Positions 1 to 64,000 of a stretch of DNA of 64,000 nt are shown piece after piece (the first letter of the stretch is position 1; each line of letters opens with the position of its first letter). Made by a program: the position numbers and the translations under genes. Source of the stretch: Hexactinellida sp. DTS-2022 (lineage: Eukaryota > Porifera > Hexactinellida). The stretch spans positions 13,320,501-13,384,500 of the forward strand of contig JAPNXP010000001.1 of the NCBI GenBank assembly GCA_028753945.1, in the 5' to 3' direction. The notes under the pieces are model-generated. The model saw only the letters and a program-made list of their open reading frames with translations. It made no database searches and was not told the DNA's origin.

Positions 1-1
1 A

Positions 2-922
2 CGAATTAAGTCTGACACTAAAGTTAGTATTCAGCTACATAGCTGTAATTTCAGTGCTGCGACAGCTGTTAATATCTTTCCTAAACCAACAAATCAGATT
101 ATAGACAGCTTGAAACTAAGTATGAATGAATATTCATATAAAGCACTTCAGGAATTAACCAATCTATTCTCTGCAATTCAATCCTTATGTGTTTATGAAT
201 ATGATAGTTATTACGACGTTATGGTACCAGCTCTGTGTAAGGCGACACAATTTAGAGTATTACACCTCTATGACATTCCTTCTGAACACACTCCTAGGCT
301 AACAGCTGTGCTACCTCGGTTCTCTAAGCTACAAGAGATTGGATTCAATAATACCTCACTGCTACCTGCAATTAGTCATTTGTCAAATCTAACTTATCTA
401 CGGATACAAGATAGTACAACTAAAGACACAACTCTCTGTGATTATTTGCTACAGATTATTAATGGGAACAGCCACTCGTTAAAAGGAATGGAATTGTATT
501 ATTTGCACAGGATTGGATTGAATAATTGGAGTTTGCTTCTCAATAGTTTGGAACTTTGCACTAATTTAGTTCAGCTAAAGCTACAGTTCATTACTCTACC
601 AACTAATGACGTCACTCACTGGAGTAGCGCTGTTAAACAAATGAAGTCAATAGTTGAATTGCAATTCATTAAAGTCTCCCTCTCTGACACAGGATTATTA
701 TCTCTCTGTGAAGGCCTGATATACCATCCTGCTATTAGGAGTCTAGAGCTAGGAGGCTGTAAGCTGACTTCTCTATCCTGTGAGCCTCTAGCTAACCTAA
801 TTCCAACTGTCTCACTGCTGGAGACACTGACAGTCAGGGGACTATCTGAACCTGACAGAGATCCTATCTCATTACTCAAGGAAACAGCTGATGAGTTTGG
901 TATTGAGCTTAAGTTGTGTTAA
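2..922 (+). CDS. NLR-A, C-terminal LRR part of a NACHT-LRR protein (partial at left edge)
   Basis: The frame is open from base 2 to the TAA at 920-922, giving 306 codons that align end to end with the last ~306 residues of the two whole NLR proteins in the window (about 80% identical by eye). It holds about ten leucine-rich repeats and the shared C-terminal stretch SEPDRDPISLLKETADEFGI. In NLRs the LRR part senses ligand or restrains the NACHT ATPase in the cytosol; that role is inferred from the family. The NACHT and N-terminal domains lie outside the window. Residues that differ from NLR-B and NLR-C sit mainly at exposed positions of the LRR beta strands. A splice donor (AAG|GTATGT) follows at 943/944, 21 nt after the stop. 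The first ATG in this frame, at 110, is internal and not a start. Confidence 0.93.
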   Translation, partial: RIKSDTKVSIQLHSCNFSAATAVNIFPKPTNQIIDSLKLSMNEYSYKALQELTNLFSAIQSLCVYEYDSYYDVMVPALCKATQFRVLHLYDIPSEHTPRLTAVLPRFSKLQEIGFNNTSLLPAISHLSNLTYLRIQDSTTKDTTLCDYLLQIINGNSHSLKGMELYYLHRIGLNNWSLLLNSLELCTNLVQLKLQFITLPTNDVTHWSSAVKQMKSIVELQFIKVSLSDTGLLSLCEGLIYHPAIRSLELGGCKLTSLSCEPLANLIPTVSLLETLTVRGLSEPDRDPISLLKETADEFGIELKLC

Positions 923-943
923 CTTCTCATCTCTGCTAATAAG

Positions 944-2430
944 GTATGTATTCACTTTATTATACTATGTTAGTATAGTCAATTTTCCTTAATCGGGTCA
1001 CTTTGGTCCGAGGATAATTTAACAAGATTAGGCGAAGAAATCGATAAACCGAAGTATGTTATTTAGAGGTTCTTTATTCATTGTATACAGTTATACAGGT
1101 AGGAATCTTATAGTATAGACTTTAGTTGTTAAATACGTACATCTTTTATTGGATAAGTATTACCTATAATACGCATATTGTAATACGATTATACATATAC
1201 GGTACCTTAATTAATATCGCGCTCTTTGAATTTGCTTAGAACAACTTTCGGTTTAATAGTTATTCTTTTATTGATAATCGACTCATAGTATAGTCTGTAT
1301 GTACAAATTTGATTATTCGCTGGCATCTTGTATTTACAACAATATTTATATTATACTACTGAATTTATTTCGAAAACATCTCTGGTTGTTCATAGATTTA
1401 GCCAATAATACGTACTGATGGATAGCGTATTAAGTTATAATCAAGGTTGAAACCGCTCGAACCGAATATCAGTATTCATGAATAGCCCTACCGAATACAA
1501 AAGTGATAATATTTGGTTACGCCAACCGAATACCTGGGAATTATCCAGTTGCACGAAACGCTCCTTTTTGGAGTATTATTTTGGAAAAATATTAATTAGA
1601 AGCGCAGGGGTTTATCCAGAAGCGCGACATACGCCTAGAGGCGTATAAATTGGGATATGTTTGTGTTTAGGAGCGCGTAAACGGCCGAAAGTTCCCATAG
1701 AGTAATACAAAACTAACCTTTCAGGCATACAAAATTCATACTCTAGTGACCTTAGGGCAATTAGGAGCGTTAAATTTGAGTCCTGTATAATACTCTGTAG
1801 GGACGCTAAAAATAGGAATCTTCTTATATACCGTAACATATTTTTGTGATTTAAGCGTAATTACAAATGGCTGCATAAGACACTTCCCAATACGAACACT
1901 GATAATACTTGGTTACGTCACTCGATATCGAATACTGTTAGTATTCGATCTGGAGAACGAAACGAATATCAGGTTGGCAACCAAATATCGACTATTCGGC
2001 AAATAATATTCGGTTCAACCAAATATATCAGTATTCGGTTCAATCTTGGTTATTATACGTATTTAGGTATACGTAAACTAACTACCAAATTTAGACTCAA
2101 ATAATATAATTTTCATCCAATTATATGAAAATCTTTGTACTATTAATTTCTTAATTGCATGATTTTGTCCCTAACAAGACGGCTACATTAACCACTAATG
2201 TATTTGGTTCCATAATCATTATCCATGTAACTGTTTATATAGTTTGTTGTTGTTTACAACATTCAATACCGAATTTCCATTTAACTCTAAGTGAATTATA
2301 ACTTCCTCTAACAGTTCTATAAGAGCCATTAACCACTGCATCTATATTTAGCTAACAACTGCTATACAGATAGTTATTAGCCACTTGGTTAACCACTCCC
2401 TCTGTTTGATACCTTCTCTGTCTCCTCTAG
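944..2430 (+). other. NLR-A 3'-UTR intron
   Basis: The donor at 944 and the acceptor CTCCTCTAG ending at 2430 are both conserved at the matching places after NLR-B and NLR-C. The stop codon is only about 21 nt before the donor, so this intron should not trigger nonsense-mediated decay. It contains a diverged pogo-like MITE remnant near 975-1060 and an inverted-repeat element at about 1437-2056. No gene is seen. Confidence 0.65.
1437..2056. mobile_element. Inverted-repeat element, ~0.6 kb
   Basis: The left end (AATCAAGGTTGAA...CGAACCGAATA) and the right end (TATTCGGTTCAATCTTGGTT) are imperfect inverted copies. Motifs of the type TCAGTATTCGGTT recur in both orientations inside. A shorter version sits at the matching place after NLR-B (about 33890-34260). 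The NLR-C flank lacks it near 57610-57650. No coding capacity is seen; the superfamily is unknown. Confidence 0.55.
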
Positions 2431-2570
2431 ACTACACCTCGTATTCCTCTCCTCTCCAGTCTCCCTCTCGTTCTCATCTGATTATTCGTATTTGGAACTA
2501 ACTTCAGTGTTTATTTGTGTATTCTCTTGTTTGTATTTATCATTAAACACTCTCTCAATTGAATTGTGTT
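2431..2570 (+). terminator. NLR-A terminal noncoding exon and poly(A) signal
   Basis: This exon begins after the conserved acceptor CTCCTCTAG and is pyrimidine-rich at first. It carries ATTAAA at 2542-2547 where the NLR-B and NLR-C copies have AATAAA. A TG-rich stretch follows, as expected near a cleavage site. The exact 3' end is a guess. Confidence 0.6.
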
Positions 2571-2667
2571 CGTCTTACTGAGTCTACTTTAATTAATGCA
2601 ATCCTTTACAAAACTAAACAATACATATACGTACATTAATCTGCTTAAAAACCAGTTTTCACTTATA

Positions 2668-2768
2668 CAGTGGAATTGAATTATTAGTAACTCCCCTATT
2701 AGCAACATTGCTCAATTAGCAACGAAATTTCATGCAAAATGCGAGTTGCTAATAAAGCAATTCCACTG
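2668..2768. mobile_element. 101-bp MITE, pogo/Tc1 type
   Basis: The ends CAGTGGAATTG and CAATTCCACTG are perfect inverted repeats flanked by TA on each side (2666-2667 and 2769-2770). The body is also partly palindromic. No coding capacity. Confidence 0.8.
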
Positions 2769-2823
2769 TAATTAAAACTAATTCCTTATATAGTATCTGT
2801 TTTTTGGGACTTAGATACGAATA

Positions 2824-3021
2824 CAGTCAGGTCTGCTTATTATGAACAAGATTTCGTCTGCTTAATATGAAGATTTTTATTATGAACAAACCCTACAGTC
2901 CCATTTGCAATTTAACACCTTACATAGGGTTTGTATTAAGTGAGTTCGCTTATTATGAAGTCTCTCTATTCTGAACGCAATTTTTGGTTCCTTGAATGTT
3001 CATAATAAAATAACCTGACTG
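2824..3021. mobile_element. 198-bp MITE, pogo/Tc1 type
   Basis: The terminal repeats CAGTCAGGT and ACCTGACTG are flanked by TA dinucleotides at 2822-2823 and 3022-3023. The inner motifs TTATTATGAA and TTCATAATAA are also inverted. No coding capacity. Confidence 0.8.
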
Positions 3022-3901
3022 TATTTGCATTATTTGCAACTCACTGAGTCTACTCTATAGAATACTTTAACAAAGGACTGTAGGCTGCCAGCTAGGACCC
3101 TGGTACTTGGGTCCATTGTGTACTTATTGATATTTCGTAATCGACTAATGCTAGACACAGGAAATGTATTATTTTCGTATAGGAAGTCATATTTTTGGAA
3201 TCCATTGGTCATATTGCATCATCTCAAATATTTGTGGAATGTGAGTTTTGCTGTTTTCACACCATTTCCATGTACGTATGGTAATAATCTCAAATTCTCG
3301 ACTTCAGTTAGAGTTAGACATAAGAAATGTATTATTGTCAATAGGAAGTCTATGGTCTACTCTAAAACAATCACTGGAATAAGTATACGTTAATGCTACT
3401 GTAATCACCTCACAATTCAATCTATATATTGGATGGATTGGACGTGTTTTGGGCTATTAGAGGGAACCTATTAGATAGCAACAAAACCGTTAAGCGAAAT
3501 ATTAATACTTATTCGTTAACTCTAACTAGCAGATGACAATTGGTAGCACTTCCCATAGCTCGATACAAATCCAATTCTAACCCAATTCTTTTTGGAACAG
3601 CGACATTAGTCACGAGAGCTCATGTGTGGAATCTGAAGTTAATATAACAGCTGTTTCTCTGTGAATAGGCAGATCATTAATCGCTTCTCAAACTTGGAAA
3701 GCGGAGCGAATCTAAATTCAATTGTAGCCAGCCTCCGTCTTCGTAATGAGCGCTCTTTTTCGGTTCCTTTGTACTATCAATTAGGGACATTATTCGTTTG
3801 AAACAATATATGAAAAGGTTTCTACCATATAAATTATCAATTAATGCACTCATACTGTATTTTCCAACCTAAGACAGCTAAATCCCCTGATTTTCAGACA
3901 C

Positions 3902-4067
3902 CAGTAGAACCTCGTTAGTACGAACACGGTTTATACCAATTTCCGGATAATATGAACAAACAGTTCCACAAAACAGGTCCCTACAATGGCTATTCAATGG
4001 GTATTACTCCGGATAAAGCGAACAATTTCTACCCTCAGTTGGTATTCGTATTAACGAGGTTCCATTG
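3902..4067. mobile_element. 166-bp MITE shared with the NLR-C flank
   Basis: The ends CAGTAGAACCTCGTTAGTAC and TTAACGAGGTTCCATTG are inverted repeats. The same element lies at the matching place in the NLR-C flank (59556-59719). The NLR-B flank near 35420-35450 lacks it. Confidence 0.75.
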
Positions 4068-5620
4068 TACTTTAATTCTAAGGTTTCGCTCACTCGGTGT
4101 ATATATGAATGTCTAACATTAAATTGAGAAATGGATTTAATTTCCTGACCATGATATACAGTCTGCTTACCAAATGCTTGCGTTGTTATTTGAATATTTC
4201 TGAAGTTGCTGGTTATTAATTGTGGGAGAGATTGTATATTCCCAAATTATCCAACTGATCAATAGAACATTTCAAAAGTATTCGATAACATAGGACTAAG
4301 ATCCAGAAATTAGTTAAATGAACTTTACAGATACGTCCAAGAATACAAAATAATCTCCTTATTAGGCAGAATATGTAAACAGTAGTTCTAATTAGAAGTC
4401 CCTCCATCTTAACGTTATTAAATTAGAAATGAAACGAATATTCGAAATGAAACCAGGGATTTATCAAGGAGCGCGAGACGCTCCTATGGGAGTATGTTTT
4501 AGGAAAGATTTTAATTAGGAGCGGGAAATTTGGAATTCTTTCTTACACTGTAGCATTAATTTGTGATTTAGGCGTATTAAATTTGATCAGACCAGGATTA
4601 GGAGAGTAATTACAAATGCACTGAATGAATCGATTATTCGAAATGCAACGAATGTATTAAGAATATTCCATCGTTGAGATGGCAAAGGATAAAATCAAAT
4701 TCAAAAAAGCATACAGTGAAACACTGGTTTTTTAAATGCTACAAAAATTTAATAAGTTACAACTTACAAAGTGTATTAGACATTAATACAACTACGTGTA
4801 GTTTAGGTGGGAAAAGATATTACGATTTCTCAAATCCAGGGTTTCATTTAGGTGTGCGCAACGCGCCTCTAGGCGCATAATTTTAAACGAAATTATTCTG
4901 GCACTCAAAAATTGAGAAATGCTCCCAGACGTAATACAAATTGAGTATTTTAGGCACGTGTTAGCGAGCTCAAACTAAATCCAGGCGCGTAGAAAATTTT
5001 GCCTGAATGAAAGCCTGCTCCAATCAATACAAAAAGAAATTGTATTGTACTGTATAAAAAACCTATAATTATAGCTGTGCAGATAGCATTTTCTTATGAA
5101 GGCACTTTCAATCAACCAACGACGAAAATATAATGTTCCCAAAGAACCTGCTCTCGGCACAGCTGTAATTTTAGATTTTCTCTATACAAAATTGCAAAAT
5201 TCGTGATGCAGGGATTTTCGTTATTGTTTCTTTACATACCCGACAATTTTTTCTGCTCACATAGATTCAGTTTGAGCTCAACCATGCGCCTAAATTACCC
5301 AATTTCCAATAATTCTTTTGGAGTCTCGATTTTCGCATGTCTAGAAAAGTGTTGTCAGGTTTACGAGCCTGGGCCCTAGATTACCTGGCCTTTCTAACAG
5401 CTTCCACAGAATTTAACGAAATTCAACCGGCATTACATTTGAATAGGCATGTGTTTGGAATACAAGCGAGGCCCGAAGGCCCGAATGCAGTTGTAAGAAC
5501 GCGCGTAGAGCGGACGAGCAGCATGTAATACCTCATGTAAAAATAATCGTGTTGTATAAAAAGGTGGTAAATAATATAGATTTCAGCCCAATATTAGATA
5601 AGTTAGTAAGAAAGTAAGAA
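4068..5620. repeat. Spacer with inverted-repeat clusters and a GC-rich hairpin cassette
   Basis: Imperfect inverted motifs occur around 4430-4640 (matching ends ATTCGAAATG) and around 5050-5190 (TATAGCTGTGC against GCACAGCTGTAA). At about 5455-5525 lies an inverted copy of a GC-rich cassette also found at about 15430, 36551, 43617 and 62175; it contains a hairpin of the form GGCC-TTC-GGCC. The NLR-B flank has a related, shorter version. No convincing gene is seen. Confidence 0.55.
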
Positions 5621-5622
5621 TG

Positions 5623-6727
5623 TTTATTAAAATATAAATAACAACATAAATATGAAGATAGAGTTAAAGTACAGATAACAGAGTAGCTATACAAGTATTG
5701 GAATATAAGAGAGTCCATGGTTAGTGGTTAGCCTATACTGAGTATACAGCAGCAGACAGCTGCACATACTACAGATGAGTATCTGCTATAGAGACACGTC
5801 TCTTGGAGAACTCCTCTGCCAGAGAGCCCTCGGACCGAGTGTAGGAGTCCCCCTCTCCCTCCCCTGCCTTCAGCGTGTACAGGAGATCCTCAATCTCCGG
5901 GTCCTCCGAGTGCACAGCGCTGCTAGCCGCAACCTCAGAGGGAGGGTAGCTGTCCCCGACAACCGAGGAGGCAAATGGAATGCTGGGATTCGCGTATATC
6001 TTATCTTCCATGTAGCTAGGCGGCTCCATAGCCTGAGAGACATCGACATTCATTGGAGAGACAGGAGTCAGAGCGGTGTTCATTTCATTCACGTCTTACT
6101 GTGGGTAATACGACTTCTTGCGGGCCACAACGAATATGTACACAACGCTCACTCCATACACAGCCACAATATACACAACTAGCGCCACCTGTGCCAGCAT
6201 GGCTGCTATTAGGATGTACAGCGGTCCCGCTATGAGGTGGATAGCAGAGAAGAGCCATGCTACGCCTATCAACAGGAACAGCAGGAGCAGCTTGAATATC
6301 TCTCTGGTATTCTGAGAGGTGAAATATATGTCGTCATACTTGAGATCCTCGTTACTGGAGGTGCCAGTCAACAGGACAGCAAGCAAACACCGACTATAGA
6401 GAGAGCCAACAGACCTACGATGGGAATAACAGTTGTGACTATGGATACAGACAAGAGAGGGATAAAGCATAGGTCCCCGTTAGCATGCACATCTCCATAC
6501 ACTAGTGCCCATTCATGTCCCTGTACAAACCGAACTATCAACAGAGTCAGTAGCACTACAATCCCTGGAGTCAACCATGCAAAGCATGCATACACAACCA
6601 CAATGTATACAGCTAGGACTACCTGACTTGTGCTGTGGTATGAAGCCTCTCCCAGCAAGAAGACTGAGTCTGGCATACGACTGGTCTCGTGTGGAGGGAC
6701 ACACGGACAGTTCGGTATAGGTAACAT
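5623..6727 (-). pseudogene. 7TM receptor (GPCR) C-terminal part, copy A, disabled
   Basis: The minus strand encodes roughly TM4 to TM7 of a seven-helix receptor: a TM4-like stretch with FAWLTPGIVV, an extracellular loop ending GDLCFIPL, a TM5-like stretch ending SIVGVCLL, TM6 with IGVAWLFSAIHLIAG, TM7, then RKK and a tail of about 100 residues. The tail holds a PPSY motif, of the PPxY class bound by WW domains, and ends ADTHL at the stop 5769-5771. TM6 suggests the secretin/adhesion class, but only loosely. Compared with copy B this copy has a one-base loss near 6376 between TM5 and TM6 and a TAA at 6096-6098 before the tail. A minus-strand AATAAA lies at 5623-5628. TM1-TM3 were not found. 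It was carried along when the NLR unit duplicated. Confidence 0.65.
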
Positions 6728-7034
6728 GGTATCTACGGCATACCATGGTTGTAAAGGTTACCCTCCTGATGAGTCCTGATATGTGAGGATACCGCTCTCA
6801 TAGCATCCTATGCGTTGGGACCACAGGCTACAGTCTCATACTGGTAGTGTTCTCATCTCATACACTGTTAGTACTCACACAATAAGACTTATAGTCTACA
6901 AGAGCACACACTGTTTTATACACATAATAGCTGCTAAGGTATTATAATGTAGAGTTCTCTTTTAATAAACTACGTGTATAGAATTAGTGTAATGCAACCT
7001 GAATTAGGGTTATGGAATGAGTCACAACTTTTGA

Positions 7035-7141
7035 CATGCGTATGTGGTTCTATGGTTACAGTTAAATATGATTAGTACACTATTCCTATAATTAGTCACA
7101 TATTGCATCTATTTATATAGTAAGATTGTTTAATGGCTCTG
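7035..7141 (+). promoter_or_regulatory. Diverged relative of the NLR promoter
   Basis: The order GGTTACAGT, CCTATAATTAGTC, ATATTGCATCTAT, a TATA-like TTTATATAG and TGGCTCT matches the NLR promoter cores at 14.5, 23.4, 42.8 and 44.3 kb. The kB-like site of those promoters is not kept here. No leader exon follows; Gypsy sequence begins right after it. The same arrangement is seen at about 37855-37955. Confidence 0.5.
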
Positions 7142-10100
7142 TCGCAAATATTTTTCCGTGTTGTTTTTGGTTCGGTCGGACCAAAGACAACGTGACAGAC
7201 CCAAGCTTGCTGGAAGGCCCTAAGCACGGTCTCCGTTTCCTGATCTTTGAGTGGTTGTAATTCTACATACCGAAACGACATTGACGACATTGTCCAAACG
7301 ACATTGACTGTATAGGTTCGCGACCGATAACTTTCCTTTTAACTTTCTGGCAAGAGATACCAACCGCGGCAAAACGCCTGGACTTCGTGTCTCATTTGTG
7401 GCCAAAAGTAGTTTCTCCTTAATGCTCTAAGTGTCTCGGCTTGGTCCAGGTGATGTTGCGTATATGCGTATAGGTGACGTAATCGCTTCCTGGGGAAGAT
7501 GCTTGAGGGTCATATGCGGCCTTCGAAAGTAGGTTCTCCTCGACGAATTGAAGTTTGTGAGAAACTCTTCTCAGCTGACCACTACATACTCGTCCCGCTC
7601 TAGAAATTCTGTACTGCTCCCTTGATAATCTCCACTTATGCGTGCATATAACCTCATTGGATCATTTGTAGAGAATATTCTATCTTCAAATTGTACTTCC
7701 TGGTTGACTGTTTCGTCATAACTCAGTCCTGGGTTCCGGCTTAAGTAATCTGCCACTTTATTCTCCCGCCCCGCCTGTGGGAGATCCTAAAGGGCAGCTC
7801 TTGCAGCTCCATTAGCCAGCGGACATACGCATGCTTCGGTCTCTCTGTCCTTTCAGCCATTGAAGTGGGCAATGATCAGTGATCAGTGATCAGAGTGATC
7901 CCGGTGCCCCTGTAGGTATACTGCCCGCTTACGTGTGGCCGCCACTAGCGCCCAGACTTCAGAGTTCTCGCCAGGATTTTTCGTTGAAAGGGTACATGAG
8001 AGTGATATATTCAATGATTTAATGAAACCTTCCAATTATAATATTGACTCAATTGGAACATGCCAACTAACTACTAAAGGGTACAATAGATTTCAACAAG
8101 GGCATGTAGCTTTTGATAGAGGCCTAGTGAGAACCCTATCAGGCTCCCAGCTGCCCAGTTGAGTAATTCTGTTGGCTGGAATTCAGGGAAGAGCAATAGA
8201 ATTGTATAGGCCTCAATTTACCAATGCTATTGTCTAGTTGAGATAGTACCGCTGCGACACCTGTCGAGCAGGCTTCTGCTTCGAGGTAAACTCGGCCCTC
8301 CAGTCTGGGTACAACAGGGAAACATGTTGCGCACTAGGCGAGTGCGCAGCTCGTTAAACGCCGTTCGAGACTCCGAATCCCAACACCAGTGTTTCCCTTT
8401 CTTCAGCAAACGATATAACGGTTCGGCAATTGTCGACATGTCCCTTATATAGCATCTATAGTAGTTAACAGCCCCGATGAAACCTTGTAACTCTGTTACT
8501 GAATTGTGTTCTGGAAAGGATTCTAGCCTATGGACGTAGTCCGTTACGGGACACCTCCCTTCGCTTGAGATCGAGTGTCCTAGGAACTCTAGAGAGGAGA
8601 AACCAAGTTGACATTTGTCTTGACGCAGCTGCAGTCCTGCCGTATTAGGTATTCAAATGTGGTTCGCAGGTCAAATGTGGTCCGTTAGGGTTGGAGATAA
8701 CACTAAGTTATCCTCCACGTGGCTCTCGCAGTTGGGTACCGTCTCCAGCGCCTTGTCTATGACTCTCTGAAAGGTCGCTTGTGCGCTGCAGAGGCCAAAT
8801 GGCATAACCAGCATCTCATACATACCCGAGGCGTATGAAAGGCGTATTTCGATGTCAGCCGGTCTGACGGGGATCGTCCAGTACGCTGACGCAATATCCA
8901 ACTTGGAAAAGTAGCGATTTGCTTTTAAACGGTCGAAGACTGAGACTGACTCATAGGCGTAGGCTCCGGTAGGGTTGGCGAGGCCATGGTCCTACCAATA
9001 AATTGTCAAGAGCCATCATTTTCTATTAAGTATGATGCAAGTTAGCATAGATGGCCCTACCAATCCTGAGTCTAGGCCCAATGGTCCTACCAATCCCCTA
9101 CCACGTTTAGCCGCCGGTAGTCGATTGCGAACCTTTGGATTCCATCCCTCTTCTTGACCAGTACCCCGTCAGAGGCCCAGGGTGACCGGCTTCGTCGGCA
9201 TATAGAGGGTTTGCACTGAGCATCTCTTCGAGCTGTCTCAATATCTCTGTTTCCCAATGTAGGGGAATCCGCCTAGGCCTTGATTTCTGAGGTGGTGCGT
9301 CTCCCGTTAGTATTGAGTGTAATTCCTTGATCCTGCATCTTGCGGGGCGTTTATGGTTTTGGCAAAAATGTGCCCGAATTGAGTAGATTCGCTTTTCGTC
9401 TAAATCGCATGGCTAGGATATTTGGACCTTGTTTTCCCCTGCCGTTGCTTCAAAGACTCCTCCTCCTTATCTTCCATGGCCCGGACTAAGGGTGTAGCGC
9501 AGCTAAGGGCCGTCTGGGCGGGGACCCAAAGTCTCCCTAACTTTACCCGGCCATTGTCCAAGTCGAATACCACCTGTACTACTTGTTTCATGAACCTTCT
9601 TCCTATAATAGTGTGGGTTGGTCGCTATCTAGTACTTTGATTCTTTCAATCACTGGGTCTAGCTCTCCTATTCTGGTAGTGGCTTCCACGTACCCAACGA
9701 CTTTACTGGATTATTTCACAACCATAGACTCTGAGGCGACCCGTACCATGGAGCTCTCCAAGTTAAGCTTCCGCGCTGTATTCAGGTTCATAGCACTTGG
9801 TGCTGCTCCGGTGTCGAGCATAGCGCACACTTGGTGTGAGCCGATCTGGACTTGCACGGTAACTGCCTCTCCTTCGGTGTGTGTCTGTTAGATGTCTTGC
9901 TTGTAGGATTGTTCGTAGCTCCGCTCTCCTCCCCTCTCGTGTCCTCCCTCCAGTTTCCTCTCTGTTTCGACCTCTGTTCTACTATCCTCTCCGGGGCAGG
10001 TAGCTAGTCTGTGACCTTCCTCACCGCAACTGGAGCAAAGTTTGTTGGGACAAACGCGATCAAAGTGTCCAGGGGAGGCGCATATAAAACACTTAGGTCG

Positions 10101-11115
10101 TTCCGTTTGGTGTTCCAGCCTCTTACCTGGGGGCGGACAAGCTGCATGTCGGTTGTAATTCGCTCTTTCGACTCCGAATAACCTTGCATCGGTTCCCCAG
10201 CCGTTATGGCCAGATTACTGGAGTCTCGTCTCGGAGGCAGGGGTTGCACTTGCAACGGACTGTACTCGACAGCCGCGGTGTCGGGCTATGCCCTTTCCGC
10301 AAACATCTCCCGAAGTGTGGTGCTGAACTGGAGTACCTCTTCTGCCGACATAGTGTCTTCTTTTCGCTTGACCCAATCCTTCAGCTTCTGCCGGACCTCT
10401 GGCGGGTCTGGGATACCATAGAGATACAAGCAGACTTCCGGTCAGCCCTGCTTTTGTTGCTTCTTCTAGGTAACGAGTGAAGAAGTCCTGCACTGGTTCT
10501 CCGGACCCCAGGCCATTTACGGAAATTTGCTGCTGCTTCGAAAGTATCTACTTCGGGGTCGAGCCTTTCTTTCAGGTAGGCGAATGCCTCCTCAAGGTTA
10601 TCTCTGCCCATTGCCCCTGGCTACTTTTCCTCGAGACGGCCTCTTTCCACATACGCGGGAAGGAGTAGGACTGCCACTTTCTGCTCCATGCCCGAAACGG
10701 CCGCTACGAATAGTGGTCGCCATGCTGCGATTGTTTGCCCCTCTCTGAGTGGGGGGATCGCAACGGCAAGGGTGTTGCCATCGCTGAATACGTTTAGTAA
10801 TTATGATAAGGGTAAGGCACGATGTAGAGCGATAATAGTTTGATAGTGGTTATTCAATACATAGGCGTAGCACGGGGTTCGGGTGGTCAGGACATGGCAG
10901 GACCAGTTTTCATTTGTTCTCCTATATTACATAGTAGGGAACAGTTTTGGAAGGACCACTTTAACTGTTTGGCCTGAGACCTTTCAGAGCCGTGCGACGC
11001 CTCTGCAGTGTATTGATAATTCTATTGCACTTTTGAACAACATTTCATTCTTTAATCTCGGACTGTACCATGTACAGTTAAACTCGGATTTCAGTTCCCA
11101 TAGGAACACATAGTA
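7142..11115 (-). mobile_element. Ty3/Gypsy LTR-retrotransposon fossil, unit A
   Basis: The parts, in minus-strand order, are a leader-like segment (about 11115-10800), gag (about 10800-10000, with a CCHC-like knuckle near its end), a protease-region segment, reverse transcriptase (motifs DIASAYWTIPV and FGLCSAQATFQ near 8700-8900), RNase H (near 8250-8440 and ADYLSR near 7750) and the start of the integrase core (YVELQPLKDQ near 7270). No LTR pair was recognised. It is broken, with many interruptions (of the order of ten), and looks old. A short stretch near 8960-9110 with repeated CCTACCAAT motifs looks inserted. Confidence 0.85.
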
Positions 11116-11134
11116 TCTATAGCTATCACTAGAT

Positions 11135-11440
11135 CTTATGCTTACATGTGTTATGAGATGATGCCACGATCTAGTATGAGACTAGTCGCTGTTCCGACCC
11201 CATCCCATACTAGGGATGTTATGTGAGTGGTTTCCTCCCATTGCAGGGACTCATCAGGAGGGTAACCCTCGACCCTCCATACTGCCGGGCTGTGCCTCTC
11301 CGAGGTCCCCGCACTGTCCATGTGTCACTCATGGGTTACCAGCCCTATTCCCAGGCTTGCAGCCTCCGACCCATAGGCAGAGTGCCTCGTACTGCCATCC
11401 TACATAGGCTATCCAACTGAATGATAATACTGTATGGTAT
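11135..11440. other. GC-richer block conserved between units A and B
   Basis: About 300 bp resembles 39195-39480 closely, although both lie in AT-rich spacer. It holds CTCATCAGGAGGGTAACC, which also occurs inverted beside the 7TM pseudogene (about 6760 and 37770). Open frames of 60-67 codons exist, but an indel shifts them between the copies, so I do not call a protein. It may be an outlying part of the 7TM locus, or a repeat. Confidence 0.4.
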
Positions 11441-12994
11441 TATTTGCCTTGACTAACAAGTACTTACATTCAGAAGAGAAATATGGGTGTATTTCGCTGA
11501 TCCGTCACACATATGACTCATGAGCAGTGTTGATCTGCTCACAAAGTTTGTTATAGACCCTTCAAAGATTCATACAATGTTCATGAATAAAACTCAGATG
11601 TTTTTAGCATATTTTTACCCTCTCCTGGACTTTGGTAATTTTAACAAATTATTTTGAATGGATTTTATTCAAATTGCATTTCTTTTTCGGATCATTAACT
11701 ATCCTATATGAAGATATCTGTATTTAGTAGACTCACTTCAGAATGAATAAATAAGCAAACAATCCTGAGCGCGATAGTTGAGAGATACTCGATACATACC
11801 GTATATACTCTAATAGTAGCCCCTATTCGAATGATCGCCTACCTCCAATAATAGCCCCCCCAAATTAGCAAATACAAATTAACTACCGGTACCCTGAGTA
11901 AATTTCTTTATCTAATATTAGTCGCAATACGATTATCAACCGACTATACTAAATAAATTGTATCAACATGTGATATTCTCGAAAAGAGACAAAAAATATT
12001 GGTCAGAAAATGGCCTAAAAACAATAATCGCCTAGGCTACTATTCGAATAAATACGGTTGTCAATGCAGAATGAGAAATCTATGCGCTTTTGAGCGATAT
12101 GTATCAAACTTATTCTAGGCGCACAGATAGTTTGCCTATATTAAAACCTAAGAATGAACATCAAGAACCGTCGATACTTGTTGAATCTTCCATAATTTAA
12201 TTAATCACATACTAAATATTTTATGCAGAACAAAACGATGTACTACATATTGACAAGTACAGGTAAACCTCCCAAATCGGCACCTCTGAGTAGCGACAAC
12301 CTCCGAGAAGCGGCATAAAATCATTCTCCCGATGGGTGCCGCTTTGGGAGGTTTACCTGTATTCATATTTACCTTTTATTCGATCGTATTAATTGCTAAG
12401 TTGAAAGGAATAAATAACGCCAACAATATTATGCCCAAACTCAATATTTGCTCAGAATTGTAAATGAAACATAACGAATTATTATGACATCTGTCTCTAT
12501 AAAAGCTATCCTTAACAGTATATATCCTTCATTTAATTGTAGTATGACACTAGATCCATTGTTCCATATAAGACTGCATTAACACTATGTCATTTAATTC
12601 GCTTGTAAGAGGATACCTTGTATAACTAGACTATATCTGCTAAGTTAGTAGCATCCTCCGTTTAATAGTATCGAAACCATGGATACTAATGGATACGAGG
12701 CATATCAATAGATCGACATATCAGGTCTGCAATTGATCAATGTTTGTTCGGAGTATTTAAATAATCATACAACTTTTTCTTCATTAAATGCGGCCTATCT
12801 TGATGGATACAAAGGTTGGGGATTACAAAAGCCCCTTTCATTATCTGACAATCTGGGAACATGGAGTGGGAGTAATAATATTTTCATGGAAAACATATTT
12901 GGCTTTGAATTAGTTGATTACACACATCTGACCTGACCTGACATCAAATAGAATCGTTCCATGTTTTTTCAGGGAGGAACAGTATTAATACTCA
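11441..12994. other. Spacer, no gene seen
   Basis: This AT-rich spacer is largely colinear with 39481-41640 in unit B. It contains a TIR-like motif pair (TACTCTAATA...ATTCGAATAA near 11810 and 12050) and the MITE at 12260. No coding region was found. Confidence 0.6.
12260..12359. mobile_element. 100-bp MITE, pogo/Tc1 type, with empty site in unit B
   Basis: The terminal repeats CAGGTAAACCTCCCAAA and TTTGGGAGGTTTACCTG are flanked by TA. Unit B near 40310 reads GACAAGTATTCATATT with a single TA and no insert, so the insertion is younger than the duplication. Confidence 0.88.
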
Positions 12995-13002
12995 CTTCCA
13001 CA

Positions 13003-13339
13003 CAGTGACGGATTTACCATAGGGCTGGTTGGGCAAAAACCCTTGGCCTCAGGCCCAGTTTAGCTAAACTGACCTGGAAATGGGATTGATTTGAGAGTAG
13101 AAACTACTTTCATCTTTTTAAACTGAAATTTTAAGAACACTCTGTTTATTGAAAAATATCGTTTGAGGATTTTGTGGAGAATTTATTCACAGTTCTGTTA
13201 TCACAGTATGGTACATAGGAATGGGAATAGTACGTCTGATCTGAAACAATTGTTAGAATACAATCTATTTTCAAGAATATAAAAATAGGCCCAAATAATT
13301 ACTTAGCCCTAGGCCCACGACACTCTAAATCCTGCGCTG
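13003..13339. mobile_element. 337-bp hAT-like MITE, with empty site in unit B
   Basis: The ends CAGTGACGGATTTA and TAAATCCTGCGCTG are imperfect TIRs. The 8-bp duplication CTTCCACA lies at 12995-13002 and 13340-13347. Unit B at about 41631-41642 has CTTCCACA once with no insert. Confidence 0.88.
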
Positions 13340-13539
13340 CTTCCACAATTACATTTTTCCTACAGCGACGCTAATTACTATGTAACTCCGTTTTTGAAGT
13401 TATTAAAATAGTATTTGCATTAGTTATTATTTCACTACCACTTCATACTAACTACTCTCTATTGATTGATTAGTGTGTATTATGTGAGTACTATACTACA
13501 ATTATTATTATTCTGTGAGTGACACTTGTGCCTGGGTTT

Positions 13540-13575
13540 ACAGTTTATTTACAGTTTATTTACAGTTTATTTACA
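13540..13575 (+). repeat. 12-bp tandem repeat, about three copies
   Basis: The unit TTTACAGTTTAT recurs head to tail. It is a simple local expansion with no visible function. Confidence 0.8.
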
Positions 13576-13618
13576 TCAATCTTCAGTACATTTCCTATTT
13601 GATATTGAAACCTTAGGC

Positions 13619-13832
13619 CATAGGCGTAGCCCCCAAAGATCTTTAGGGGGGGGGGCATTGTTTGATATAATTGACAAATTTCTAATAGATTTATTCACTA
13701 ATTATAGAATGTTTGTACTACAAACTATAACTGATAATCTATTACAAATTTAGCTTATTTAGTACTGTTGTACCCTCAATCTATGCTTATTCAATGTTAT
13801 TGTAGAAAAGGGCCCCCATGGCTACGCCCATG
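13619..13832. mobile_element. 214-bp hAT-like MITE
   Basis: The ends CATAGGCGTAGCCCCC and GGCTACGCCCATG are inverted. The 8-bp duplication CCTTAGGC lies at 13611-13618 and 13833-13840. The inserts at 41116 and 59803 have related ends. Confidence 0.85.
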
Positions 13833-14229
13833 CCTTAGGCATATAGTGATTGCTTATCTTTTCAAACAAAATGATTAGGAAGTATATTATTATTTAGACA
13901 CAAACACAACACGGTTCGCATCGTATTCGATAGGCTATAAATTGAAACAGTTCTCTGCAGGAAATGTGCAATTTAATTGGCTCGGGGAAAGTACTAACGG
14001 CATTTCTAATCGAATTTGTATTATACAAAGTACATAAAGTATACGTATATTCAGGCATTGAGAAAGGTCAGTTTTCCCAGGGTTTGAAATTGACCTTTAG
14101 AAAGTAAGCCTGTGTTTTTAGTATGGGAAAAAATCTGAACTCTACTAGAGCTCAGCTCTATATAAGCATACTCTTTAAAGAAAATAAGCTCTATTGTCTG
14201 AAATCTGTTGAATATAACAACATATAACT

Positions 14230-14590
14230 GCTGGCAATGTCAGGAGTTATATAATCATTTATTAGTTTTGTTTATTGCAATCTTACATTAGTTAACTTAA
14301 TTATTAGCTCATCAACTCTCACTCTCAGAATACAATATATAAGTACTGTCTGACTTTATTGATTATTATGGACACCTTAAGAGAACTGTGAGTAGTTACA
14401 AGAAGTGACGCTAGCTTTATAATGATGTTACTAAAAAGAAACGAAATTATATAAGTTAATTAAGTCTACTTTAATATATAAACTTTGGTTAAGTATATGG
14501 TTACAGTGTAATATGCATAGAGACTTTCCTATAATTAGTCTCATATTGCATCTATCTATAAATAAGCTGATTTAGTGGCTCTATACTATT
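14230..14590 (+). promoter_or_regulatory. NLR-type promoter, module 1 upstream of NLR-B
   Basis: A block of about 330 bp is conserved in four places in the window. It contains AGTGACGC (a CRE-like half-site), GGTTACAGTG, a GAGACTTTCC site at 14520-14529 one base from the NF-kB consensus GGGACTTTCC, and the TATA box TATAAATAAG at 14557-14566. Transcription would start about 30 bp on, near CTCTATACTATT. Function is inferred from the TATA box and from conserved splice sites downstream. Confidence 0.65.
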
Positions 14591-15051
14591 TGACTCAACT
14601 TATACTATTTCATATTAACATTAATATTTGAGCATATTTGTGTAAACTAACTCAGAAATACACTACTTTCACAATTCATTACTTTGCCAATTTACCAGGT
14701 TAGTATTCATAATTTTGTCAACTATTTGTTTTGTTAAATGCATTCCTTTATCTTAATAACTGTTGCTAGGAAACGTAACCTTAATTGAAGAATCTCAAAG
14801 GAATTTATTCATTTCGGGCATCCTTCATTCTCAGCTAATTACAGTGAGTTGACTTGCTTAAATTATATAGAATTTCTAACATATCTATTCTAGAAACTTT
14901 ACACATAATCTAGACATAACCATTGATATTCCCTCTTTGATAATTCTATTAATTTCATGGAATGTATTTATTTGTGTTTACTGGTGTTTATAGATCCTAA
15001 CACGATTATAACAACACTAACATAATCAATCAATTGAAACTCAAATAACAA
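14590..15051 (+). other. Leader exons of NLR promoter module 1 (unit A)
   Basis: There are three candidate exons: about 14590-14698 (donor CAG|GTTAGT), 14770-14843 (acceptor GCTAG, donor ACA|GTGAGT) and 14994-15051 (acceptor TATAG, donor CAA|GTAAGT). All splice signals are kept in the other three modules. No ATG occurs in any of the three exons, as expected of a 5' UTR. They could join to the NLR-B coding exon at 30036 or be left from a lost gene. Confidence 0.6.
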
Positions 15052-15886
15052 GTAAGTTAATCTCTGTTAATTACAAGTATTAAATAATTCCCTACTCAGT
15101 AGACTCCGCTTAATAGAGTCAACAGTTTATAGGATACACAGCTTAATTGGGTATTCTGTTCTCAGACAAAAGTGACCCAATTAAGCAGAACTAATGTAAT
15201 TATAAAATTGTATTGGTATTCACTCTCATTAATAGCAAAGTATAAGTGTTTTGTCGTTCCAAATGTCAAATGTCAAATGCTGAATTGTATAGACCTTTAA
15301 TAATACAAGCTGCGTATCAGGTCAGACAACAGGTATTGAGACATCAGAACATAAACACTAGTTGATTATACAATAGAAATTATGATTTTTCCGAGATCCG
15401 GGCAAATTCTAACCATATTAATACAAAATGCTCGTCCGCGCCACGTGTTCTTACAGCACTGTGTGACATTGTGTCGATATTAGATATTTGGATAATATTT
15501 CGAAAATATTTGGAAAAGTAATGCGGCGGATGTTCCCAGGTTTTCAGGTTTTAGTTCACCGAGCCTAGATTAAGTTTAAGTTCGCTCACACGCGCCACAA
15601 TATTCAATTTGTATTACGTCTTATGGGAGCATCTCTCGATTTTCGCGCGCCTATAAATATTCCTAGATGCCTAGATGAAACCCCTGGTGTGCCGCTATGC
15701 ATCGGGTATAGGCGATAAGATATCCCGCCGTATAGCGTGCCTTTATGAGGGGTTTATTCCTGGGATATAGGATATATCTCCTCCACTGGTTATGCCATAC
15801 AGGCTCTAGCAGTGTTCCTTCTCCCCTTTCTAACTTCGCATTGTGTATTCCTAATTTGTATCTTATCCCATCTCTGTAATACAGTA

Positions 15887-15986
15887 CAGTAGATACCGGA
15901 TATAAGAACACTGGTTATAAGAACATGTCGGTTATAAGAACACTATATGCTGTTCCCGACGATGTTCTTATATCCGGTATCCACTG
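15887..15986. mobile_element. 100-bp MITE, pogo/Tc1 type
   Basis: The ends CAGTAGATACCGGATATAAG and TTATATCCGGTATCCACTG are inverted repeats flanked by TA. Confidence 0.8.
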
Positions 15987-16057
15987 TATATAATACTATC
16001 CATATAAAGTAATGAACGCTTTGCTATTGCTAATCCTATTACCTTATTATAGGAAAT

Positions 16058-16143
16058 TAACGCGCCATGAAATTAACGCGCCATGAAACTAACGCGAAGG
16101 AAATTAACGCGAAGGAAATTAACGCGGAGGAAATTAACTCGAA
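16058..16143 (+). repeat. 16-17 bp minisatellite, about six copies
   Basis: The unit resembles GAAATTAACGCG plus 4-5 variable bases and repeats head to tail; one more half copy lies near 16170. Confidence 0.8.
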
Positions 16144-16999
16144 TTGGAGCTGAACATTTTCAAATACATGAAATTAACGCGAATAAATTTTAGAAAAAAA
16201 TTCAGGATTATTAATCTCCTTATTGAATACTATTTATTGTGCCCAAATAGGCTTCCAATCTACTTGATAGACATGGTATATACTTTCTCCCCCGAAAATC
16301 GTCAAAATGTGTGCTCCTATCCGAAATTCGTATTAACAGGTGTCATCTGAATTAAAGACTTTGAAGGGGACAAAAAGATCCTACGATCTTCCCTAATCAT
16401 ATAATCTGTGTCCGTATTAACGAAGTTATACTGTACATACACCTAACATTAGATCTATTGTCGCAATAAACGAACTATCTATTCATAAATATACATTTAT
16501 TATAACAAATGTGTTTTACAATAACTAGTATGTACGCTTAATTAACCAGGTACGTATGTAATAACCATATTCTACTGATATCAATCCGTATGCGATATTG
16601 AACACACCTTTGAGGTTTAATTCCCACTAATCATTCAATGAGAGTACTTTCAGTGCCTTGCTCCATGCTATACGGATTATAATTATAGCTGAATTATTAA
16701 TTATTCGTTGAGTTATCTCTAACTTATTGAATATTATTTGGAATATTCTTACTAATAACAAACTACAGTAGAACTCGGTTAATACGTACCACCTTGGGAG
16801 ACAATAAAAAGTACATGCTAACCGAGGTACGTCTTATCCGATTTGTTTGCATAATTCACAAGTCGAAATACTGACTTGTTCAATGATATGAATACAATAT
16901 ATGTTATACAAGTACATAACATATTTAACTATATGATTAAAGTATTTTAGTTGTCACATGCATGGATGTGAAGTTAGCAGCAAGTCCAGCAGCAAAAAG

Positions 17000-17850
17000 T
17001 GAGCACGATGCATCTGGTTATAACTCCACTCTACCATAGGCTGTCGGACTAAAATTAATACCACAGCTCTATCCTCGATGTAGGTTTATCTATTTAAATT
17101 TTTAGTCTCTGACACCCAAAACCACTTGACAGTGACAGTGCAAAAATGACCCATTTTCACTAGATAGCCAACATCCAATTTGAGTGAGCACGATACACCT
17201 GGTTATAACTACACTATACCATTGCTTGGCGGGATGAAATTTATACCACAGCTCTATCCCCGATGTAGGTTTACGGTATTTAAATTTTTAGTCTCTAACA
17301 TCGAAAACCACTTGACAGTGACAGTGCAAAATGACCCATTTTTCTAGATAATTATCCCACATCCAAATTGAGTGAGCACGATACACCTGGTTATAACTAC
17401 ACTATACTATTGCTTGGCGGGCTGAAATTTATACCACAGCTCTATCCCCGATGTAGGTTTACGCTATTTAAATTTTTAGTCTCTAACATCGAAAACCACT
17501 TGACAGTGACAGTGCAAAAATGACCCATTTTCACTAGATAATTATCCCACATCCAATTTGAGTGAGCACGATGTATCTGGTTATAACTCCACTCTACCAT
17601 AGGCTGTCGGACTAAAATTTATACCACAGCTCTATCCCCGATGTAGGTTTACGTTATTTAAATTTTTAGTCTCTAACACCCAAAACCACTTGACAGTGAC
17701 AGTGCAAAAATTACCCATTTTCACTAGATAATTATCCCACATCCAAATTGAGTGAGCACGATGTATCTGGTTATAACTCCACTCTACCATTGCTTGGCGG
17801 GCTGAAATTTACACCACAGCTCTATTCCCGATGTAGGTTTATACTATTTC
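17000..17850 (+). repeat. Subterminal ~187-bp tandem array, left TIR
   Basis: About five copies begin GAGCACGATGCATCTGGTTA or close variants (starts near 17001, 17185, 17372, 17563 and 17754). Two alternating versions of the middle are seen, with CATAGGCTGTCGG or CATTGCTTGGCGG. Confidence 0.85.
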
Positions 17851-20540
17851 AAAAACATTGTATCCATTTTCATCCCATAATGGCTAATCATATTTACGAG
17901 TGTGAAGTTGGCGCAGTATTCAACTGAGCACAGATCAAATCCAAATTTGAGGCCCTTCCTACAGTTGGATTTGGCCAAAAATTACACCCCTTAAAGGGGA
18001 GATACGGACGTTTTTGATTCTAGATAAAAATCTTATAATTTTTATTTTTGTATTTCTTTTTAAAACTTATGTCTGAGCACTAAAAAAAATATTTTTGACA
18101 ACAATTTTTCGAAAATGAAGTTAAAACTTTGCAAAGTTTGCATACTTGTTTGTGAGTAAGGGACGTTTCTTATGTCAAAATATTTCAAAAAAATATCAAT
18201 ATTCCTATGAGATAGAGCTTGGCAAAGTTTAACATCTATTTACATCAGATTATATATTTCTATATTGATCGAGTGAACAAGCACATGTGCTACTGTATTC
18301 ATCTATTTGGTAATAATTCGATAATGATTTATTATAGTTTAGCGTTTCCAATTTGTCTTTGCCATAGTCAATTATATACAGCCTAGTTCTCGTATTTTCT
18401 GCTCAACATTTATACTACATTCAAAACTCTAAATTATTATTTATTACTATTTCATACAAAGACAACTGATGTATTAATAATACACAATACCTCACAGACA
18501 ATATCTAATACAGAATAACTTTTGTATGTAAGATGAGGGAGAGTTTTAGATTCTCTTTACTGGTCTTCTTTGAAGATGTATATCGCGAATTTGTTTGGAA
18601 TAGATTAGACCTCTACGCGGGGCGGGTTAATAAATGCGGGTTGCGGAACCGGCAACCCGCTGGTTTTTTCGGGTCAAAGGATCTTAATATTAACGGGACG
18701 GGTCGGGTGCTTAATATTTATTTATGTAACATTTCTTTTCATAGCCTTAAATACTCTGTGGCCCAAAGAATGAAATGCAAATGTATATGAGGCCAATCTA
18801 TCCTATATATGTACAAAAATTTGTAGCACAAAATCGCCAACTCGAATATTTACTTTTAATATAAATATGGAATATTTAACTATTTTAAACCAGTTCTCTA
18901 CCTGCCCATTACTATCAGTTGAAATCCTGCTTCCATATACTTTGTTTAATATAATTCCACTCCAAAGTGGTAGCAATGGCATATAATAAGTTAAGATATA
19001 TTCTAGGATTTGTGGGTAATAACATAAATATTTGTTAGATGTCAATTGTTTTAGTTTTAAAACTTTAGCACATATTTAACTGTAGATCCCCTCAAAATGT
19101 CTCCCAAAAGGGGAAGTTTTTATATAGGTATCTTTTTCAAAAATTTCAGGGTTATCGTCTTTAACTATACTTTCTAAATCTAACAAACTCTTAGTAACTG
19201 GGGGTAAGTTGTCATTAAAACACACAGGGATGCAAAAACAATATTTATTTCGTCGATGTTTGTATTTGTTTTGTACCATAGTACCGCATGCATGTAGCAC
19301 TAACTGTTTGAGTCGTTTATCAATTTTATAATTCTTAGCTAATTTGTAACTAATATTTGCATTATGTGTGCCGAAGGAGATGCAATACAGTTGGTAAATT
19401 TAAAATTTGCATTGGTTTTACAGTTTACAATTTCCCAGCATTTAGATAAATATATATGGATATACTTTGTTTATTGAATGCTAAACATGTACTATGCATT
19501 AATGGCCAACTATAGTCCATTTCAACTTGGTCAATATTTATATCTTATGGAGAATTAGCTTACTAGTTAAAATCCATTTATTTAAAAAATGAGTTATTTC
19601 GGAGAATCCCTGGGCACTACTTATCATTTCTGCAACAGGTAAAGAGTCGTGCAAAATACAGGGTGCTGTAAAGTAAGAGCTTAATAGTATATCGATTTTG
19701 CACATATTGATGGCTTTTTAATAATAGAACTGGTGGCGTCGATATTCAGTACAATATTTTTATTTTTTAAGAATTTAAAAACTTCTATCTGTTTTAAGGT
19801 ATATATGTTATGGGCAAAATGCGAAATTGGGCATTTTGCAAAATGCCCAGGCAATATGCAAAATGCTGGTTTTTGTAGCAATTAGCATATTGCCTGGGAA
19901 TTATGCATAATGCTGGTTTTTGTAGCAATTTGCATAATGCCATTATACTAACCAGACAATTTGCATAATGTCCAGCAATTTGCATAATGTCCAGACAATT
20001 TGCAAATTGCTACAAAAACCAGCATTTTGCATATTGCCCATAACATATACATTAATAATAAATGGATCTAGTACCATATATTTAATGTAACCGGTATTAT
20101 ATCGTCAGGTAACTCTAAACGGAAACGTATTTGAGTTTCCAAAATATCTATTATATCGTCATTGGAGACCTATCTATAGAGTTGATGTCTGATTTAATTC
20201 TTCACAAAGTTTGTCGGGATTTTAGATTAGAGAAATTACCCCTTTTGAATGCCTCGATATTCTTTTCCAATATAATTGTCTATGAAAAATATTACTTGCT
20301 GAAATATTAATTAATTGTTCCCCAATTTTTTTCCTTTCACATGCATTAATATGACGTGCATGAGTAGTTTTATTATTTGCATGTTCTAACGAAATATCAC
20401 CATTGGAATGATAGCCGATAGCTATAGCATTATAATCTATTGAATTAAAATCATTCTCAATTGAAAAAGTTACAGAAATACAATTAGAGAATTTACATAC
20501 TGCCCAAGTTTGGAAAAACGGGGATTTAAATTTCCTACTA

Positions 20541-21029
20541 TCACATTTTTTTGAACCAATAATGTTTAAACTTTAAAACACAAATTGAATTTATTTCTGA
20601 AAAACTTTTAGCAATTAGACTAGTCCATTCTATATTCAATCGATGTTTACCATCATCATCTATGTAACTTATGCTATTTAACTCCTCTCTATCTATATAA
20701 AACTCGCCGAAACAATTTCTACTATAAAATAATTTTGTATCTTTTTCAAATGCATTAATAATTGGAAAATCAACATTCTCAGGTTCACTAAAAATAAAGC
20801 CAAGCATATTTGCTAAATTATTCGAATTTTTTAATTGATCATTAAGTGCAAAAACAATTGTAATCAATATATATAATTTTGTAATACAAACGTCTCCTCT
20901 ATTGAATGACACTATTTTTGTCCCGTTCCAACAATGGGAAGTGTCTAAAATTAGAACTTGAAGTATGGTCAGTTTAAAATGTATTAAAAGGGTACTGAGT
21001 CTACTGACGTGATCAATGAATAAGTGCAA
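20541..21029 (-). CDS. 162-codon open frame in the core of the long-TIR element
   Basis: This is the longest open frame in the core. It starts with ATG just inside the right TIR and ends at 20541. The product has no motif I recognise: no DDE triad, zinc knuckle or SWIM finger was seen. Acidic stretches such as SYIDDDGKHR look protein-like rather than random. Two shorter minus-strand frames (19076-19300, 18803-19045) lie further on and could be other exons. It may be a captured host fragment or part of an unrecognised transposase. Confidence 0.3.
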   Translation of the reverse strand: MHLFIDHVSRLSTLLIHFKLTILQVLILDTSHCWNGTKIVSFNRGDVCITKLYILITIVFALNDQLKNSNNLANMLGFIFSEPENVDFPIINAFEKDTKLFYSRNCFGEFYIDREELNSISYIDDDGKHRLNIEWTSLIAKSFSEINSICVLKFKHYWFKKM

Positions 21030-23139
21030 AATTATTTCAATTGTATCTTATAGGAATATTGATATTTTTTGAAATATTTTGACATAAGAAACGTCCCTTA
21101 CTCACAAACAAGTATGCAAACTTTGCAAAGTTTTAACTTCATTTTCGAAAAATTGTTGTCAAAAATAATTTTTTTTAGTGCTCAGACATATTTTTTAAAA
21201 ATAAATACAAAAAATAAAAATTATAAGATTTTTATCTAGAATCAAAAACGTCCGTATCTCCCCTTTAAGGGGTGTAATTTTTGGCCAAATCCAACTGTAG
21301 GAAGGGCCTCAAATTTGGATTTGATCTGTGCTCAGTTGAATACTGCGCCAACTTCACACTCGTAAATATGATTAGTCATTATGGGATGAAAATGGATACA
21401 ATGTTTTTGAAATAGTATAAACCTACATCGAGAATAGAGCTGTGGTGTAAATTTCAGCCCGCCAAGCAATGGTATAGTGTAGTTATAACCAGGTGTATCG
21501 TGCTCACTCAAATTGGATGTGGGATAATTATCTAGTGAAAATGGGTCATTTTTGCACTGTCACTGTCAAGTGGTTTTGGATGTTAGAGACTAAAAATTTA
21601 AATAGCGTTAACATACATCGGGGATAGAGCTGTGGTATAAATTTCATCCCGCCAAGCAATGGTATAGTGTAGTTATAACCAGGTGTATCGTGCTCACTCA
21701 ATTTGGATGTGGGATAATTATCTAGTGAAAATGGGTCATTTTTGCACTGTCACTGTCAAGTGGTTTTGGATGTTAGAGACTAAAAATTTAAGTAGCGTAA
21801 ACCTACATCGGGGATAGAGCTGTGGTATAAATTTCAGCCCGCCAAGCAATGGTATAGTGTAGTTATAACCAGGTGTATCGTGCTCATTCAAATTGGATGT
21901 GGGTTATCTAGTGAAAATGGGTCATTTTTGCACTGTCACTGTCAAGTGGTTTTGGGTGTTAGAGACTAAAAATTTAAATAGCATAAACCTACATCGAGGA
22001 TAGAGCTGTGGTATTAATTTTAGCCCGACAGCCTATGGTAGTGTGGAGTTATAACCAGATGCATCGTGCTCACTTTTTGCTGCTGTACTTGCTGCTAACT
22101 TCACATCCATGTCACATGCTCACTTAAACCAAATAATAACTGAGTTCTGCTGATACTTCTCTAGAGTACGTACTAACCGAATTAAAATACATACAATTTA
22201 GTAACTTGGGAATATAAATTGGCACGTCTTATCCGAGGTACGTCTACAACCGAGTACGTAATAAAAGCGAGTTCCACTGTATAATAAGGAAACAACCGCA
22301 ATAACATCATTAGAAATGAGAAATACCATTCATCAATTATTATAATTGTTTGGAATAACTTTTATGCGAGATTAATTACAACAGAACTCGGTTAGTGCGT
22401 TCCTGTATTGAAAAGTGTATTGCACTTAATATAAGGATTGAATATATTGAAAATAACTAACATTTGAAAAACTAGTTCGGGAACATCCTTATGAAAAGTG
22501 CTACGGTAGGAATGCTTTAAGATTTATCAATTGCCAATTGGAAATGGTACGGTGACTCCTATTAAATTCGTATTAACAATAATCAGGGACGTCGCCAGGA
22601 TTTTCATTGGGGGAGTGGCGGATTAGGGGCCAATAAATATGTACAAAATAAGCCAACAAATATTAGAGTACACAATTTAGTCGTTCTTGAAAAGAGTGAT
22701 AATGAAGAAAGCTTGTCTAAATATGTTATTTAAGTGTGTCTAATCTAAATGATTTCCGGGGGTATACGTCCCAAATCTCCCCTTAGTTCGCTTCGGTGTC
22801 CAGCACAACACAATCCTGGATGTGTCCCTATAGGTGAGGCAAATAAATTGCCATGGGACGACAAATATTCTATTAATGTTTAGATCTAACAGTTGACGCG
22901 AACTTTTCTTGCTTAATATATTCAAAAGTATGAAAAGTAGCCTACAAAAATCAACTACATTAAGAAGAATTTAGCAACCCCAGACAATTTAAGACAATTT
23001 GAGAGTAAAAGTTATAAAGTAAACTATAATAAGCCCATAAATATGTGTGTACTATCCTGAAATTCCTATTGACAGTAGTAACATGCATTCATTTGCATAT
23101 TGGCTAAGGGAATTAAACTGTGTACTACTTAATATCCAG

Positions 23140-23480
23140 TGGCTGACATCTAGTGAATATCAGGAGTCGTATTAGCATTTATTAGTTTTGTTTAAGACAA
23201 TCTTTCATTTGTAAATTATTAACTAATCAACTCTCAGTAGACAAGGTACAAAGTACGGACTTTATCGACCTTAAGAGAACATGGTAGTTACAAGTAGTGA
23301 CGCTAGCTTTATAAATATGTTACTGACATAAACTAATGTTGAAAGTTAATAAGTCTACTTTAATATTTAAACTTGGTTAAGTATACGGTTACAGTGGAAT
23401 ATGCATAGAGACTTTCCTATGAATAGTCTCATATTGTATCTATCTATAAATAAGCTGATTTAGTGGCTCTATACTATTCT
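23140..23480 (+). promoter_or_regulatory. NLR-type promoter, module 2 upstream of NLR-B (likely main promoter)
   Basis: It has the same layout as module 1: AGTGACGC near 23290, kB-like GAGACTTTCC at 23408-23417, TATA box TATAAATAAG at 23445-23454 and a likely start region near CTCTATACTATTCTACTC. It is the nearest such promoter upstream of NLR-B, 6.6 kb before the coding exon. Confidence 0.68.
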
Positions 23481-23947
23481 ACTCAACTTATACTATTCAC
23501 AATAACTGTATTAATACCTGAAGATATTTGTATAAGCTCCGAAATTAACCTAATTTCTATAATCAGTGATTTATCAATTTATCAGGTTAGTTTAAGTATT
23601 TGACAAACAATTTATTTTGTTAGTTGTATAATTTGTTTATCATAATATCTGTTGTTAGGAAACTTATCCTTAATTGAAGATTATCAAAGGAATTTCTTAT
23701 ATTCAAAGATACTTCCATTCTCAACGAATTACAGTGAGTTGTCTTACTTACATTTATAGTATTTTAACATAACTTATATCAGAAAATACAAAAATTAATT
23801 TTAATGATGACATATATTGAATTCCCTCCTTTATAATGATACTATTAATATCATTGTACTGTATTTATTTGTATTTACCTGTGTTTATAGATCCTATTAC
23901 AATTATCAATAACGCTAATATCATCAATCAGTTGAATCAGATAACAA
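23480..23947 (+). other. Leader exons of NLR promoter module 2 (unit A)
   Basis: Candidate exons are about 23480-23585 (donor CAG|GTTAGT), 23659-23733 (acceptor TTGTTAG, donor ACA|GTGAGT) and 23891-23947 (acceptor TTTATAG, donor CAA|GTAAGT). None contains ATG. They are predicted to splice to 30036, giving NLR-B a noncoding leader of about 240 nt. Confidence 0.62.
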
Positions 23948-24345
23948 GTAAGTAATTTCTTTGTATTATCTGTATAATCACTATAATTGTATCGATATAC
24001 ATTTGCATCAATCTTAGTAGGGAAATCATTATCATTATGCCCTGCTTTATTTGTTGTAGTTACAGTGAGTTGTACAATCTAAAATCTGCTAATTTAATTA
24101 TGTCTAAAATACTATTTATTTCTGGAGTGTTTAAAGTTAATCACACTCCAGTGCTATTACAGAATACGTATACTGATAAGATTTGTCATTGAGCCATCAA
24201 CTTTAACAAGAATGAATTATTTTACTCTTTAACTCAAATCTTGCACAGTTAATTAGTGGAGAAATAAATCCTTTAACCGAATTACTTGTATATGAAAATA
24301 CATAAATGCAAATCTATCCAATTTGGTTTGAAAAATGGGTATGTA

Positions 24346-24871
24346 CACTAATCCGGCCAAATGTATTTGAAGAACAATAATTTTATGAATATATTCCAGC
24401 TTCTAGAGGCAAACATAATTACATTTGTTAATGTTTCAATATAAAACGATAGTTAAAGTATAAAAAATAGCAAATTTTGAATATATATTTATACAGGTAT
24501 TAAGCTCATAAACTATATAGTGAACTAATTAAATATAGAATTTCTGATCATTATGAGCCAATTATAATTTACTAATTCTGATTTCACATTAGAATTCCAC
24601 ATAGTCGAATTACTCTAGGCACTTAATTTCAAATATTTACGATTATTTACTGAGAAACAGCCATATTACCATTTGTGCAACTTATGCTAGTATTACATGA
24701 ATTTTGGCAGAAATGACATGGAATCCCAATATTATTTAATTTATAACTATAGTAATATTTATTATACTAATTTAAAAGTATACTTTAATTAAGCAGCCGT
24801 TAAAAAGTTACCATACGAATATTCCGTCTGCATTAAAATTCCTGTTGTTCAAATAATTTTGTTGGTTAGTG
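24346..24871. mobile_element. Tc1/mariner-type MITE, ~526 bp
   Basis: The ends CACTAATCCGGCCAAATG and TTTGTTGGTTAGTG are inverted and flanked by TA. The left half has a counterpart at 48021 onward. Related ends bound the element at 52538-53561. Confidence 0.7.
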
Positions 24872-26511
24872 TACACTTACTTGCCAACCATTCTACAGAT
24901 AATTGATTTGTTGGCGATTTGAACATACATTGTTTTAATTACCATTAATTATTCATTGAGAATACTTCTTTTAGCTCTGAATAATCTGAATAATTCTTTA
25001 TTTGAGTTAACTATCAACTTTAGCAAGAAAACTGCCCAACACACCATTGAATATTGCAAGTGCATAGCATAATTTGTACTAAGAATTAATTAATATATCT
25101 CATCTAATTGCGTACCTTGATGTATACTTTGAAATAATAATTCGGTTAATTAGTCCATCCAAATACCGTAAATGGGGCGACTTTGGTCCAAACTTAGGTA
25201 ATTATTCAAACATATACGTATCGGGTGATCGATCAGGTAAAGATGATCAGATAAATATATTTTTGTGTATATTCTGAATACACTAGGAATTCAAATTTCA
25301 TATTTGTGAATAGATATGTGTGATATTCACAAATATATTGGGAATTTAGGCTAAATAATCGAAACGATATCGCAAATAGCTCTTATTTGAAAATCTCGTT
25401 CTTTTTAAGTTAGTAAGCTCAAAATTCCAACACAAGTATCAATTTTCTAGGACTGTATCGAAAGAATAAAGTAACAATATCAAATTATCAATAGGGCTGA
25501 GCAAGTATCAATATACTATATTAAATGTATTATCAATTCATTTTGGACCTATTTACTAGGCATACGCTTGATTCCAATAATTTCCTGAATTTAATGATCC
25601 TTCGGAAAAGTTAAGCTCACGAGTCTACTTGGCCCCAGTTACTTAGTATGTTCCAACTCCAACTTTTCTAAGAGATATACTATACACCGAGTTTTGATAT
25701 CATTCTGTAATACATTTGGAGCTATGGTATATTGCAATATACATTTCAATACTGGCTGCCATTAATATACTCGTCTATACATCTATACTCCCTTTACTGA
25801 AATTAATTCGATGAAATACATTGTTAGTATAACACCGTCCCTTTCTGTGTCTTAATTTCAGTCGCGTTTTAGCCCCGTTTCCCAAAGTACTAACGTTATA
25901 CAATGAATAGAAGTGTAAATAGGAGATTATTCGAAAATATACAATTGTGTCTCTGCTCTTAGGGCTCTACTAGACGGGTCACTTAGCTATATAGGGAGAT
26001 AAAATAATCAATTTTTGGTTCAATTGGGGCGATATTCAGCCTGTAGTTAAAGTGAATTCAGCATAGAGCTAAAGAATAGCTAGGATTTCAAAAGGTATTA
26101 AAGAATAACTAAAACTTACCATAATTTCGTGCGACAGATTAATATTATTAACATTAATGGTTTTAATCTAGTAATTAACCAAGAAAATACATATATTAAT
26201 AGCCCAATTTTGTCTAATTCTATGTATAAATAATATATTTAATGCGAAACTCAATATTGTGTATGGAATTTACATATTTTCTGTGTTATTGTGGGATTGG
26301 GCTGTATCAACTATAAAAATGAAGAAAACATAACTAATTTCGACGAGATTGATCCATTAATTCATGAGAAATTAATTGTTAAGTGGTGCTCATTTCACTA
26401 CTAGATTTCGCTACTAACTTCACACTCGTATTCTTATTTCCCAGCACTCCAGTTTATTAAATTAAGATAATAAAGTCTCATACACTATAGCAAGTATAAT
26501 TAAATGTATTA

Positions 26512-26846
26512 CAGTGGATGCTGGTTATAAGAACATTCTTTTAAAAATACTCCAGTGTGCGATAACAAATTGATATACGTATAATACAATCACACATAAT
26601 ATTCTTTATCCTTATACTCTCGCCCCTAACTTGAGATTGGGAGCCGACTTCCCTCTGTGATCCCTGGATCTACGCTTTGCCCTGAAATGGTTTAGCCACT
26701 GAGCTAAGTAAGTAACTGTTAGTTATAGTAAAGATAGACACGATTTGTTCTATACTTATTATCTCCAACAATTAGTAACAATACTTGTCAATAAGAATTA
26801 ACAAATTCCGATCCCAGCGATAGTATCATATAACAGGTATCCACTG
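26512..26846. mobile_element. 335-bp MITE with tRNA-like internal segment
   Basis: The ends CAGTGGATGCTGGTTATAAG and ATAACAGGTATCCACTG are flanked by TA. Its inner part on the minus strand has TAGCTCAGTGG (26706-26696), a good RNA polymerase III A box, and a weak B-box-like GATCCAGGGATC about 26 bp on. The same element sits at 49620-49955. Confidence 0.72.
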
Positions 26847-28099
26847 TATTGCATATCTAGTTGTAATGGAATAGTGTGGACTGTTCCATCGAATACACTT
26901 AGGAATTTCAAACCTTTATAAGAAGTGGAAAATTGAAATACAAGTTTTGGCATTATTGAGAGATCAACTCTGCAATTACGAATTTTAAAACTACAAAATA
27001 TGCAATTTTAATAACTAAACTTACAAGCCGTCTACTACCACTTAATTAATTTCAATGCCTGTGTAATTGAATTTGATGACTTCATTTCAGTTTTAATTTA
27101 TGTTGGAGTAAATACATTTCAGTTACAGTTACAGTTACTGTTTAGAAAATTTGCTAAAATCTATTTTATTTGGATTTGAACTGCAGTTCAATTTCTGTTC
27201 AGTTCGCAGCACTATAATATGGATGCACTATTAGTCAACACCAAAATATGGTGCCCTGTCAAAATTTCACAGTTTTAATTTTACTTTTATCACATGATGT
27301 AAATAGGCAGCTGAGTATTCTTAAAGTTTGATAAACAAGTAAAATCCGATTTTGAACGTTAATGAATTTCATATTTGTGCAAGTTGGGATTGTGATCACT
27401 GGTTAACTGGTTTACTGCAAATATTATATTTTAATGGTACATGTTTGTTAACTAGACAAGGGTCTCAAACTCAAATATATCACGGGTAAAAGTGAATTTC
27501 TGATTCTGATTCTTAATATAAGGAATCCAAATATCGCTTTAAAATAATGAGATTCTTCAGAGATTAATAGAGTATCCGTAAATAATGAATCATTGTGTTC
27601 ACAAATGTATAAATATATTACTGGCATAAATCCGGAATAGTTTCCAATAAGGAAATAATTTTCTGGAATAATATCCCTGTTGTTCAAATACTCTTTGTGT
27701 TGGTTAGTGTATTTCGATTAGCTTTAATATCGGTGGAAAACAATAAAATTTACACAGAATATGAAATTGTTTACTATATTTCGGCACTAACGCAAACCTA
27801 TTAGACACTGACCCAAAATATATAATTTATAAACCTTATTCGATCATTGGGGTTACCATACAATATAGACAATAACTGCAACTGTAACTGTATTATTAAC
27901 TCTTATTAAAATTTAATCTTTTTTATAATTTAATCTTAACTCTAACTATGCGTATAATGAAATCTTTTTAACTGTAACCGTGACTGGATTTTTGTTTTTC
28001 AACTGTGACTCAAACAGAATTTAACCAAATTTTAAAATTGAGTTTGCAGTTCTACCACCACAAAAAAAATGTCAGCACAGCTGTAATTTTGAAATTTTA

Positions 28100-28244
28100 C
28101 AGTGAACTATCGTTTTAACGACTTGCTTGGGACCTGTAAATTCATTCTTTATCTCCGGATATTCGTTATAAGCGGATAATAATTTTAGTGCATTTAGTGC
28201 TCTGGGGGAAATCTCCATTTCGGTACATACGACTTCGTCCACTG
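28100..28244. mobile_element. 145-bp MITE, pogo/Tc1 type
   Basis: The left end CAGTGAACTATCG and the right end CGACTTCGTCCACTG are inverted and flanked by TA. The unit B copy (51267-51424) keeps a better right end. Confidence 0.72.
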
Positions 28245-30045
28245 TATATCAATTTAGTATAAATATAATTAATGTGTTACGCAATAATTACTATGTAATC
28301 TAAATAAACCAGGTACATATGTACTAACCATATTCTACTGAAATTGGATTCGTATGCGACATTGAACACATGTTTGAGGTTTAATTCCCACTAATTATTC
28401 AATGAGAGTACTTTCAGTGCCTAACTCCATGCTATACTGATCATAATTATATCTGAATTATTCATTATTTGTGGAATTATCTCTAAGTTATGGAATATTA
28501 CAATATATTTGAGATATTCTCACTAAAATAACAAACTATAATAAGGAAACAACAGCAAACAGATCATTAGAATGAGTAATACTAGTGGCTTACTAAGCCA
28601 CCATCAATATTTGATTTTGTCGTGCACTGCTGCTGTTGAGGTTGGACAGTCTGAATATAGTGGGCCAAAATACTTTTAGCCGCTTAGTGTATTTACATTA
28701 GTAGATGCTTCAACTTGGATATTTTACATAAAAAGACGTTAAAGTGTAATAAAATAGCAAATCTTTTGAATCTTTTTATGAAGCTGTAAGCGAATATTGT
28801 GTCGGCATTAAAATCATATTGTTCAGATACTTTTGGCTGATTAGTGAAAGTAGAACATCGATAATAAATAAGGGGAGACTGGAGAAATATGTTGGCATTG
28901 TCGGAAATTTCTATTGGCCGTCATAATGTCATAGTAGTTATCATGCATTAATTTGTATATTGGCTAAGGGAATTAAAATTTGTACTTAACCGAAAAGTCG
29001 CCATCATGCCTTTTCTATTTCGGCGACTGATTTTGGAGGATTGTTTGTTTGTTGAAAGTTGTATTATATTTCAAAAAGTCATCCTATCAGCCATACTTGA
29101 TTGCTTTTAAGCAGTTGCAGTTCTTTTCATCTTATCTTTGGGATTTGGCACTCTACGTACCTCCCACGTCTAAGATCAGCTACTAGCTATAGTTAAATTC
29201 CCATGTACTATATACGTATCGAAAATATTCAAATTCAATATAGTGCATCTTAATATAGTGACACTTTATTATTGTGATTCACTTAATAAAGGGCCGTATA
29301 TGACAGTGAGAAAGCCAAAAACGTAGAAGGCCGAAATATAATATTGATTCGATTTTCAGCCAAACTTTCACTCAAATCAACAGCCAATAAAACTTTCTAG
29401 TGGCGACCATATACCGTATTCACTCGAACAATCGCCCTCCTCCTAAGCGATATAAAATTAAAACCCAAATTAAATGCTAAATAGACCTGCATTTAACTAG
29501 GTAACTTGGAAAATCCGGAATTTTTTTATCATACAACACCAGATGAGCACTAAGGGGATTTGTTTAACGGGATAATAGCGCTTAAAGTATTTCCTCAAAT
29601 AGCAAATAGCAATAAATACGATAACAAATTAATTTAAATCTATATATTTTGGACAAAGTGGGTCATCTTATGCACGAATATATGTCAATAAATCACAGAT
29701 ATACTTGTAATGTAGGCTATTGATTAAGTGTAAATGAATTTTTGATGTTGTGTAAAAATGAGACGAAATATATCAAAAATGGAATGGAAGCTTCTGGTAG
29801 AAAATATTAGATAAGATCCCAAACCCGATCCTAGTATGTAAGTGAATCTACACTCCGATCACAATCCTTAAAAAACGATCGCTATAAAAATGATAGATAG
29901 AAAACTCTTATGCCCCATGTATTATGACTTTATGAGTAAATATTAATTATCACATTGGTTATAGACCACCTTTTGAGTATGTATGTAGATAAGAATTATC
30001 CTAACTTTATTTTAACAAACGCTTTATTTGTGTAGAATTCCGGAT

Positions 30046-33000
30046 ATGGCAATCGAAGAGCTATCTGCCTTAACGGAACTAACCAACAAATTAACATCCG
30101 AAGAAATAATACGAATCAAGAATGAAATCGGTATCCCAGAAGGATTGTGTGAAGATATAACTCATAAATCGAATTTCCTAATCGCAATGAAACAATGGAA
30201 AGGTAGAGACGCCTACAAGTTCTATCTGGCTCTACAGCACATCCGACCCGACTTGTCAGCAATAGCTTGTGAAGTGAAGTGGCTATGCGACTCATCCCCA
30301 GGAGAAACCGAATTCCAAGAGGAGGAACTGTCAATCAAAACTCTAATCAATCTACTGAGAGATGAAATCCCTATGGATAAATGGACGTTAATATACATAA
30401 CTCTGATAAATGAACCAATTGAGAATATCAGTTTTGAAATGGCCATGAACAAACTGTTGGAAAACGGATTTATTCAGAAAGACCTGAAAGAACTAACAAG
30501 GATCCTGGTGGGAATCCAAAGAAATGACGTGGTTGTACAATTGAAGGTCTACATTACTTTATTCTCGAAAATGCAGGAAGGGGAGTTTGAAAGCAAATTC
30601 AAAAAGGAAATCGACAAACAAGCAAAAGAACTGGAACAATGGGAAATGAAACTAAGAGCGTTTGCAAAATTACAATTCGAGAATATTAAACAAATGATTG
30701 GAAAGGATAAATTGGTGAGCCTGGAAAGCGTATTTGTTGATTTGACAATTTTAAAAGAGGAACCCAGAGAAATAAACATGGAGGATGAAACGACCTATAA
30801 TGAAATTGCATACCTCAGAAAAATTGCAAATAAGGAGGTAGAAATAACGCCTGTCGATTTTACAGAAGAATTATTAGCGTTTGATGCTGCAAAGCCTGAA
30901 ATTTGGTGCATAATCGGGAATCCGGGATGCGGTAAGACATTCTTGTCAAAGAGAACTGCTCTCAGATTCAGTCACAAAGAATTAGTCGGAATTCGATACT
31001 CAATCTCGATTCCCTGTCGCGACACTAACTGGCACTCAATAGAGTCGACACGATATGATGATGCAGCAGAAATTGAGTCAGAATTCATCACAAAATGGCT
31101 TTGTTTAGGCTTGCCAAATGGCGCCAATTGGTCAAGGGACCTAGCTAAACACCTGGCAGGGTCAGATGGTGATGGCCTCACATTGATAATAGACGGGCTG
31201 GATGAATTTACCAAAAAGATACCTTTCGGATGCACATTCTTATGTTCGTTATTAACACGAAAATCGCTAACAAAATCAACGATAATTCTAACAACGCGAC
31301 CTGGGGCTTGGACCGTCATATCCTCTACAAACGAACTGATCATAGACCGCTATTATCAGGTGCTGGGCTTCTCGCCAGAAAACAGGGACCTATATTTCCA
31401 AAAACAGATTACAAGCGAACGCAAACTGAGGGAATGCTTTAACCTAATGGAGCGACATGACGAAATGAAACAGCTCTCTCTAATCCCTGTAAACGCATCG
31501 TTGTTCGCGGCACTATTGAAAGGAGAGGATTCTACCTCCATTAATACGCTAACAAAGCTCTACTACGAATTAGTACTGTATATGATAAGGAGAGAACTAC
31601 TAAGAATGGGCCTAAAGGAGTACTCTCGAGTCTCACGCATTTCAAACCTCCACACAGACATACTAGCCTGCCTGCATAGAATAGGATTCATAGCAATCCT
31701 CGGAGTGGCAAACAGAGATCTGGTATCGGAAGAGACAGTAACTCTCAATTTGGGACAGGAAGAATACCCATGCCAGTGCTTAGGTCTAGCTCACGAGCAC
31801 TACCGAAAGGAATCCGTCGGACTTATGAAACAAGTGTGGACATTTGTCCACCTGACTATGCAGGAGTTCGTATCTGCCCTCTATTTGGAACACACTAGCT
31901 GGATTAAGCAGTGCTACAGTGTTAGGTATATTTCCCACTCCGAGGCCAACTTATCTCTATTCCGAATGGTAGTCAGGTTCCTCTGTGGACTCCTGTCTGA
32001 TAAAGCAGCCGCTCTTCTTTCCATCCTATACAGGTACCTGACTCCTCAGCCCATTCAGATAATCGATATGCCGATGAGCTATCAACTTAGGTACACTGGT
32101 TTGTATCACCATGAAGGTTGGAATCTATTTACCAAAATATATTTCCAATTAGCCTCAATTTTATTCGAGACTAACTCAGATTCAATTCCTTTTTGGTTCA
32201 ATAACTTCAAACAACATTTTCCGATGCCAGTGTACCTGTATGTACTAGAATCCGTCTCTCCAAATGAATGGATTTGTTTTATTCAGACTCTCAAACTCGT
32301 TTGTCGAATTCAACTCATTTATATCGACACTACTCATATCAATCCGACTCAATTCCACTCTTTGATCCAGGAAATGGGAATCTGTTCCATTAATTTATTA
32401 GCATTGCGCTTCTATCAGAAAGATTCCACTACAGTCCTATCGTATACCGAAACAATTAGAGAGATAGGAATTAAGTCTGACACTAAAATTAGTATTGAGC
32501 TATCCGTCTGTAATTTCAGTGCTGAGACAGATGTTATTCTCTTTCCTACGCCAACCAATCAGATTACCGACAGCTTGAGACTAGCTGTGAATAAATATTC
32601 ACATAAAGCTCTTCAGGAATTAACCAATCTATTCTCTGCTATTCAATGCTTATTTGTTAGGGAATCTGAAACTAATTACGTCACTATGGTACCAGCTCTG
32701 TGTCAGGTGACACAATTAAGAGTATTACACCTCTATAAGATTCCTTCTAAAAACATTCCTAGCTTAACAGCTGTGCTACCTCAATTCTCTAAGCTACAAG
32801 AGATTGCATTCACTAATGCCTCACTGCTACCTGCAATTACTCATCTGTCAAATCTAACTTATCTACAGATACGAGATTATACACCACAAGACACAACTCT
32901 CTGTGATTATTTGTTACAGATTATTAATGGGAACAGACGCTCATTAAGAGGAATGGAATTGTGGAATTTGCACGATATTGGATTGAATAATTGGAGTTTG

Positions 33001-33387
33001 CTTCTCAATTGTTTGCAACTTTGCACTAATTTAGTTCAGCTAAAGCTATGGCGAATTAATCTACCATCTAATGACGTCACTCACTGGAGTAGCGCTGTTA
33101 AACAAATGAAGTCTTTAGTTGAGTTGGAATTACAGTGGGTCTCCCTCTCTGACACAGGATTATTATCTCTCTGTGAAGGCCTGATATACCATCCTGCTAT
33201 TAGAAGTCTAGAGCTAGGAGGCTGTAAGCTGAGTTCTCTATCCTGTGAGCCTCTAGCTAACCTAATACCAACTGTCTCACAGCTGGAGACACTGAGAGTC
33301 GATGGACTATCTGAACCTGACAGAGATCCTATCTCATTACTCAAGGAAACAGCTGATGAGTTTGGTATTGAGCTTCAGCTGCGGTAA
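30046..33387 (+). CDS. NLR-B: DED-like/DED-like/NACHT/LRR protein, 1113 aa
   Basis: This is a whole coding exon with no interruption. I place the start at ATG 30046 (MAIEELSALTEL) because a splice acceptor (TTTGTGTAG) ends at 30035 and NLR-C starts at the equal place; the in-frame ATG at 30028 lies in the intron. Residues 1-82 and 96-175 look like death-fold domains; the second resembles a DED. Residues 175-230 are helical and charged. NACHT follows, with Walker A GNPGCGKT (291-298), Walker B LIIDGLDEF (D383, D386, E387), and a sensor-1 TTRPGAW near 416. The NLR linker shows FVHLTMQEF near 600. About ten LRRs run from 843 to the end. By family, a cytosolic ATP-dependent immune sensor that oligomerises and recruits death-fold partners. 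Promoters with a kB-like site suggest induction by NF-kB (inference). Confidence 0.95.
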   Translation: MAIEELSALTELTNKLTSEEIIRIKNEIGIPEGLCEDITHKSNFLIAMKQWKGRDAYKFYLALQHIRPDLSAIACEVKWLCDSSPGETEFQEEELSIKTLINLLRDEIPMDKWTLIYITLINEPIENISFEMAMNKLLENGFIQKDLKELTRILVGIQRNDVVVQLKVYITLFSKMQEGEFESKFKKEIDKQAKELEQWEMKLRAFAKLQFENIKQMIGKDKLVSLESVFVDLTILKEEPREINMEDETTYNEIAYLRKIANKEVEITPVDFTEELLAFDAAKPEIWCIIGNPGCGKTFLSKRTALRFSHKELVGIRYSISIPCRDTNWHSIESTRYDDAAEIESEFITKWLCLGLPNGANWSRDLAKHLAGSDGDGLTLIIDGLDEFTKKIPFGCTFLCSLLTRKSLTKSTIILTTRPGAWTVISSTNELIIDRYYQVLGFSPENRDLYFQKQITSERKLRECFNLMERHDEMKQLSLIPVNASLFAALLKGEDSTSINTLTKLYYELVLYMIRRELLRMGLKEYSRVSRISNLHTDILACLHRIGFIAILGVANRDLVSEETVTLNLGQEEYPCQCLGLAHEHYRKESVGLMKQVWTFVHLTMQEFVSALYLEHTSWIKQCYSVRYISHSEANLSLFRMVVRFLCGLLSDKAAALLSILYRYLTPQPIQIIDMPMSYQLRYTGLYHHEGWNLFTKIYFQLASILFETNSDSIPFWFNNFKQHFPMPVYLYVLESVSPNEWICFIQTLKLVCRIQLIYIDTTHINPTQFHSLIQEMGICSINLLALRFYQKDSTTVLSYTETIREIGIKSDTKISIELSVCNFSAETDVILFPTPTNQITDSLRLAVNKYSHKALQELTNLFSAIQCLFVRESETNYVTMVPALCQVTQLRVLHLYKIPSKNIPSLTAVLPQFSKLQEIAFTNASLLPAITHLSNLTYLQIRDYTPQDTTLCDYLLQIINGNRRSLRGMELWNLHDIGLNNWSLLLNCLQLCTNLVQLKLWRINLPSNDVTHWSSAVKQMKSLVELELQWVSLSDTGLLSLCEGLIYHPAIRSLELGGCKLSSLSCEPLANLIPTVSQLETLRVDGLSEPDRDPISLLKETADEFGIELQLR

Positions 33388-33408
33388 CTTCTCATCTCTG
33401 CTAATAAG

Positions 33409-34627
33409 GTTTGTATTCACTTTATTATCTGTTAATAATGTCTACCCCGCATAATCGGGTCACTTTGGTCCGAGGATAATTGACAAGATTAAGCGGAGAA
33501 ATCGATAAACCGAAAGTATATTATTTAGAGGTTCTTTATTTATTGTATGCAGTCATACACGTAATATCCTATAGTATAGACCTTATTATACGTACATCTT
33601 TTATTGGATAAGTATTACGTATAATACGCATAATGTAATACGTTTTATACATATACCATAATTAATATCCCGCTCTTTGAATTTGCTTTGAGCAACTTTC
33701 GGTTTATTGATATTCTTTTTTTTAAAATCGACTCATAGTTTAGCCTGTATGTACAAATTTGATTATTTGCTGTCTCTTGTATTTACAACAATATTTATAA
33801 ATATACTACTCAATTTATTTTGAAAACATCCCTGTTTCCCTGGTTGTTCATAGATTTAGTGTATAATACGTACTGATGGATAGCGTATTGCGTTATAATT
33901 AAGATTGAAACCGCTCGAACCGAATATCAGTATTCATGAATAGCCCTACCGAATACGAATACTGATAATATTCGTTTACATCAACCGAATACCAGAGAAT
34001 TATCCAGGTGCACGATACCCTCCTTTTTGGAGTATTATTAGGAAAAATAGCTATTAGGAGCGCGAAAAATAGGAATCTTCTCATATACCGTAACATTAAT
34101 TTGTGTTCTAAGCGTAATTACAAATGGCTGTATAAGACACTGTCGAAAACGAACACTGTTAGTTTTCGGTCGGGAGATCTAATCAGGTTGGAAACAAAAT
34201 ATCGACTATTCGGCAAATAATATTCGGTTCAACCAAATATATCAGTATTCGGTCTTAGGTTATACGTAAACTAACTGCCAAATTTAGACTCAAATAATAT
34301 AATTTTGATCCAATTACACGAACATTTTTGTATCATTAGCTTCTAGTTGCATAATTTTCTTCCTAAACAAGACGGTTGACTTCATTAACCACTAAAGTAT
34401 TTGTTTCCATCATCATTATCCATGTAACTGTTTATATAGTTTGCTGTTGTTTACAACATTCTATACCGAATTTCCATTTGACTCTGAGTGATATTTAACT
34501 TCCACTAACAGTTCTATAAGAGTCATTAACCACTGCATCTATATTTACCTAACAACTGCTATACAGATAGTTATTAGCCACTTGGTTAACCACTCCCTCT
34601 GTTTGATACCTTCTCTGTCTCCTCTAG
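33409..34627 (+). other. NLR-B 3'-UTR intron
   Basis: The donor AAG|GTTTGT follows 33408, 21 nt after the stop, and the acceptor CTCCTCTAG ends at 34627. It carries a shortened copy of the inverted-repeat element of unit A (about 33890-34260). No gene is seen. Confidence 0.62.
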
Positions 34628-34770
34628 ACTACATCTCGTATTCCTCTCCTCTCCAGTCTCCCTCTCGTTCTCATCTGTTTATTCGTATTTGGAACTAACT
34701 TTAGTGTTTATTTGTGTATTCTCTTGTTTGTATTTATCAATAAACACTCTCTCAATTGAATTGTGTTCGA
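34628..34770 (+). terminator. NLR-B terminal noncoding exon and poly(A) signal
   Basis: The exon starts after the conserved acceptor. AATAAA lies at 34739-34744, followed by a TG-rich stretch. It is nearly identical to the exons after NLR-A and NLR-C. Confidence 0.65.
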
Positions 34771-34815
34771 TTTTACTGAGTCTACAGTATATTAATTACT
34801 AGCATAAGTGTACTT

Positions 34816-34960
34816 CAGTGGTTCAGAACCTGAAGGCATGGAACCCTTAAGTATACACGAAAGGCTGTAGGGTGTCCACAATATGTATTACAGTTAATGG
34901 GAGGGATCCACAGAATGACTATAAGGGAGCACTTTTGGAAAATGTTGGGAATCTCTACTG
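34816..34960. mobile_element. 145-bp hAT-like MITE
   Basis: The end CAGTGGTTCAGAACCTG has the hAT-type look, and the right end ATTGTTGGG-like ...GGAATCTCTACTG is its imperfect inverse. A copy sits at the matching place after NLR-C (58934-59079). No clear target duplication was found. Confidence 0.55.
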
Positions 34961-36668
34961 TAATCACCCACATTATAATACTCACTCATCTATTGAGTTG
35001 ATAGAAACTAATCAGTGTTTAGGGATTAGAAGCGAAATATTACATTAACTCGCTAACTCTAATTTGCAGCATGACAATTGGTAGCACTTCCCATAGCTCG
35101 ATACAAATCCAATTCTAACCCAATTTTTATTATTCGTAACAGCGACGTTAGTCACGAGAGCTCATGTGTGGAATCTGAAGTTAATATAACAGCTGTTTCT
35201 CTGGGAATAGGCAGAGCATTAATCGCTTCTCAAACTTGGAAAGCGGAGCGAACCTAAATTCAATTGTAGCCAGCTTCCGTCTTCATAATTGAGCGCTCTT
35301 TTTCGATTCCTTTTTACTATCAATTAGGGGCAATATACGTTTGAAAGAATATATGAAAAGGTTTCTACCATGTGAAATATCAATTAATGCACTCATACTG
35401 TATTTGCCAACCTATGACAGCTAATTTCCCTAATTTACATACTACTTTAATTTCTAAGGTTTCGCTCACTCGGTGTTTATATGAATGCCTAACATTAAAT
35501 TGAGAAATGGTTTACACTGCCTGACCATGATATACAGTCTGCTTACCCAATGCTTGCGTTGTTATTTGAATATTTCTAAAGTTGCTGGCTAATAATTGTG
35601 CGAGAGATCGTACATTTCCCAATTATCCAACTGATCAATAGAACTTTTCAAAAGTATTCGATAACATAGGACTAAGATCCAGAAATTAGTTAAATGAACT
35701 TTACAATACGTCCAAGAAAACGAATTAATCTCCTTATTAGGCAGGATATGTAAACAGTAGTTCTAAATAGAAGTCCCTCCATCTTACGTTATTAAATTAG
35801 AAATGAAACGAATATTCGAAATGAAACCAAGGAATTATCCAAGAGAATGAGACGCTCCTTTTGGAGTATGATTTAGGAAGAAAAAAATATGAGCGGGAAA
35901 ATTTGGAATCCTTTCCTATACTGTAACACTAATTTGTAATTTAGGTGTTTGAAAATTGTATCAGACCAGGAATAGGAGCATATTTACAAATGGCATTGAA
36001 TGAAAGATTATTCGAAATGCAACGAATGCATTTTCGAATAATCGATCTTTGAGATGCCAAAGGATTAAATCAAATTTAGACATTAATCAACTAGTTTAGG
36101 TCGGAAAAATAGTTACGATCCCTCCAATCAATACAAAATAAATATATTGTATTGTTATTGTATAAAGAAAATCTATAATTACAGCTGTGCCGATATAATT
36201 TTGAGAAGGAGACACTATTAATAAATCTACGAAAATATAGTGCCTCCAAAGGATCTGTTCCCGGCACAGCTGTAATCTTAGATTTTGTGTATTACAAAAT
36301 GGCAAAAACGTGATGTTGGGATATACGTTAATGTTTCTTTACATAATCAACAATTTTTTCTGCATACCTAGATTCAGTATGAGCTCACCCATGCGTCTAA
36401 ATTAATCAATTAAAATTGACACTTTTGTAGTATCTCTCGATTCTCGGATGTCTAAAAATTTTTAGTTCAAGTTTACGAGCCTGGTTGACCTGGCCGTACT
36501 ATCAAGTTCCAGAAACCAGAGTATTAAATAAAATACAACCAAGATATATTTGAAAAGGCATGTGTTTGGAATACAAGCTAGGGCCGAAGGCCCGAGTGCG
36601 AGTTGTAAGAACGCGCGTAGAGCGGACGAGCAGCTTGCAAAAACTAAGTTAGTAAGAAAGTGAAAAGG
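34961..36668. other. Spacer colinear with 3400-5620, no gene seen
   Basis: This AT-rich stretch lacks the MITE found at 3902 in unit A. A GC-rich cassette in inverted orientation lies at about 36551-36640 (CGCGCGTAGAGCGGACGAGC). An inverted pair around 36178 and 36255 (ACAGCTGTGC and GCACAGCTGT) is also shared with unit A. Confidence 0.55.
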
Positions 36669-37814
36669 TTTATTAAATAAATATGAAAATAGAGAAAGTA
36701 CAGATAACAGAGTAGCTATACGAGTATTGGAATATAAGAGAGTCCATGGTTAGTGGTTAGCCTATACTGAGTATACAACAGCAGATAGCTGCACAGCCTA
36801 CAGATGCGTATCTGCTATAGAGATACGTCTCTTTGAGAACGCCTCTGCCTGAGAGCCCTCGGACCGAGTGTAGGAGTCCCCCTCTCCCTCCCCTGCCTCC
36901 AGCGTGTACAGGAGATCCTCAATCTCCGGGTCCTCCGAGTGCACAGCGCTGCTAGCCGCAACCTCAGAGGGAGGGTAGCTGTCCCCGACAACCGAGGAGG
37001 CAAATGGAATGCTGGGGTTCGCGTATATCTTATCTTCCATGTAGCTAGGCGGCCCCATAGCCTGGGAGACATCGACATTCATTGGAGAGACAGGGGTCAG
37101 AGCGGTGTTCATCTCACTCACGTCTTCCTGTGGGTAATACGACTTCTTGCGGGCCACAACGAATATGTACACAACGCTCACTCCATACACAACCACAATA
37201 TACACAGCTAGCGCTACCTGTGCCAGCATGGCTGCTATTAGGATGTACAGCGGTCCCGCTATAAGGTGGATAGCAGAGAAGAGCCATGCTACGCCTATCA
37301 ACAGGAACAGCAGGAGCAGCTTGAATATCTCTCTGGTATTCTGAGAGGTGAAATATATGTCGTCATACTTGAGATCCTCGTTACTGGAGGTGCCAGTCTA
37401 CAGGAACAGCAAGCAAACACCGACTATAGAGAGAGCCAACAGGCCTACGATAGGAATAACAGTTGTGACTATGGATACCGACAAAAGAGGGATAAAGCAT
37501 AGGTCCCCGTTAGCATGCACATCTCCATACACCAGTGCCCATTCATGTCCCTGTACGAACCGAACTATCAACAGAGTCAGTAGCACTACAATCCCTGGAG
37601 TCAACCATGCAAAGATACACAGGTGTGTATATACAGCTAGGGATACCAGTGGTATGAACCCTCTCCCAGCAAGAAGACTGAGTCTGACATACGACTGGTC
37701 TCGTGTGGAGGGACACACGGACAGTACGGTATAGGTAACATGGTATCCACGGCATACCATGGTTGTCAGGTTACCCTCCTGATGAGCCCTGATATGTGAG
37801 AATACCGCTCTCAT
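36669..37814 (-). pseudogene. 7TM receptor (GPCR) C-terminal part, copy B
   Basis: This is the duplicate of the minus-strand 7TM sequence at 5623-6727 and is better kept. From TM4 to the C-terminus one frame runs from 37814 to 36798 with a single TAG at 37398-37400 in the TM5-TM6 loop, where copy A implies a leucine codon. TM6 reads IGVAWLFSAIHLIAG. The tail keeps PPSY and ends SIADTHL. A minus-strand AATAAA lies at 36669-36674. TGTAG could instead be a splice acceptor, but the reading frame continues across it and copy A shows TTG, so a nonsense change is more likely. TM1-TM3 were not found nearby, so the gene is incomplete in any case. Secretin/adhesion class is a guess from TM6. Confidence 0.65.
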
Positions 37815-37954
37815 CGCATCCTATGCGTTGGGACCACAGGCTACAGTCTGCGAATGTGGTACTATGGTTACAGTGAAATATGATAAATGCACTATTCCTA
37901 TAATTAGTTACATTTTGCATCTATTTATATAGTAAGATTGTTTAATGGCTCTGT

Positions 37955-39180
37955 CACAAATATTCTCCGTATGTTTTTGGTTCGGTCGGACCAAAAACAA
38001 CACGAACCAAATATTTCCTGACAGACCCAAGCTTGCTGGAAGGCTCTAAGCACGGTCTCCGTTTTGATCTTTGAGTGGTTGTAATTCTACATACCGAGTA
38101 AACATGTCTACAGTCAGTAGCACGTATCTATAACCATTGTCAGGACTGTCAATATCCATTGTAATCGCTTAGCGCGCGGGTCATATGCGGGACCCGCACC
38201 CGCCCCGCATCTATTAGTAATTGACCCGCACCCGCCCCGCAAATCCGACAATATAACAAATGAACCCGCACCAACCCGCAACTAACACACATTAACCCGC
38301 GCTAACCCGCACCAACCGGCACCAAAACTCGTTGACCAGTATTATCGCTAGGATTATATAATAGGGTGTAAACACTCGGAGCACAATGCGGGCACAAAAA
38401 TATTTACATCATTAAGGAATAAAGAAGACGGAAATATGTTTTGGGCGGAAATTTGAACATAGAATTACGTGTTTATTATTCGGGAATACGAAATAATTCA
38501 CCGTACAATTTGTTCGATCGCAAGACTTCTGCCATCTTAAGATTATATTGATCTTTAATTTTGTTTAGGAACTATAGAGGGGTACATTGTTACAATTAGT
38601 GGACACTGCACTCCCAAATAATCCTTAGCGAGAACTCTTGCGAAACCCGCGCTGACCCGCATCAACCCGCAACAACCCGCAGTAAGAATCTCTGACCCGC
38701 ACCCGCCCCGCATTACGATTCCGTGACCCGCACCCGACCCGCCACGCAAATATTCTGATTCTTTGACCCGCAAGAACCCGCGGGTTGCGGGTCCCGCAAC
38801 CCGCATTTATTAACCCGCCCCGCGCAGTGCTCTAATAGGTACGCGACCGAATTACTTTCCTTTTAACTTTCTGGCAAAAGATACAACCGCGGCAAAACGC
38901 CTGGACTTCGTGTCTCATTCGTGGCCAAAAGTAGTTTCTCCTTAATGCTCTTAGTGTCTCGGCTTGGTCCAGGTGATGCTGCGTATTGGTGACGTCATCG
39001 CTTCCTGGCGAAGATGCTTGAGGGTCACTATGCGGCCTCCGAAAGTAGGTTCTCCTCGACGAATTGAAGTTTGTGAGAAACTCTCCTCAGCTGTCCGCTA
39101 CACACTCGTCCCACTCTAGGAATTCTGACTGCTCTCTTGATAATTGGGTATTCCATCTGCTCTCCAGCCATTAAACCGTC
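37955..39180 (-). mobile_element. Ty3/Gypsy fossil fragments, unit B
   Basis: Integrase-core sequence (motifs RYVELQPLKD and TVDMFTRYVE on the minus strand) and a short neighbouring pol segment match unit A of the same family. It is broken, much shorter than in unit A, and split by a nested element at about 38171-38832. It looks as old as the unit A fossil. Confidence 0.7.
38171..38832. mobile_element. GC-rich inverted-repeat element, hAT-like
   Basis: About 660 bp, strikingly rich in GACCCGCACCCGCC-type motifs against the AT-rich surround. The ends are imperfect inverses (GCGCGGGTC... and ...AACCCGCCCCGCGCAGTGCT). A fragment of the same element lies inverted in the core of the long-TIR element (about 18613-18715). 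Confidence 0.65.
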
Positions 39181-39194
39181 TTACTATATAAATA

Positions 39195-39480
39195 GATGCA
39201 TGTGTTATGAGATGATGCCACGATCTAGTATGAGGCTAGTCGCTGTTCCGACCCCATCCCACACTAGGGATGTTATGTGAGTGGTTTCGTCCCATTGCAG
39301 GGACTCATCAGGAGGGTAACCCTCGACCCTCCGCACTGCCGGCTGTGCCTCTCCGAGGTCCACGCACTGCCCATGTGTCACTCATGGGTTACCAGCCCTA
39401 CTCCCAGGCTTGCAGCCTCCGACCCATAGGCAGAGTGCCTCGTACTGCCATCCTACATAGGCTATCCAACTGAATGATAA
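39195..39480. other. GC-richer conserved block, unit B copy
   Basis: This is the partner of 11135-11440 and about 95% alike. An open frame of 67 codons (39270-39473) is shifted by an indel in the other copy. Unassigned. Confidence 0.4.
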
Positions 39481-41115
39481 AACTGATGATATAATTTTCC
39501 TTGACTAATAAGTACTTACATTCAGAGAGAAACATGGGTGTATTTCGCTGATCCGTCACACATGTGACCCATGAGCAGTGTTGATCTGCTCACAAAGTTT
39601 ATTATAAACCCTTCAAAGATTCATACAATGTTCATGCAATAAAACTCAGATGTATAATGTATTTAGCTATTTTTGACCCTGTCCAGGACTTTGGTAATTT
39701 TAACAAATTATTTTGAATGGATTTTATTAAAGTTGCATTTGTTTTCAGATCATTAACTATCCTATCTCAAGATATTTAGTAGACTCACTTCAGAATGAAT
39801 AAATAAGCAAACAATCCTGAGCGCAATAGTTGAGAGATACTCGATACATACCGTATATACTCTAATAATAGCCCGTATTCGAATAATCGCCTACCTCCAA
39901 TAATAGCCCCCCTAAATTAGCAAATACAAATTAACTACCGGTACCCTGAGTAAATTTCTTTATCTAATATTAGTCGCAATACGATTATCAACCGACTATA
40001 CTAAATAAATTGTATCAACATGTGATATTCTCGAAAAGTCACAAAAAATATTGGTCATAAAATGGCCTAAAAACAATAATCGCCTAGGATACTATTCGAA
40101 TAAATACGGTTGTCAATGCAGAATGAGAAATCTATCTGATTTTGAGCGATATGTATCAAAATCAATCTAGACGCACATAAAGTTTGCCTATATTAAAACC
40201 TAAGAATGAACATCAAGAACCGTCGATACTTGTTGAATCTTCCATAATTTAATTAATCACATACTAAATATTTTATGCAGTGAAAGGGAACAAAACAATG
40301 TACTACATATTGACAAGTATTCATATTAACCTTTTATTTGATCGTTTTAATTGCTAAGTTGAAAAATAATGGATAATTGCAATAATTGTGTGTCCTCAAA
40401 TTCTGGAAATGAACACACGAACTATACAAAAATTAAAAATCCAGTCATTTGACGTCAAAATTGTGATAATTATATATATAAAGTGGCCGAATAAAACGAT
40501 TATGGGTCAATTTTCTTTGCTTCGTCACCCCCATGTAAGATCTCCAGAAGAGTCAAAGTGGTAATTTAGGTCTATTACCGAGATTTACATGGAGACATAC
40601 TACATAGCGAGTTAAAAGGTTATTGCATGTATATAGGATGAGATATGCCTCAAATCCCTTAAAAAATAGTTTAAAGAAGGGACCTCCCATGGTGACAAAT
40701 GACGTAAGAATCTTCAAAAGGTTATTACATTAAAAGTATAGTCCCGATTGAGTTGAAATTTTCAGTGCAGCTACAACTTATTGCATACTGTTCAAAAATA
40801 CTCTTATCTCAATTTATGAAATGTTCAGAGAGGGGCCTTAATTTTTCAAAATGATTGCCGGAGGCCCTTTGAATTTGTCGCTATAAAAAAGTTTGCCCAA
40901 ACTTTCCAGAGCGGCATGGGAGCTTAAATCGCGAGTTATATCCTAAAGTATCAGAATCAGGCATAAAACTTAACTAGCCAGAGGTTGGTCACGGAACCTT
41001 CATTTTTGACCCTACTATAGAGCGACATATCAGATTCAGATCTGCAATTGATCAATGTTAGTTCGGAATAATTAAATACTATTACAAGCATTTGGTGAAT
41101 AAATGCGGCCTAGCT
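39481..41115. other. Spacer, partly unique to unit B
   Basis: 39481-40370 is colinear with unit A. About 40380-41020 replaces a different 300 bp of unit A and has weakly inverted ends (ATGGGTCAATTTTC near 40502; TTTTTGACCCTAC near 41015), perhaps an element. No gene is seen. Confidence 0.45.
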
Positions 41116-41445
41116 TCATAGGCGTCAAGTTTTGGAAAATATAATCAAAGATGGGGGGGGGCACTTGGGGGGGTCTAGGGGGGCCACTGGGATCTTTACT
41201 AAATATTTCCAGATTTGTTTCTACAGAAACAAAATCAGGATATATTGAGTAACAAACGTGATTCTCATCCTCTATCATCCCTTAGTCGATCAAAAGGACC
41301 ACTTTCATATAAAAATTAAATCGACCGACAGGTCCGGGTGTTGCTCCCAGTAACCCCCAGTGTCCCCAGCACCCCCACAATCAGCAATTTGGGGGGGGGG
41401 CTGGCCCCCCCAGCCCCCCCCAAAACCCCAAACTTGGCGCCTATG
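41116..41445. mobile_element. 330-bp hAT-like MITE, absent from unit A
   Basis: The ends CATAGGCGTCAAGTTT and AAACTTGGCGCCTATG are inverted. The 8-bp duplication CCTAGCTT lies at 41108-41115 and 41446-41453. Unit A near 12795 (GCGGCCTATCTTGATGG) has no insert. Long G and C runs occur inside. Confidence 0.88.
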
Positions 41446-41822
41446 CCTAGCTTGAAAGATTGGGAATTAGAAAAGCCCCTTTCATAACCTGACAAACTGG
41501 GATGTGTAACATATTTGTCCTTGAATTAGTTGATTGCACACATCTGACCTGACCTGACATCAAATTGAATCGTTCCATTCTTTCTCAGGGAACAACTTAC
41601 CCAGGACAACAGTGAACAGTGTTTATGCTCACTTCCACAATTATAGTTTCCGACAGCGACGCTAGTTACTTTGTAACTCCGTTTCTGAGCTTTGAATTGA
41701 AGTATTTGCATTAGTTATTTTCTCATTACCACTTCATATTGACTGCACTACTCTCCATTGATTGGTAATTTGGTATGCAATATTTCATCACCGTTTGCAC
41801 AAGTTGTTACCTAAACTAAATA

Positions 41823-41979
41823 CAGTAGAATTCCGTTTGTACGAACACGATAAATTCGAATCTTTTCCTAATACTAACACTTTTTCAGTCCCCTTCAAAT
41901 TTTTCACTACAAACAAATTCCGGATAAGGCGAACATATTTTGACTGTCCCCTAATATTCGTAATAATGAGGTACTACTG
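41823..41979. mobile_element. 157-bp MITE, pogo/Tc1 type
   Basis: The left end CAGTAGAATTCCGTTTGTAC and the right end AATGAGGTACTACTG are imperfect inverses; the left is preceded by TA. It is related to the MITE at 3902. Confidence 0.6.
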
Positions 41980-42539
41980 ACTACTATACATTTTTATCGC
42001 TTGCTATCTTTTTGCTGTCTTTGTCATTGGCCTTCATCCAACTGGGTCTAATGAAATCTATTATAGTATGTAGCATGCGCGAGTGGATAAGTTACTAAAC
42101 AAAATTAACAACAGATGTATACCATTTAAAATAGTTATAAGAAAAGCTATCTTTAGTGCATTTCCTAATTTGTTATATTGAAAGCTTATAGCCAAAACTT
42201 ATATGCTCAAACAATGTATGGGAAGTAGTATATTTAGACTCAAACATGAATCTTTTAGGCAGACTAGACAGGAAGACGGTTCGTATTAGTGCCGTATCCG
42301 ATCTGACAAAGACAATGCAATGTATTGAATATTGATTTAGCCACAGTCAGAACACAGCTCGTATCTGTTCAATAGGCTAGAAATTAAACAGTTCTTTGCT
42401 TTAAATGTGCAATTTAATTGGCTCGGGGAAATGATTATCCGCATTTGTCGAATGCGGATAATCGAATTTGCATTATACACACAGTATACGTATATAAAAT
42501 AATAATAATAAGCTCTATTGTCTGAAATCTGTTGAATAT

Positions 42540-42910
42540 AACAACATATAACTGCTGGCAATGTCAGGAGTTATATAAGCATTTATTAGTTTGTTTATTG
42601 AAATATTACATTAGTTAACTTAATTATTAGCTCATCAACTCTCACTCTCAGAATACAATATATAAAGTACTGTCTGACTTTATTGATTATTATGGACACC
42701 TTATGAGAACAGTGAGTAGTTACAAGAAGTGACGCTAACTTTATATTGATGTTACTAAAAGAAAAGAAATTATTTAAGTTAATTAAGTCCACTTTGTAAT
42801 TTAACCTTTGGTTAAGTATATGGTTACAATGGAATATGCATAGAGACTTTCCTATAATTAGTCTCATATTGTATCTATCTATAAATAAGCTGATTTAGTG
42901 GCTCTATACT
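42540..42910 (+). promoter_or_regulatory. NLR-type promoter, module 1 upstream of NLR-C
   Basis: It corresponds to 14230-14590. The kB-like GAGACTTTCC is at 42843-42852, the TATA box TATAAATAAG at 42880-42889, and AGTGACGC near 42727. Confidence 0.65.
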
Positions 42911-43368
42911 ATTCTACTCAACTTATACTATATTTCAAAATAACATTATTCATTGAGCATATTTGTGTAAACTAACTCAGAAATACACTCTTTTCACAAT
43001 TCATTACTTTGTCAATTTACCAGGTTAGTATTCATGATTTTGTCAACTATCTGTTTTTTGTTCTTATCCTAATAACTGTTGCTAGGAAACGTATCCTTAA
43101 TTAAGAATCTCAAAAGAATTTATTGAATTCAGACATTTTTCAATTCTCTGCTAATTACAGTGAGTTGACTTGCTTATATTTTATAGAATTTCTAACGTAT
43201 CTATTCTAGAAACTTTACACTTAATCTAGACATAACCATTAAATATTCCATCCTTGATAATTCTATTTATTTAATGGAAAGTATTTATTTGTGTTTACTT
43301 GTGTTTATAGATCCTAACACGATTATAACAACACTATCATAATCATTCAATTGAAACTCAAATAACAA
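42910..43368 (+). other. Leader exons of NLR promoter module 1 (unit B)
   Basis: Candidate exons are about 42910-43023 (CAG|GTTAGT), 43086-43159 (ACA|GTGAGT) and 43311-43368 (CAA|GTAAGT), each after a conserved AG. No ATG is seen in the second and third exons. Confidence 0.58.
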
Positions 43369-43616
43369 GTAAGTTATTTTCTGTTAATTTCAAGTATTAA
43401 ATAATTCCCTACTCAGTAGACTCCGATTAATAGAGTCAGCAGTTTATAGGATACACAGCTTAATTGGGTATTCTGTCCTCAGACAAAAGTTACCCAATTT
43501 TCGGAATGAATGTATGTCTAAAAATTGTATAGGTATTAACTCTCATTAATAGCAAAGTACAAGTATTTGTCGTTCCAAATGTCCCCGCTGAAATGTATAA
43601 ACCTTTAATAATACAA

Positions 43617-43690
43617 GCTGCTCGTCCGCGCCACGCGTTCTTACATCTTACACACGGGCCTGCGGCCCTCGCTTGTATTGAACCGTTTGG
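43617..43690 (+). repeat. GC-rich hairpin cassette
   Basis: The cassette starts GCTGCTCGTCCGCGCCACGC and includes the perfect hairpin GGGCC-TGC-GGCCC. Related copies lie at about 5455, 15430, 36551 and 62175. Confidence 0.65.
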
Positions 43691-44089
43691 AATTATCTAT
43701 CAATGACTAGCTCATAATATCCGATAAATTCCGATTTACGGAAATCAATAATAAAATAGTCCAATTTAGGAAATATTATACCTTTGTCAGAATTTATCCA
43801 GATTATTCGACTTTGAGTTGATCAATATGAATTTTGCATTTAGGGATGAACAATTTTGAACCCAATTGTTGAGTTTGTCCCGATTAAGCGGAGTTTGTTC
43901 CGATTTACCAGTACAAAAAAAATACTAGCAATAATGACAGGTAAAAGTAAATTTTGATAGTTAAAGTTATAAAGAAACTATAATTAGCCCATATAAATAT
44001 GTTTGTACTATCCTAAAATTCCTATTGGCCGTAGTAACATGCATTCATTTGCATATTGGCTAAGGGAATTAAACTGTGTGGCTGACATC

Positions 44090-44425
44090 TGGTGAATATC
44101 AGGAGTCAAATTAGCATTTATTAGTTTTGTTTAAGACAATCTTTCATTTGTAAATTATTAACTCATCAACTCTCAGTATACAAAGTCTAAAGTACAGAAT
44201 TTATCGACCCTAAGAGAACATGGTAGTTACAAGTAGTGACGCTTGCTTTAAAATTATGTTACTGACATAAACTAATGTTGAAAGTTAATAAGTCTACTTT
44301 AATATTCAAACTTTGGTTAAGTATATGGTTACAATGGAATATGCATAGAGACTTTCCTATAAATAGTCTCATATTGCATCTATCTATAAATAAGCTGATT
44401 TAGTGGCTCTATACTATTCTACTCA
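44090..44425 (+). promoter_or_regulatory. NLR-type promoter, module 2 upstream of NLR-C (likely main promoter)
   Basis: It corresponds to 23140-23480. The kB-like GAGACTTTCC is at 44348-44357, TATAAATAAG at 44385-44394, and AGTGACGC near 44236. Confidence 0.68.
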
Positions 44426-44718
44426 ACTTATACTATTCATAATAAGAGTATTAATACTTGAAGAAACTTGTATAAACTCCGAAATTAACCTAATTTCTAT
44501 AATCAGTGATTTGTCAATTTATCAGGTATGTATTTAGTATTTGACAAACAATTTATTTTGTTAGTTTAATAATTTACGAGCCCTTCGGTCTCGGTCGCAT
44601 TGCGACAGATCGGTGCTACGCACCTCAAGATAACGGCCGCTGTGCGGCCTTACTCCTCACACTTTCTACCATGGGAAATGGTAGCAAGGGACGTTATGAT
44701 TTTGAATTTTCATTAATG

Positions 44719-45540
44719 TGTTTACCTATTTGTGTAAACAACAACAACAACAAATACTCATATTATAATTTTATAAATGCGAAATTCGTGTTCGCCATCC
44801 TTGTTTACCTATAATACCCGTTGAAAGCGAACTTCTGGTTTGATTTTGAATTTTCATTAATTTGTTTACCTTTTTGTGTAAACAACAACAACAAATATTC
44901 ACATTATAAATTTATAAACGCGAAATTCGAAATAAGCATACTTGTTTACCAATAATACCCGTTGAAAGCTAACTTTTGGTTTGATTAGAATTTCACTAAT
45001 TTGTTTACCTTTTTGTGTAAACAACAACAACAAATATTCATATTAGAAATTTATAAACGCGAAATTCGAAATCAGCATACTTGTTTACCTATTATACCCG
45101 TTGAAAGCAAACTTCTAGGTTGATTTTGAATTTTCAGTAATTTGTTTACCTTTTTGTGTAAACAACAACAACAAATATTCATATTATAAATTTATAAACG
45201 CGAAATTCGAAATCAGCATACTTGTTTACCTATAATACCCGTTGAAAGCTAACTTCTGGTTTGATTTTGAATTTTCACTAATTTGTTTACCTTTTTGTGT
45301 AAACAACAACAAATATTCATATTATAAATTTATAAACGCGAAATTCGAAATCAGCATACTTGTTTACCTATAATACCCGTTGGAAGCTAACTTCTAGGTT
45401 AATTTTGAATTTCATTAATTTGTTTACCTATTTTGTGTAAACAACAACAACAAATATTCATATTATAAATTTATAAATGCGAAATTCGTGTTCAGCATAC
45501 TTGTTTACCTATTATATCATTTGTTTACCAATTTTTACAT
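44719..45540 (+). repeat. ~140-bp satellite array 1
   Basis: About six copies of a unit containing GTGTAAACAACAACAACAAA, GCGAAATTCG, CATACTTGTTTACCTATAAT and CCCGTTGAAAGC. Confidence 0.88.
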
Positions 45541-45799
45541 TTGACAGTTAGTTTATATCTCATATATTAATGCGGTTTCTATTCCCCCATCACTTTAATA
45601 CAATCCGGACAAACAAACACACAAACACACACACACACACACACAACAATCGAGATTTAATAATATAGACGAGCCCTTCGGTCTCGGTCGCTTTGCGACG
45701 GATCGGTGCTACGCACCTCAAGTTAACGGCCGCTATGCGGCCTTACTCCTCACCCTTTCTACCATGGAAAAGGGAGTTATATACATCCATTTAGAAAAT

Positions 45800-47195
45800 T
45801 TCCATAGTTTTAACTTTTTTTTCATATTATAAATTTATAAATGCGAATTTCGTGGTAAGCACACTTGTTTACCTATTATACCTGTTGAAAGCTAACTTCT
45901 AGGTTGATTTTTATTTTTAATCAATTTGTTTACCTATTTTTGTAAACAACAACAACAAATATTAATATGAGAAATTTATAAACGCATAATTCGTGTTCGG
46001 CATACTTGTTTACCTATAATACCCGTTGGAAGCTAACTTCTAGGTTGATTTTGAATTTTAATTAATTTGTTTACCAATTTTGTGTAAACAACAACAACAA
46101 ATATTAATATGAGAAATTTATAAACGCGAAATTCGTGTTCGGCATACTTGTTTACCTATAATACCCGTTGGAAGCTAACTTCTAGGTTGATTTTGAATTT
46201 TAATTAATTTGTTTACCTATTTTTGTAAACAACAACAACAAATATTAATATGAGAAATTTATAAACGCATAATTCGTGTTCGGCATACTTGTTTACCTAT
46301 AATACCCGTTGGAAGCTAACTTCTAGGTTGATTTTGAATTTTAATTAATTTGTTTACCAATTTTGTGTAAACAACAACAACAAATATTAATATGAGAAAT
46401 TTATAAACGCGAAATTCGTGTTCGGCATACTTGTTTACCTATAATACCCGTTGGAAGCTAACTTCTAGGTTGATTTTGAATTTTAATTAATTTGTTTACC
46501 TATTTTTGTAAACAACAACAACAAATATTAATATGAGAATTTATAAACGCGAAATTCGTGTTCGGCATACTTGTTTACCTATAATCAGGGGCGTGCTGGC
46601 CATACAATCGATGCGAGATTCCCGCTCGGGCCCCCCTTTGGGAGCCGTCTTAGGGACCCCCTTGTGGGACCGCAGGCCCCCACTGCGATTACTTTCTGAA
46701 TGGAATCCCGCATGGGCCCCCCAACCCCAGCACGCCCCTGCCTATAATACCCGTTGGAAGCTAACTTCTAGGTTGATTTTGAATTTTAATTAATTTGTTT
46801 ACCTATTTTGTGTAAACAACAACAACAAATATTAATATGAGAAATTTATAAACGCGAAATTCGTGTTCGGCATACTTGTTTACCTATAATACCCGTTGGA
46901 AGCTAACTTCTAGGTTGATTTTGAATTTTAATTAATTTGTTTACCTATTTTGTGTAAACAACAACAACAAATATTCATATTATAAATTTATAAATGCGAA
47001 ATTCGTGTTCAGCATACTTGCTTACCTATAATATCCGTTGAAAGCAAACTTCTAGGTTGATTTTGAAATTTTCATTAATTTGTTTCTTATTTGTGTCAAC
47101 AACAACAATAAATAATCATACCGGTATTACAAATTTGTAAATGCGAAATTCGTGTTCAGCATACTTGTTTACCTATTATAATAACATTTGGAACT
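45800..47195 (+). repeat. ~140-bp satellite array 2
   Basis: About nine or ten copies of the same unit. Neighbouring copies around 45990-46560 alternate between two near-identical versions (GCATAATTCG and GCGAAATTCG), which points to growth by a ~280-bp dimer. Confidence 0.85.
46586..46740. mobile_element. 155-bp hAT-like MITE inside the satellite
   Basis: Perfect 14-bp TIRs CAGGGGCGTGCTGG and CCAGCACGCCCCTG are flanked by the 8-bp duplication CCTATAAT (46578-46585 and 46741-46748). It is GC-rich and looks young. Confidence 0.93.
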
Positions 47196-49619
47196 TAGTC
47201 TCTATCTCAATTATAAATGCGGTTTCTAGTCCCCCATCACTTTAATACAATCCGGACAAACAAACACACAAACACACACACACACACACAACAATCGAGA
47301 TTTAATAATATAGATTTATCATAATATCTGTTGTTAGGAAACTTATCCTTAATTGAAGAATATCAAAAGGAATTTCTTATAATCAAAGATACTTTCATTA
47401 TCAACGAATTACAGTGAGTTGTCTTACTTACATTTTATAGGATTTGAACATGTATTATATCAGAAAATATGGACATTTAATTTTAATTGATTAATTACAA
47501 TTGCTTATTCCCTCCTTTATAATGATACTATTCATTATCATATCACTGTATTTACTTATATTTATCTGTGTTCATAGATCCTATTGCAATTATCAATAAC
47601 GCTAATATCATCAATCAGTTGAATCAGCTAACAAAGTAAGTAAATTTCTTTGTATTATCTATATATTCACTATAATTGTACCGATATACATTTGCATCAA
47701 TCTTAGTAGGGAAATCTTTATCATCATGCCCTGCATTATTTGCTGTACAATCTAAAATCTGCTAATTTAATTATTTCTGAAAATATTATTTCTTTTTGGA
47801 GTGTTTAAAGTTAATACATACTCCGGTGCTATTACACAATACGTATACTTATAAGATTTGTCATTGAGCCATCAACTTTAACAAGAATGAATAATTTGGC
47901 TGTTTAACTCTGATATTGCACAGTTAATTAGTGGAGAAATAAATCCTTTAACCGAATTACTTGTTTATGGAAATACATACATGCAAATCTATCCAATTTG
48001 GTTTGAAAAATGGGTATGTACACTAATCCGGCTAAAAGTATTTGAAGAACAATAATTATATGAATATATTCCAGCTTCTCGAGGCATAATTACATTTGTT
48101 GATGCTTCAATATAAAACGATAAGTAATTTGAATTTATATTTTATAGGGGTATTAAGCTCATAAACTTTATAATGAGCTAATAAATACAGATTTTCTGAT
48201 CATTATGAGGCAATTATAATTTACTAATTCTGATTTCACATTATAATTGCACATAGTAGGATTACTCTAGGTACTTAATTTCAAATAATTGCGTATCGGG
48301 TGATCGATCAGGTTAAGATAATCAGATAAATATACATAGTTTAGTGTAATATTCTGAATATACTATAGGAATTCAAATTTCATATTTGTGAATAGATATG
48401 TATGATATTCACAATACATTGGGAATTTAGGCTCAATAATCGAAACGATATCGCAAATAGTAGCTCTTATTTGAAAATCTCGCTCTTTTTAAGTTAACAA
48501 GCTCAAAATTCCAACACAAGTATCAATTTACTAGGACTGTATCGAAAGAATAAAGTAACAATATCAAATTATCAATCGAGATGAGCAAGTATGAATATAC
48601 TATATTAAATGTATTATCAATTTATTTTGGACCTATTTACTAGGCATACGATTGATTCCAATAATTTCCTGAATTTAATGACCCTTCGGCAAAAGTTAAA
48701 CTCACGGGTCTACGTGGCCCAGTTACTTAGCATGTTCCAAATCTAACTTTTCTAATAGATATACTATACACCGAGTTCTGATATTATTCTGTAGTACATT
48801 TTGGAGCTATGGTATATTGCAATATACATTTCTAAACTGGCTGCCATTAATATACTCGTATAACTATTAGTTCTGATTATGAGCATATCTATACATCCTC
48901 TACTGAAATAAATTTGATGAAATATATTGTTAGTATAACACCGCTCCTTTCTATGTCTTAATTACGTCGCGTTTTAGCCCCGTTTCCCAAAGTACTAAAG
49001 CTATACAATGAACAGAAGTGTAAATAGGAGATTATTCGAAAATATACAATTGTGTCTCTGCTCTTAGGGCTCTACTAGACGGGTCACTTAGCTATATAGG
49101 GAGATAAAATAATCAATTTTTGGTTCAATTGGGATGATACTCAGCCTGTAGTTAAAGTGAATTCAGCATTAGAGCTAAATAATAGCAAGGATGTCCAAAG
49201 GTATTAAAGAATAACTAAAAACTTACCATAATTTCGTGCGAGATATTAATATTATTAACATTAATTGTTTTAATCTAGTAATTAACCAAGAAAATCCATA
49301 TATTAATAGCCCAATTTTGTCTAATTCTATGTATAAATAATATATTTAATGCGAAACTCAATATTGTGTATGGAATTTACATATTTTCTGTGTTATTGTG
49401 GGATTGGGCTGTATCAACTATAAAAATGAAGAAAACATAACTAATTTCGACGAGATTGATCCATTAATTCATGAGAAATTAATTGTGAAGTGGTGCTCAT
49501 TTTCGCTACTGGATTTCGCTACTAACTTCACACTCGTATTCTTATTTCCCAGCACTCCAGTTTATTAAATTAAGATAATAAAGTCTCATACACTATAGCA
49601 AGTATAATTAAATGTATTA

Positions 49620-49955
49620 CAGTGGATGTTGGTTATAAGAACATTCCATTAAAAATACTCCAGTGTGCGATAACAAATTGATATACGTATAATACAATCA
49701 CACAGAATATACTTTATCCTTATACGCTCGCCCCTAACTTGAGATTGGGATCCGACTTCCCTCTGTGATCCCTGGATCTACGTCTTGCCCTGAAATGGTT
49801 TAGCCACTGAGCTAAGTAAGTAACTGCTAATTTATAGTAAAGAAATACACCATTTGTTGTAGAATTATTATCTCCAACTATTAGTAACAACACTTGTCGG
49901 CACGAATTAACAAATTCCGATCCCAGCGATAGCATTATATAATCGGTATCCACTG
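49620..49955. mobile_element. 336-bp MITE, unit B copy of 26512-26846
   Basis: It has the same TA-flanked ends and the same tRNA-like inner segment as its unit A partner, so it inserted before the duplication. Confidence 0.72.
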
Positions 49956-50299
49956 TATTGCATATTTAGTTGTGATGAAATAGTGCGGACTGTGTATCTT
50001 TAGTGTTGTTGCACCATGGATAATAGTGTATAATGAGAGAAGCAACATAAACCATTGTTTGAATTTGTTTCCATCGAATACAATTAGGAATTTCAAACCT
50101 TCTATAAGAAGTGGAAAATTGAAATACAAGTTTTGGCATTATTGAGAGATCAGCTCTGCAATTACGAATTTTAAAACTACAAAATATGCAATTTTAATAA
50201 CTAAACTTACCAGCCGTCTACTACCACTAAATTAATTTCAATACCTGTGTAATTGAATTTGATGACTTCAGTTTAGTTTTAAATTATGTTGGAGTAAAT

Positions 50300-50342
50300 A
50301 CATTTCAGTTACAGTTACAGTTACAGTTACAGTTACTGATTA
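50300..50342 (+). repeat. ACAGTT hexamer run
   Basis: About five to six copies here against about three at the matching place in unit A (27118-27140): a small length difference between the units. Confidence 0.8.
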
Positions 50343-51266
50343 GAAAATTCGCTAAAATCTATTTTAGTTGGATTTGAACTGCAGTTCAATTCCTGTTCAA
50401 TTCGAAACACTATAGTATGGATGCACTATTAGTCAACCACCAAAATATGGTGCCCTGTCAAAAATGGGCACAGTTGTAATTTTACTTTTATCACATGATG
50501 CAAATAGGCAGCTGAGTATTCTTAAAGTTTGATAAACAAGTAAATCCGATTTTGAACGTTAATGAACTTCATATTTGTGCAAGTTGGGAATGTGATCACT
50601 GGTTAACTGGTTTACTGCAAATATTATATTTTAATGGTACACGTTTGTTAACTAGACAAGGGTCTCAAACTCAAATATATCACGGGTAGAAGTTAATTTC
50701 TGATTCTGATTCTTAACATAAGGAATCCAATATCGCTTCAAAATAATGAGATACTTCGGAGATTAATAGAGTATCCGTAAATAATGAATCACTGTGTTTA
50801 CAAATTTAGTTTCCAATAAGGGAATAATCTTCTGGAATAATATTCCTATTGTTCAAATACTCTATGTGTTGGTTAGGGTAGTTCGATTAGCTTTAATATC
50901 GGTGGGAAACAATAAAATTTACACAGAATATAAAATTGTTTACTATATTTCAGCACTAACGCAAACCTATTAGACACTGACCCAAAATATATAATTTACA
51001 AACCTTATTCGATCATTGGGGTTACCATACAATATAGACAATAACTGCAACTGTAACTGTATTATTAACTCTTATTAAGATTTAATCTTTTTTATAATTT
51101 AATCTTAACTCTAACTATACGTATAATGAAATCTTTTTAACTGTAACCGTGACTGGATTTTTGTTTTTCAACTGTGACTCAAACAGAATTTAACCAAATT
51201 TCAAATTGAGTTTGCAGTTCTACCACCACAAAAAAATGTCAGCACAGCTGTAATTTTGAAACTTTA

Positions 51267-51424
51267 CAGTGAACTATCGTTATAACGACTTGCTTGGGAC
51301 CTGTAAATTCCTTCGTTATCTCCGGATATTCGTTATAAGCGGATAATAATTTTAATGCATTTAGTTCTCTGGGGGAAAATAGCCATTTCGTTATATCCGA
51401 CTTGGTTATAACGGGAGTCCACTG
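51267..51424. mobile_element. 158-bp MITE, unit B copy of 28100-28244
   Basis: The ends CAGTGAACTATCGTTATAAC and GTTATAACGGGAGTCCACTG are clear inverted repeats flanked by TA. Confidence 0.8.
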
Positions 51425-51764
51425 TATATCAATTTATTATAAGATACATAATTAATGTGTTACGCAATAATTACTATGTAATCTTAATTAACCAGGACAT
51501 ATGTACTAACCATATTCTACTGAAATTGGATTCGTATGCGATATTGAACACACGTTTGAGGTTAATTCCCATTAATTATTCAATGAGAGTACTTCCAGTG
51601 TCTAACTCCATGCTATACTGATTATAATTATATCTGAATTATAAATTATTCGTTGAGTTATCTCTAACTTATTTTAATGTTACTAAATACTTGGAATATT
51701 CTCACTGAATAACAAACTATAATAAAGAAAAAACCGCAAACATATAATCAGAAATAAGCAAGGC

Positions 51765-52390
51765 CATACGGCCTTTCTGAACTTGAGGTGAATAGCACCG
51801 ATCTGTTGCAAAGCGACCGAGACCGAAGGGCTCTTTTCACTATATTCCACTATATTCGACTATATTTCGAAGGACCATTAGTCGACCCAAAAAGAATGGA
51901 GCATGTTAGTTAAGGAACTCTTGGATCATTTCGATTTACAGTATACGATCCATTCGGTCACGGTCGCTTTGCGACAGATCAGTTCTACACATCTCAAGTT
52001 AACGGCCGCTATGCGGTATTACCCCTCACTAAACCTGTGATTATATAGTTTGTAAAGAATTTGTCAATGTTATATACATCCCTTTCCACCATTTCCCATA
52101 CTTTTAACTTGTTTCCTATAATTTCCGTTGGAAGCTGGCTTCTGGGTTCATTGTGATTTTTGAATAATTTGTTCACTATTTTGTAAATAACAACAATAAT
52201 TATTCATAATTGGAAATCTATAAATGAGAAATTCGTACTCAACATACTTGTTTACCTATAATACCCATCGAAATCTAACTTCTAGGTTGATTTTGAATTT
52301 CATTAATTTGCTTACCTATTTGTATAAAACAACAACAACAAATATTAATATTATAAATTTGTAAATATGAAATTCGAAATCGGCATTCTT
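51765..52390. repeat. Two opposed hairpin cassettes and decayed satellite
   Basis: A minus-oriented cassette at about 51768-51832 and a plus-oriented one at about 51950-52030 share the order GGTC-hairpin, GGCCGC-TAT-GCGG with the element at 44573. Decayed satellite units follow to about 52390. Confidence 0.7.
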
Positions 52391-52537
52391 GTTTTCTCTC
52401 GATTTCGTGTCTTAAAATCTCTGAGCTTTAAGCAAAATTTGTATACCAGCTCTAAAATAGTTTGTTTACATTTGCCTCCAGGCTTGATTAGTATCAAATT
52501 AACAAAGTCTCAATCGATCGGCGTCGCTTTTAATGTG

Positions 52538-53561
52538 CACTCACGACCAAAAGTATTTGAACATCAACATTATGGATTAATATATTCAAGCTTCTAGCAA
52601 CATAATAACATCAGTAGATGCTTAAAATGGATGTTGACATAAAAATGATATGTTGACATAAAATGATATGTTAAGTATAATAAAATGGCAAAATATTTGA
52701 ATTTAAATTTTTATGGAGGTGTTAAACTCATTAACTATATAATTAGCTAATTAAAAAGATAATTTCTGATCATTATGAGGCAATTAGAATACAGTAGAAC
52801 CTCCCCAATCAGGGCAGCTTCGTCCGGAGGGTGCCCGGATCTTAGAATTTGCCCGGATCTCAGAAATAATCATAATTTCTATTGTTAATCAACTAGTGTT
52901 TATGTTCTGATGTCTCAATACCTATTGTCTGACCTGATACGCACCTCTGACATCTAATCTTGGTATAAGTTTATCCAAAGAGTTCATAAATTTCGAATAT
53001 GAATCGTATATAAAGTAGCGAGATTACCATATGGCCAAATCCAAACCAATATTTACCGCCCAGATAAGGGTAGTTATACTTTAGTAACATGTTTGACATG
53101 CAAATCTGAAAAGATAAACTATATTTTGGGGCTAATTCCCAGAAAAATGGCGAATTAATTTTGAACTTATACAAAAATGTTGCCCGTTTTAAGGAGGTGC
53201 CCGGTTCTGAGAGGTCCGGATCTGGGAGGTTCTACTGTATACAAATTCAGATTGAAGATTTGATTACTACATAGTATAATAACTCTAGGTTCACAATTTC
53301 TACCATTGATATACCACTGAAATACAGCCACATTCCCATTTGTGCCACTTGTGCCACAAGTGGAAAGTGACAGAAACACATATGCCACTTCATAAATAAT
53401 GCAAATAATTGACTTAAAGTAACAATGTTATGAAGTTTAGAACCATAATAATAAATTAAACTACATTTTAGAGTAGTTTAAACAGCCGTCAACAAACTAT
53501 TTAAAGCATATTGTGTCTGGAATATAATTCCTGTTGTTCAAATACTTTTGGCCGGTGAGTG
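52538..53561. mobile_element. Tc1/mariner-type element ending 36 bp before the NLR-C coding exon
   Basis: The left end CACTCACGACCAAAAGTATT and the right end AATACTTTTGGCCGGTGAGTG are inverted; TA follows the right end. No transposase is seen. It carries a nested MITE at 52792-53237. Confidence 0.75.
52792..53237. mobile_element. 446-bp pogo-like MITE, nested
   Basis: The ends CAGTAGAACCTCCC and GGGAGGTTCTACTG are perfect inverses flanked by TA. GCCCGGATCT motifs occur in both orientations. A fragment of the same family lies inverted at about 15312-15405. Confidence 0.88.
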
Positions 53562-53613
53562 TATTTATCCAATATATAATACTGTATATCCCTCTAGGCT
53601 CTACCATTGTCGA

Positions 53614-56600
53614 ATGGATATTTCTGAATTAACTGCGTTGACAGAGTTATCGAATGAGTTAACAATTGATGACGTGAAGCAAATACGAAATGAAATTGGA
53701 ATACCAGAAGCTTTGTGTGAAGATTTGTCGCAAGTTACGAAGTTTCTTTTTGCAATCAGAAGATGGACGGGACACAAACCGTTCCTTTTTTATATGGCCC
53801 TAAAGCGTGTGAGGCCTGAATTAACGGAAAAAGCATGTAAAGTTAGATGGCTTTGCAATTCCTCGCCCGACGGGACTGAGTTCCAACAAGAAGAAAATTT
53901 ATCCATTAAAACACTGGTACAACTTTTGAAATCAGAGATAACTAATGTGCAATGGCTACTCATCTACATGACTGTAACATCTGAAGCAAAGGAAAATGTC
54001 AGTTTTGCAGATACACTGAGCCTGCTAATGGCGAAAGGTCTGGTTAAGAAAGACCTGAGTGCACTTTGTGAAATCATTAAAGGAATCCAGAGGGACGATG
54101 TTGTGAGAAAACTTGTGGCTTATAAGAATCTATTCAACCAAATGGATGATGGCGAATTTGAAAACAAATTTAAGCGAGAATTGACAAGTCAGGTCAAAGA
54201 AATGAAACAGTGGGATGCGAATTTGAAAGATTTCTTACAAATCCAACACAGCACAGTTCAACAAATGTTGGGAGATGTCGTATCGGTTAATCTAGCAGAG
54301 GTGTTCATCGACTTAACAATCCTAAAAGAGAAACCTCGACCCATTAATTTCCAAGATGAAACAACCTACAACGAGATTGCATATCTCAGAAAGATAGCAA
54401 ATAAAGAAGTTGAAATACAGCCAGTTGATTTTACTCAAGAATTGACGACATATGAATCTAAAAAGCCGGAAATTTGGTGCATCATAGGCAACCCCGGCAG
54501 TGGCAAAACATTCCTAGCCAAGCGAACAGCCCTCAGATTTAGTAGCAACGAACTAACTGGGATTCAATACTCTATCTCAATTCCCTGCCGCAATGAAGAA
54601 TGGCATTCTATGGAGGTAGCAAGAATTCAGGAGGATAAGAAAGTCGACTCGGTATTTATACAAAAATGGATCTGTCTGGGATTGCCGGTTGGACCCAGTT
54701 GGACAAACGATTTAGCGAAGCACTTGAATGAATCGAGTGGAGATGGAGTCCTGTTCATTATTGACGGACTAGATGAGTTTACCAGGAAAGTGCCATTCGA
54801 GAAAACATTGCTATGTTTGCTGCTGACCCGTCAAGCCATGATAAAAGCAACCATAATTCTAACGAGTCGCCCCGGGGCATGGACTGACATCTCCTCTGCA
54901 CACGAATTGAAAGTGAACAGGTACTACCAGGTGCTTGGGTTCTCGCCAGCCAACAGAGACCTTTACTTCGAGAAACAAATACGCAACGAAAAGAAATTGG
55001 CAGAATGCAAGAGTTTGCTAAAGCGACACGACGAAATGGATCAGCTCTCGTTAATCCCAGTAAATGCGTCCCTTTTCGCAGCTCTGCTGAAAGGAGAAGA
55101 CTCCACTCTCATTAATACTCTGACAAACCTCTACTACGAATTAACGCTTTACCTGATAAGGAGAGAACTGGCCCGAACGGGACTACCAGAATTCACACGG
55201 GTGGAACGTATATCCGATCTCCATGCCGACATACTTGAATGCCTAAGTAAAGTAGGATTCATCGCAATGCTCGGGGTAGCGAACAGAGAACTAACATCGG
55301 AGGAAAACGTGCCTCTAACAATCGGACAAGAGGTATATCCCAGTCAGTGCTTAGGTCTAGCTCACGAGCACTACAGAACTAACTCTGTCGGGTTGATAAC
55401 CAAAGTGTGGACATTTGTGCATCTGACCATGCAGGAGTTCGTATCTGCTCACTGGGTTAGCAACACTTCCTGGACAAAGCAGTGCTTCAGCATCAGGTAC
55501 ATATCCCACTCAGTTGATAACTTCTCGCTTTTCAAAATGGTGACCAGATTCCTGTGCGGGCTCGTGACAGAAAAAGCAGCGGTTTTGCTAGTCATTATGT
55601 ACAGGCACCTAACCCCGCAACCAATCCCAATGATTGGAATGCCTATTACTTTCCAGCTAAGATATAGAGATATATATGGCATGAGTGTGTGGCGCGAATT
55701 TACTAAAATATTTTTCGAATTAATCGCAATTGTATATGAAACAAATTCTAATTCATTAGCTTTCTGGTTTAATAACCTCAAACAGTATTTCCCTACTCAC
55801 ATATACCTCTATGTGCAACAAGCCGTCTCTCCCAATGAATGGTTTTGTTTCTGTCAGTCTCTCAAACTTGTTAGTAGAATTCAACTCATTTTCATCGACA
55901 CTAGTCGCATCAAGCCAACTCAGTTCAAATATTTGATAGAGAAAATGGGAATCTGTTCCGTTAATTTATTAGCTTTGCGCTTCTATAAGAAAGATTCCAC
56001 TACAGTCCTATCATATACCGAAACAATTAGAGAGACAGGTATTAAGTCTGACACTAAAGTTAGTATTGAGCTATCCAACTGTGATCTCAGTGCTGAGACA
56101 GATGTTAATCTCTTTCCTACACCAACCAATCAGATTATACACAGCTTGAGACTAACTTTGAATGAATATTCACATAAAGCTCTTCAGGAATTAACCAATC
56201 TATTCTCTGCTATTCAATGCTTATTTGTTTGGGAATATGATACTAATTACGTCACTATGGTACCAGCTCTGTGTCAGGCGACACAACTAAGAGTATTACA
56301 CCTCGAAAACATTCCTTCTAAACTCATTCCTAGCCTAACAGCTGTGCTACCTCAGTTCTCTAAGCTACAAGAGATTGCATTTGAGAATACCTCACTGCTA
56401 CCTGCAATTACTCATCTGTCAAATATAACTTATCTACAGATACAAGATACAACTAAAGACACAACTCTCTGTGAATATTTGTTGCAGATTATTAATGGGA
56501 ACAGACACACATTAAGAGGAATGGATTTGTATAATTTGGACAGTATTGGATTGAATAATTGGAGTTTACTTCTCAATCGTTTTGAACTTTGCACTAATTT

Positions 56601-56955
56601 AGTTCATCTAAAGCTATGGGACATTACTCTACCAACTAATGATGTCACTCAGTGGAGTAGCGCTATTAAACAAATGAAGTCTTTAGTTGAATTGGAATTC
56701 TATACTGTCTCCCTCTATGACACAGGATTATTATCTCTCTGTGAAGGCCTGATATACCATCCTGCTATTAGGAGTATAGAGCTAACAGACTGCAAGCTGA
56801 CCTATCTATCCTGTGAGCCTCTAGCTAACCTAATTCCAACTGTCTCACAGCTGGAGACACTGAGTGTTAATGAACTATCTGAACCTGACAGAGATCCTAT
56901 CTCATTACTCAAGGAAACAGCTGATGAGTTTGGTATTGAGCTTAACCTGGATTAA
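53614..56955 (+). CDS. NLR-C: DED-like/DED-like/NACHT/LRR protein, 1113 aa
   Basis: This is a whole coding exon without interruption. The start is ATG 53614 (MDISELTALTEL), 16 nt after the acceptor CCCTCTAG; codons upstream in the same frame belong to the intron and to a transposon end. It has the same domain order and the same length as NLR-B: death-fold 1 (1-82), DED-like 2 (about 96-176), NACHT with Walker A GNPGSGKT (292-299), Walker B FIIDGLDEF (D384, D387, E388) and sensor-1 TSRPGAW, NLR linker FVHLTMQEF, then LRRs to the end. Against NLR-B the first ~780 residues are clearly diverged, with many silent changes, while the last third is nearly identical outside beta-strand positions. A cytosolic immune sensor by family. 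A donor AAG|GTATGT lies 21 nt after the stop. Confidence 0.95.
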   Translation: MDISELTALTELSNELTIDDVKQIRNEIGIPEALCEDLSQVTKFLFAIRRWTGHKPFLFYMALKRVRPELTEKACKVRWLCNSSPDGTEFQQEENLSIKTLVQLLKSEITNVQWLLIYMTVTSEAKENVSFADTLSLLMAKGLVKKDLSALCEIIKGIQRDDVVRKLVAYKNLFNQMDDGEFENKFKRELTSQVKEMKQWDANLKDFLQIQHSTVQQMLGDVVSVNLAEVFIDLTILKEKPRPINFQDETTYNEIAYLRKIANKEVEIQPVDFTQELTTYESKKPEIWCIIGNPGSGKTFLAKRTALRFSSNELTGIQYSISIPCRNEEWHSMEVARIQEDKKVDSVFIQKWICLGLPVGPSWTNDLAKHLNESSGDGVLFIIDGLDEFTRKVPFEKTLLCLLLTRQAMIKATIILTSRPGAWTDISSAHELKVNRYYQVLGFSPANRDLYFEKQIRNEKKLAECKSLLKRHDEMDQLSLIPVNASLFAALLKGEDSTLINTLTNLYYELTLYLIRRELARTGLPEFTRVERISDLHADILECLSKVGFIAMLGVANRELTSEENVPLTIGQEVYPSQCLGLAHEHYRTNSVGLITKVWTFVHLTMQEFVSAHWVSNTSWTKQCFSIRYISHSVDNFSLFKMVTRFLCGLVTEKAAVLLVIMYRHLTPQPIPMIGMPITFQLRYRDIYGMSVWREFTKIFFELIAIVYETNSNSLAFWFNNLKQYFPTHIYLYVQQAVSPNEWFCFCQSLKLVSRIQLIFIDTSRIKPTQFKYLIEKMGICSVNLLALRFYKKDSTTVLSYTETIRETGIKSDTKVSIELSNCDLSAETDVNLFPTPTNQIIHSLRLTLNEYSHKALQELTNLFSAIQCLFVWEYDTNYVTMVPALCQATQLRVLHLENIPSKLIPSLTAVLPQFSKLQEIAFENTSLLPAITHLSNITYLQIQDTTKDTTLCEYLLQIINGNRHTLRGMDLYNLDSIGLNNWSLLLNRFELCTNLVHLKLWDITLPTNDVTQWSSAIKQMKSLVELEFYTVSLYDTGLLSLCEGLIYHPAIRSIELTDCKLTYLSCEPLANLIPTVSQLETLSVNELSEPDRDPISLLKETADEFGIELNLD

Positions 56956-57150
56956 CTTCTCACCTCTGCTATCAAGGTATGTATTCACTTTATTATCTGT
57001 TAATAATGTCTACTCCGCTTAATCGGGTCACTTTGGTTCGAGGATAATTGACTAGATTAGGCGGAGAAATCGATAAACCGAAAGTATGTTACTTAGAGGT
57101 TCTTTATTAATTGTATACAGTCCTACTGGTAGGAATCCTATAGTATAGAC

Positions 57151-57360
57151 CACGGGTACCCAACTCAATTTTAACTGCGGGCCACATGGCCACATTGGTT
57201 TCCTCAAATATTTAGGTGGTCCATATAGGCCAATTGATAAATTTCAGATATATTAGGGAGAAATAGGTTGGGATATCCAAACGGAAAAGGTTAAGAAACA
57301 CAAAATGATCAAAAATATTAACCGGATTAAATTTCGCGGGCCGTATGTTGGGAATCCCTG
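57151..57360. mobile_element. 210-bp hAT-like MITE
   Basis: The ends CACGGGTACCCAAC and GTTGGGAATCCCTG are inverted. The flanks TATAGAC and TTTAGACC suggest an ~8-bp duplication. Unit A reads straight through (TAGTATAGACTTTAGTTG). Confidence 0.75.
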
Positions 57361-57868
57361 CTTTAGACCTTAGTTGTTTAATACGTACATCTTTAATTGG
57401 ATAAGTATCATGTATAATACGCATAATGTAAACATGTTATACATATACCTTGATTAATATCGCGCTCTTTGAATTTGCTTATAACAACTTTCGGTTTATC
57501 GATATTATTTTATTGATAATCGAATTTAGAATTTGATTATATGCTGCATCTTGTATGTATTTACAACAAGATTTAAAAATATACAACTGAATTTACTTCG
57601 AAATAGGCATGTTTTCGATGGATAGCGAATTACGTACAATGCGTATTATACGTATTTTACATATACTAATTACAAAATTTGGACACAAATAACATAATTT
57701 TGACGCAATTATACAATTTTTAAAAATTAGCTTCAAGTTGCACGATTTTCTTCCCAAACAAGACGGTTGACTACATTAACCACTAATGTATTTGTTTCCA
57801 TCATCATTATCCATGTAACTGTTTATATAGTTTGTTGTTGTTACAACATTCTAAACCGAATTTCCACT

Positions 57869-58588
57869 AGGGTTGCCAACCCTCCCGCTTTGGCGGGAGT
57901 CTCCCGCATTTTGCCATTTTTTCTCTCATCCTCCCGACCTCCGCCAAACTTTTAAAACTCCCGCTTTTTGGAAATTGTTTATATACAGTCGACTCCGCTT
58001 AATTGGGTCACATTGGGACCAGGTCTTTTTGACCCGATTAAGCGGAGAAACCGATTAACCGAAAATATTTTAAGCCAAACTGTAATTCCGTCCCATAAAT
58101 CCGGTGAAAATTTGACCCTATTAAGCGGAGAAACCGATTAACCGAAAATATTTTAAGCCAAACTGTAATTCCGTCCCATAAATCCGGTGAAAATTTGACC
58201 CTATTAAGCGGAGAAACCGATTAACCGGTGTCCCGATTAAGCGGAGTCTACTGTATTTAGATTTTATGATAATTAAGTAAATAACGGGATTTGTTTTAAT
58301 TATTCAAGTAAATTAGTCAACCTACGAGCAACAAGTTTTTTTAGTTGTAGTTTTTAATTTTCAGTTTTTTTTCGAGTACCAAGTTTTTTTCCTAATTGTA
58401 GGTATCAAAACATACTAAATAATCATATTATATCGTTCTATTCATGATGGATTTTTAAAAATAGCATATATATTGAGTCTCCCGCTTTTCTCCCGCTTTT
58501 TCATCTTCGACCTCCCGCTTTTTGGTAAAACTCCCGCCAAAATTGGCAAAATCTCCCGCTTTTTTGTTTTCAGAGGTTGGCAACCCTG
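57869..58588. mobile_element. 720-bp hAT-like element with 9-bp target duplication
   Basis: The ends AGGGTTGCCAACC and GGTTGGCAACCCT are inverted, with CTCCCGC motifs at both ends. ATTTCCACT is duplicated at 57860-57868 and 58589-58597. Units A and B lack it. It carries a nested MITE. Confidence 0.88.
57986..58253. mobile_element. 268-bp pogo/Tigger-like MITE with internal 84-bp duplication
   Basis: The ends CAGTCGACTCCGCTTAAT and ATTAAGCGGAGTCTACTG are flanked by TA. An ~84-bp block starting near GACCCGATTAAGCGGAG is present twice in direct order. Confidence 0.88.
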
Positions 58589-58746
58589 ATTTCCACTTGC
58601 CTCTAAGTGATATTTAACTTCCACCAACAGTTCCATAAGAGCCATTAACCACTGCATCTATATTTAGCTAACAACTGCTATACAGATAGTTATTAACCAC
58701 TTGGTTAACCACTCCCTCTGTTTGATACCTTCTCTGTCTCCTCTAG

Positions 58747-58885
58747 ACTACACCTCGTATTCCTCTCCTCTCCAGTCTCCCTCTCGTTCTCATCTGATTA
58801 TTCGTATTTGGAACTAACTTAGTGTTTATTTGTGTATTCTCTTGTTTGTATTTATCAATAAACACTCTCTCAATTGAATTCTGGT
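58747..58885 (+). terminator. NLR-C terminal noncoding exon and poly(A) signal
   Basis: The exon begins after the conserved acceptor. AATAAA lies at 58857-58862. Confidence 0.65.
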
Positions 58886-58933
58886 CGATATGATTGAGTC
58901 TACTGTATATTAATTACTAGCATAAGTGTACTT

Positions 58934-59079
58934 CAGTAGTTCCCAATCTGGAAGCATGGAACCCTTAAGTATACACGGGTGGCTGTAGGGTGTCCACAAG
59001 ATGTATTAAGGGTCAATGGGAGGGGTCCAAAGAATGACTATAAGGGGGCACTTTTGTAAAATGTTGGGAATCTCTACTG
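58934..59079. mobile_element. 146-bp hAT-like MITE, unit C copy
   Basis: It is the partner of 34816-34960, with ends CAGTAGTTCCCAATCTG and GGGAATCTCTACTG. Here the ends match each other better. Confidence 0.6.
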
Positions 59080-59555
59080 TAACCACCTCATATTATAATA
59101 CTCATCTATTGAGTTGATAGAAACAAATAAGTGTTTTAGGACTTAGAAGCGAGATATTTAACTCGTTAACTCTAACTAGCAGCATGACAATTGGTAGCAC
59201 TTCCCATAGCTCGATACAAATCCAATTCTAACCAAATTGTTATTATTTGTAACAGCGACGTTAATCACGAGAGCTCATGTGTGGAATCTGAAGTTAATAT
59301 AACAGCTGTTTCTCTGGGAATTAGCAGAACATAATCGCTTCGCAAACTAGGAAAGTGGAGCGAACCTAAATTCAATTGTAGCCAGTTCCCGCCTTCGTAA
59401 ATGAGCGCTCTTTTCGGTTCCTTTGTACTATCAATTAGGGGCATTATTCGTTTGAAACAATATAAGAATAGGTTTCTACCATATGAATTATCTATTAATG
59501 CACTCATACTGAATTTGCCAACCTAAGACAGCTAAATCTCCTGATTTTCAGACTT

Positions 59556-59719
59556 CAGTAGAACCTCGTTAGTACGAACACGGTTAATACCAATTTATGG
59601 ATAAGATGAACAAACAGTTCCACAAATCAGGTCCCTACAATGGCTATTCAATGGGTATTACTCCGGAAAAAGCGAACAATTTTTACCTTCCGTCGGTTCG
59701 TATTAACGAGGTACCACTG
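59556..59719. mobile_element. 164-bp MITE, unit C copy of 3902-4067
   Basis: The ends CAGTAGAACCTCGTTAGTAC and TTAACGAGGTACCACTG are inverted. Confidence 0.78.
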
Positions 59720-59802
59720 TACTTTAATTTCTAAGGTTTCGCTCACTCGGTGTTTTTATGAGTGCCTAACATTAAATTGAGAAATGGCTTACACTGCCTG
59801 AC

Positions 59803-60340
59803 TACATAGGCGTCGACCATGCCGGGGCGGTCAGGCATGAAAAAATCATGCAAGAGCGGCCACTGTTCCGCCCCGGGATAAATTCGATTGGATTCGATTG
59901 GAACCCAAAATTTTGATTTCGGCTGAACAAAAAATTCTAAATCGATCCATATCATCTCTGCTCGAAACATAAATCAGTGACAGTTGAAATTCATCCTCGG
60001 GAAAAGTATTTTTGATCCTAGTTCAGCACGAACCTATTTGATTCGGATTAACCTATTTAGTTCGTTGAGAAATAAACTAATTAGGTTTGTCCGAAATTAA
60101 TTCGAACCGTTAAAGCCGCCATGTTTATAGCAAGAATGCAATGTATTTGTTGTGTGAGAAAGATTAATAGAAAGCGATTTATTGAGAAATTTTAATCAAC
60201 ATAAACCCAACCTTTGGAAAAAGTTATACAATAGGTAAAACAACTTTTCAGAGACACGATTTATACTAGGTGATATTTCAGAGCTCGTTTCAGAGCTCGC
60301 CCCTTCATGATCTTCCGAAAAATGGATAAGTTCGACGCCA
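59803..60340. mobile_element. 538-bp hAT-like element, unit C only
   Basis: The ends ATAGGCGTCGACC and TTCGACGCC are inverted. CTGCCTGAC is repeated at both borders (59794-59802 and 60341-60349). Units A and B read straight through (CTGCCTGACCATGATATAC). The ends are related to those at 13619 and 41116. Confidence 0.82.
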
Positions 60341-60516
60341 CTGCCTGACCATGACCATGTGATCGTACATTTTCCAAATTAGGAAACTGATCAATAGAAC
60401 CTTTCAAAAGTATTCGATAACATAGGACTAAGATCCCAGAAATTAGTTAAATGAACTTAACAAATACGTCCAAGAAAACAAAATAATGTCCTTATTAGGC
60501 AGAAACTGTAAAAATG
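60341..60516. other. Last stretch of NLR 3' flank homology
   Basis: Resembles about 4145-4380 and 35520-35760. The tandem-unit homology on the NLR-C side ends here at a Gypsy fragment. Confidence 0.6.
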
Positions 60517-61600
60517 TCCTTGAGAGGCGCATATAAAACACTTTAGCTCGTTCCCTTATGGCACGTCGGTTGTAATTCCCTCTTTCGACTCCGAATACCC
60601 TTGCATCGGTTCCCCAGTCGTTATGGCCAGATTACTAGAGTCTCGTCTCGGCGACAGGGGCTGCACTTGCAACGGACTGCACTCGACAGCCGCGGTCTCG
60701 GGCTATGCCCTTTCCGCAAACATCTTCCGAAGTGTGGTGCTGAACTGGAGTACCTCTTCTGCCGACATAGTGTCTTCTTTCGCTTAACCCAATCCTTCAG
60801 CTTCTGCTGGACCTCTGGCGGGTCTGGGATACCATAAGGATACAAGCAGACTTCCGTGCAGCCCTGCTTGTGTTGCTTCTTCTAGGTAACGAGTGCAGAA
60901 GTCCTGCACTGGTTCTCCGGGTCCCAGGCCATTTACGGAAATTTGCTGCAGCTTCGAAACTATCTACTTCGGGGTCGAGCCTTTCTTTCAGTTAGGCAAA
61001 TGCCTCCTAAAGGTTTTCTTTGCCCATTGCTCCTAAGACTACTTTTCCTCGAGACGGCCTCTTTCCACACACGCGGGAAGGAGTGGGACTGCCACTTTCT
61101 GCTCCATGCCAGAAACGGCGCTACGAATAGTGGTCGCCATGCTGCGATTGTTTGCCCCTCTCTGAGTGGGGATCGCAACGGTAAGGGTGTTGCCATTGCT
61201 GAATACGTTTAGTGATTATGATTAGGGTAAGGCACGATATAGAGCGATAATAAATTAATCTAATATAAATACTCAACAGTATGCGATGACCTATAGGATT
61301 AAACGAGCTGTCCTTTTATATACTATCTAACTACCTAGGCCTAAACTATTGCGCCTTGGATTGTACAAATATGGGTGTACCGAATTCTGTAACAGTCACA
61401 TAAATCCTGTGAAATTTTCACCCCATTAAGCGGAGAATTTTATTATCCGTTGGCTCTATTAAACGGAGTCGAATGTATATATTATTGTTGATTCTATAGC
61501 ACTTTTGAACAAAACATTTCATTTGTAAATGACGAGAATGGGTCAAAGTACAGTTAAACTCGGATACACGTACCATAGGGAAAGACTTGATAGACACAAA
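60517..61600 (-). mobile_element. Ty3/Gypsy fossil fragment, unit C (gag and leader)
   Basis: The gag region of the same family as 7142-11115 (minus strand, about 61200-60517) is followed upstream by leader-like sequence to about 61600. It is broken. A pogo-like MITE remnant lies inside it at about 61389-61480. Confidence 0.75.
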
Positions 61601-61953
61601 ATATCTATTACAATTGTCAGGATGGTCCTGGCAGGAGTACACTAGAGGGAGTCTAGTGTGGCGACAGTGCGGGGAGGAGCGTGCCTGTGGCAGAGAGCTT
61701 CCGGAAGTACGGTGGTAACAGGGACGGACGGGCTAAGGTCCAGGTGGCCGAGGGGCTCGAAGCTGACCTAAGTCAATCGATCCAATTGATAGCCATCCTT
61801 AACTTCCTATTACATGATAATACATTTCGATGCCCTACTCCAACCAATTTTGCGCAAAATGTGTATAATGATTACTATAATCATTTAAATCTATTCTCAG
61901 AAATATATCCTCCTCGGGGATTTATGGAGTTCGGCGCCGATGGTTTCTTATTT
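61601..61953. other. Unassigned segment, GC-rich at first
   Basis: About 61625-61770 is GC-rich in an AT-rich surround. No ATG-started frame of note and no family resemblance was found. It ends at the target duplication of the next element. Confidence 0.4.
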
Positions 61954-63174
61954 GGGAAAATTCCAAAAATACTCAAGTTTTTTTAAAATTTCCAAATATA
62001 CTCAACAATACTCAACTATTTGTAAATATACTCAAGTTTTTCCAAATATACTCAAGTTTTACCGGATTATTCCAAATATACTCAAGTTTTATTGGATTAT
62101 TCCAAATATACTCAAGTTTTATTGGATTATTGAAACTAGTATGGAGATCCCAACCACAAAAATATTTATTAGTACAATCTGCTCGTCTGCTCTACGCGCG
62201 TCCTTACAACTTGTACTCGGGCCTACGGCCCTCGCTTGTATTTAAAGCATGTTCCTTTTCAAATTAAATGTCGTTCTTGATGAGTGGCCCCTAGCTGTCT
62301 ATTTATATCCGTTCATCCTTGCTACAGGTTTCTATAAGGACAGATTAAATAATTTGGATATTTATGCAAATTTGAACAGATAATTTTCTAGATATATAAG
62401 CTTGTCCGTGTATAATAATATACCAATTCCAAATAAAAATTAAATATCACTAAGAAACTGTACCAGTGTACCCCTAACTTTGGGATGTGGAGAAGTTATT
62501 GTATTGATTGATAATAATTTGATATCAAATACCACAATGGAATGTTATAAATGTATGGCTAGACAGACAGACACAAATAACTGATTAGATGCCTGAACTT
62601 CCTCTCGATCAATTAGATTACAGTCTCAGTATTCCATAATGCACACTTAACATTTGACAGACACTAAAGCATTCAATTATATTAAATAATTGAATGCTAA
62701 CTGCTAATCCATACTGAAACAACCCTTGAATTTAATTGACTAAAGGTTTTGACACCTTTTGTGATGGAAGATATGAATATCTTTTTAGATATTGAACTTG
62801 TTTGTACATACAGTATTCCCCACCCCACTGCCAAATTTTAGGTCTGTAGCTTTTACCAGTTCCTCAATCAATTCTGAACAAACACACAAACAAACAAACA
62901 CAAAAACATTGTGATTTAATATATAAAATAGACTAAATATAGCCTTTCTAAACTTGAGTAGATCTGTGAATTTACTGAAAAGTTGAGTAGATTTGGAATT
63001 TATTGAAAAAACTTGAGCAGAATTGGAATTATTCTGAAAAACTTGAGTAGAATTGGAATTATTTTTAAAAACTTGAGTAGATTCGGAAAGATCTAGTTTG
63101 ATATTTGAGTATCAGTAAAAAGTTGAGTATATTTGGAAATTTAAAAAAAAATTGAGTATTTTTGGAATTTTCCC
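61954..63174. mobile_element. 1.2-kb element with minisatellite ends and 10-bp target duplication
   Basis: The ends GGGAAAATTCCAAAAATACT and AGTATTTTTGGAATTTTCCC (with one mismatch) are inverted. TTTCTTATTT is duplicated at 61944-61953 and 63175-63184. Both ends run into ~25-30-bp tandem repeats of the type CCAAATATACTCAAGTTTTA, in opposite orientation. The middle (about 62175-62940) is another element. No transposase. The layout recalls Mutator-like elements. Confidence 0.85.
62175..62940 (+). mobile_element. Cassette-plus-CA-tail element nested in the minisatellite element
   Basis: It begins with a GC-rich cassette (GCTCGTCTGCTCTACGCGCG; hairpin GGGCC-TAC-GGCCC) and ends with an ACAAACAAACAAACAC run and GATTTAATATATAAAATAGA, the same order as the element at 44573. 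It has no satellite array. Its exact borders are unsure. Confidence 0.5.
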
Positions 63175-63417
63175 TTTCTTATTTTATTGGTTTTAGTAAT
63201 TTGCATACAGAATTTGAAGGCAACTTACTTACTTAAATGATATCTTGTATTAATTTTCTTAAATTGCTATGCAAATTGGCAGTGCCGCGTTTTCATAACA
63301 TATTATCACATAAGTAATCACTACTACAACTGATTACTATAATCTATATTGAAATAATTGTTACACAGAGAATAGATGCGAGCAAGCATGATCCAAGTTG
63401 AATTACATCAAATAGAG
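63175..63417. other. 3' flank of the RBR-type gene
   Basis: AT-rich, with no further feature seen. It would hold the 3' UTR of the minus-strand gene that follows. Confidence 0.4.
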
Positions 63418-63999
63418 TTACAAAATAGTCTGTCTAGGTGCTGGTACACAACCTATCAATCCATTCCACGAAGTACTCTTGCAGATTAGTAAACCATCTT
63501 TCATAGGAGTTAAACAAATGAAGCAAAAAACATACTTGCAATATTTGCAAGTCATCATATTACATCCACTAAGATGATGATGAATAGTTGAGCACTTAGG
63601 GCACGCTCTCTCTTTAGGAACTTTGGATAATTTCCCCTGCCTGTCAATGAATTCTATCATAGGAGATCGCTCAAGAATTTCTTTTTTCTGCTTAGTGCAA
63701 TCACGATTCCCACATATTTGAGTGTTGCCTGGATTTTTCCATTCCTTCATGCAATACCAACATAAAATATAAGGTTTGCTCCTCTTTCTTGTGCAAACAA
63801 TACATTGAACTTGAACCCCATTGCTTCCATGTCGTTGACAGTAGCTCTTGCAGGTGGGGCACTGTTGTATATCTTGACTGGCACAGAAGTTAACTGAAAT
63901 AGCCGTGGTTAAAAATTGCTTTTCATCCTCTTTAGGAAGTCCAAAAGTGATAACATCCTTAAAATCAATAATGTAAGTACAACAAACACAACTTATTTC
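63418..63999 (-). CDS. RBR-type ubiquitin-ligase-like protein, IBR + Rcat part (partial at right edge)
   Basis: The frame is open from the window edge to the stop at 63418-63420, 193 codons. A cysteine-rich IBR-like stretch comes first (CPTC, CIVC, CWYC, CGNRDC), then a RING2/Rcat-like finger: CPKC...SGCNMMTCKYC...FCFIC. In RBR ligases the cysteine of the GCNHM motif takes ubiquitin as a thioester; here that cysteine is present but the usual H is M (GCNMM). RING1 would lie upstream, outside the window. After the finger there are only about 30 more residues. RBR enzymes move ubiquitin from an E2 to a substrate in the cytosol. The gene lies beyond the NLR array on the opposite strand; no operon-like or functional link is implied. 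I cannot say whether the edge falls inside an exon. Confidence 0.82.
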   Translation of the reverse strand, partial: EISCVCCTYIIDFKDVITFGLPKEDEKQFLTTAISVNFCASQDIQQCPTCKSYCQRHGSNGVQVQCIVCTRKRSKPYILCWYCMKEWKNPGNTQICGNRDCTKQKKEILERSPMIEFIDRQGKLSKVPKERACPKCSTIHHHLSGCNMMTCKYCKYVFCFICLTPMKDGLLICKSTSWNGLIGCVPAPRQTIL

Positions 64000-64000
64000 A

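Follow-up and report, generated by a model that had tools for sequence, protein, structure and literature searches.

Three tandem NACHT-LRR genes with open frames, NLR-A, NLR-B and NLR-C, lie in the 64-kb stretch of DNA analyzed here (the window), and their LRRs raise the question of what drives residues beside conserved leucines to vary within a shared scaffold. All three belong to one family, for which the 112-Mb genome contains at least 94 NACHT matches. The Pfam NACHT matches of NLR-B (E 7.9e-15, 55.5 bits) and NLR-C (E 5.5e-17, 62.5 bits) exceed the curated cut-off of 26.7, and NB-ARC (PF00931) has 0 matches across the genome. Pfam LRR models score below cut-off in the window genes, including LRR_14 and LRR_R13L1 in NLR-A, though 12 L-x-L-x-x repeats are present. 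The NLRC4_HD2 match of NLR-B (E 2.1e-4) is also below its cut-off. The N-terminal region has no convincing Pfam match in NLR-B and a weak, below-cut-off DED-like match (E 0.011) in NLR-C, with none such in NLR-B. NLR-A starts upstream of the window, and its full copy, L006, measures 1113 aa counted from the chosen Met. With NACHT above cut-off and a C-terminal LRR solenoid, the family is of the animal NLR type.

Table 1. Coordinates of the NLR genes, LRR parts and x codons in the window
Feature	Position	Strand	Description
NLR-A C-terminal LRR part	2..922	+	Open frame; contained in L006 frame
NLR-B	30016..33387	+	Single open frame; N-terminal region, NACHT, HD2-like, LRR
NLR-B LRR part, 12 repeats	32431..33384	+	Codons 796-1113 from Met
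NLR-B x codon starts, part 1	32497, 32503, 32506, 32578, 32584, 32587, 32653, 32659, 32662, 32728, 32734, 32737	+	
NLR-B x codon starts, part 2	32806, 32812, 32815, 32872, 32878, 32881, 32956, 32962, 32965, 33043, 33049, 33052	+	
NLR-B x codon starts, part 3	33127, 33133, 33136, 33211, 33217, 33220, 33295, 33301, 33304, 33376, 33382	+	
NLR-C	53482..56955	+	Single open frame; architecture as NLR-B
NLR-C LRR part	56002..56952	+	Start estimated from LRR length

The LRR frame consists of 12 repeats of L-x-L-x-x, with x at offsets +1, +3 and +4. Every variable motif quoted in an earlier sequence-only reading is found in the NLR-A, NLR-B and NLR-C translations. Its claim that L is kept while x changes holds: 83 of 303 LRR columns vary among the three genes, comprising 28/34 x, 2/24 L and 53/245 other columns (Fisher odds ratio 18, p = 1.4e-12), and three different residues occur in 13 x columns versus 3 among all other columns. 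Variation is thus concentrated at x, but that reading overstates how far the genes agree elsewhere, given the 53 other variable columns. Pairwise, 20-26 of 34 x codons and 33-41 of 269 non-x codons are changed, with 12-13 silent codon changes.

Group A, one of the paralogue groups, is represented by 41 loci, 32 of which form the full-length set (9 are truncated or contain stops). The LRR set holds 38 rows, namely these 32, L026, L030, L034, L035 and L081, and the LRR frame of L005; L014, L015, L036 and L041 are left out. Removing the divergent L033 and L037-L040 and the near-identical L002, L020 and L021 leaves a 30-row core, from which L018, L022-L024, L030-L032 and L035 are omitted in a 22-row close set. 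Beyond group A, LRR parts of 40 further NLR matches were retrieved, and the B and C group tests exclude L043, L047, L061, L064 and L066.

Per-codon selection in group A was estimated from 30 LRRs over 318 codons (35 x, 24 L and 259 others), using home-made FUBAR-like code with kappa fixed at 2 and one FastTree tree; since a single tree is used for an LRR with almost no linkage, the rates are approximate. P(dN>dS) exceeds 0.95 at 42 of the 318 codons, distributed as 29/35 x, 0/24 L and 13/259 others (Fisher p 2.8e-25), so the predicted excess of dN over dS is present at 29 of the 35 x positions. Median omega reaches 13.6, 15.1 and 13.9 at offsets +1, +3 and +4; other offsets from -4 to +8 give 0.3-1.3, but +6 gives 3.1. 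The upstream part contains 0 selected codons out of 790, with 602 under purifying selection. In simulations of the null, with 35 codons set to alpha = beta = 2.5, false positives number 0, 1 and 0 at those codons and 0/283 elsewhere, and a star tree retains the 29 x sites while the total rises to 75, including 3 at L. Change at the x residues outruns that at silent sites about tenfold, on a scaffold that is nearly constant.

Such a contrast could arise if x were merely unconstrained surface set against a scaffold under purifying selection. The x residues of LRR folds are solvent exposed, and omega is about 1, not far below it, at non-x LRR codons and pooled L positions, pointing to an LRR that is loosely constrained overall. 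In the pooled x codons, however, amino-acid change exceeds silent change roughly tenfold (alpha 0.5, beta 5, omega 10), with a lnL gain of 89 over omega<=1. Residue usage in the 23 hypervariable columns also departs from random, with R, Y, D, E and W above and I and L below their random-codon shares and proline absent, making an unconstrained surface highly improbable. Thirty-eight LRR columns have an entropy of at least 1.7 bits.

The sequence-only reading also described x codons as often changing by two or three bases, and 69 changed x codons over the three gene pairs indeed divide into 35, 23 and 11 changed by one, two and three bases. Under a single-step model with site-specific rates the expectation is about 56/36/8%, so that three-base changes are somewhat commoner than modeled (11/69 versus 8%). 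Five young pairs yield 116 changed x codons (52/52/12), or 45/45/10% against a predicted 56-58/35-36/7-8%, and the young pair L063/L064 has one x change of three bases. The first impression of a clear multi-base excess is mostly explained by rate heterogeneity, leaving a modest excess. Slip-copying from a neighboring codon is not in excess (1.65% observed, 2.31% shuffled).

These multi-base changes would suit a mutational process, either directed hypermutation or a hotspot, that hits x codons and makes selection unnecessary. Silent variation speaks against it: pairs sharing a residue use different codons in 12.1% of cases at the 23 hypervariable columns and 12.3% at the 231 framework columns, and the fitted silent rate in group A is 0.44 at x versus 0.62 elsewhere. 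Third-base ts/tv is about 0.21-0.22 at hypervariable codons, 1.04 in the framework and 0.99 upstream; this predominance of transversions at x matches simulated selection, not a simulated hotspot. The simulated hotspot gives 51% codon difference in same-residue pairs and a ts/tv of 0.65, against 11% and 0.22 observed, although these tests are blind to a transversion-only, codon-position-aware process. Simulated selection fits the data far better, if imperfectly: codon positions 1 and 2 differ at 0.45 and 0.48 observed versus 0.57 and 0.58 simulated, and the simulated same-residue silent difference (13-23%) is higher than the 11% observed. Among near-identical copies (0-14 codon differences), x accounts for 1 of 22 codon differences, and the DGR-like signature, a rise in all change at target codons, silent change included, is absent. 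The process aiming changes at these codons that the earlier reading offered as an alternative is therefore not supported, and we consider it extremely improbable; diversifying selection at the exposed x of xxLxLxx, its first proposal, is upheld by both the dN/dS and the silent-site results. A low ts/tv (0.29) also occurs in 64 columns of intermediate variability, so the third-base signature is not limited to the most variable columns.

In the predicted LRR structure, strands and helices alternate (mean pLDDT 69, moderate confidence), and 12 of 12 x groups lie on predicted strands or <=4 residues after them. A structure search of the PDB matches NLRC4 best, with ribonuclease inhibitor at rank 23. 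The proposed placement of the variation on a putative concave binding face agrees with these predicted β strands, within a model of moderate confidence.

Three other paralogue groups repeat the x-position pattern, and a fourth does so weakly. At the 0.95 threshold, x accounts for 24/35 selected sites in group B1 (1 at L), 14/23 in C1 and 18/27 in C2 (2 at L). In B2 (6 genes), 3 of 4 selected sites fall at x, and the third-base signature is missing (ts/tv 1.5 at x versus 1.01). Of six young pairs listed, five were used, the sixth sharing both its genes with others. Within these pairs, 20-25 of the 35 x residues are different, against 29-37 of 780 upstream residues, and silent changes occur in 11-16 of 318 LRR codons and 41-69 of 780 upstream codons, so that the LRR silent rate ranges from roughly half the upstream rate up to equality with it. 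With the shortfall against distant upstream halves being several-fold, synonymous constraint looks unlikely to be what chiefly keeps LRR silent divergence low.

That divergence steps down near codon 802: silent codon differences between genes amount to 32-50% in the first 475 codons and 4-10% in the LRR, several times lower than in the distant upstream halves. NLR-C, L020 and L021 have an LRR in common, L020 and L021 each differing from NLR-C by 2 bases (0-2 across the three), downstream of sequence that is 3% divergent, and together with the low silent divergence this makes the LRR behave like an exchanged specificity block. Homogenization is incomplete, because LRR silent change is below upstream in young pairs, by up to about half, and climbs to 0.20-0.26 where upstream dS exceeds 1. 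The 3' flank (mean distance 0.31) is unfit as a clean neutral yardstick, since similarity fades about 40-60 bases past the stop. The PHI test yields p 0.07 when every LRR site is included and 0.12 when x is excluded, and singletons are in excess among silent biallelic LRR sites (20/30). The pattern may reflect star-like descent with parallel change or intense short-tract conversion.

Short tracts also feature in a further explanation, in which balancing selection keeps old alleles of the x codons, very short conversion tracts shuffle them among genes, and the intervening silent sites coalesce recently. Many x columns have a few common codons that recur in otherwise unlike LRRs, and r2 between common LRR variants is at the unlinked level past a few bases, as such reshuffling would give. 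Old alleles should nonetheless show silent variation, whereas same-residue x codons in group A differ silently in 11-12% of pairs and several columns have a single third base throughout; x residues within one repeat also lack mutual information (22 sequences, low power). We regard this explanation as unlikely.

The evidence instead favors a large germline family of animal-type NLRs, with NACHT and C-terminal LRR, that has very probably undergone recurrent diversifying selection on solvent-exposed LRR β-strand residues. Gene conversion or unequal crossing-over would transfer LRR blocks from one family member to another, re-spreading a common scaffold, after which each copy would diverge at its face. 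A range of ligands, whether microbial, symbiont or self/non-self, may bind the putative face; NACHT oligomerization would follow, with signaling through the N-terminal domain, which is perhaps a death fold. A bolder version, which we advance tentatively, treats the LRR block as a specificity cassette copied among scores of NLR genes with different signaling halves, its scaffold homogenized by conversion starting sharply about codon 802 and its face then rapidly diverging in each copy. Lamprey variable lymphocyte receptors (VLRs) likewise have hypervariable residues on the concave strands of an LRR solenoid, and are assembled somatically from cassettes, whereas the copies studied here belong to the germline and for the most part have complete frames.

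Among the closest parallels in the literature covered are the plant hvNLRs (Arabidopsis RPP1, RPP13), whose periodic high-entropy residues on LxxLxLxx strands overlap positively selected sites (PMC8226289). Periodic strand variability at selected sites, exposed bulky aromatics and locally clustered paralogues are common to both, and at least 10 positions above 1.5 bits, periodic over the LRR, are found here as in the hvNLR definition, among paralogues of one assembly rather than alleles of one species (PMC8226289). The NB-ARC domain of that definition is lacking: plant hvNLRs pair NB-ARC with TIR/CC, whereas NACHT and a homogenized LRR block occur here (PMC8226289). The internally highly conserved fungal HNWD NLRs of Podospora (het-d/het-e) similarly pair a homogenized scaffold with a small number of hypervariable surface codons subject to diversifying selection, but their WD40 repeats are homogenized within a gene, and the LRRs here from gene to gene at matching repeats (PMC12222747). 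Zebrafish NLR-B30.2 genes number in the hundreds, with gene conversion differing by domain; there it is the B30.2 recognition domain that shows positive selection, the LRRs being "not particularly variable", whereas here the LRR carries the signal (PMC4852459).

Large NACHT-LRR expansions are shared with the sponges Amphimedon (135 genes; PMC7308585) and Dysidea avara (126 genes; PMC12909245), and the excerpts available from these two papers contain no per-codon selection test or LRR-block exchange. Nor was an LRR site test found in those of a sea-anemone paper (PMC5094078) or a coral genome paper, which calls gene conversion rare in corals (PMC10236652). Among the matches listed, chiefly titles and abstracts, we found no report of x-position selection in an animal NLR repertoire. 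One review already treats polymorphic LRRs as hinting at specificity among invertebrate NLRs, crediting Degnan 2015 on a sponge, and whether large invertebrate families directly recognize specific ligands is judged there from expansion, general LRR polymorphism and expression (PMC7308585). Here, selected residues are named per codon on a common scaffold across tens of paralogues, and therefore define a predicted, testable binding face, in a NACHT receptor that parallels the plant hvNLRs and contrasts with the zebrafish B30.2 case. If the LRR block does serve as a specificity cassette, an animal without adaptive immunity would have, in its germline, a large standing collection of LRR paratopes, a design comparable to lamprey VLRs and made by evolution, not in the soma.

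The window spans positions 13,320,501–13,384,500 on the 17.6-Mb contig C1 of a 112-Mb genome in 18 contigs and carries three tandem NACHT-LRR genes in diverged units spaced ~32 and ~24 kb apart. The frames measure ~1,113 residues, counted from the chosen Met, with NACHT above the Pfam cut-off, C-terminal LRRs, and matches below the cut-off to an NLRC4-type HD2 and, in NLR-C, to DED. At least 94 NACHT domains score above the cut-off in the genome (94 of 149 candidates scored), and a genome-wide profile search gave no NB-ARC match. A genome-wide LRR query returned 126 matches, fragments counted, many at ~12.5–14 Mb of C1 and the rest elsewhere on C1 and on C2–C5, C10–C13, C15, C16, and C18. In 18 genes of group A, the paralogue set including the window genes, the first ~40 nt past the stop codon are conserved, and most copies hold an AAG|GTWTGTAT-like site, which may be a splice donor for an intron in the 3′ UTR.

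Features of the window and of other loci in the genome (G000)
Feature	Position	Strand	Observation
NLR-A	window 2-922	+	3′ gene part
NLR-B	window 30016-33387	+	complete frame
NLR-C (L019)	window 53482-56955	+	complete frame
Retroelement remnants	window 8674-10214	-	between NLR-A and NLR-B; RVT_1 fragment (E 2.2e-8), CCHC zinc knuckles
Large inverted repeat	window 16961-18192 / 21065-22111		arms up to 713 nt, 95%; holds ~190-nt tandem units
Tandem array	window 44740-47203		~141-nt units; neighbour similarity alternates
Cathepsin-L-like fragment (L092)	G000:C1:17465759-17465995		catalytic Cys replaced by Ser; reminiscent of sponge silicatein
Inverted LRR copies	G000:C11:3346805-3348062 / 3361238-3362495	+ / -	match scores equal; one stop each

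LRR variation is concentrated at the x codons, positions +1, +3, and +4 of an L-x-L-x-x frame. The motifs from which the sequence-only reading proposed hypervariable x positions are all found in the window genes, and its pattern holds among the three: 28 of 34 x columns vary, versus 2 of 24 frame leucine (L) columns and 53 of 245 others (p = 1.4e-12). The wider family sharpens the pattern, with variable columns in register with 12 repeats spaced 22–29 residues apart. Entropy at +1, +3, and +4 averages 2.2, 2.9, and 2.1 bits, compared with 0.34–0.69 at −4 to −1, 0.36–0.47 at 0, +2, and +5, 1.2 at +6, and ~0.7 at +7 and +8. LRR groups B and C, judged by eye, show peaks at matching places in their alignments. 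R, Y, D, S, E, F, K, N, and W are common at the 23 hypervariable columns, and proline is absent from the residues found there.

In LRR folds generally, the x side chains of xxLxLxx face the concave side. An AlphaFold2 model of the NLR-B C-terminus (484 residues, with the three window sequences as input; model residue equals codon number minus 629) predicts a strand/helix solenoid with a mean pLDDT of 69, in which all 12 x groups lie on a predicted strand or ≤4 residues after it. A PDB search with this model ranked NLRC4 first (E 1.2e-11) and ribonuclease inhibitor 23rd (E 4.1e-8).

The x codons are under selection. A custom codon model of the FUBAR kind (MG94-type with kappa 2, on a grid of alpha, the silent rate, and beta, the amino-acid rate) was applied to 30 LRRs of group A, after 8 of the 38 rows had been excluded as too divergent or near-identical. 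P(beta>alpha) exceeded 0.95 at 42 of 318 LRR codons, comprising 29 of 35 x, 0 of 24 L, and 13 others, 7 of them at frame +5 to +7. For the x codons pooled, omega is 10, and it is ~1 both at L and in the remaining LRR; upstream, across 24 genes, 0 of 790 codons are selected and purifying selection acts on 602. At the same threshold, the other paralogue groups yielded 35 selected codons in B1 (11 genes; x 24, L 1), 23 in C1 (10 genes; x 14, L 0), 27 in C2 (7 genes; x 18, L 2), and 4 in B2 (6 genes; x 3, L 0). In null simulations, 35 codons were given neutrally raised change (alpha = beta = 2.5); these codons yielded 0, 1, and 0 false calls, and the other 283 yielded none. A star tree selected 75 codons, including 29 x and 3 L, so the specificity of the site test is tree-dependent. 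A tree-free comparison used five young pairs with close upstream halves (41–69 of 780 codons silently different upstream; 11–16 of 318 in the LRR): 20–25 of 35 x residues differ, versus 29–37 of 780 upstream residues. A sixth pair, L003/L004, whose genes are already used in other pairs, gave 22 of 35 and 33 of 780. Per-codon silent change in the young pairs is somewhat reduced in the LRR relative to the upstream part, at most by about half.

The sequence-only reading had also allowed for a process aiming mutation at x codons, which should raise silent change in the same codons. No such rise is seen: of pairs sharing a residue, 12.1% use different codons at hypervariable columns, compared with 12.3% at framework ones, and the model fits a silent rate of 0.44 to x codons and 0.62 elsewhere. 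Third-base transition/transversion ratios are 0.21 at hypervariable, 0.29 at intermediate, and 1.04 at framework columns, and 0.99 upstream; third-base change at variable codons is thus mostly change that alters the residue. Simulated selection (alpha 0.5, beta 5) gave a ratio of 0.36 (0.25–0.52; 0.21–0.40 with kappa 1.5) and 18% (13–23%) same-residue codon difference, and a simulated hotspot striking x codons without selection gave 0.65 (0.58–0.77) and 51% (48–54%). The observed 0.22 and 11% are at or just under the selection range and far from the hotspot. Observed differences at codon positions 1 and 2 (0.45, 0.48) fall below simulated selection (0.57, 0.58), and the third-base signature is missing in B2. 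Near-identical copies (L001/L002, L019/L020/L021, L042/L043/L047, and L063/L064), where an aimed process would be expected to become visible first, hold 22 codon differences, 1 at x, although numbers are small. Taken together, the silent change, the simulations, and these copies speak against aimed mutation. The near-identical LRRs of L063 (C16) and L064 (C4) have a three-base codon change as their sole x difference; the L064 version also occurs in L062, and the L063 version equals the next codon.

Silent divergence of the LRR block is low. Across 18 genes in 25-codon bins, the fraction of same-residue pairs that use different codons runs at 0.32–0.50 over codons 1–475, 0.11–0.26 over 501–800, and 0.04–0.10 from there to the stop, with a step at ~codon 802. 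Among 276 gene pairs compared at non-hypervariable LRR codons, mean LRR silent divergence stays at 0.086–0.092 for upstream dS class means of 0.17, 0.46, and 0.86 (99 pairs); it reaches 0.20 at upstream dS >1 (135 pairs) and 0.26 at saturation (41 pairs), so the most distant genes are less homogenised. The LRRs of L019 (NLR-C), L020, and L021 are 0–2 bases apart with upstream parts 2.9–3.6% different. Other pairs also carry unlike upstream modules; L004 and L008 match at every one of the first 360 bases, later diverge to as many as 30 differences in 60 bases, and then are close again. Block transfer by gene conversion or by unequal exchange would explain this simply. Group-A LRR pair distances are either 0–0.002 or ≥0.083, with no intermediates. 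Within the LRR block, common variants are unlinked (r2 ~0.05 versus 0.42–0.55 upstream at <30 bases) and silent variants show a singleton excess (20 of 30), a combination that fits short-tract conversion and equally fits star-like descent with parallel change.

The NLR type suggests an animal host, and the silicatein-like L092 fragment would fit a demosponge. Sponge NLR expansions are already known (PMC12909245). Plant hvNLRs share this LRR variability pattern, there between alleles (PMC8226289); zebrafish NLR-B30.2 genes likewise combine conversion and selection, but on B30.2 and not on the LRRs, described as 'not particularly variable' (PMC4852459); and fungal HNWD receptors resemble the present family in a homogenised repeat scaffold with a handful of selected codons (PMC12222747). 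LRR polymorphism is cited as a hint of specificity in a review (PMC7308585). By analogy with animal NLR biology, the variable LRR face may recognise ligands directly, perhaps microbial, symbiont or self ones, upon which NACHT would oligomerise and signal through a putative death fold.
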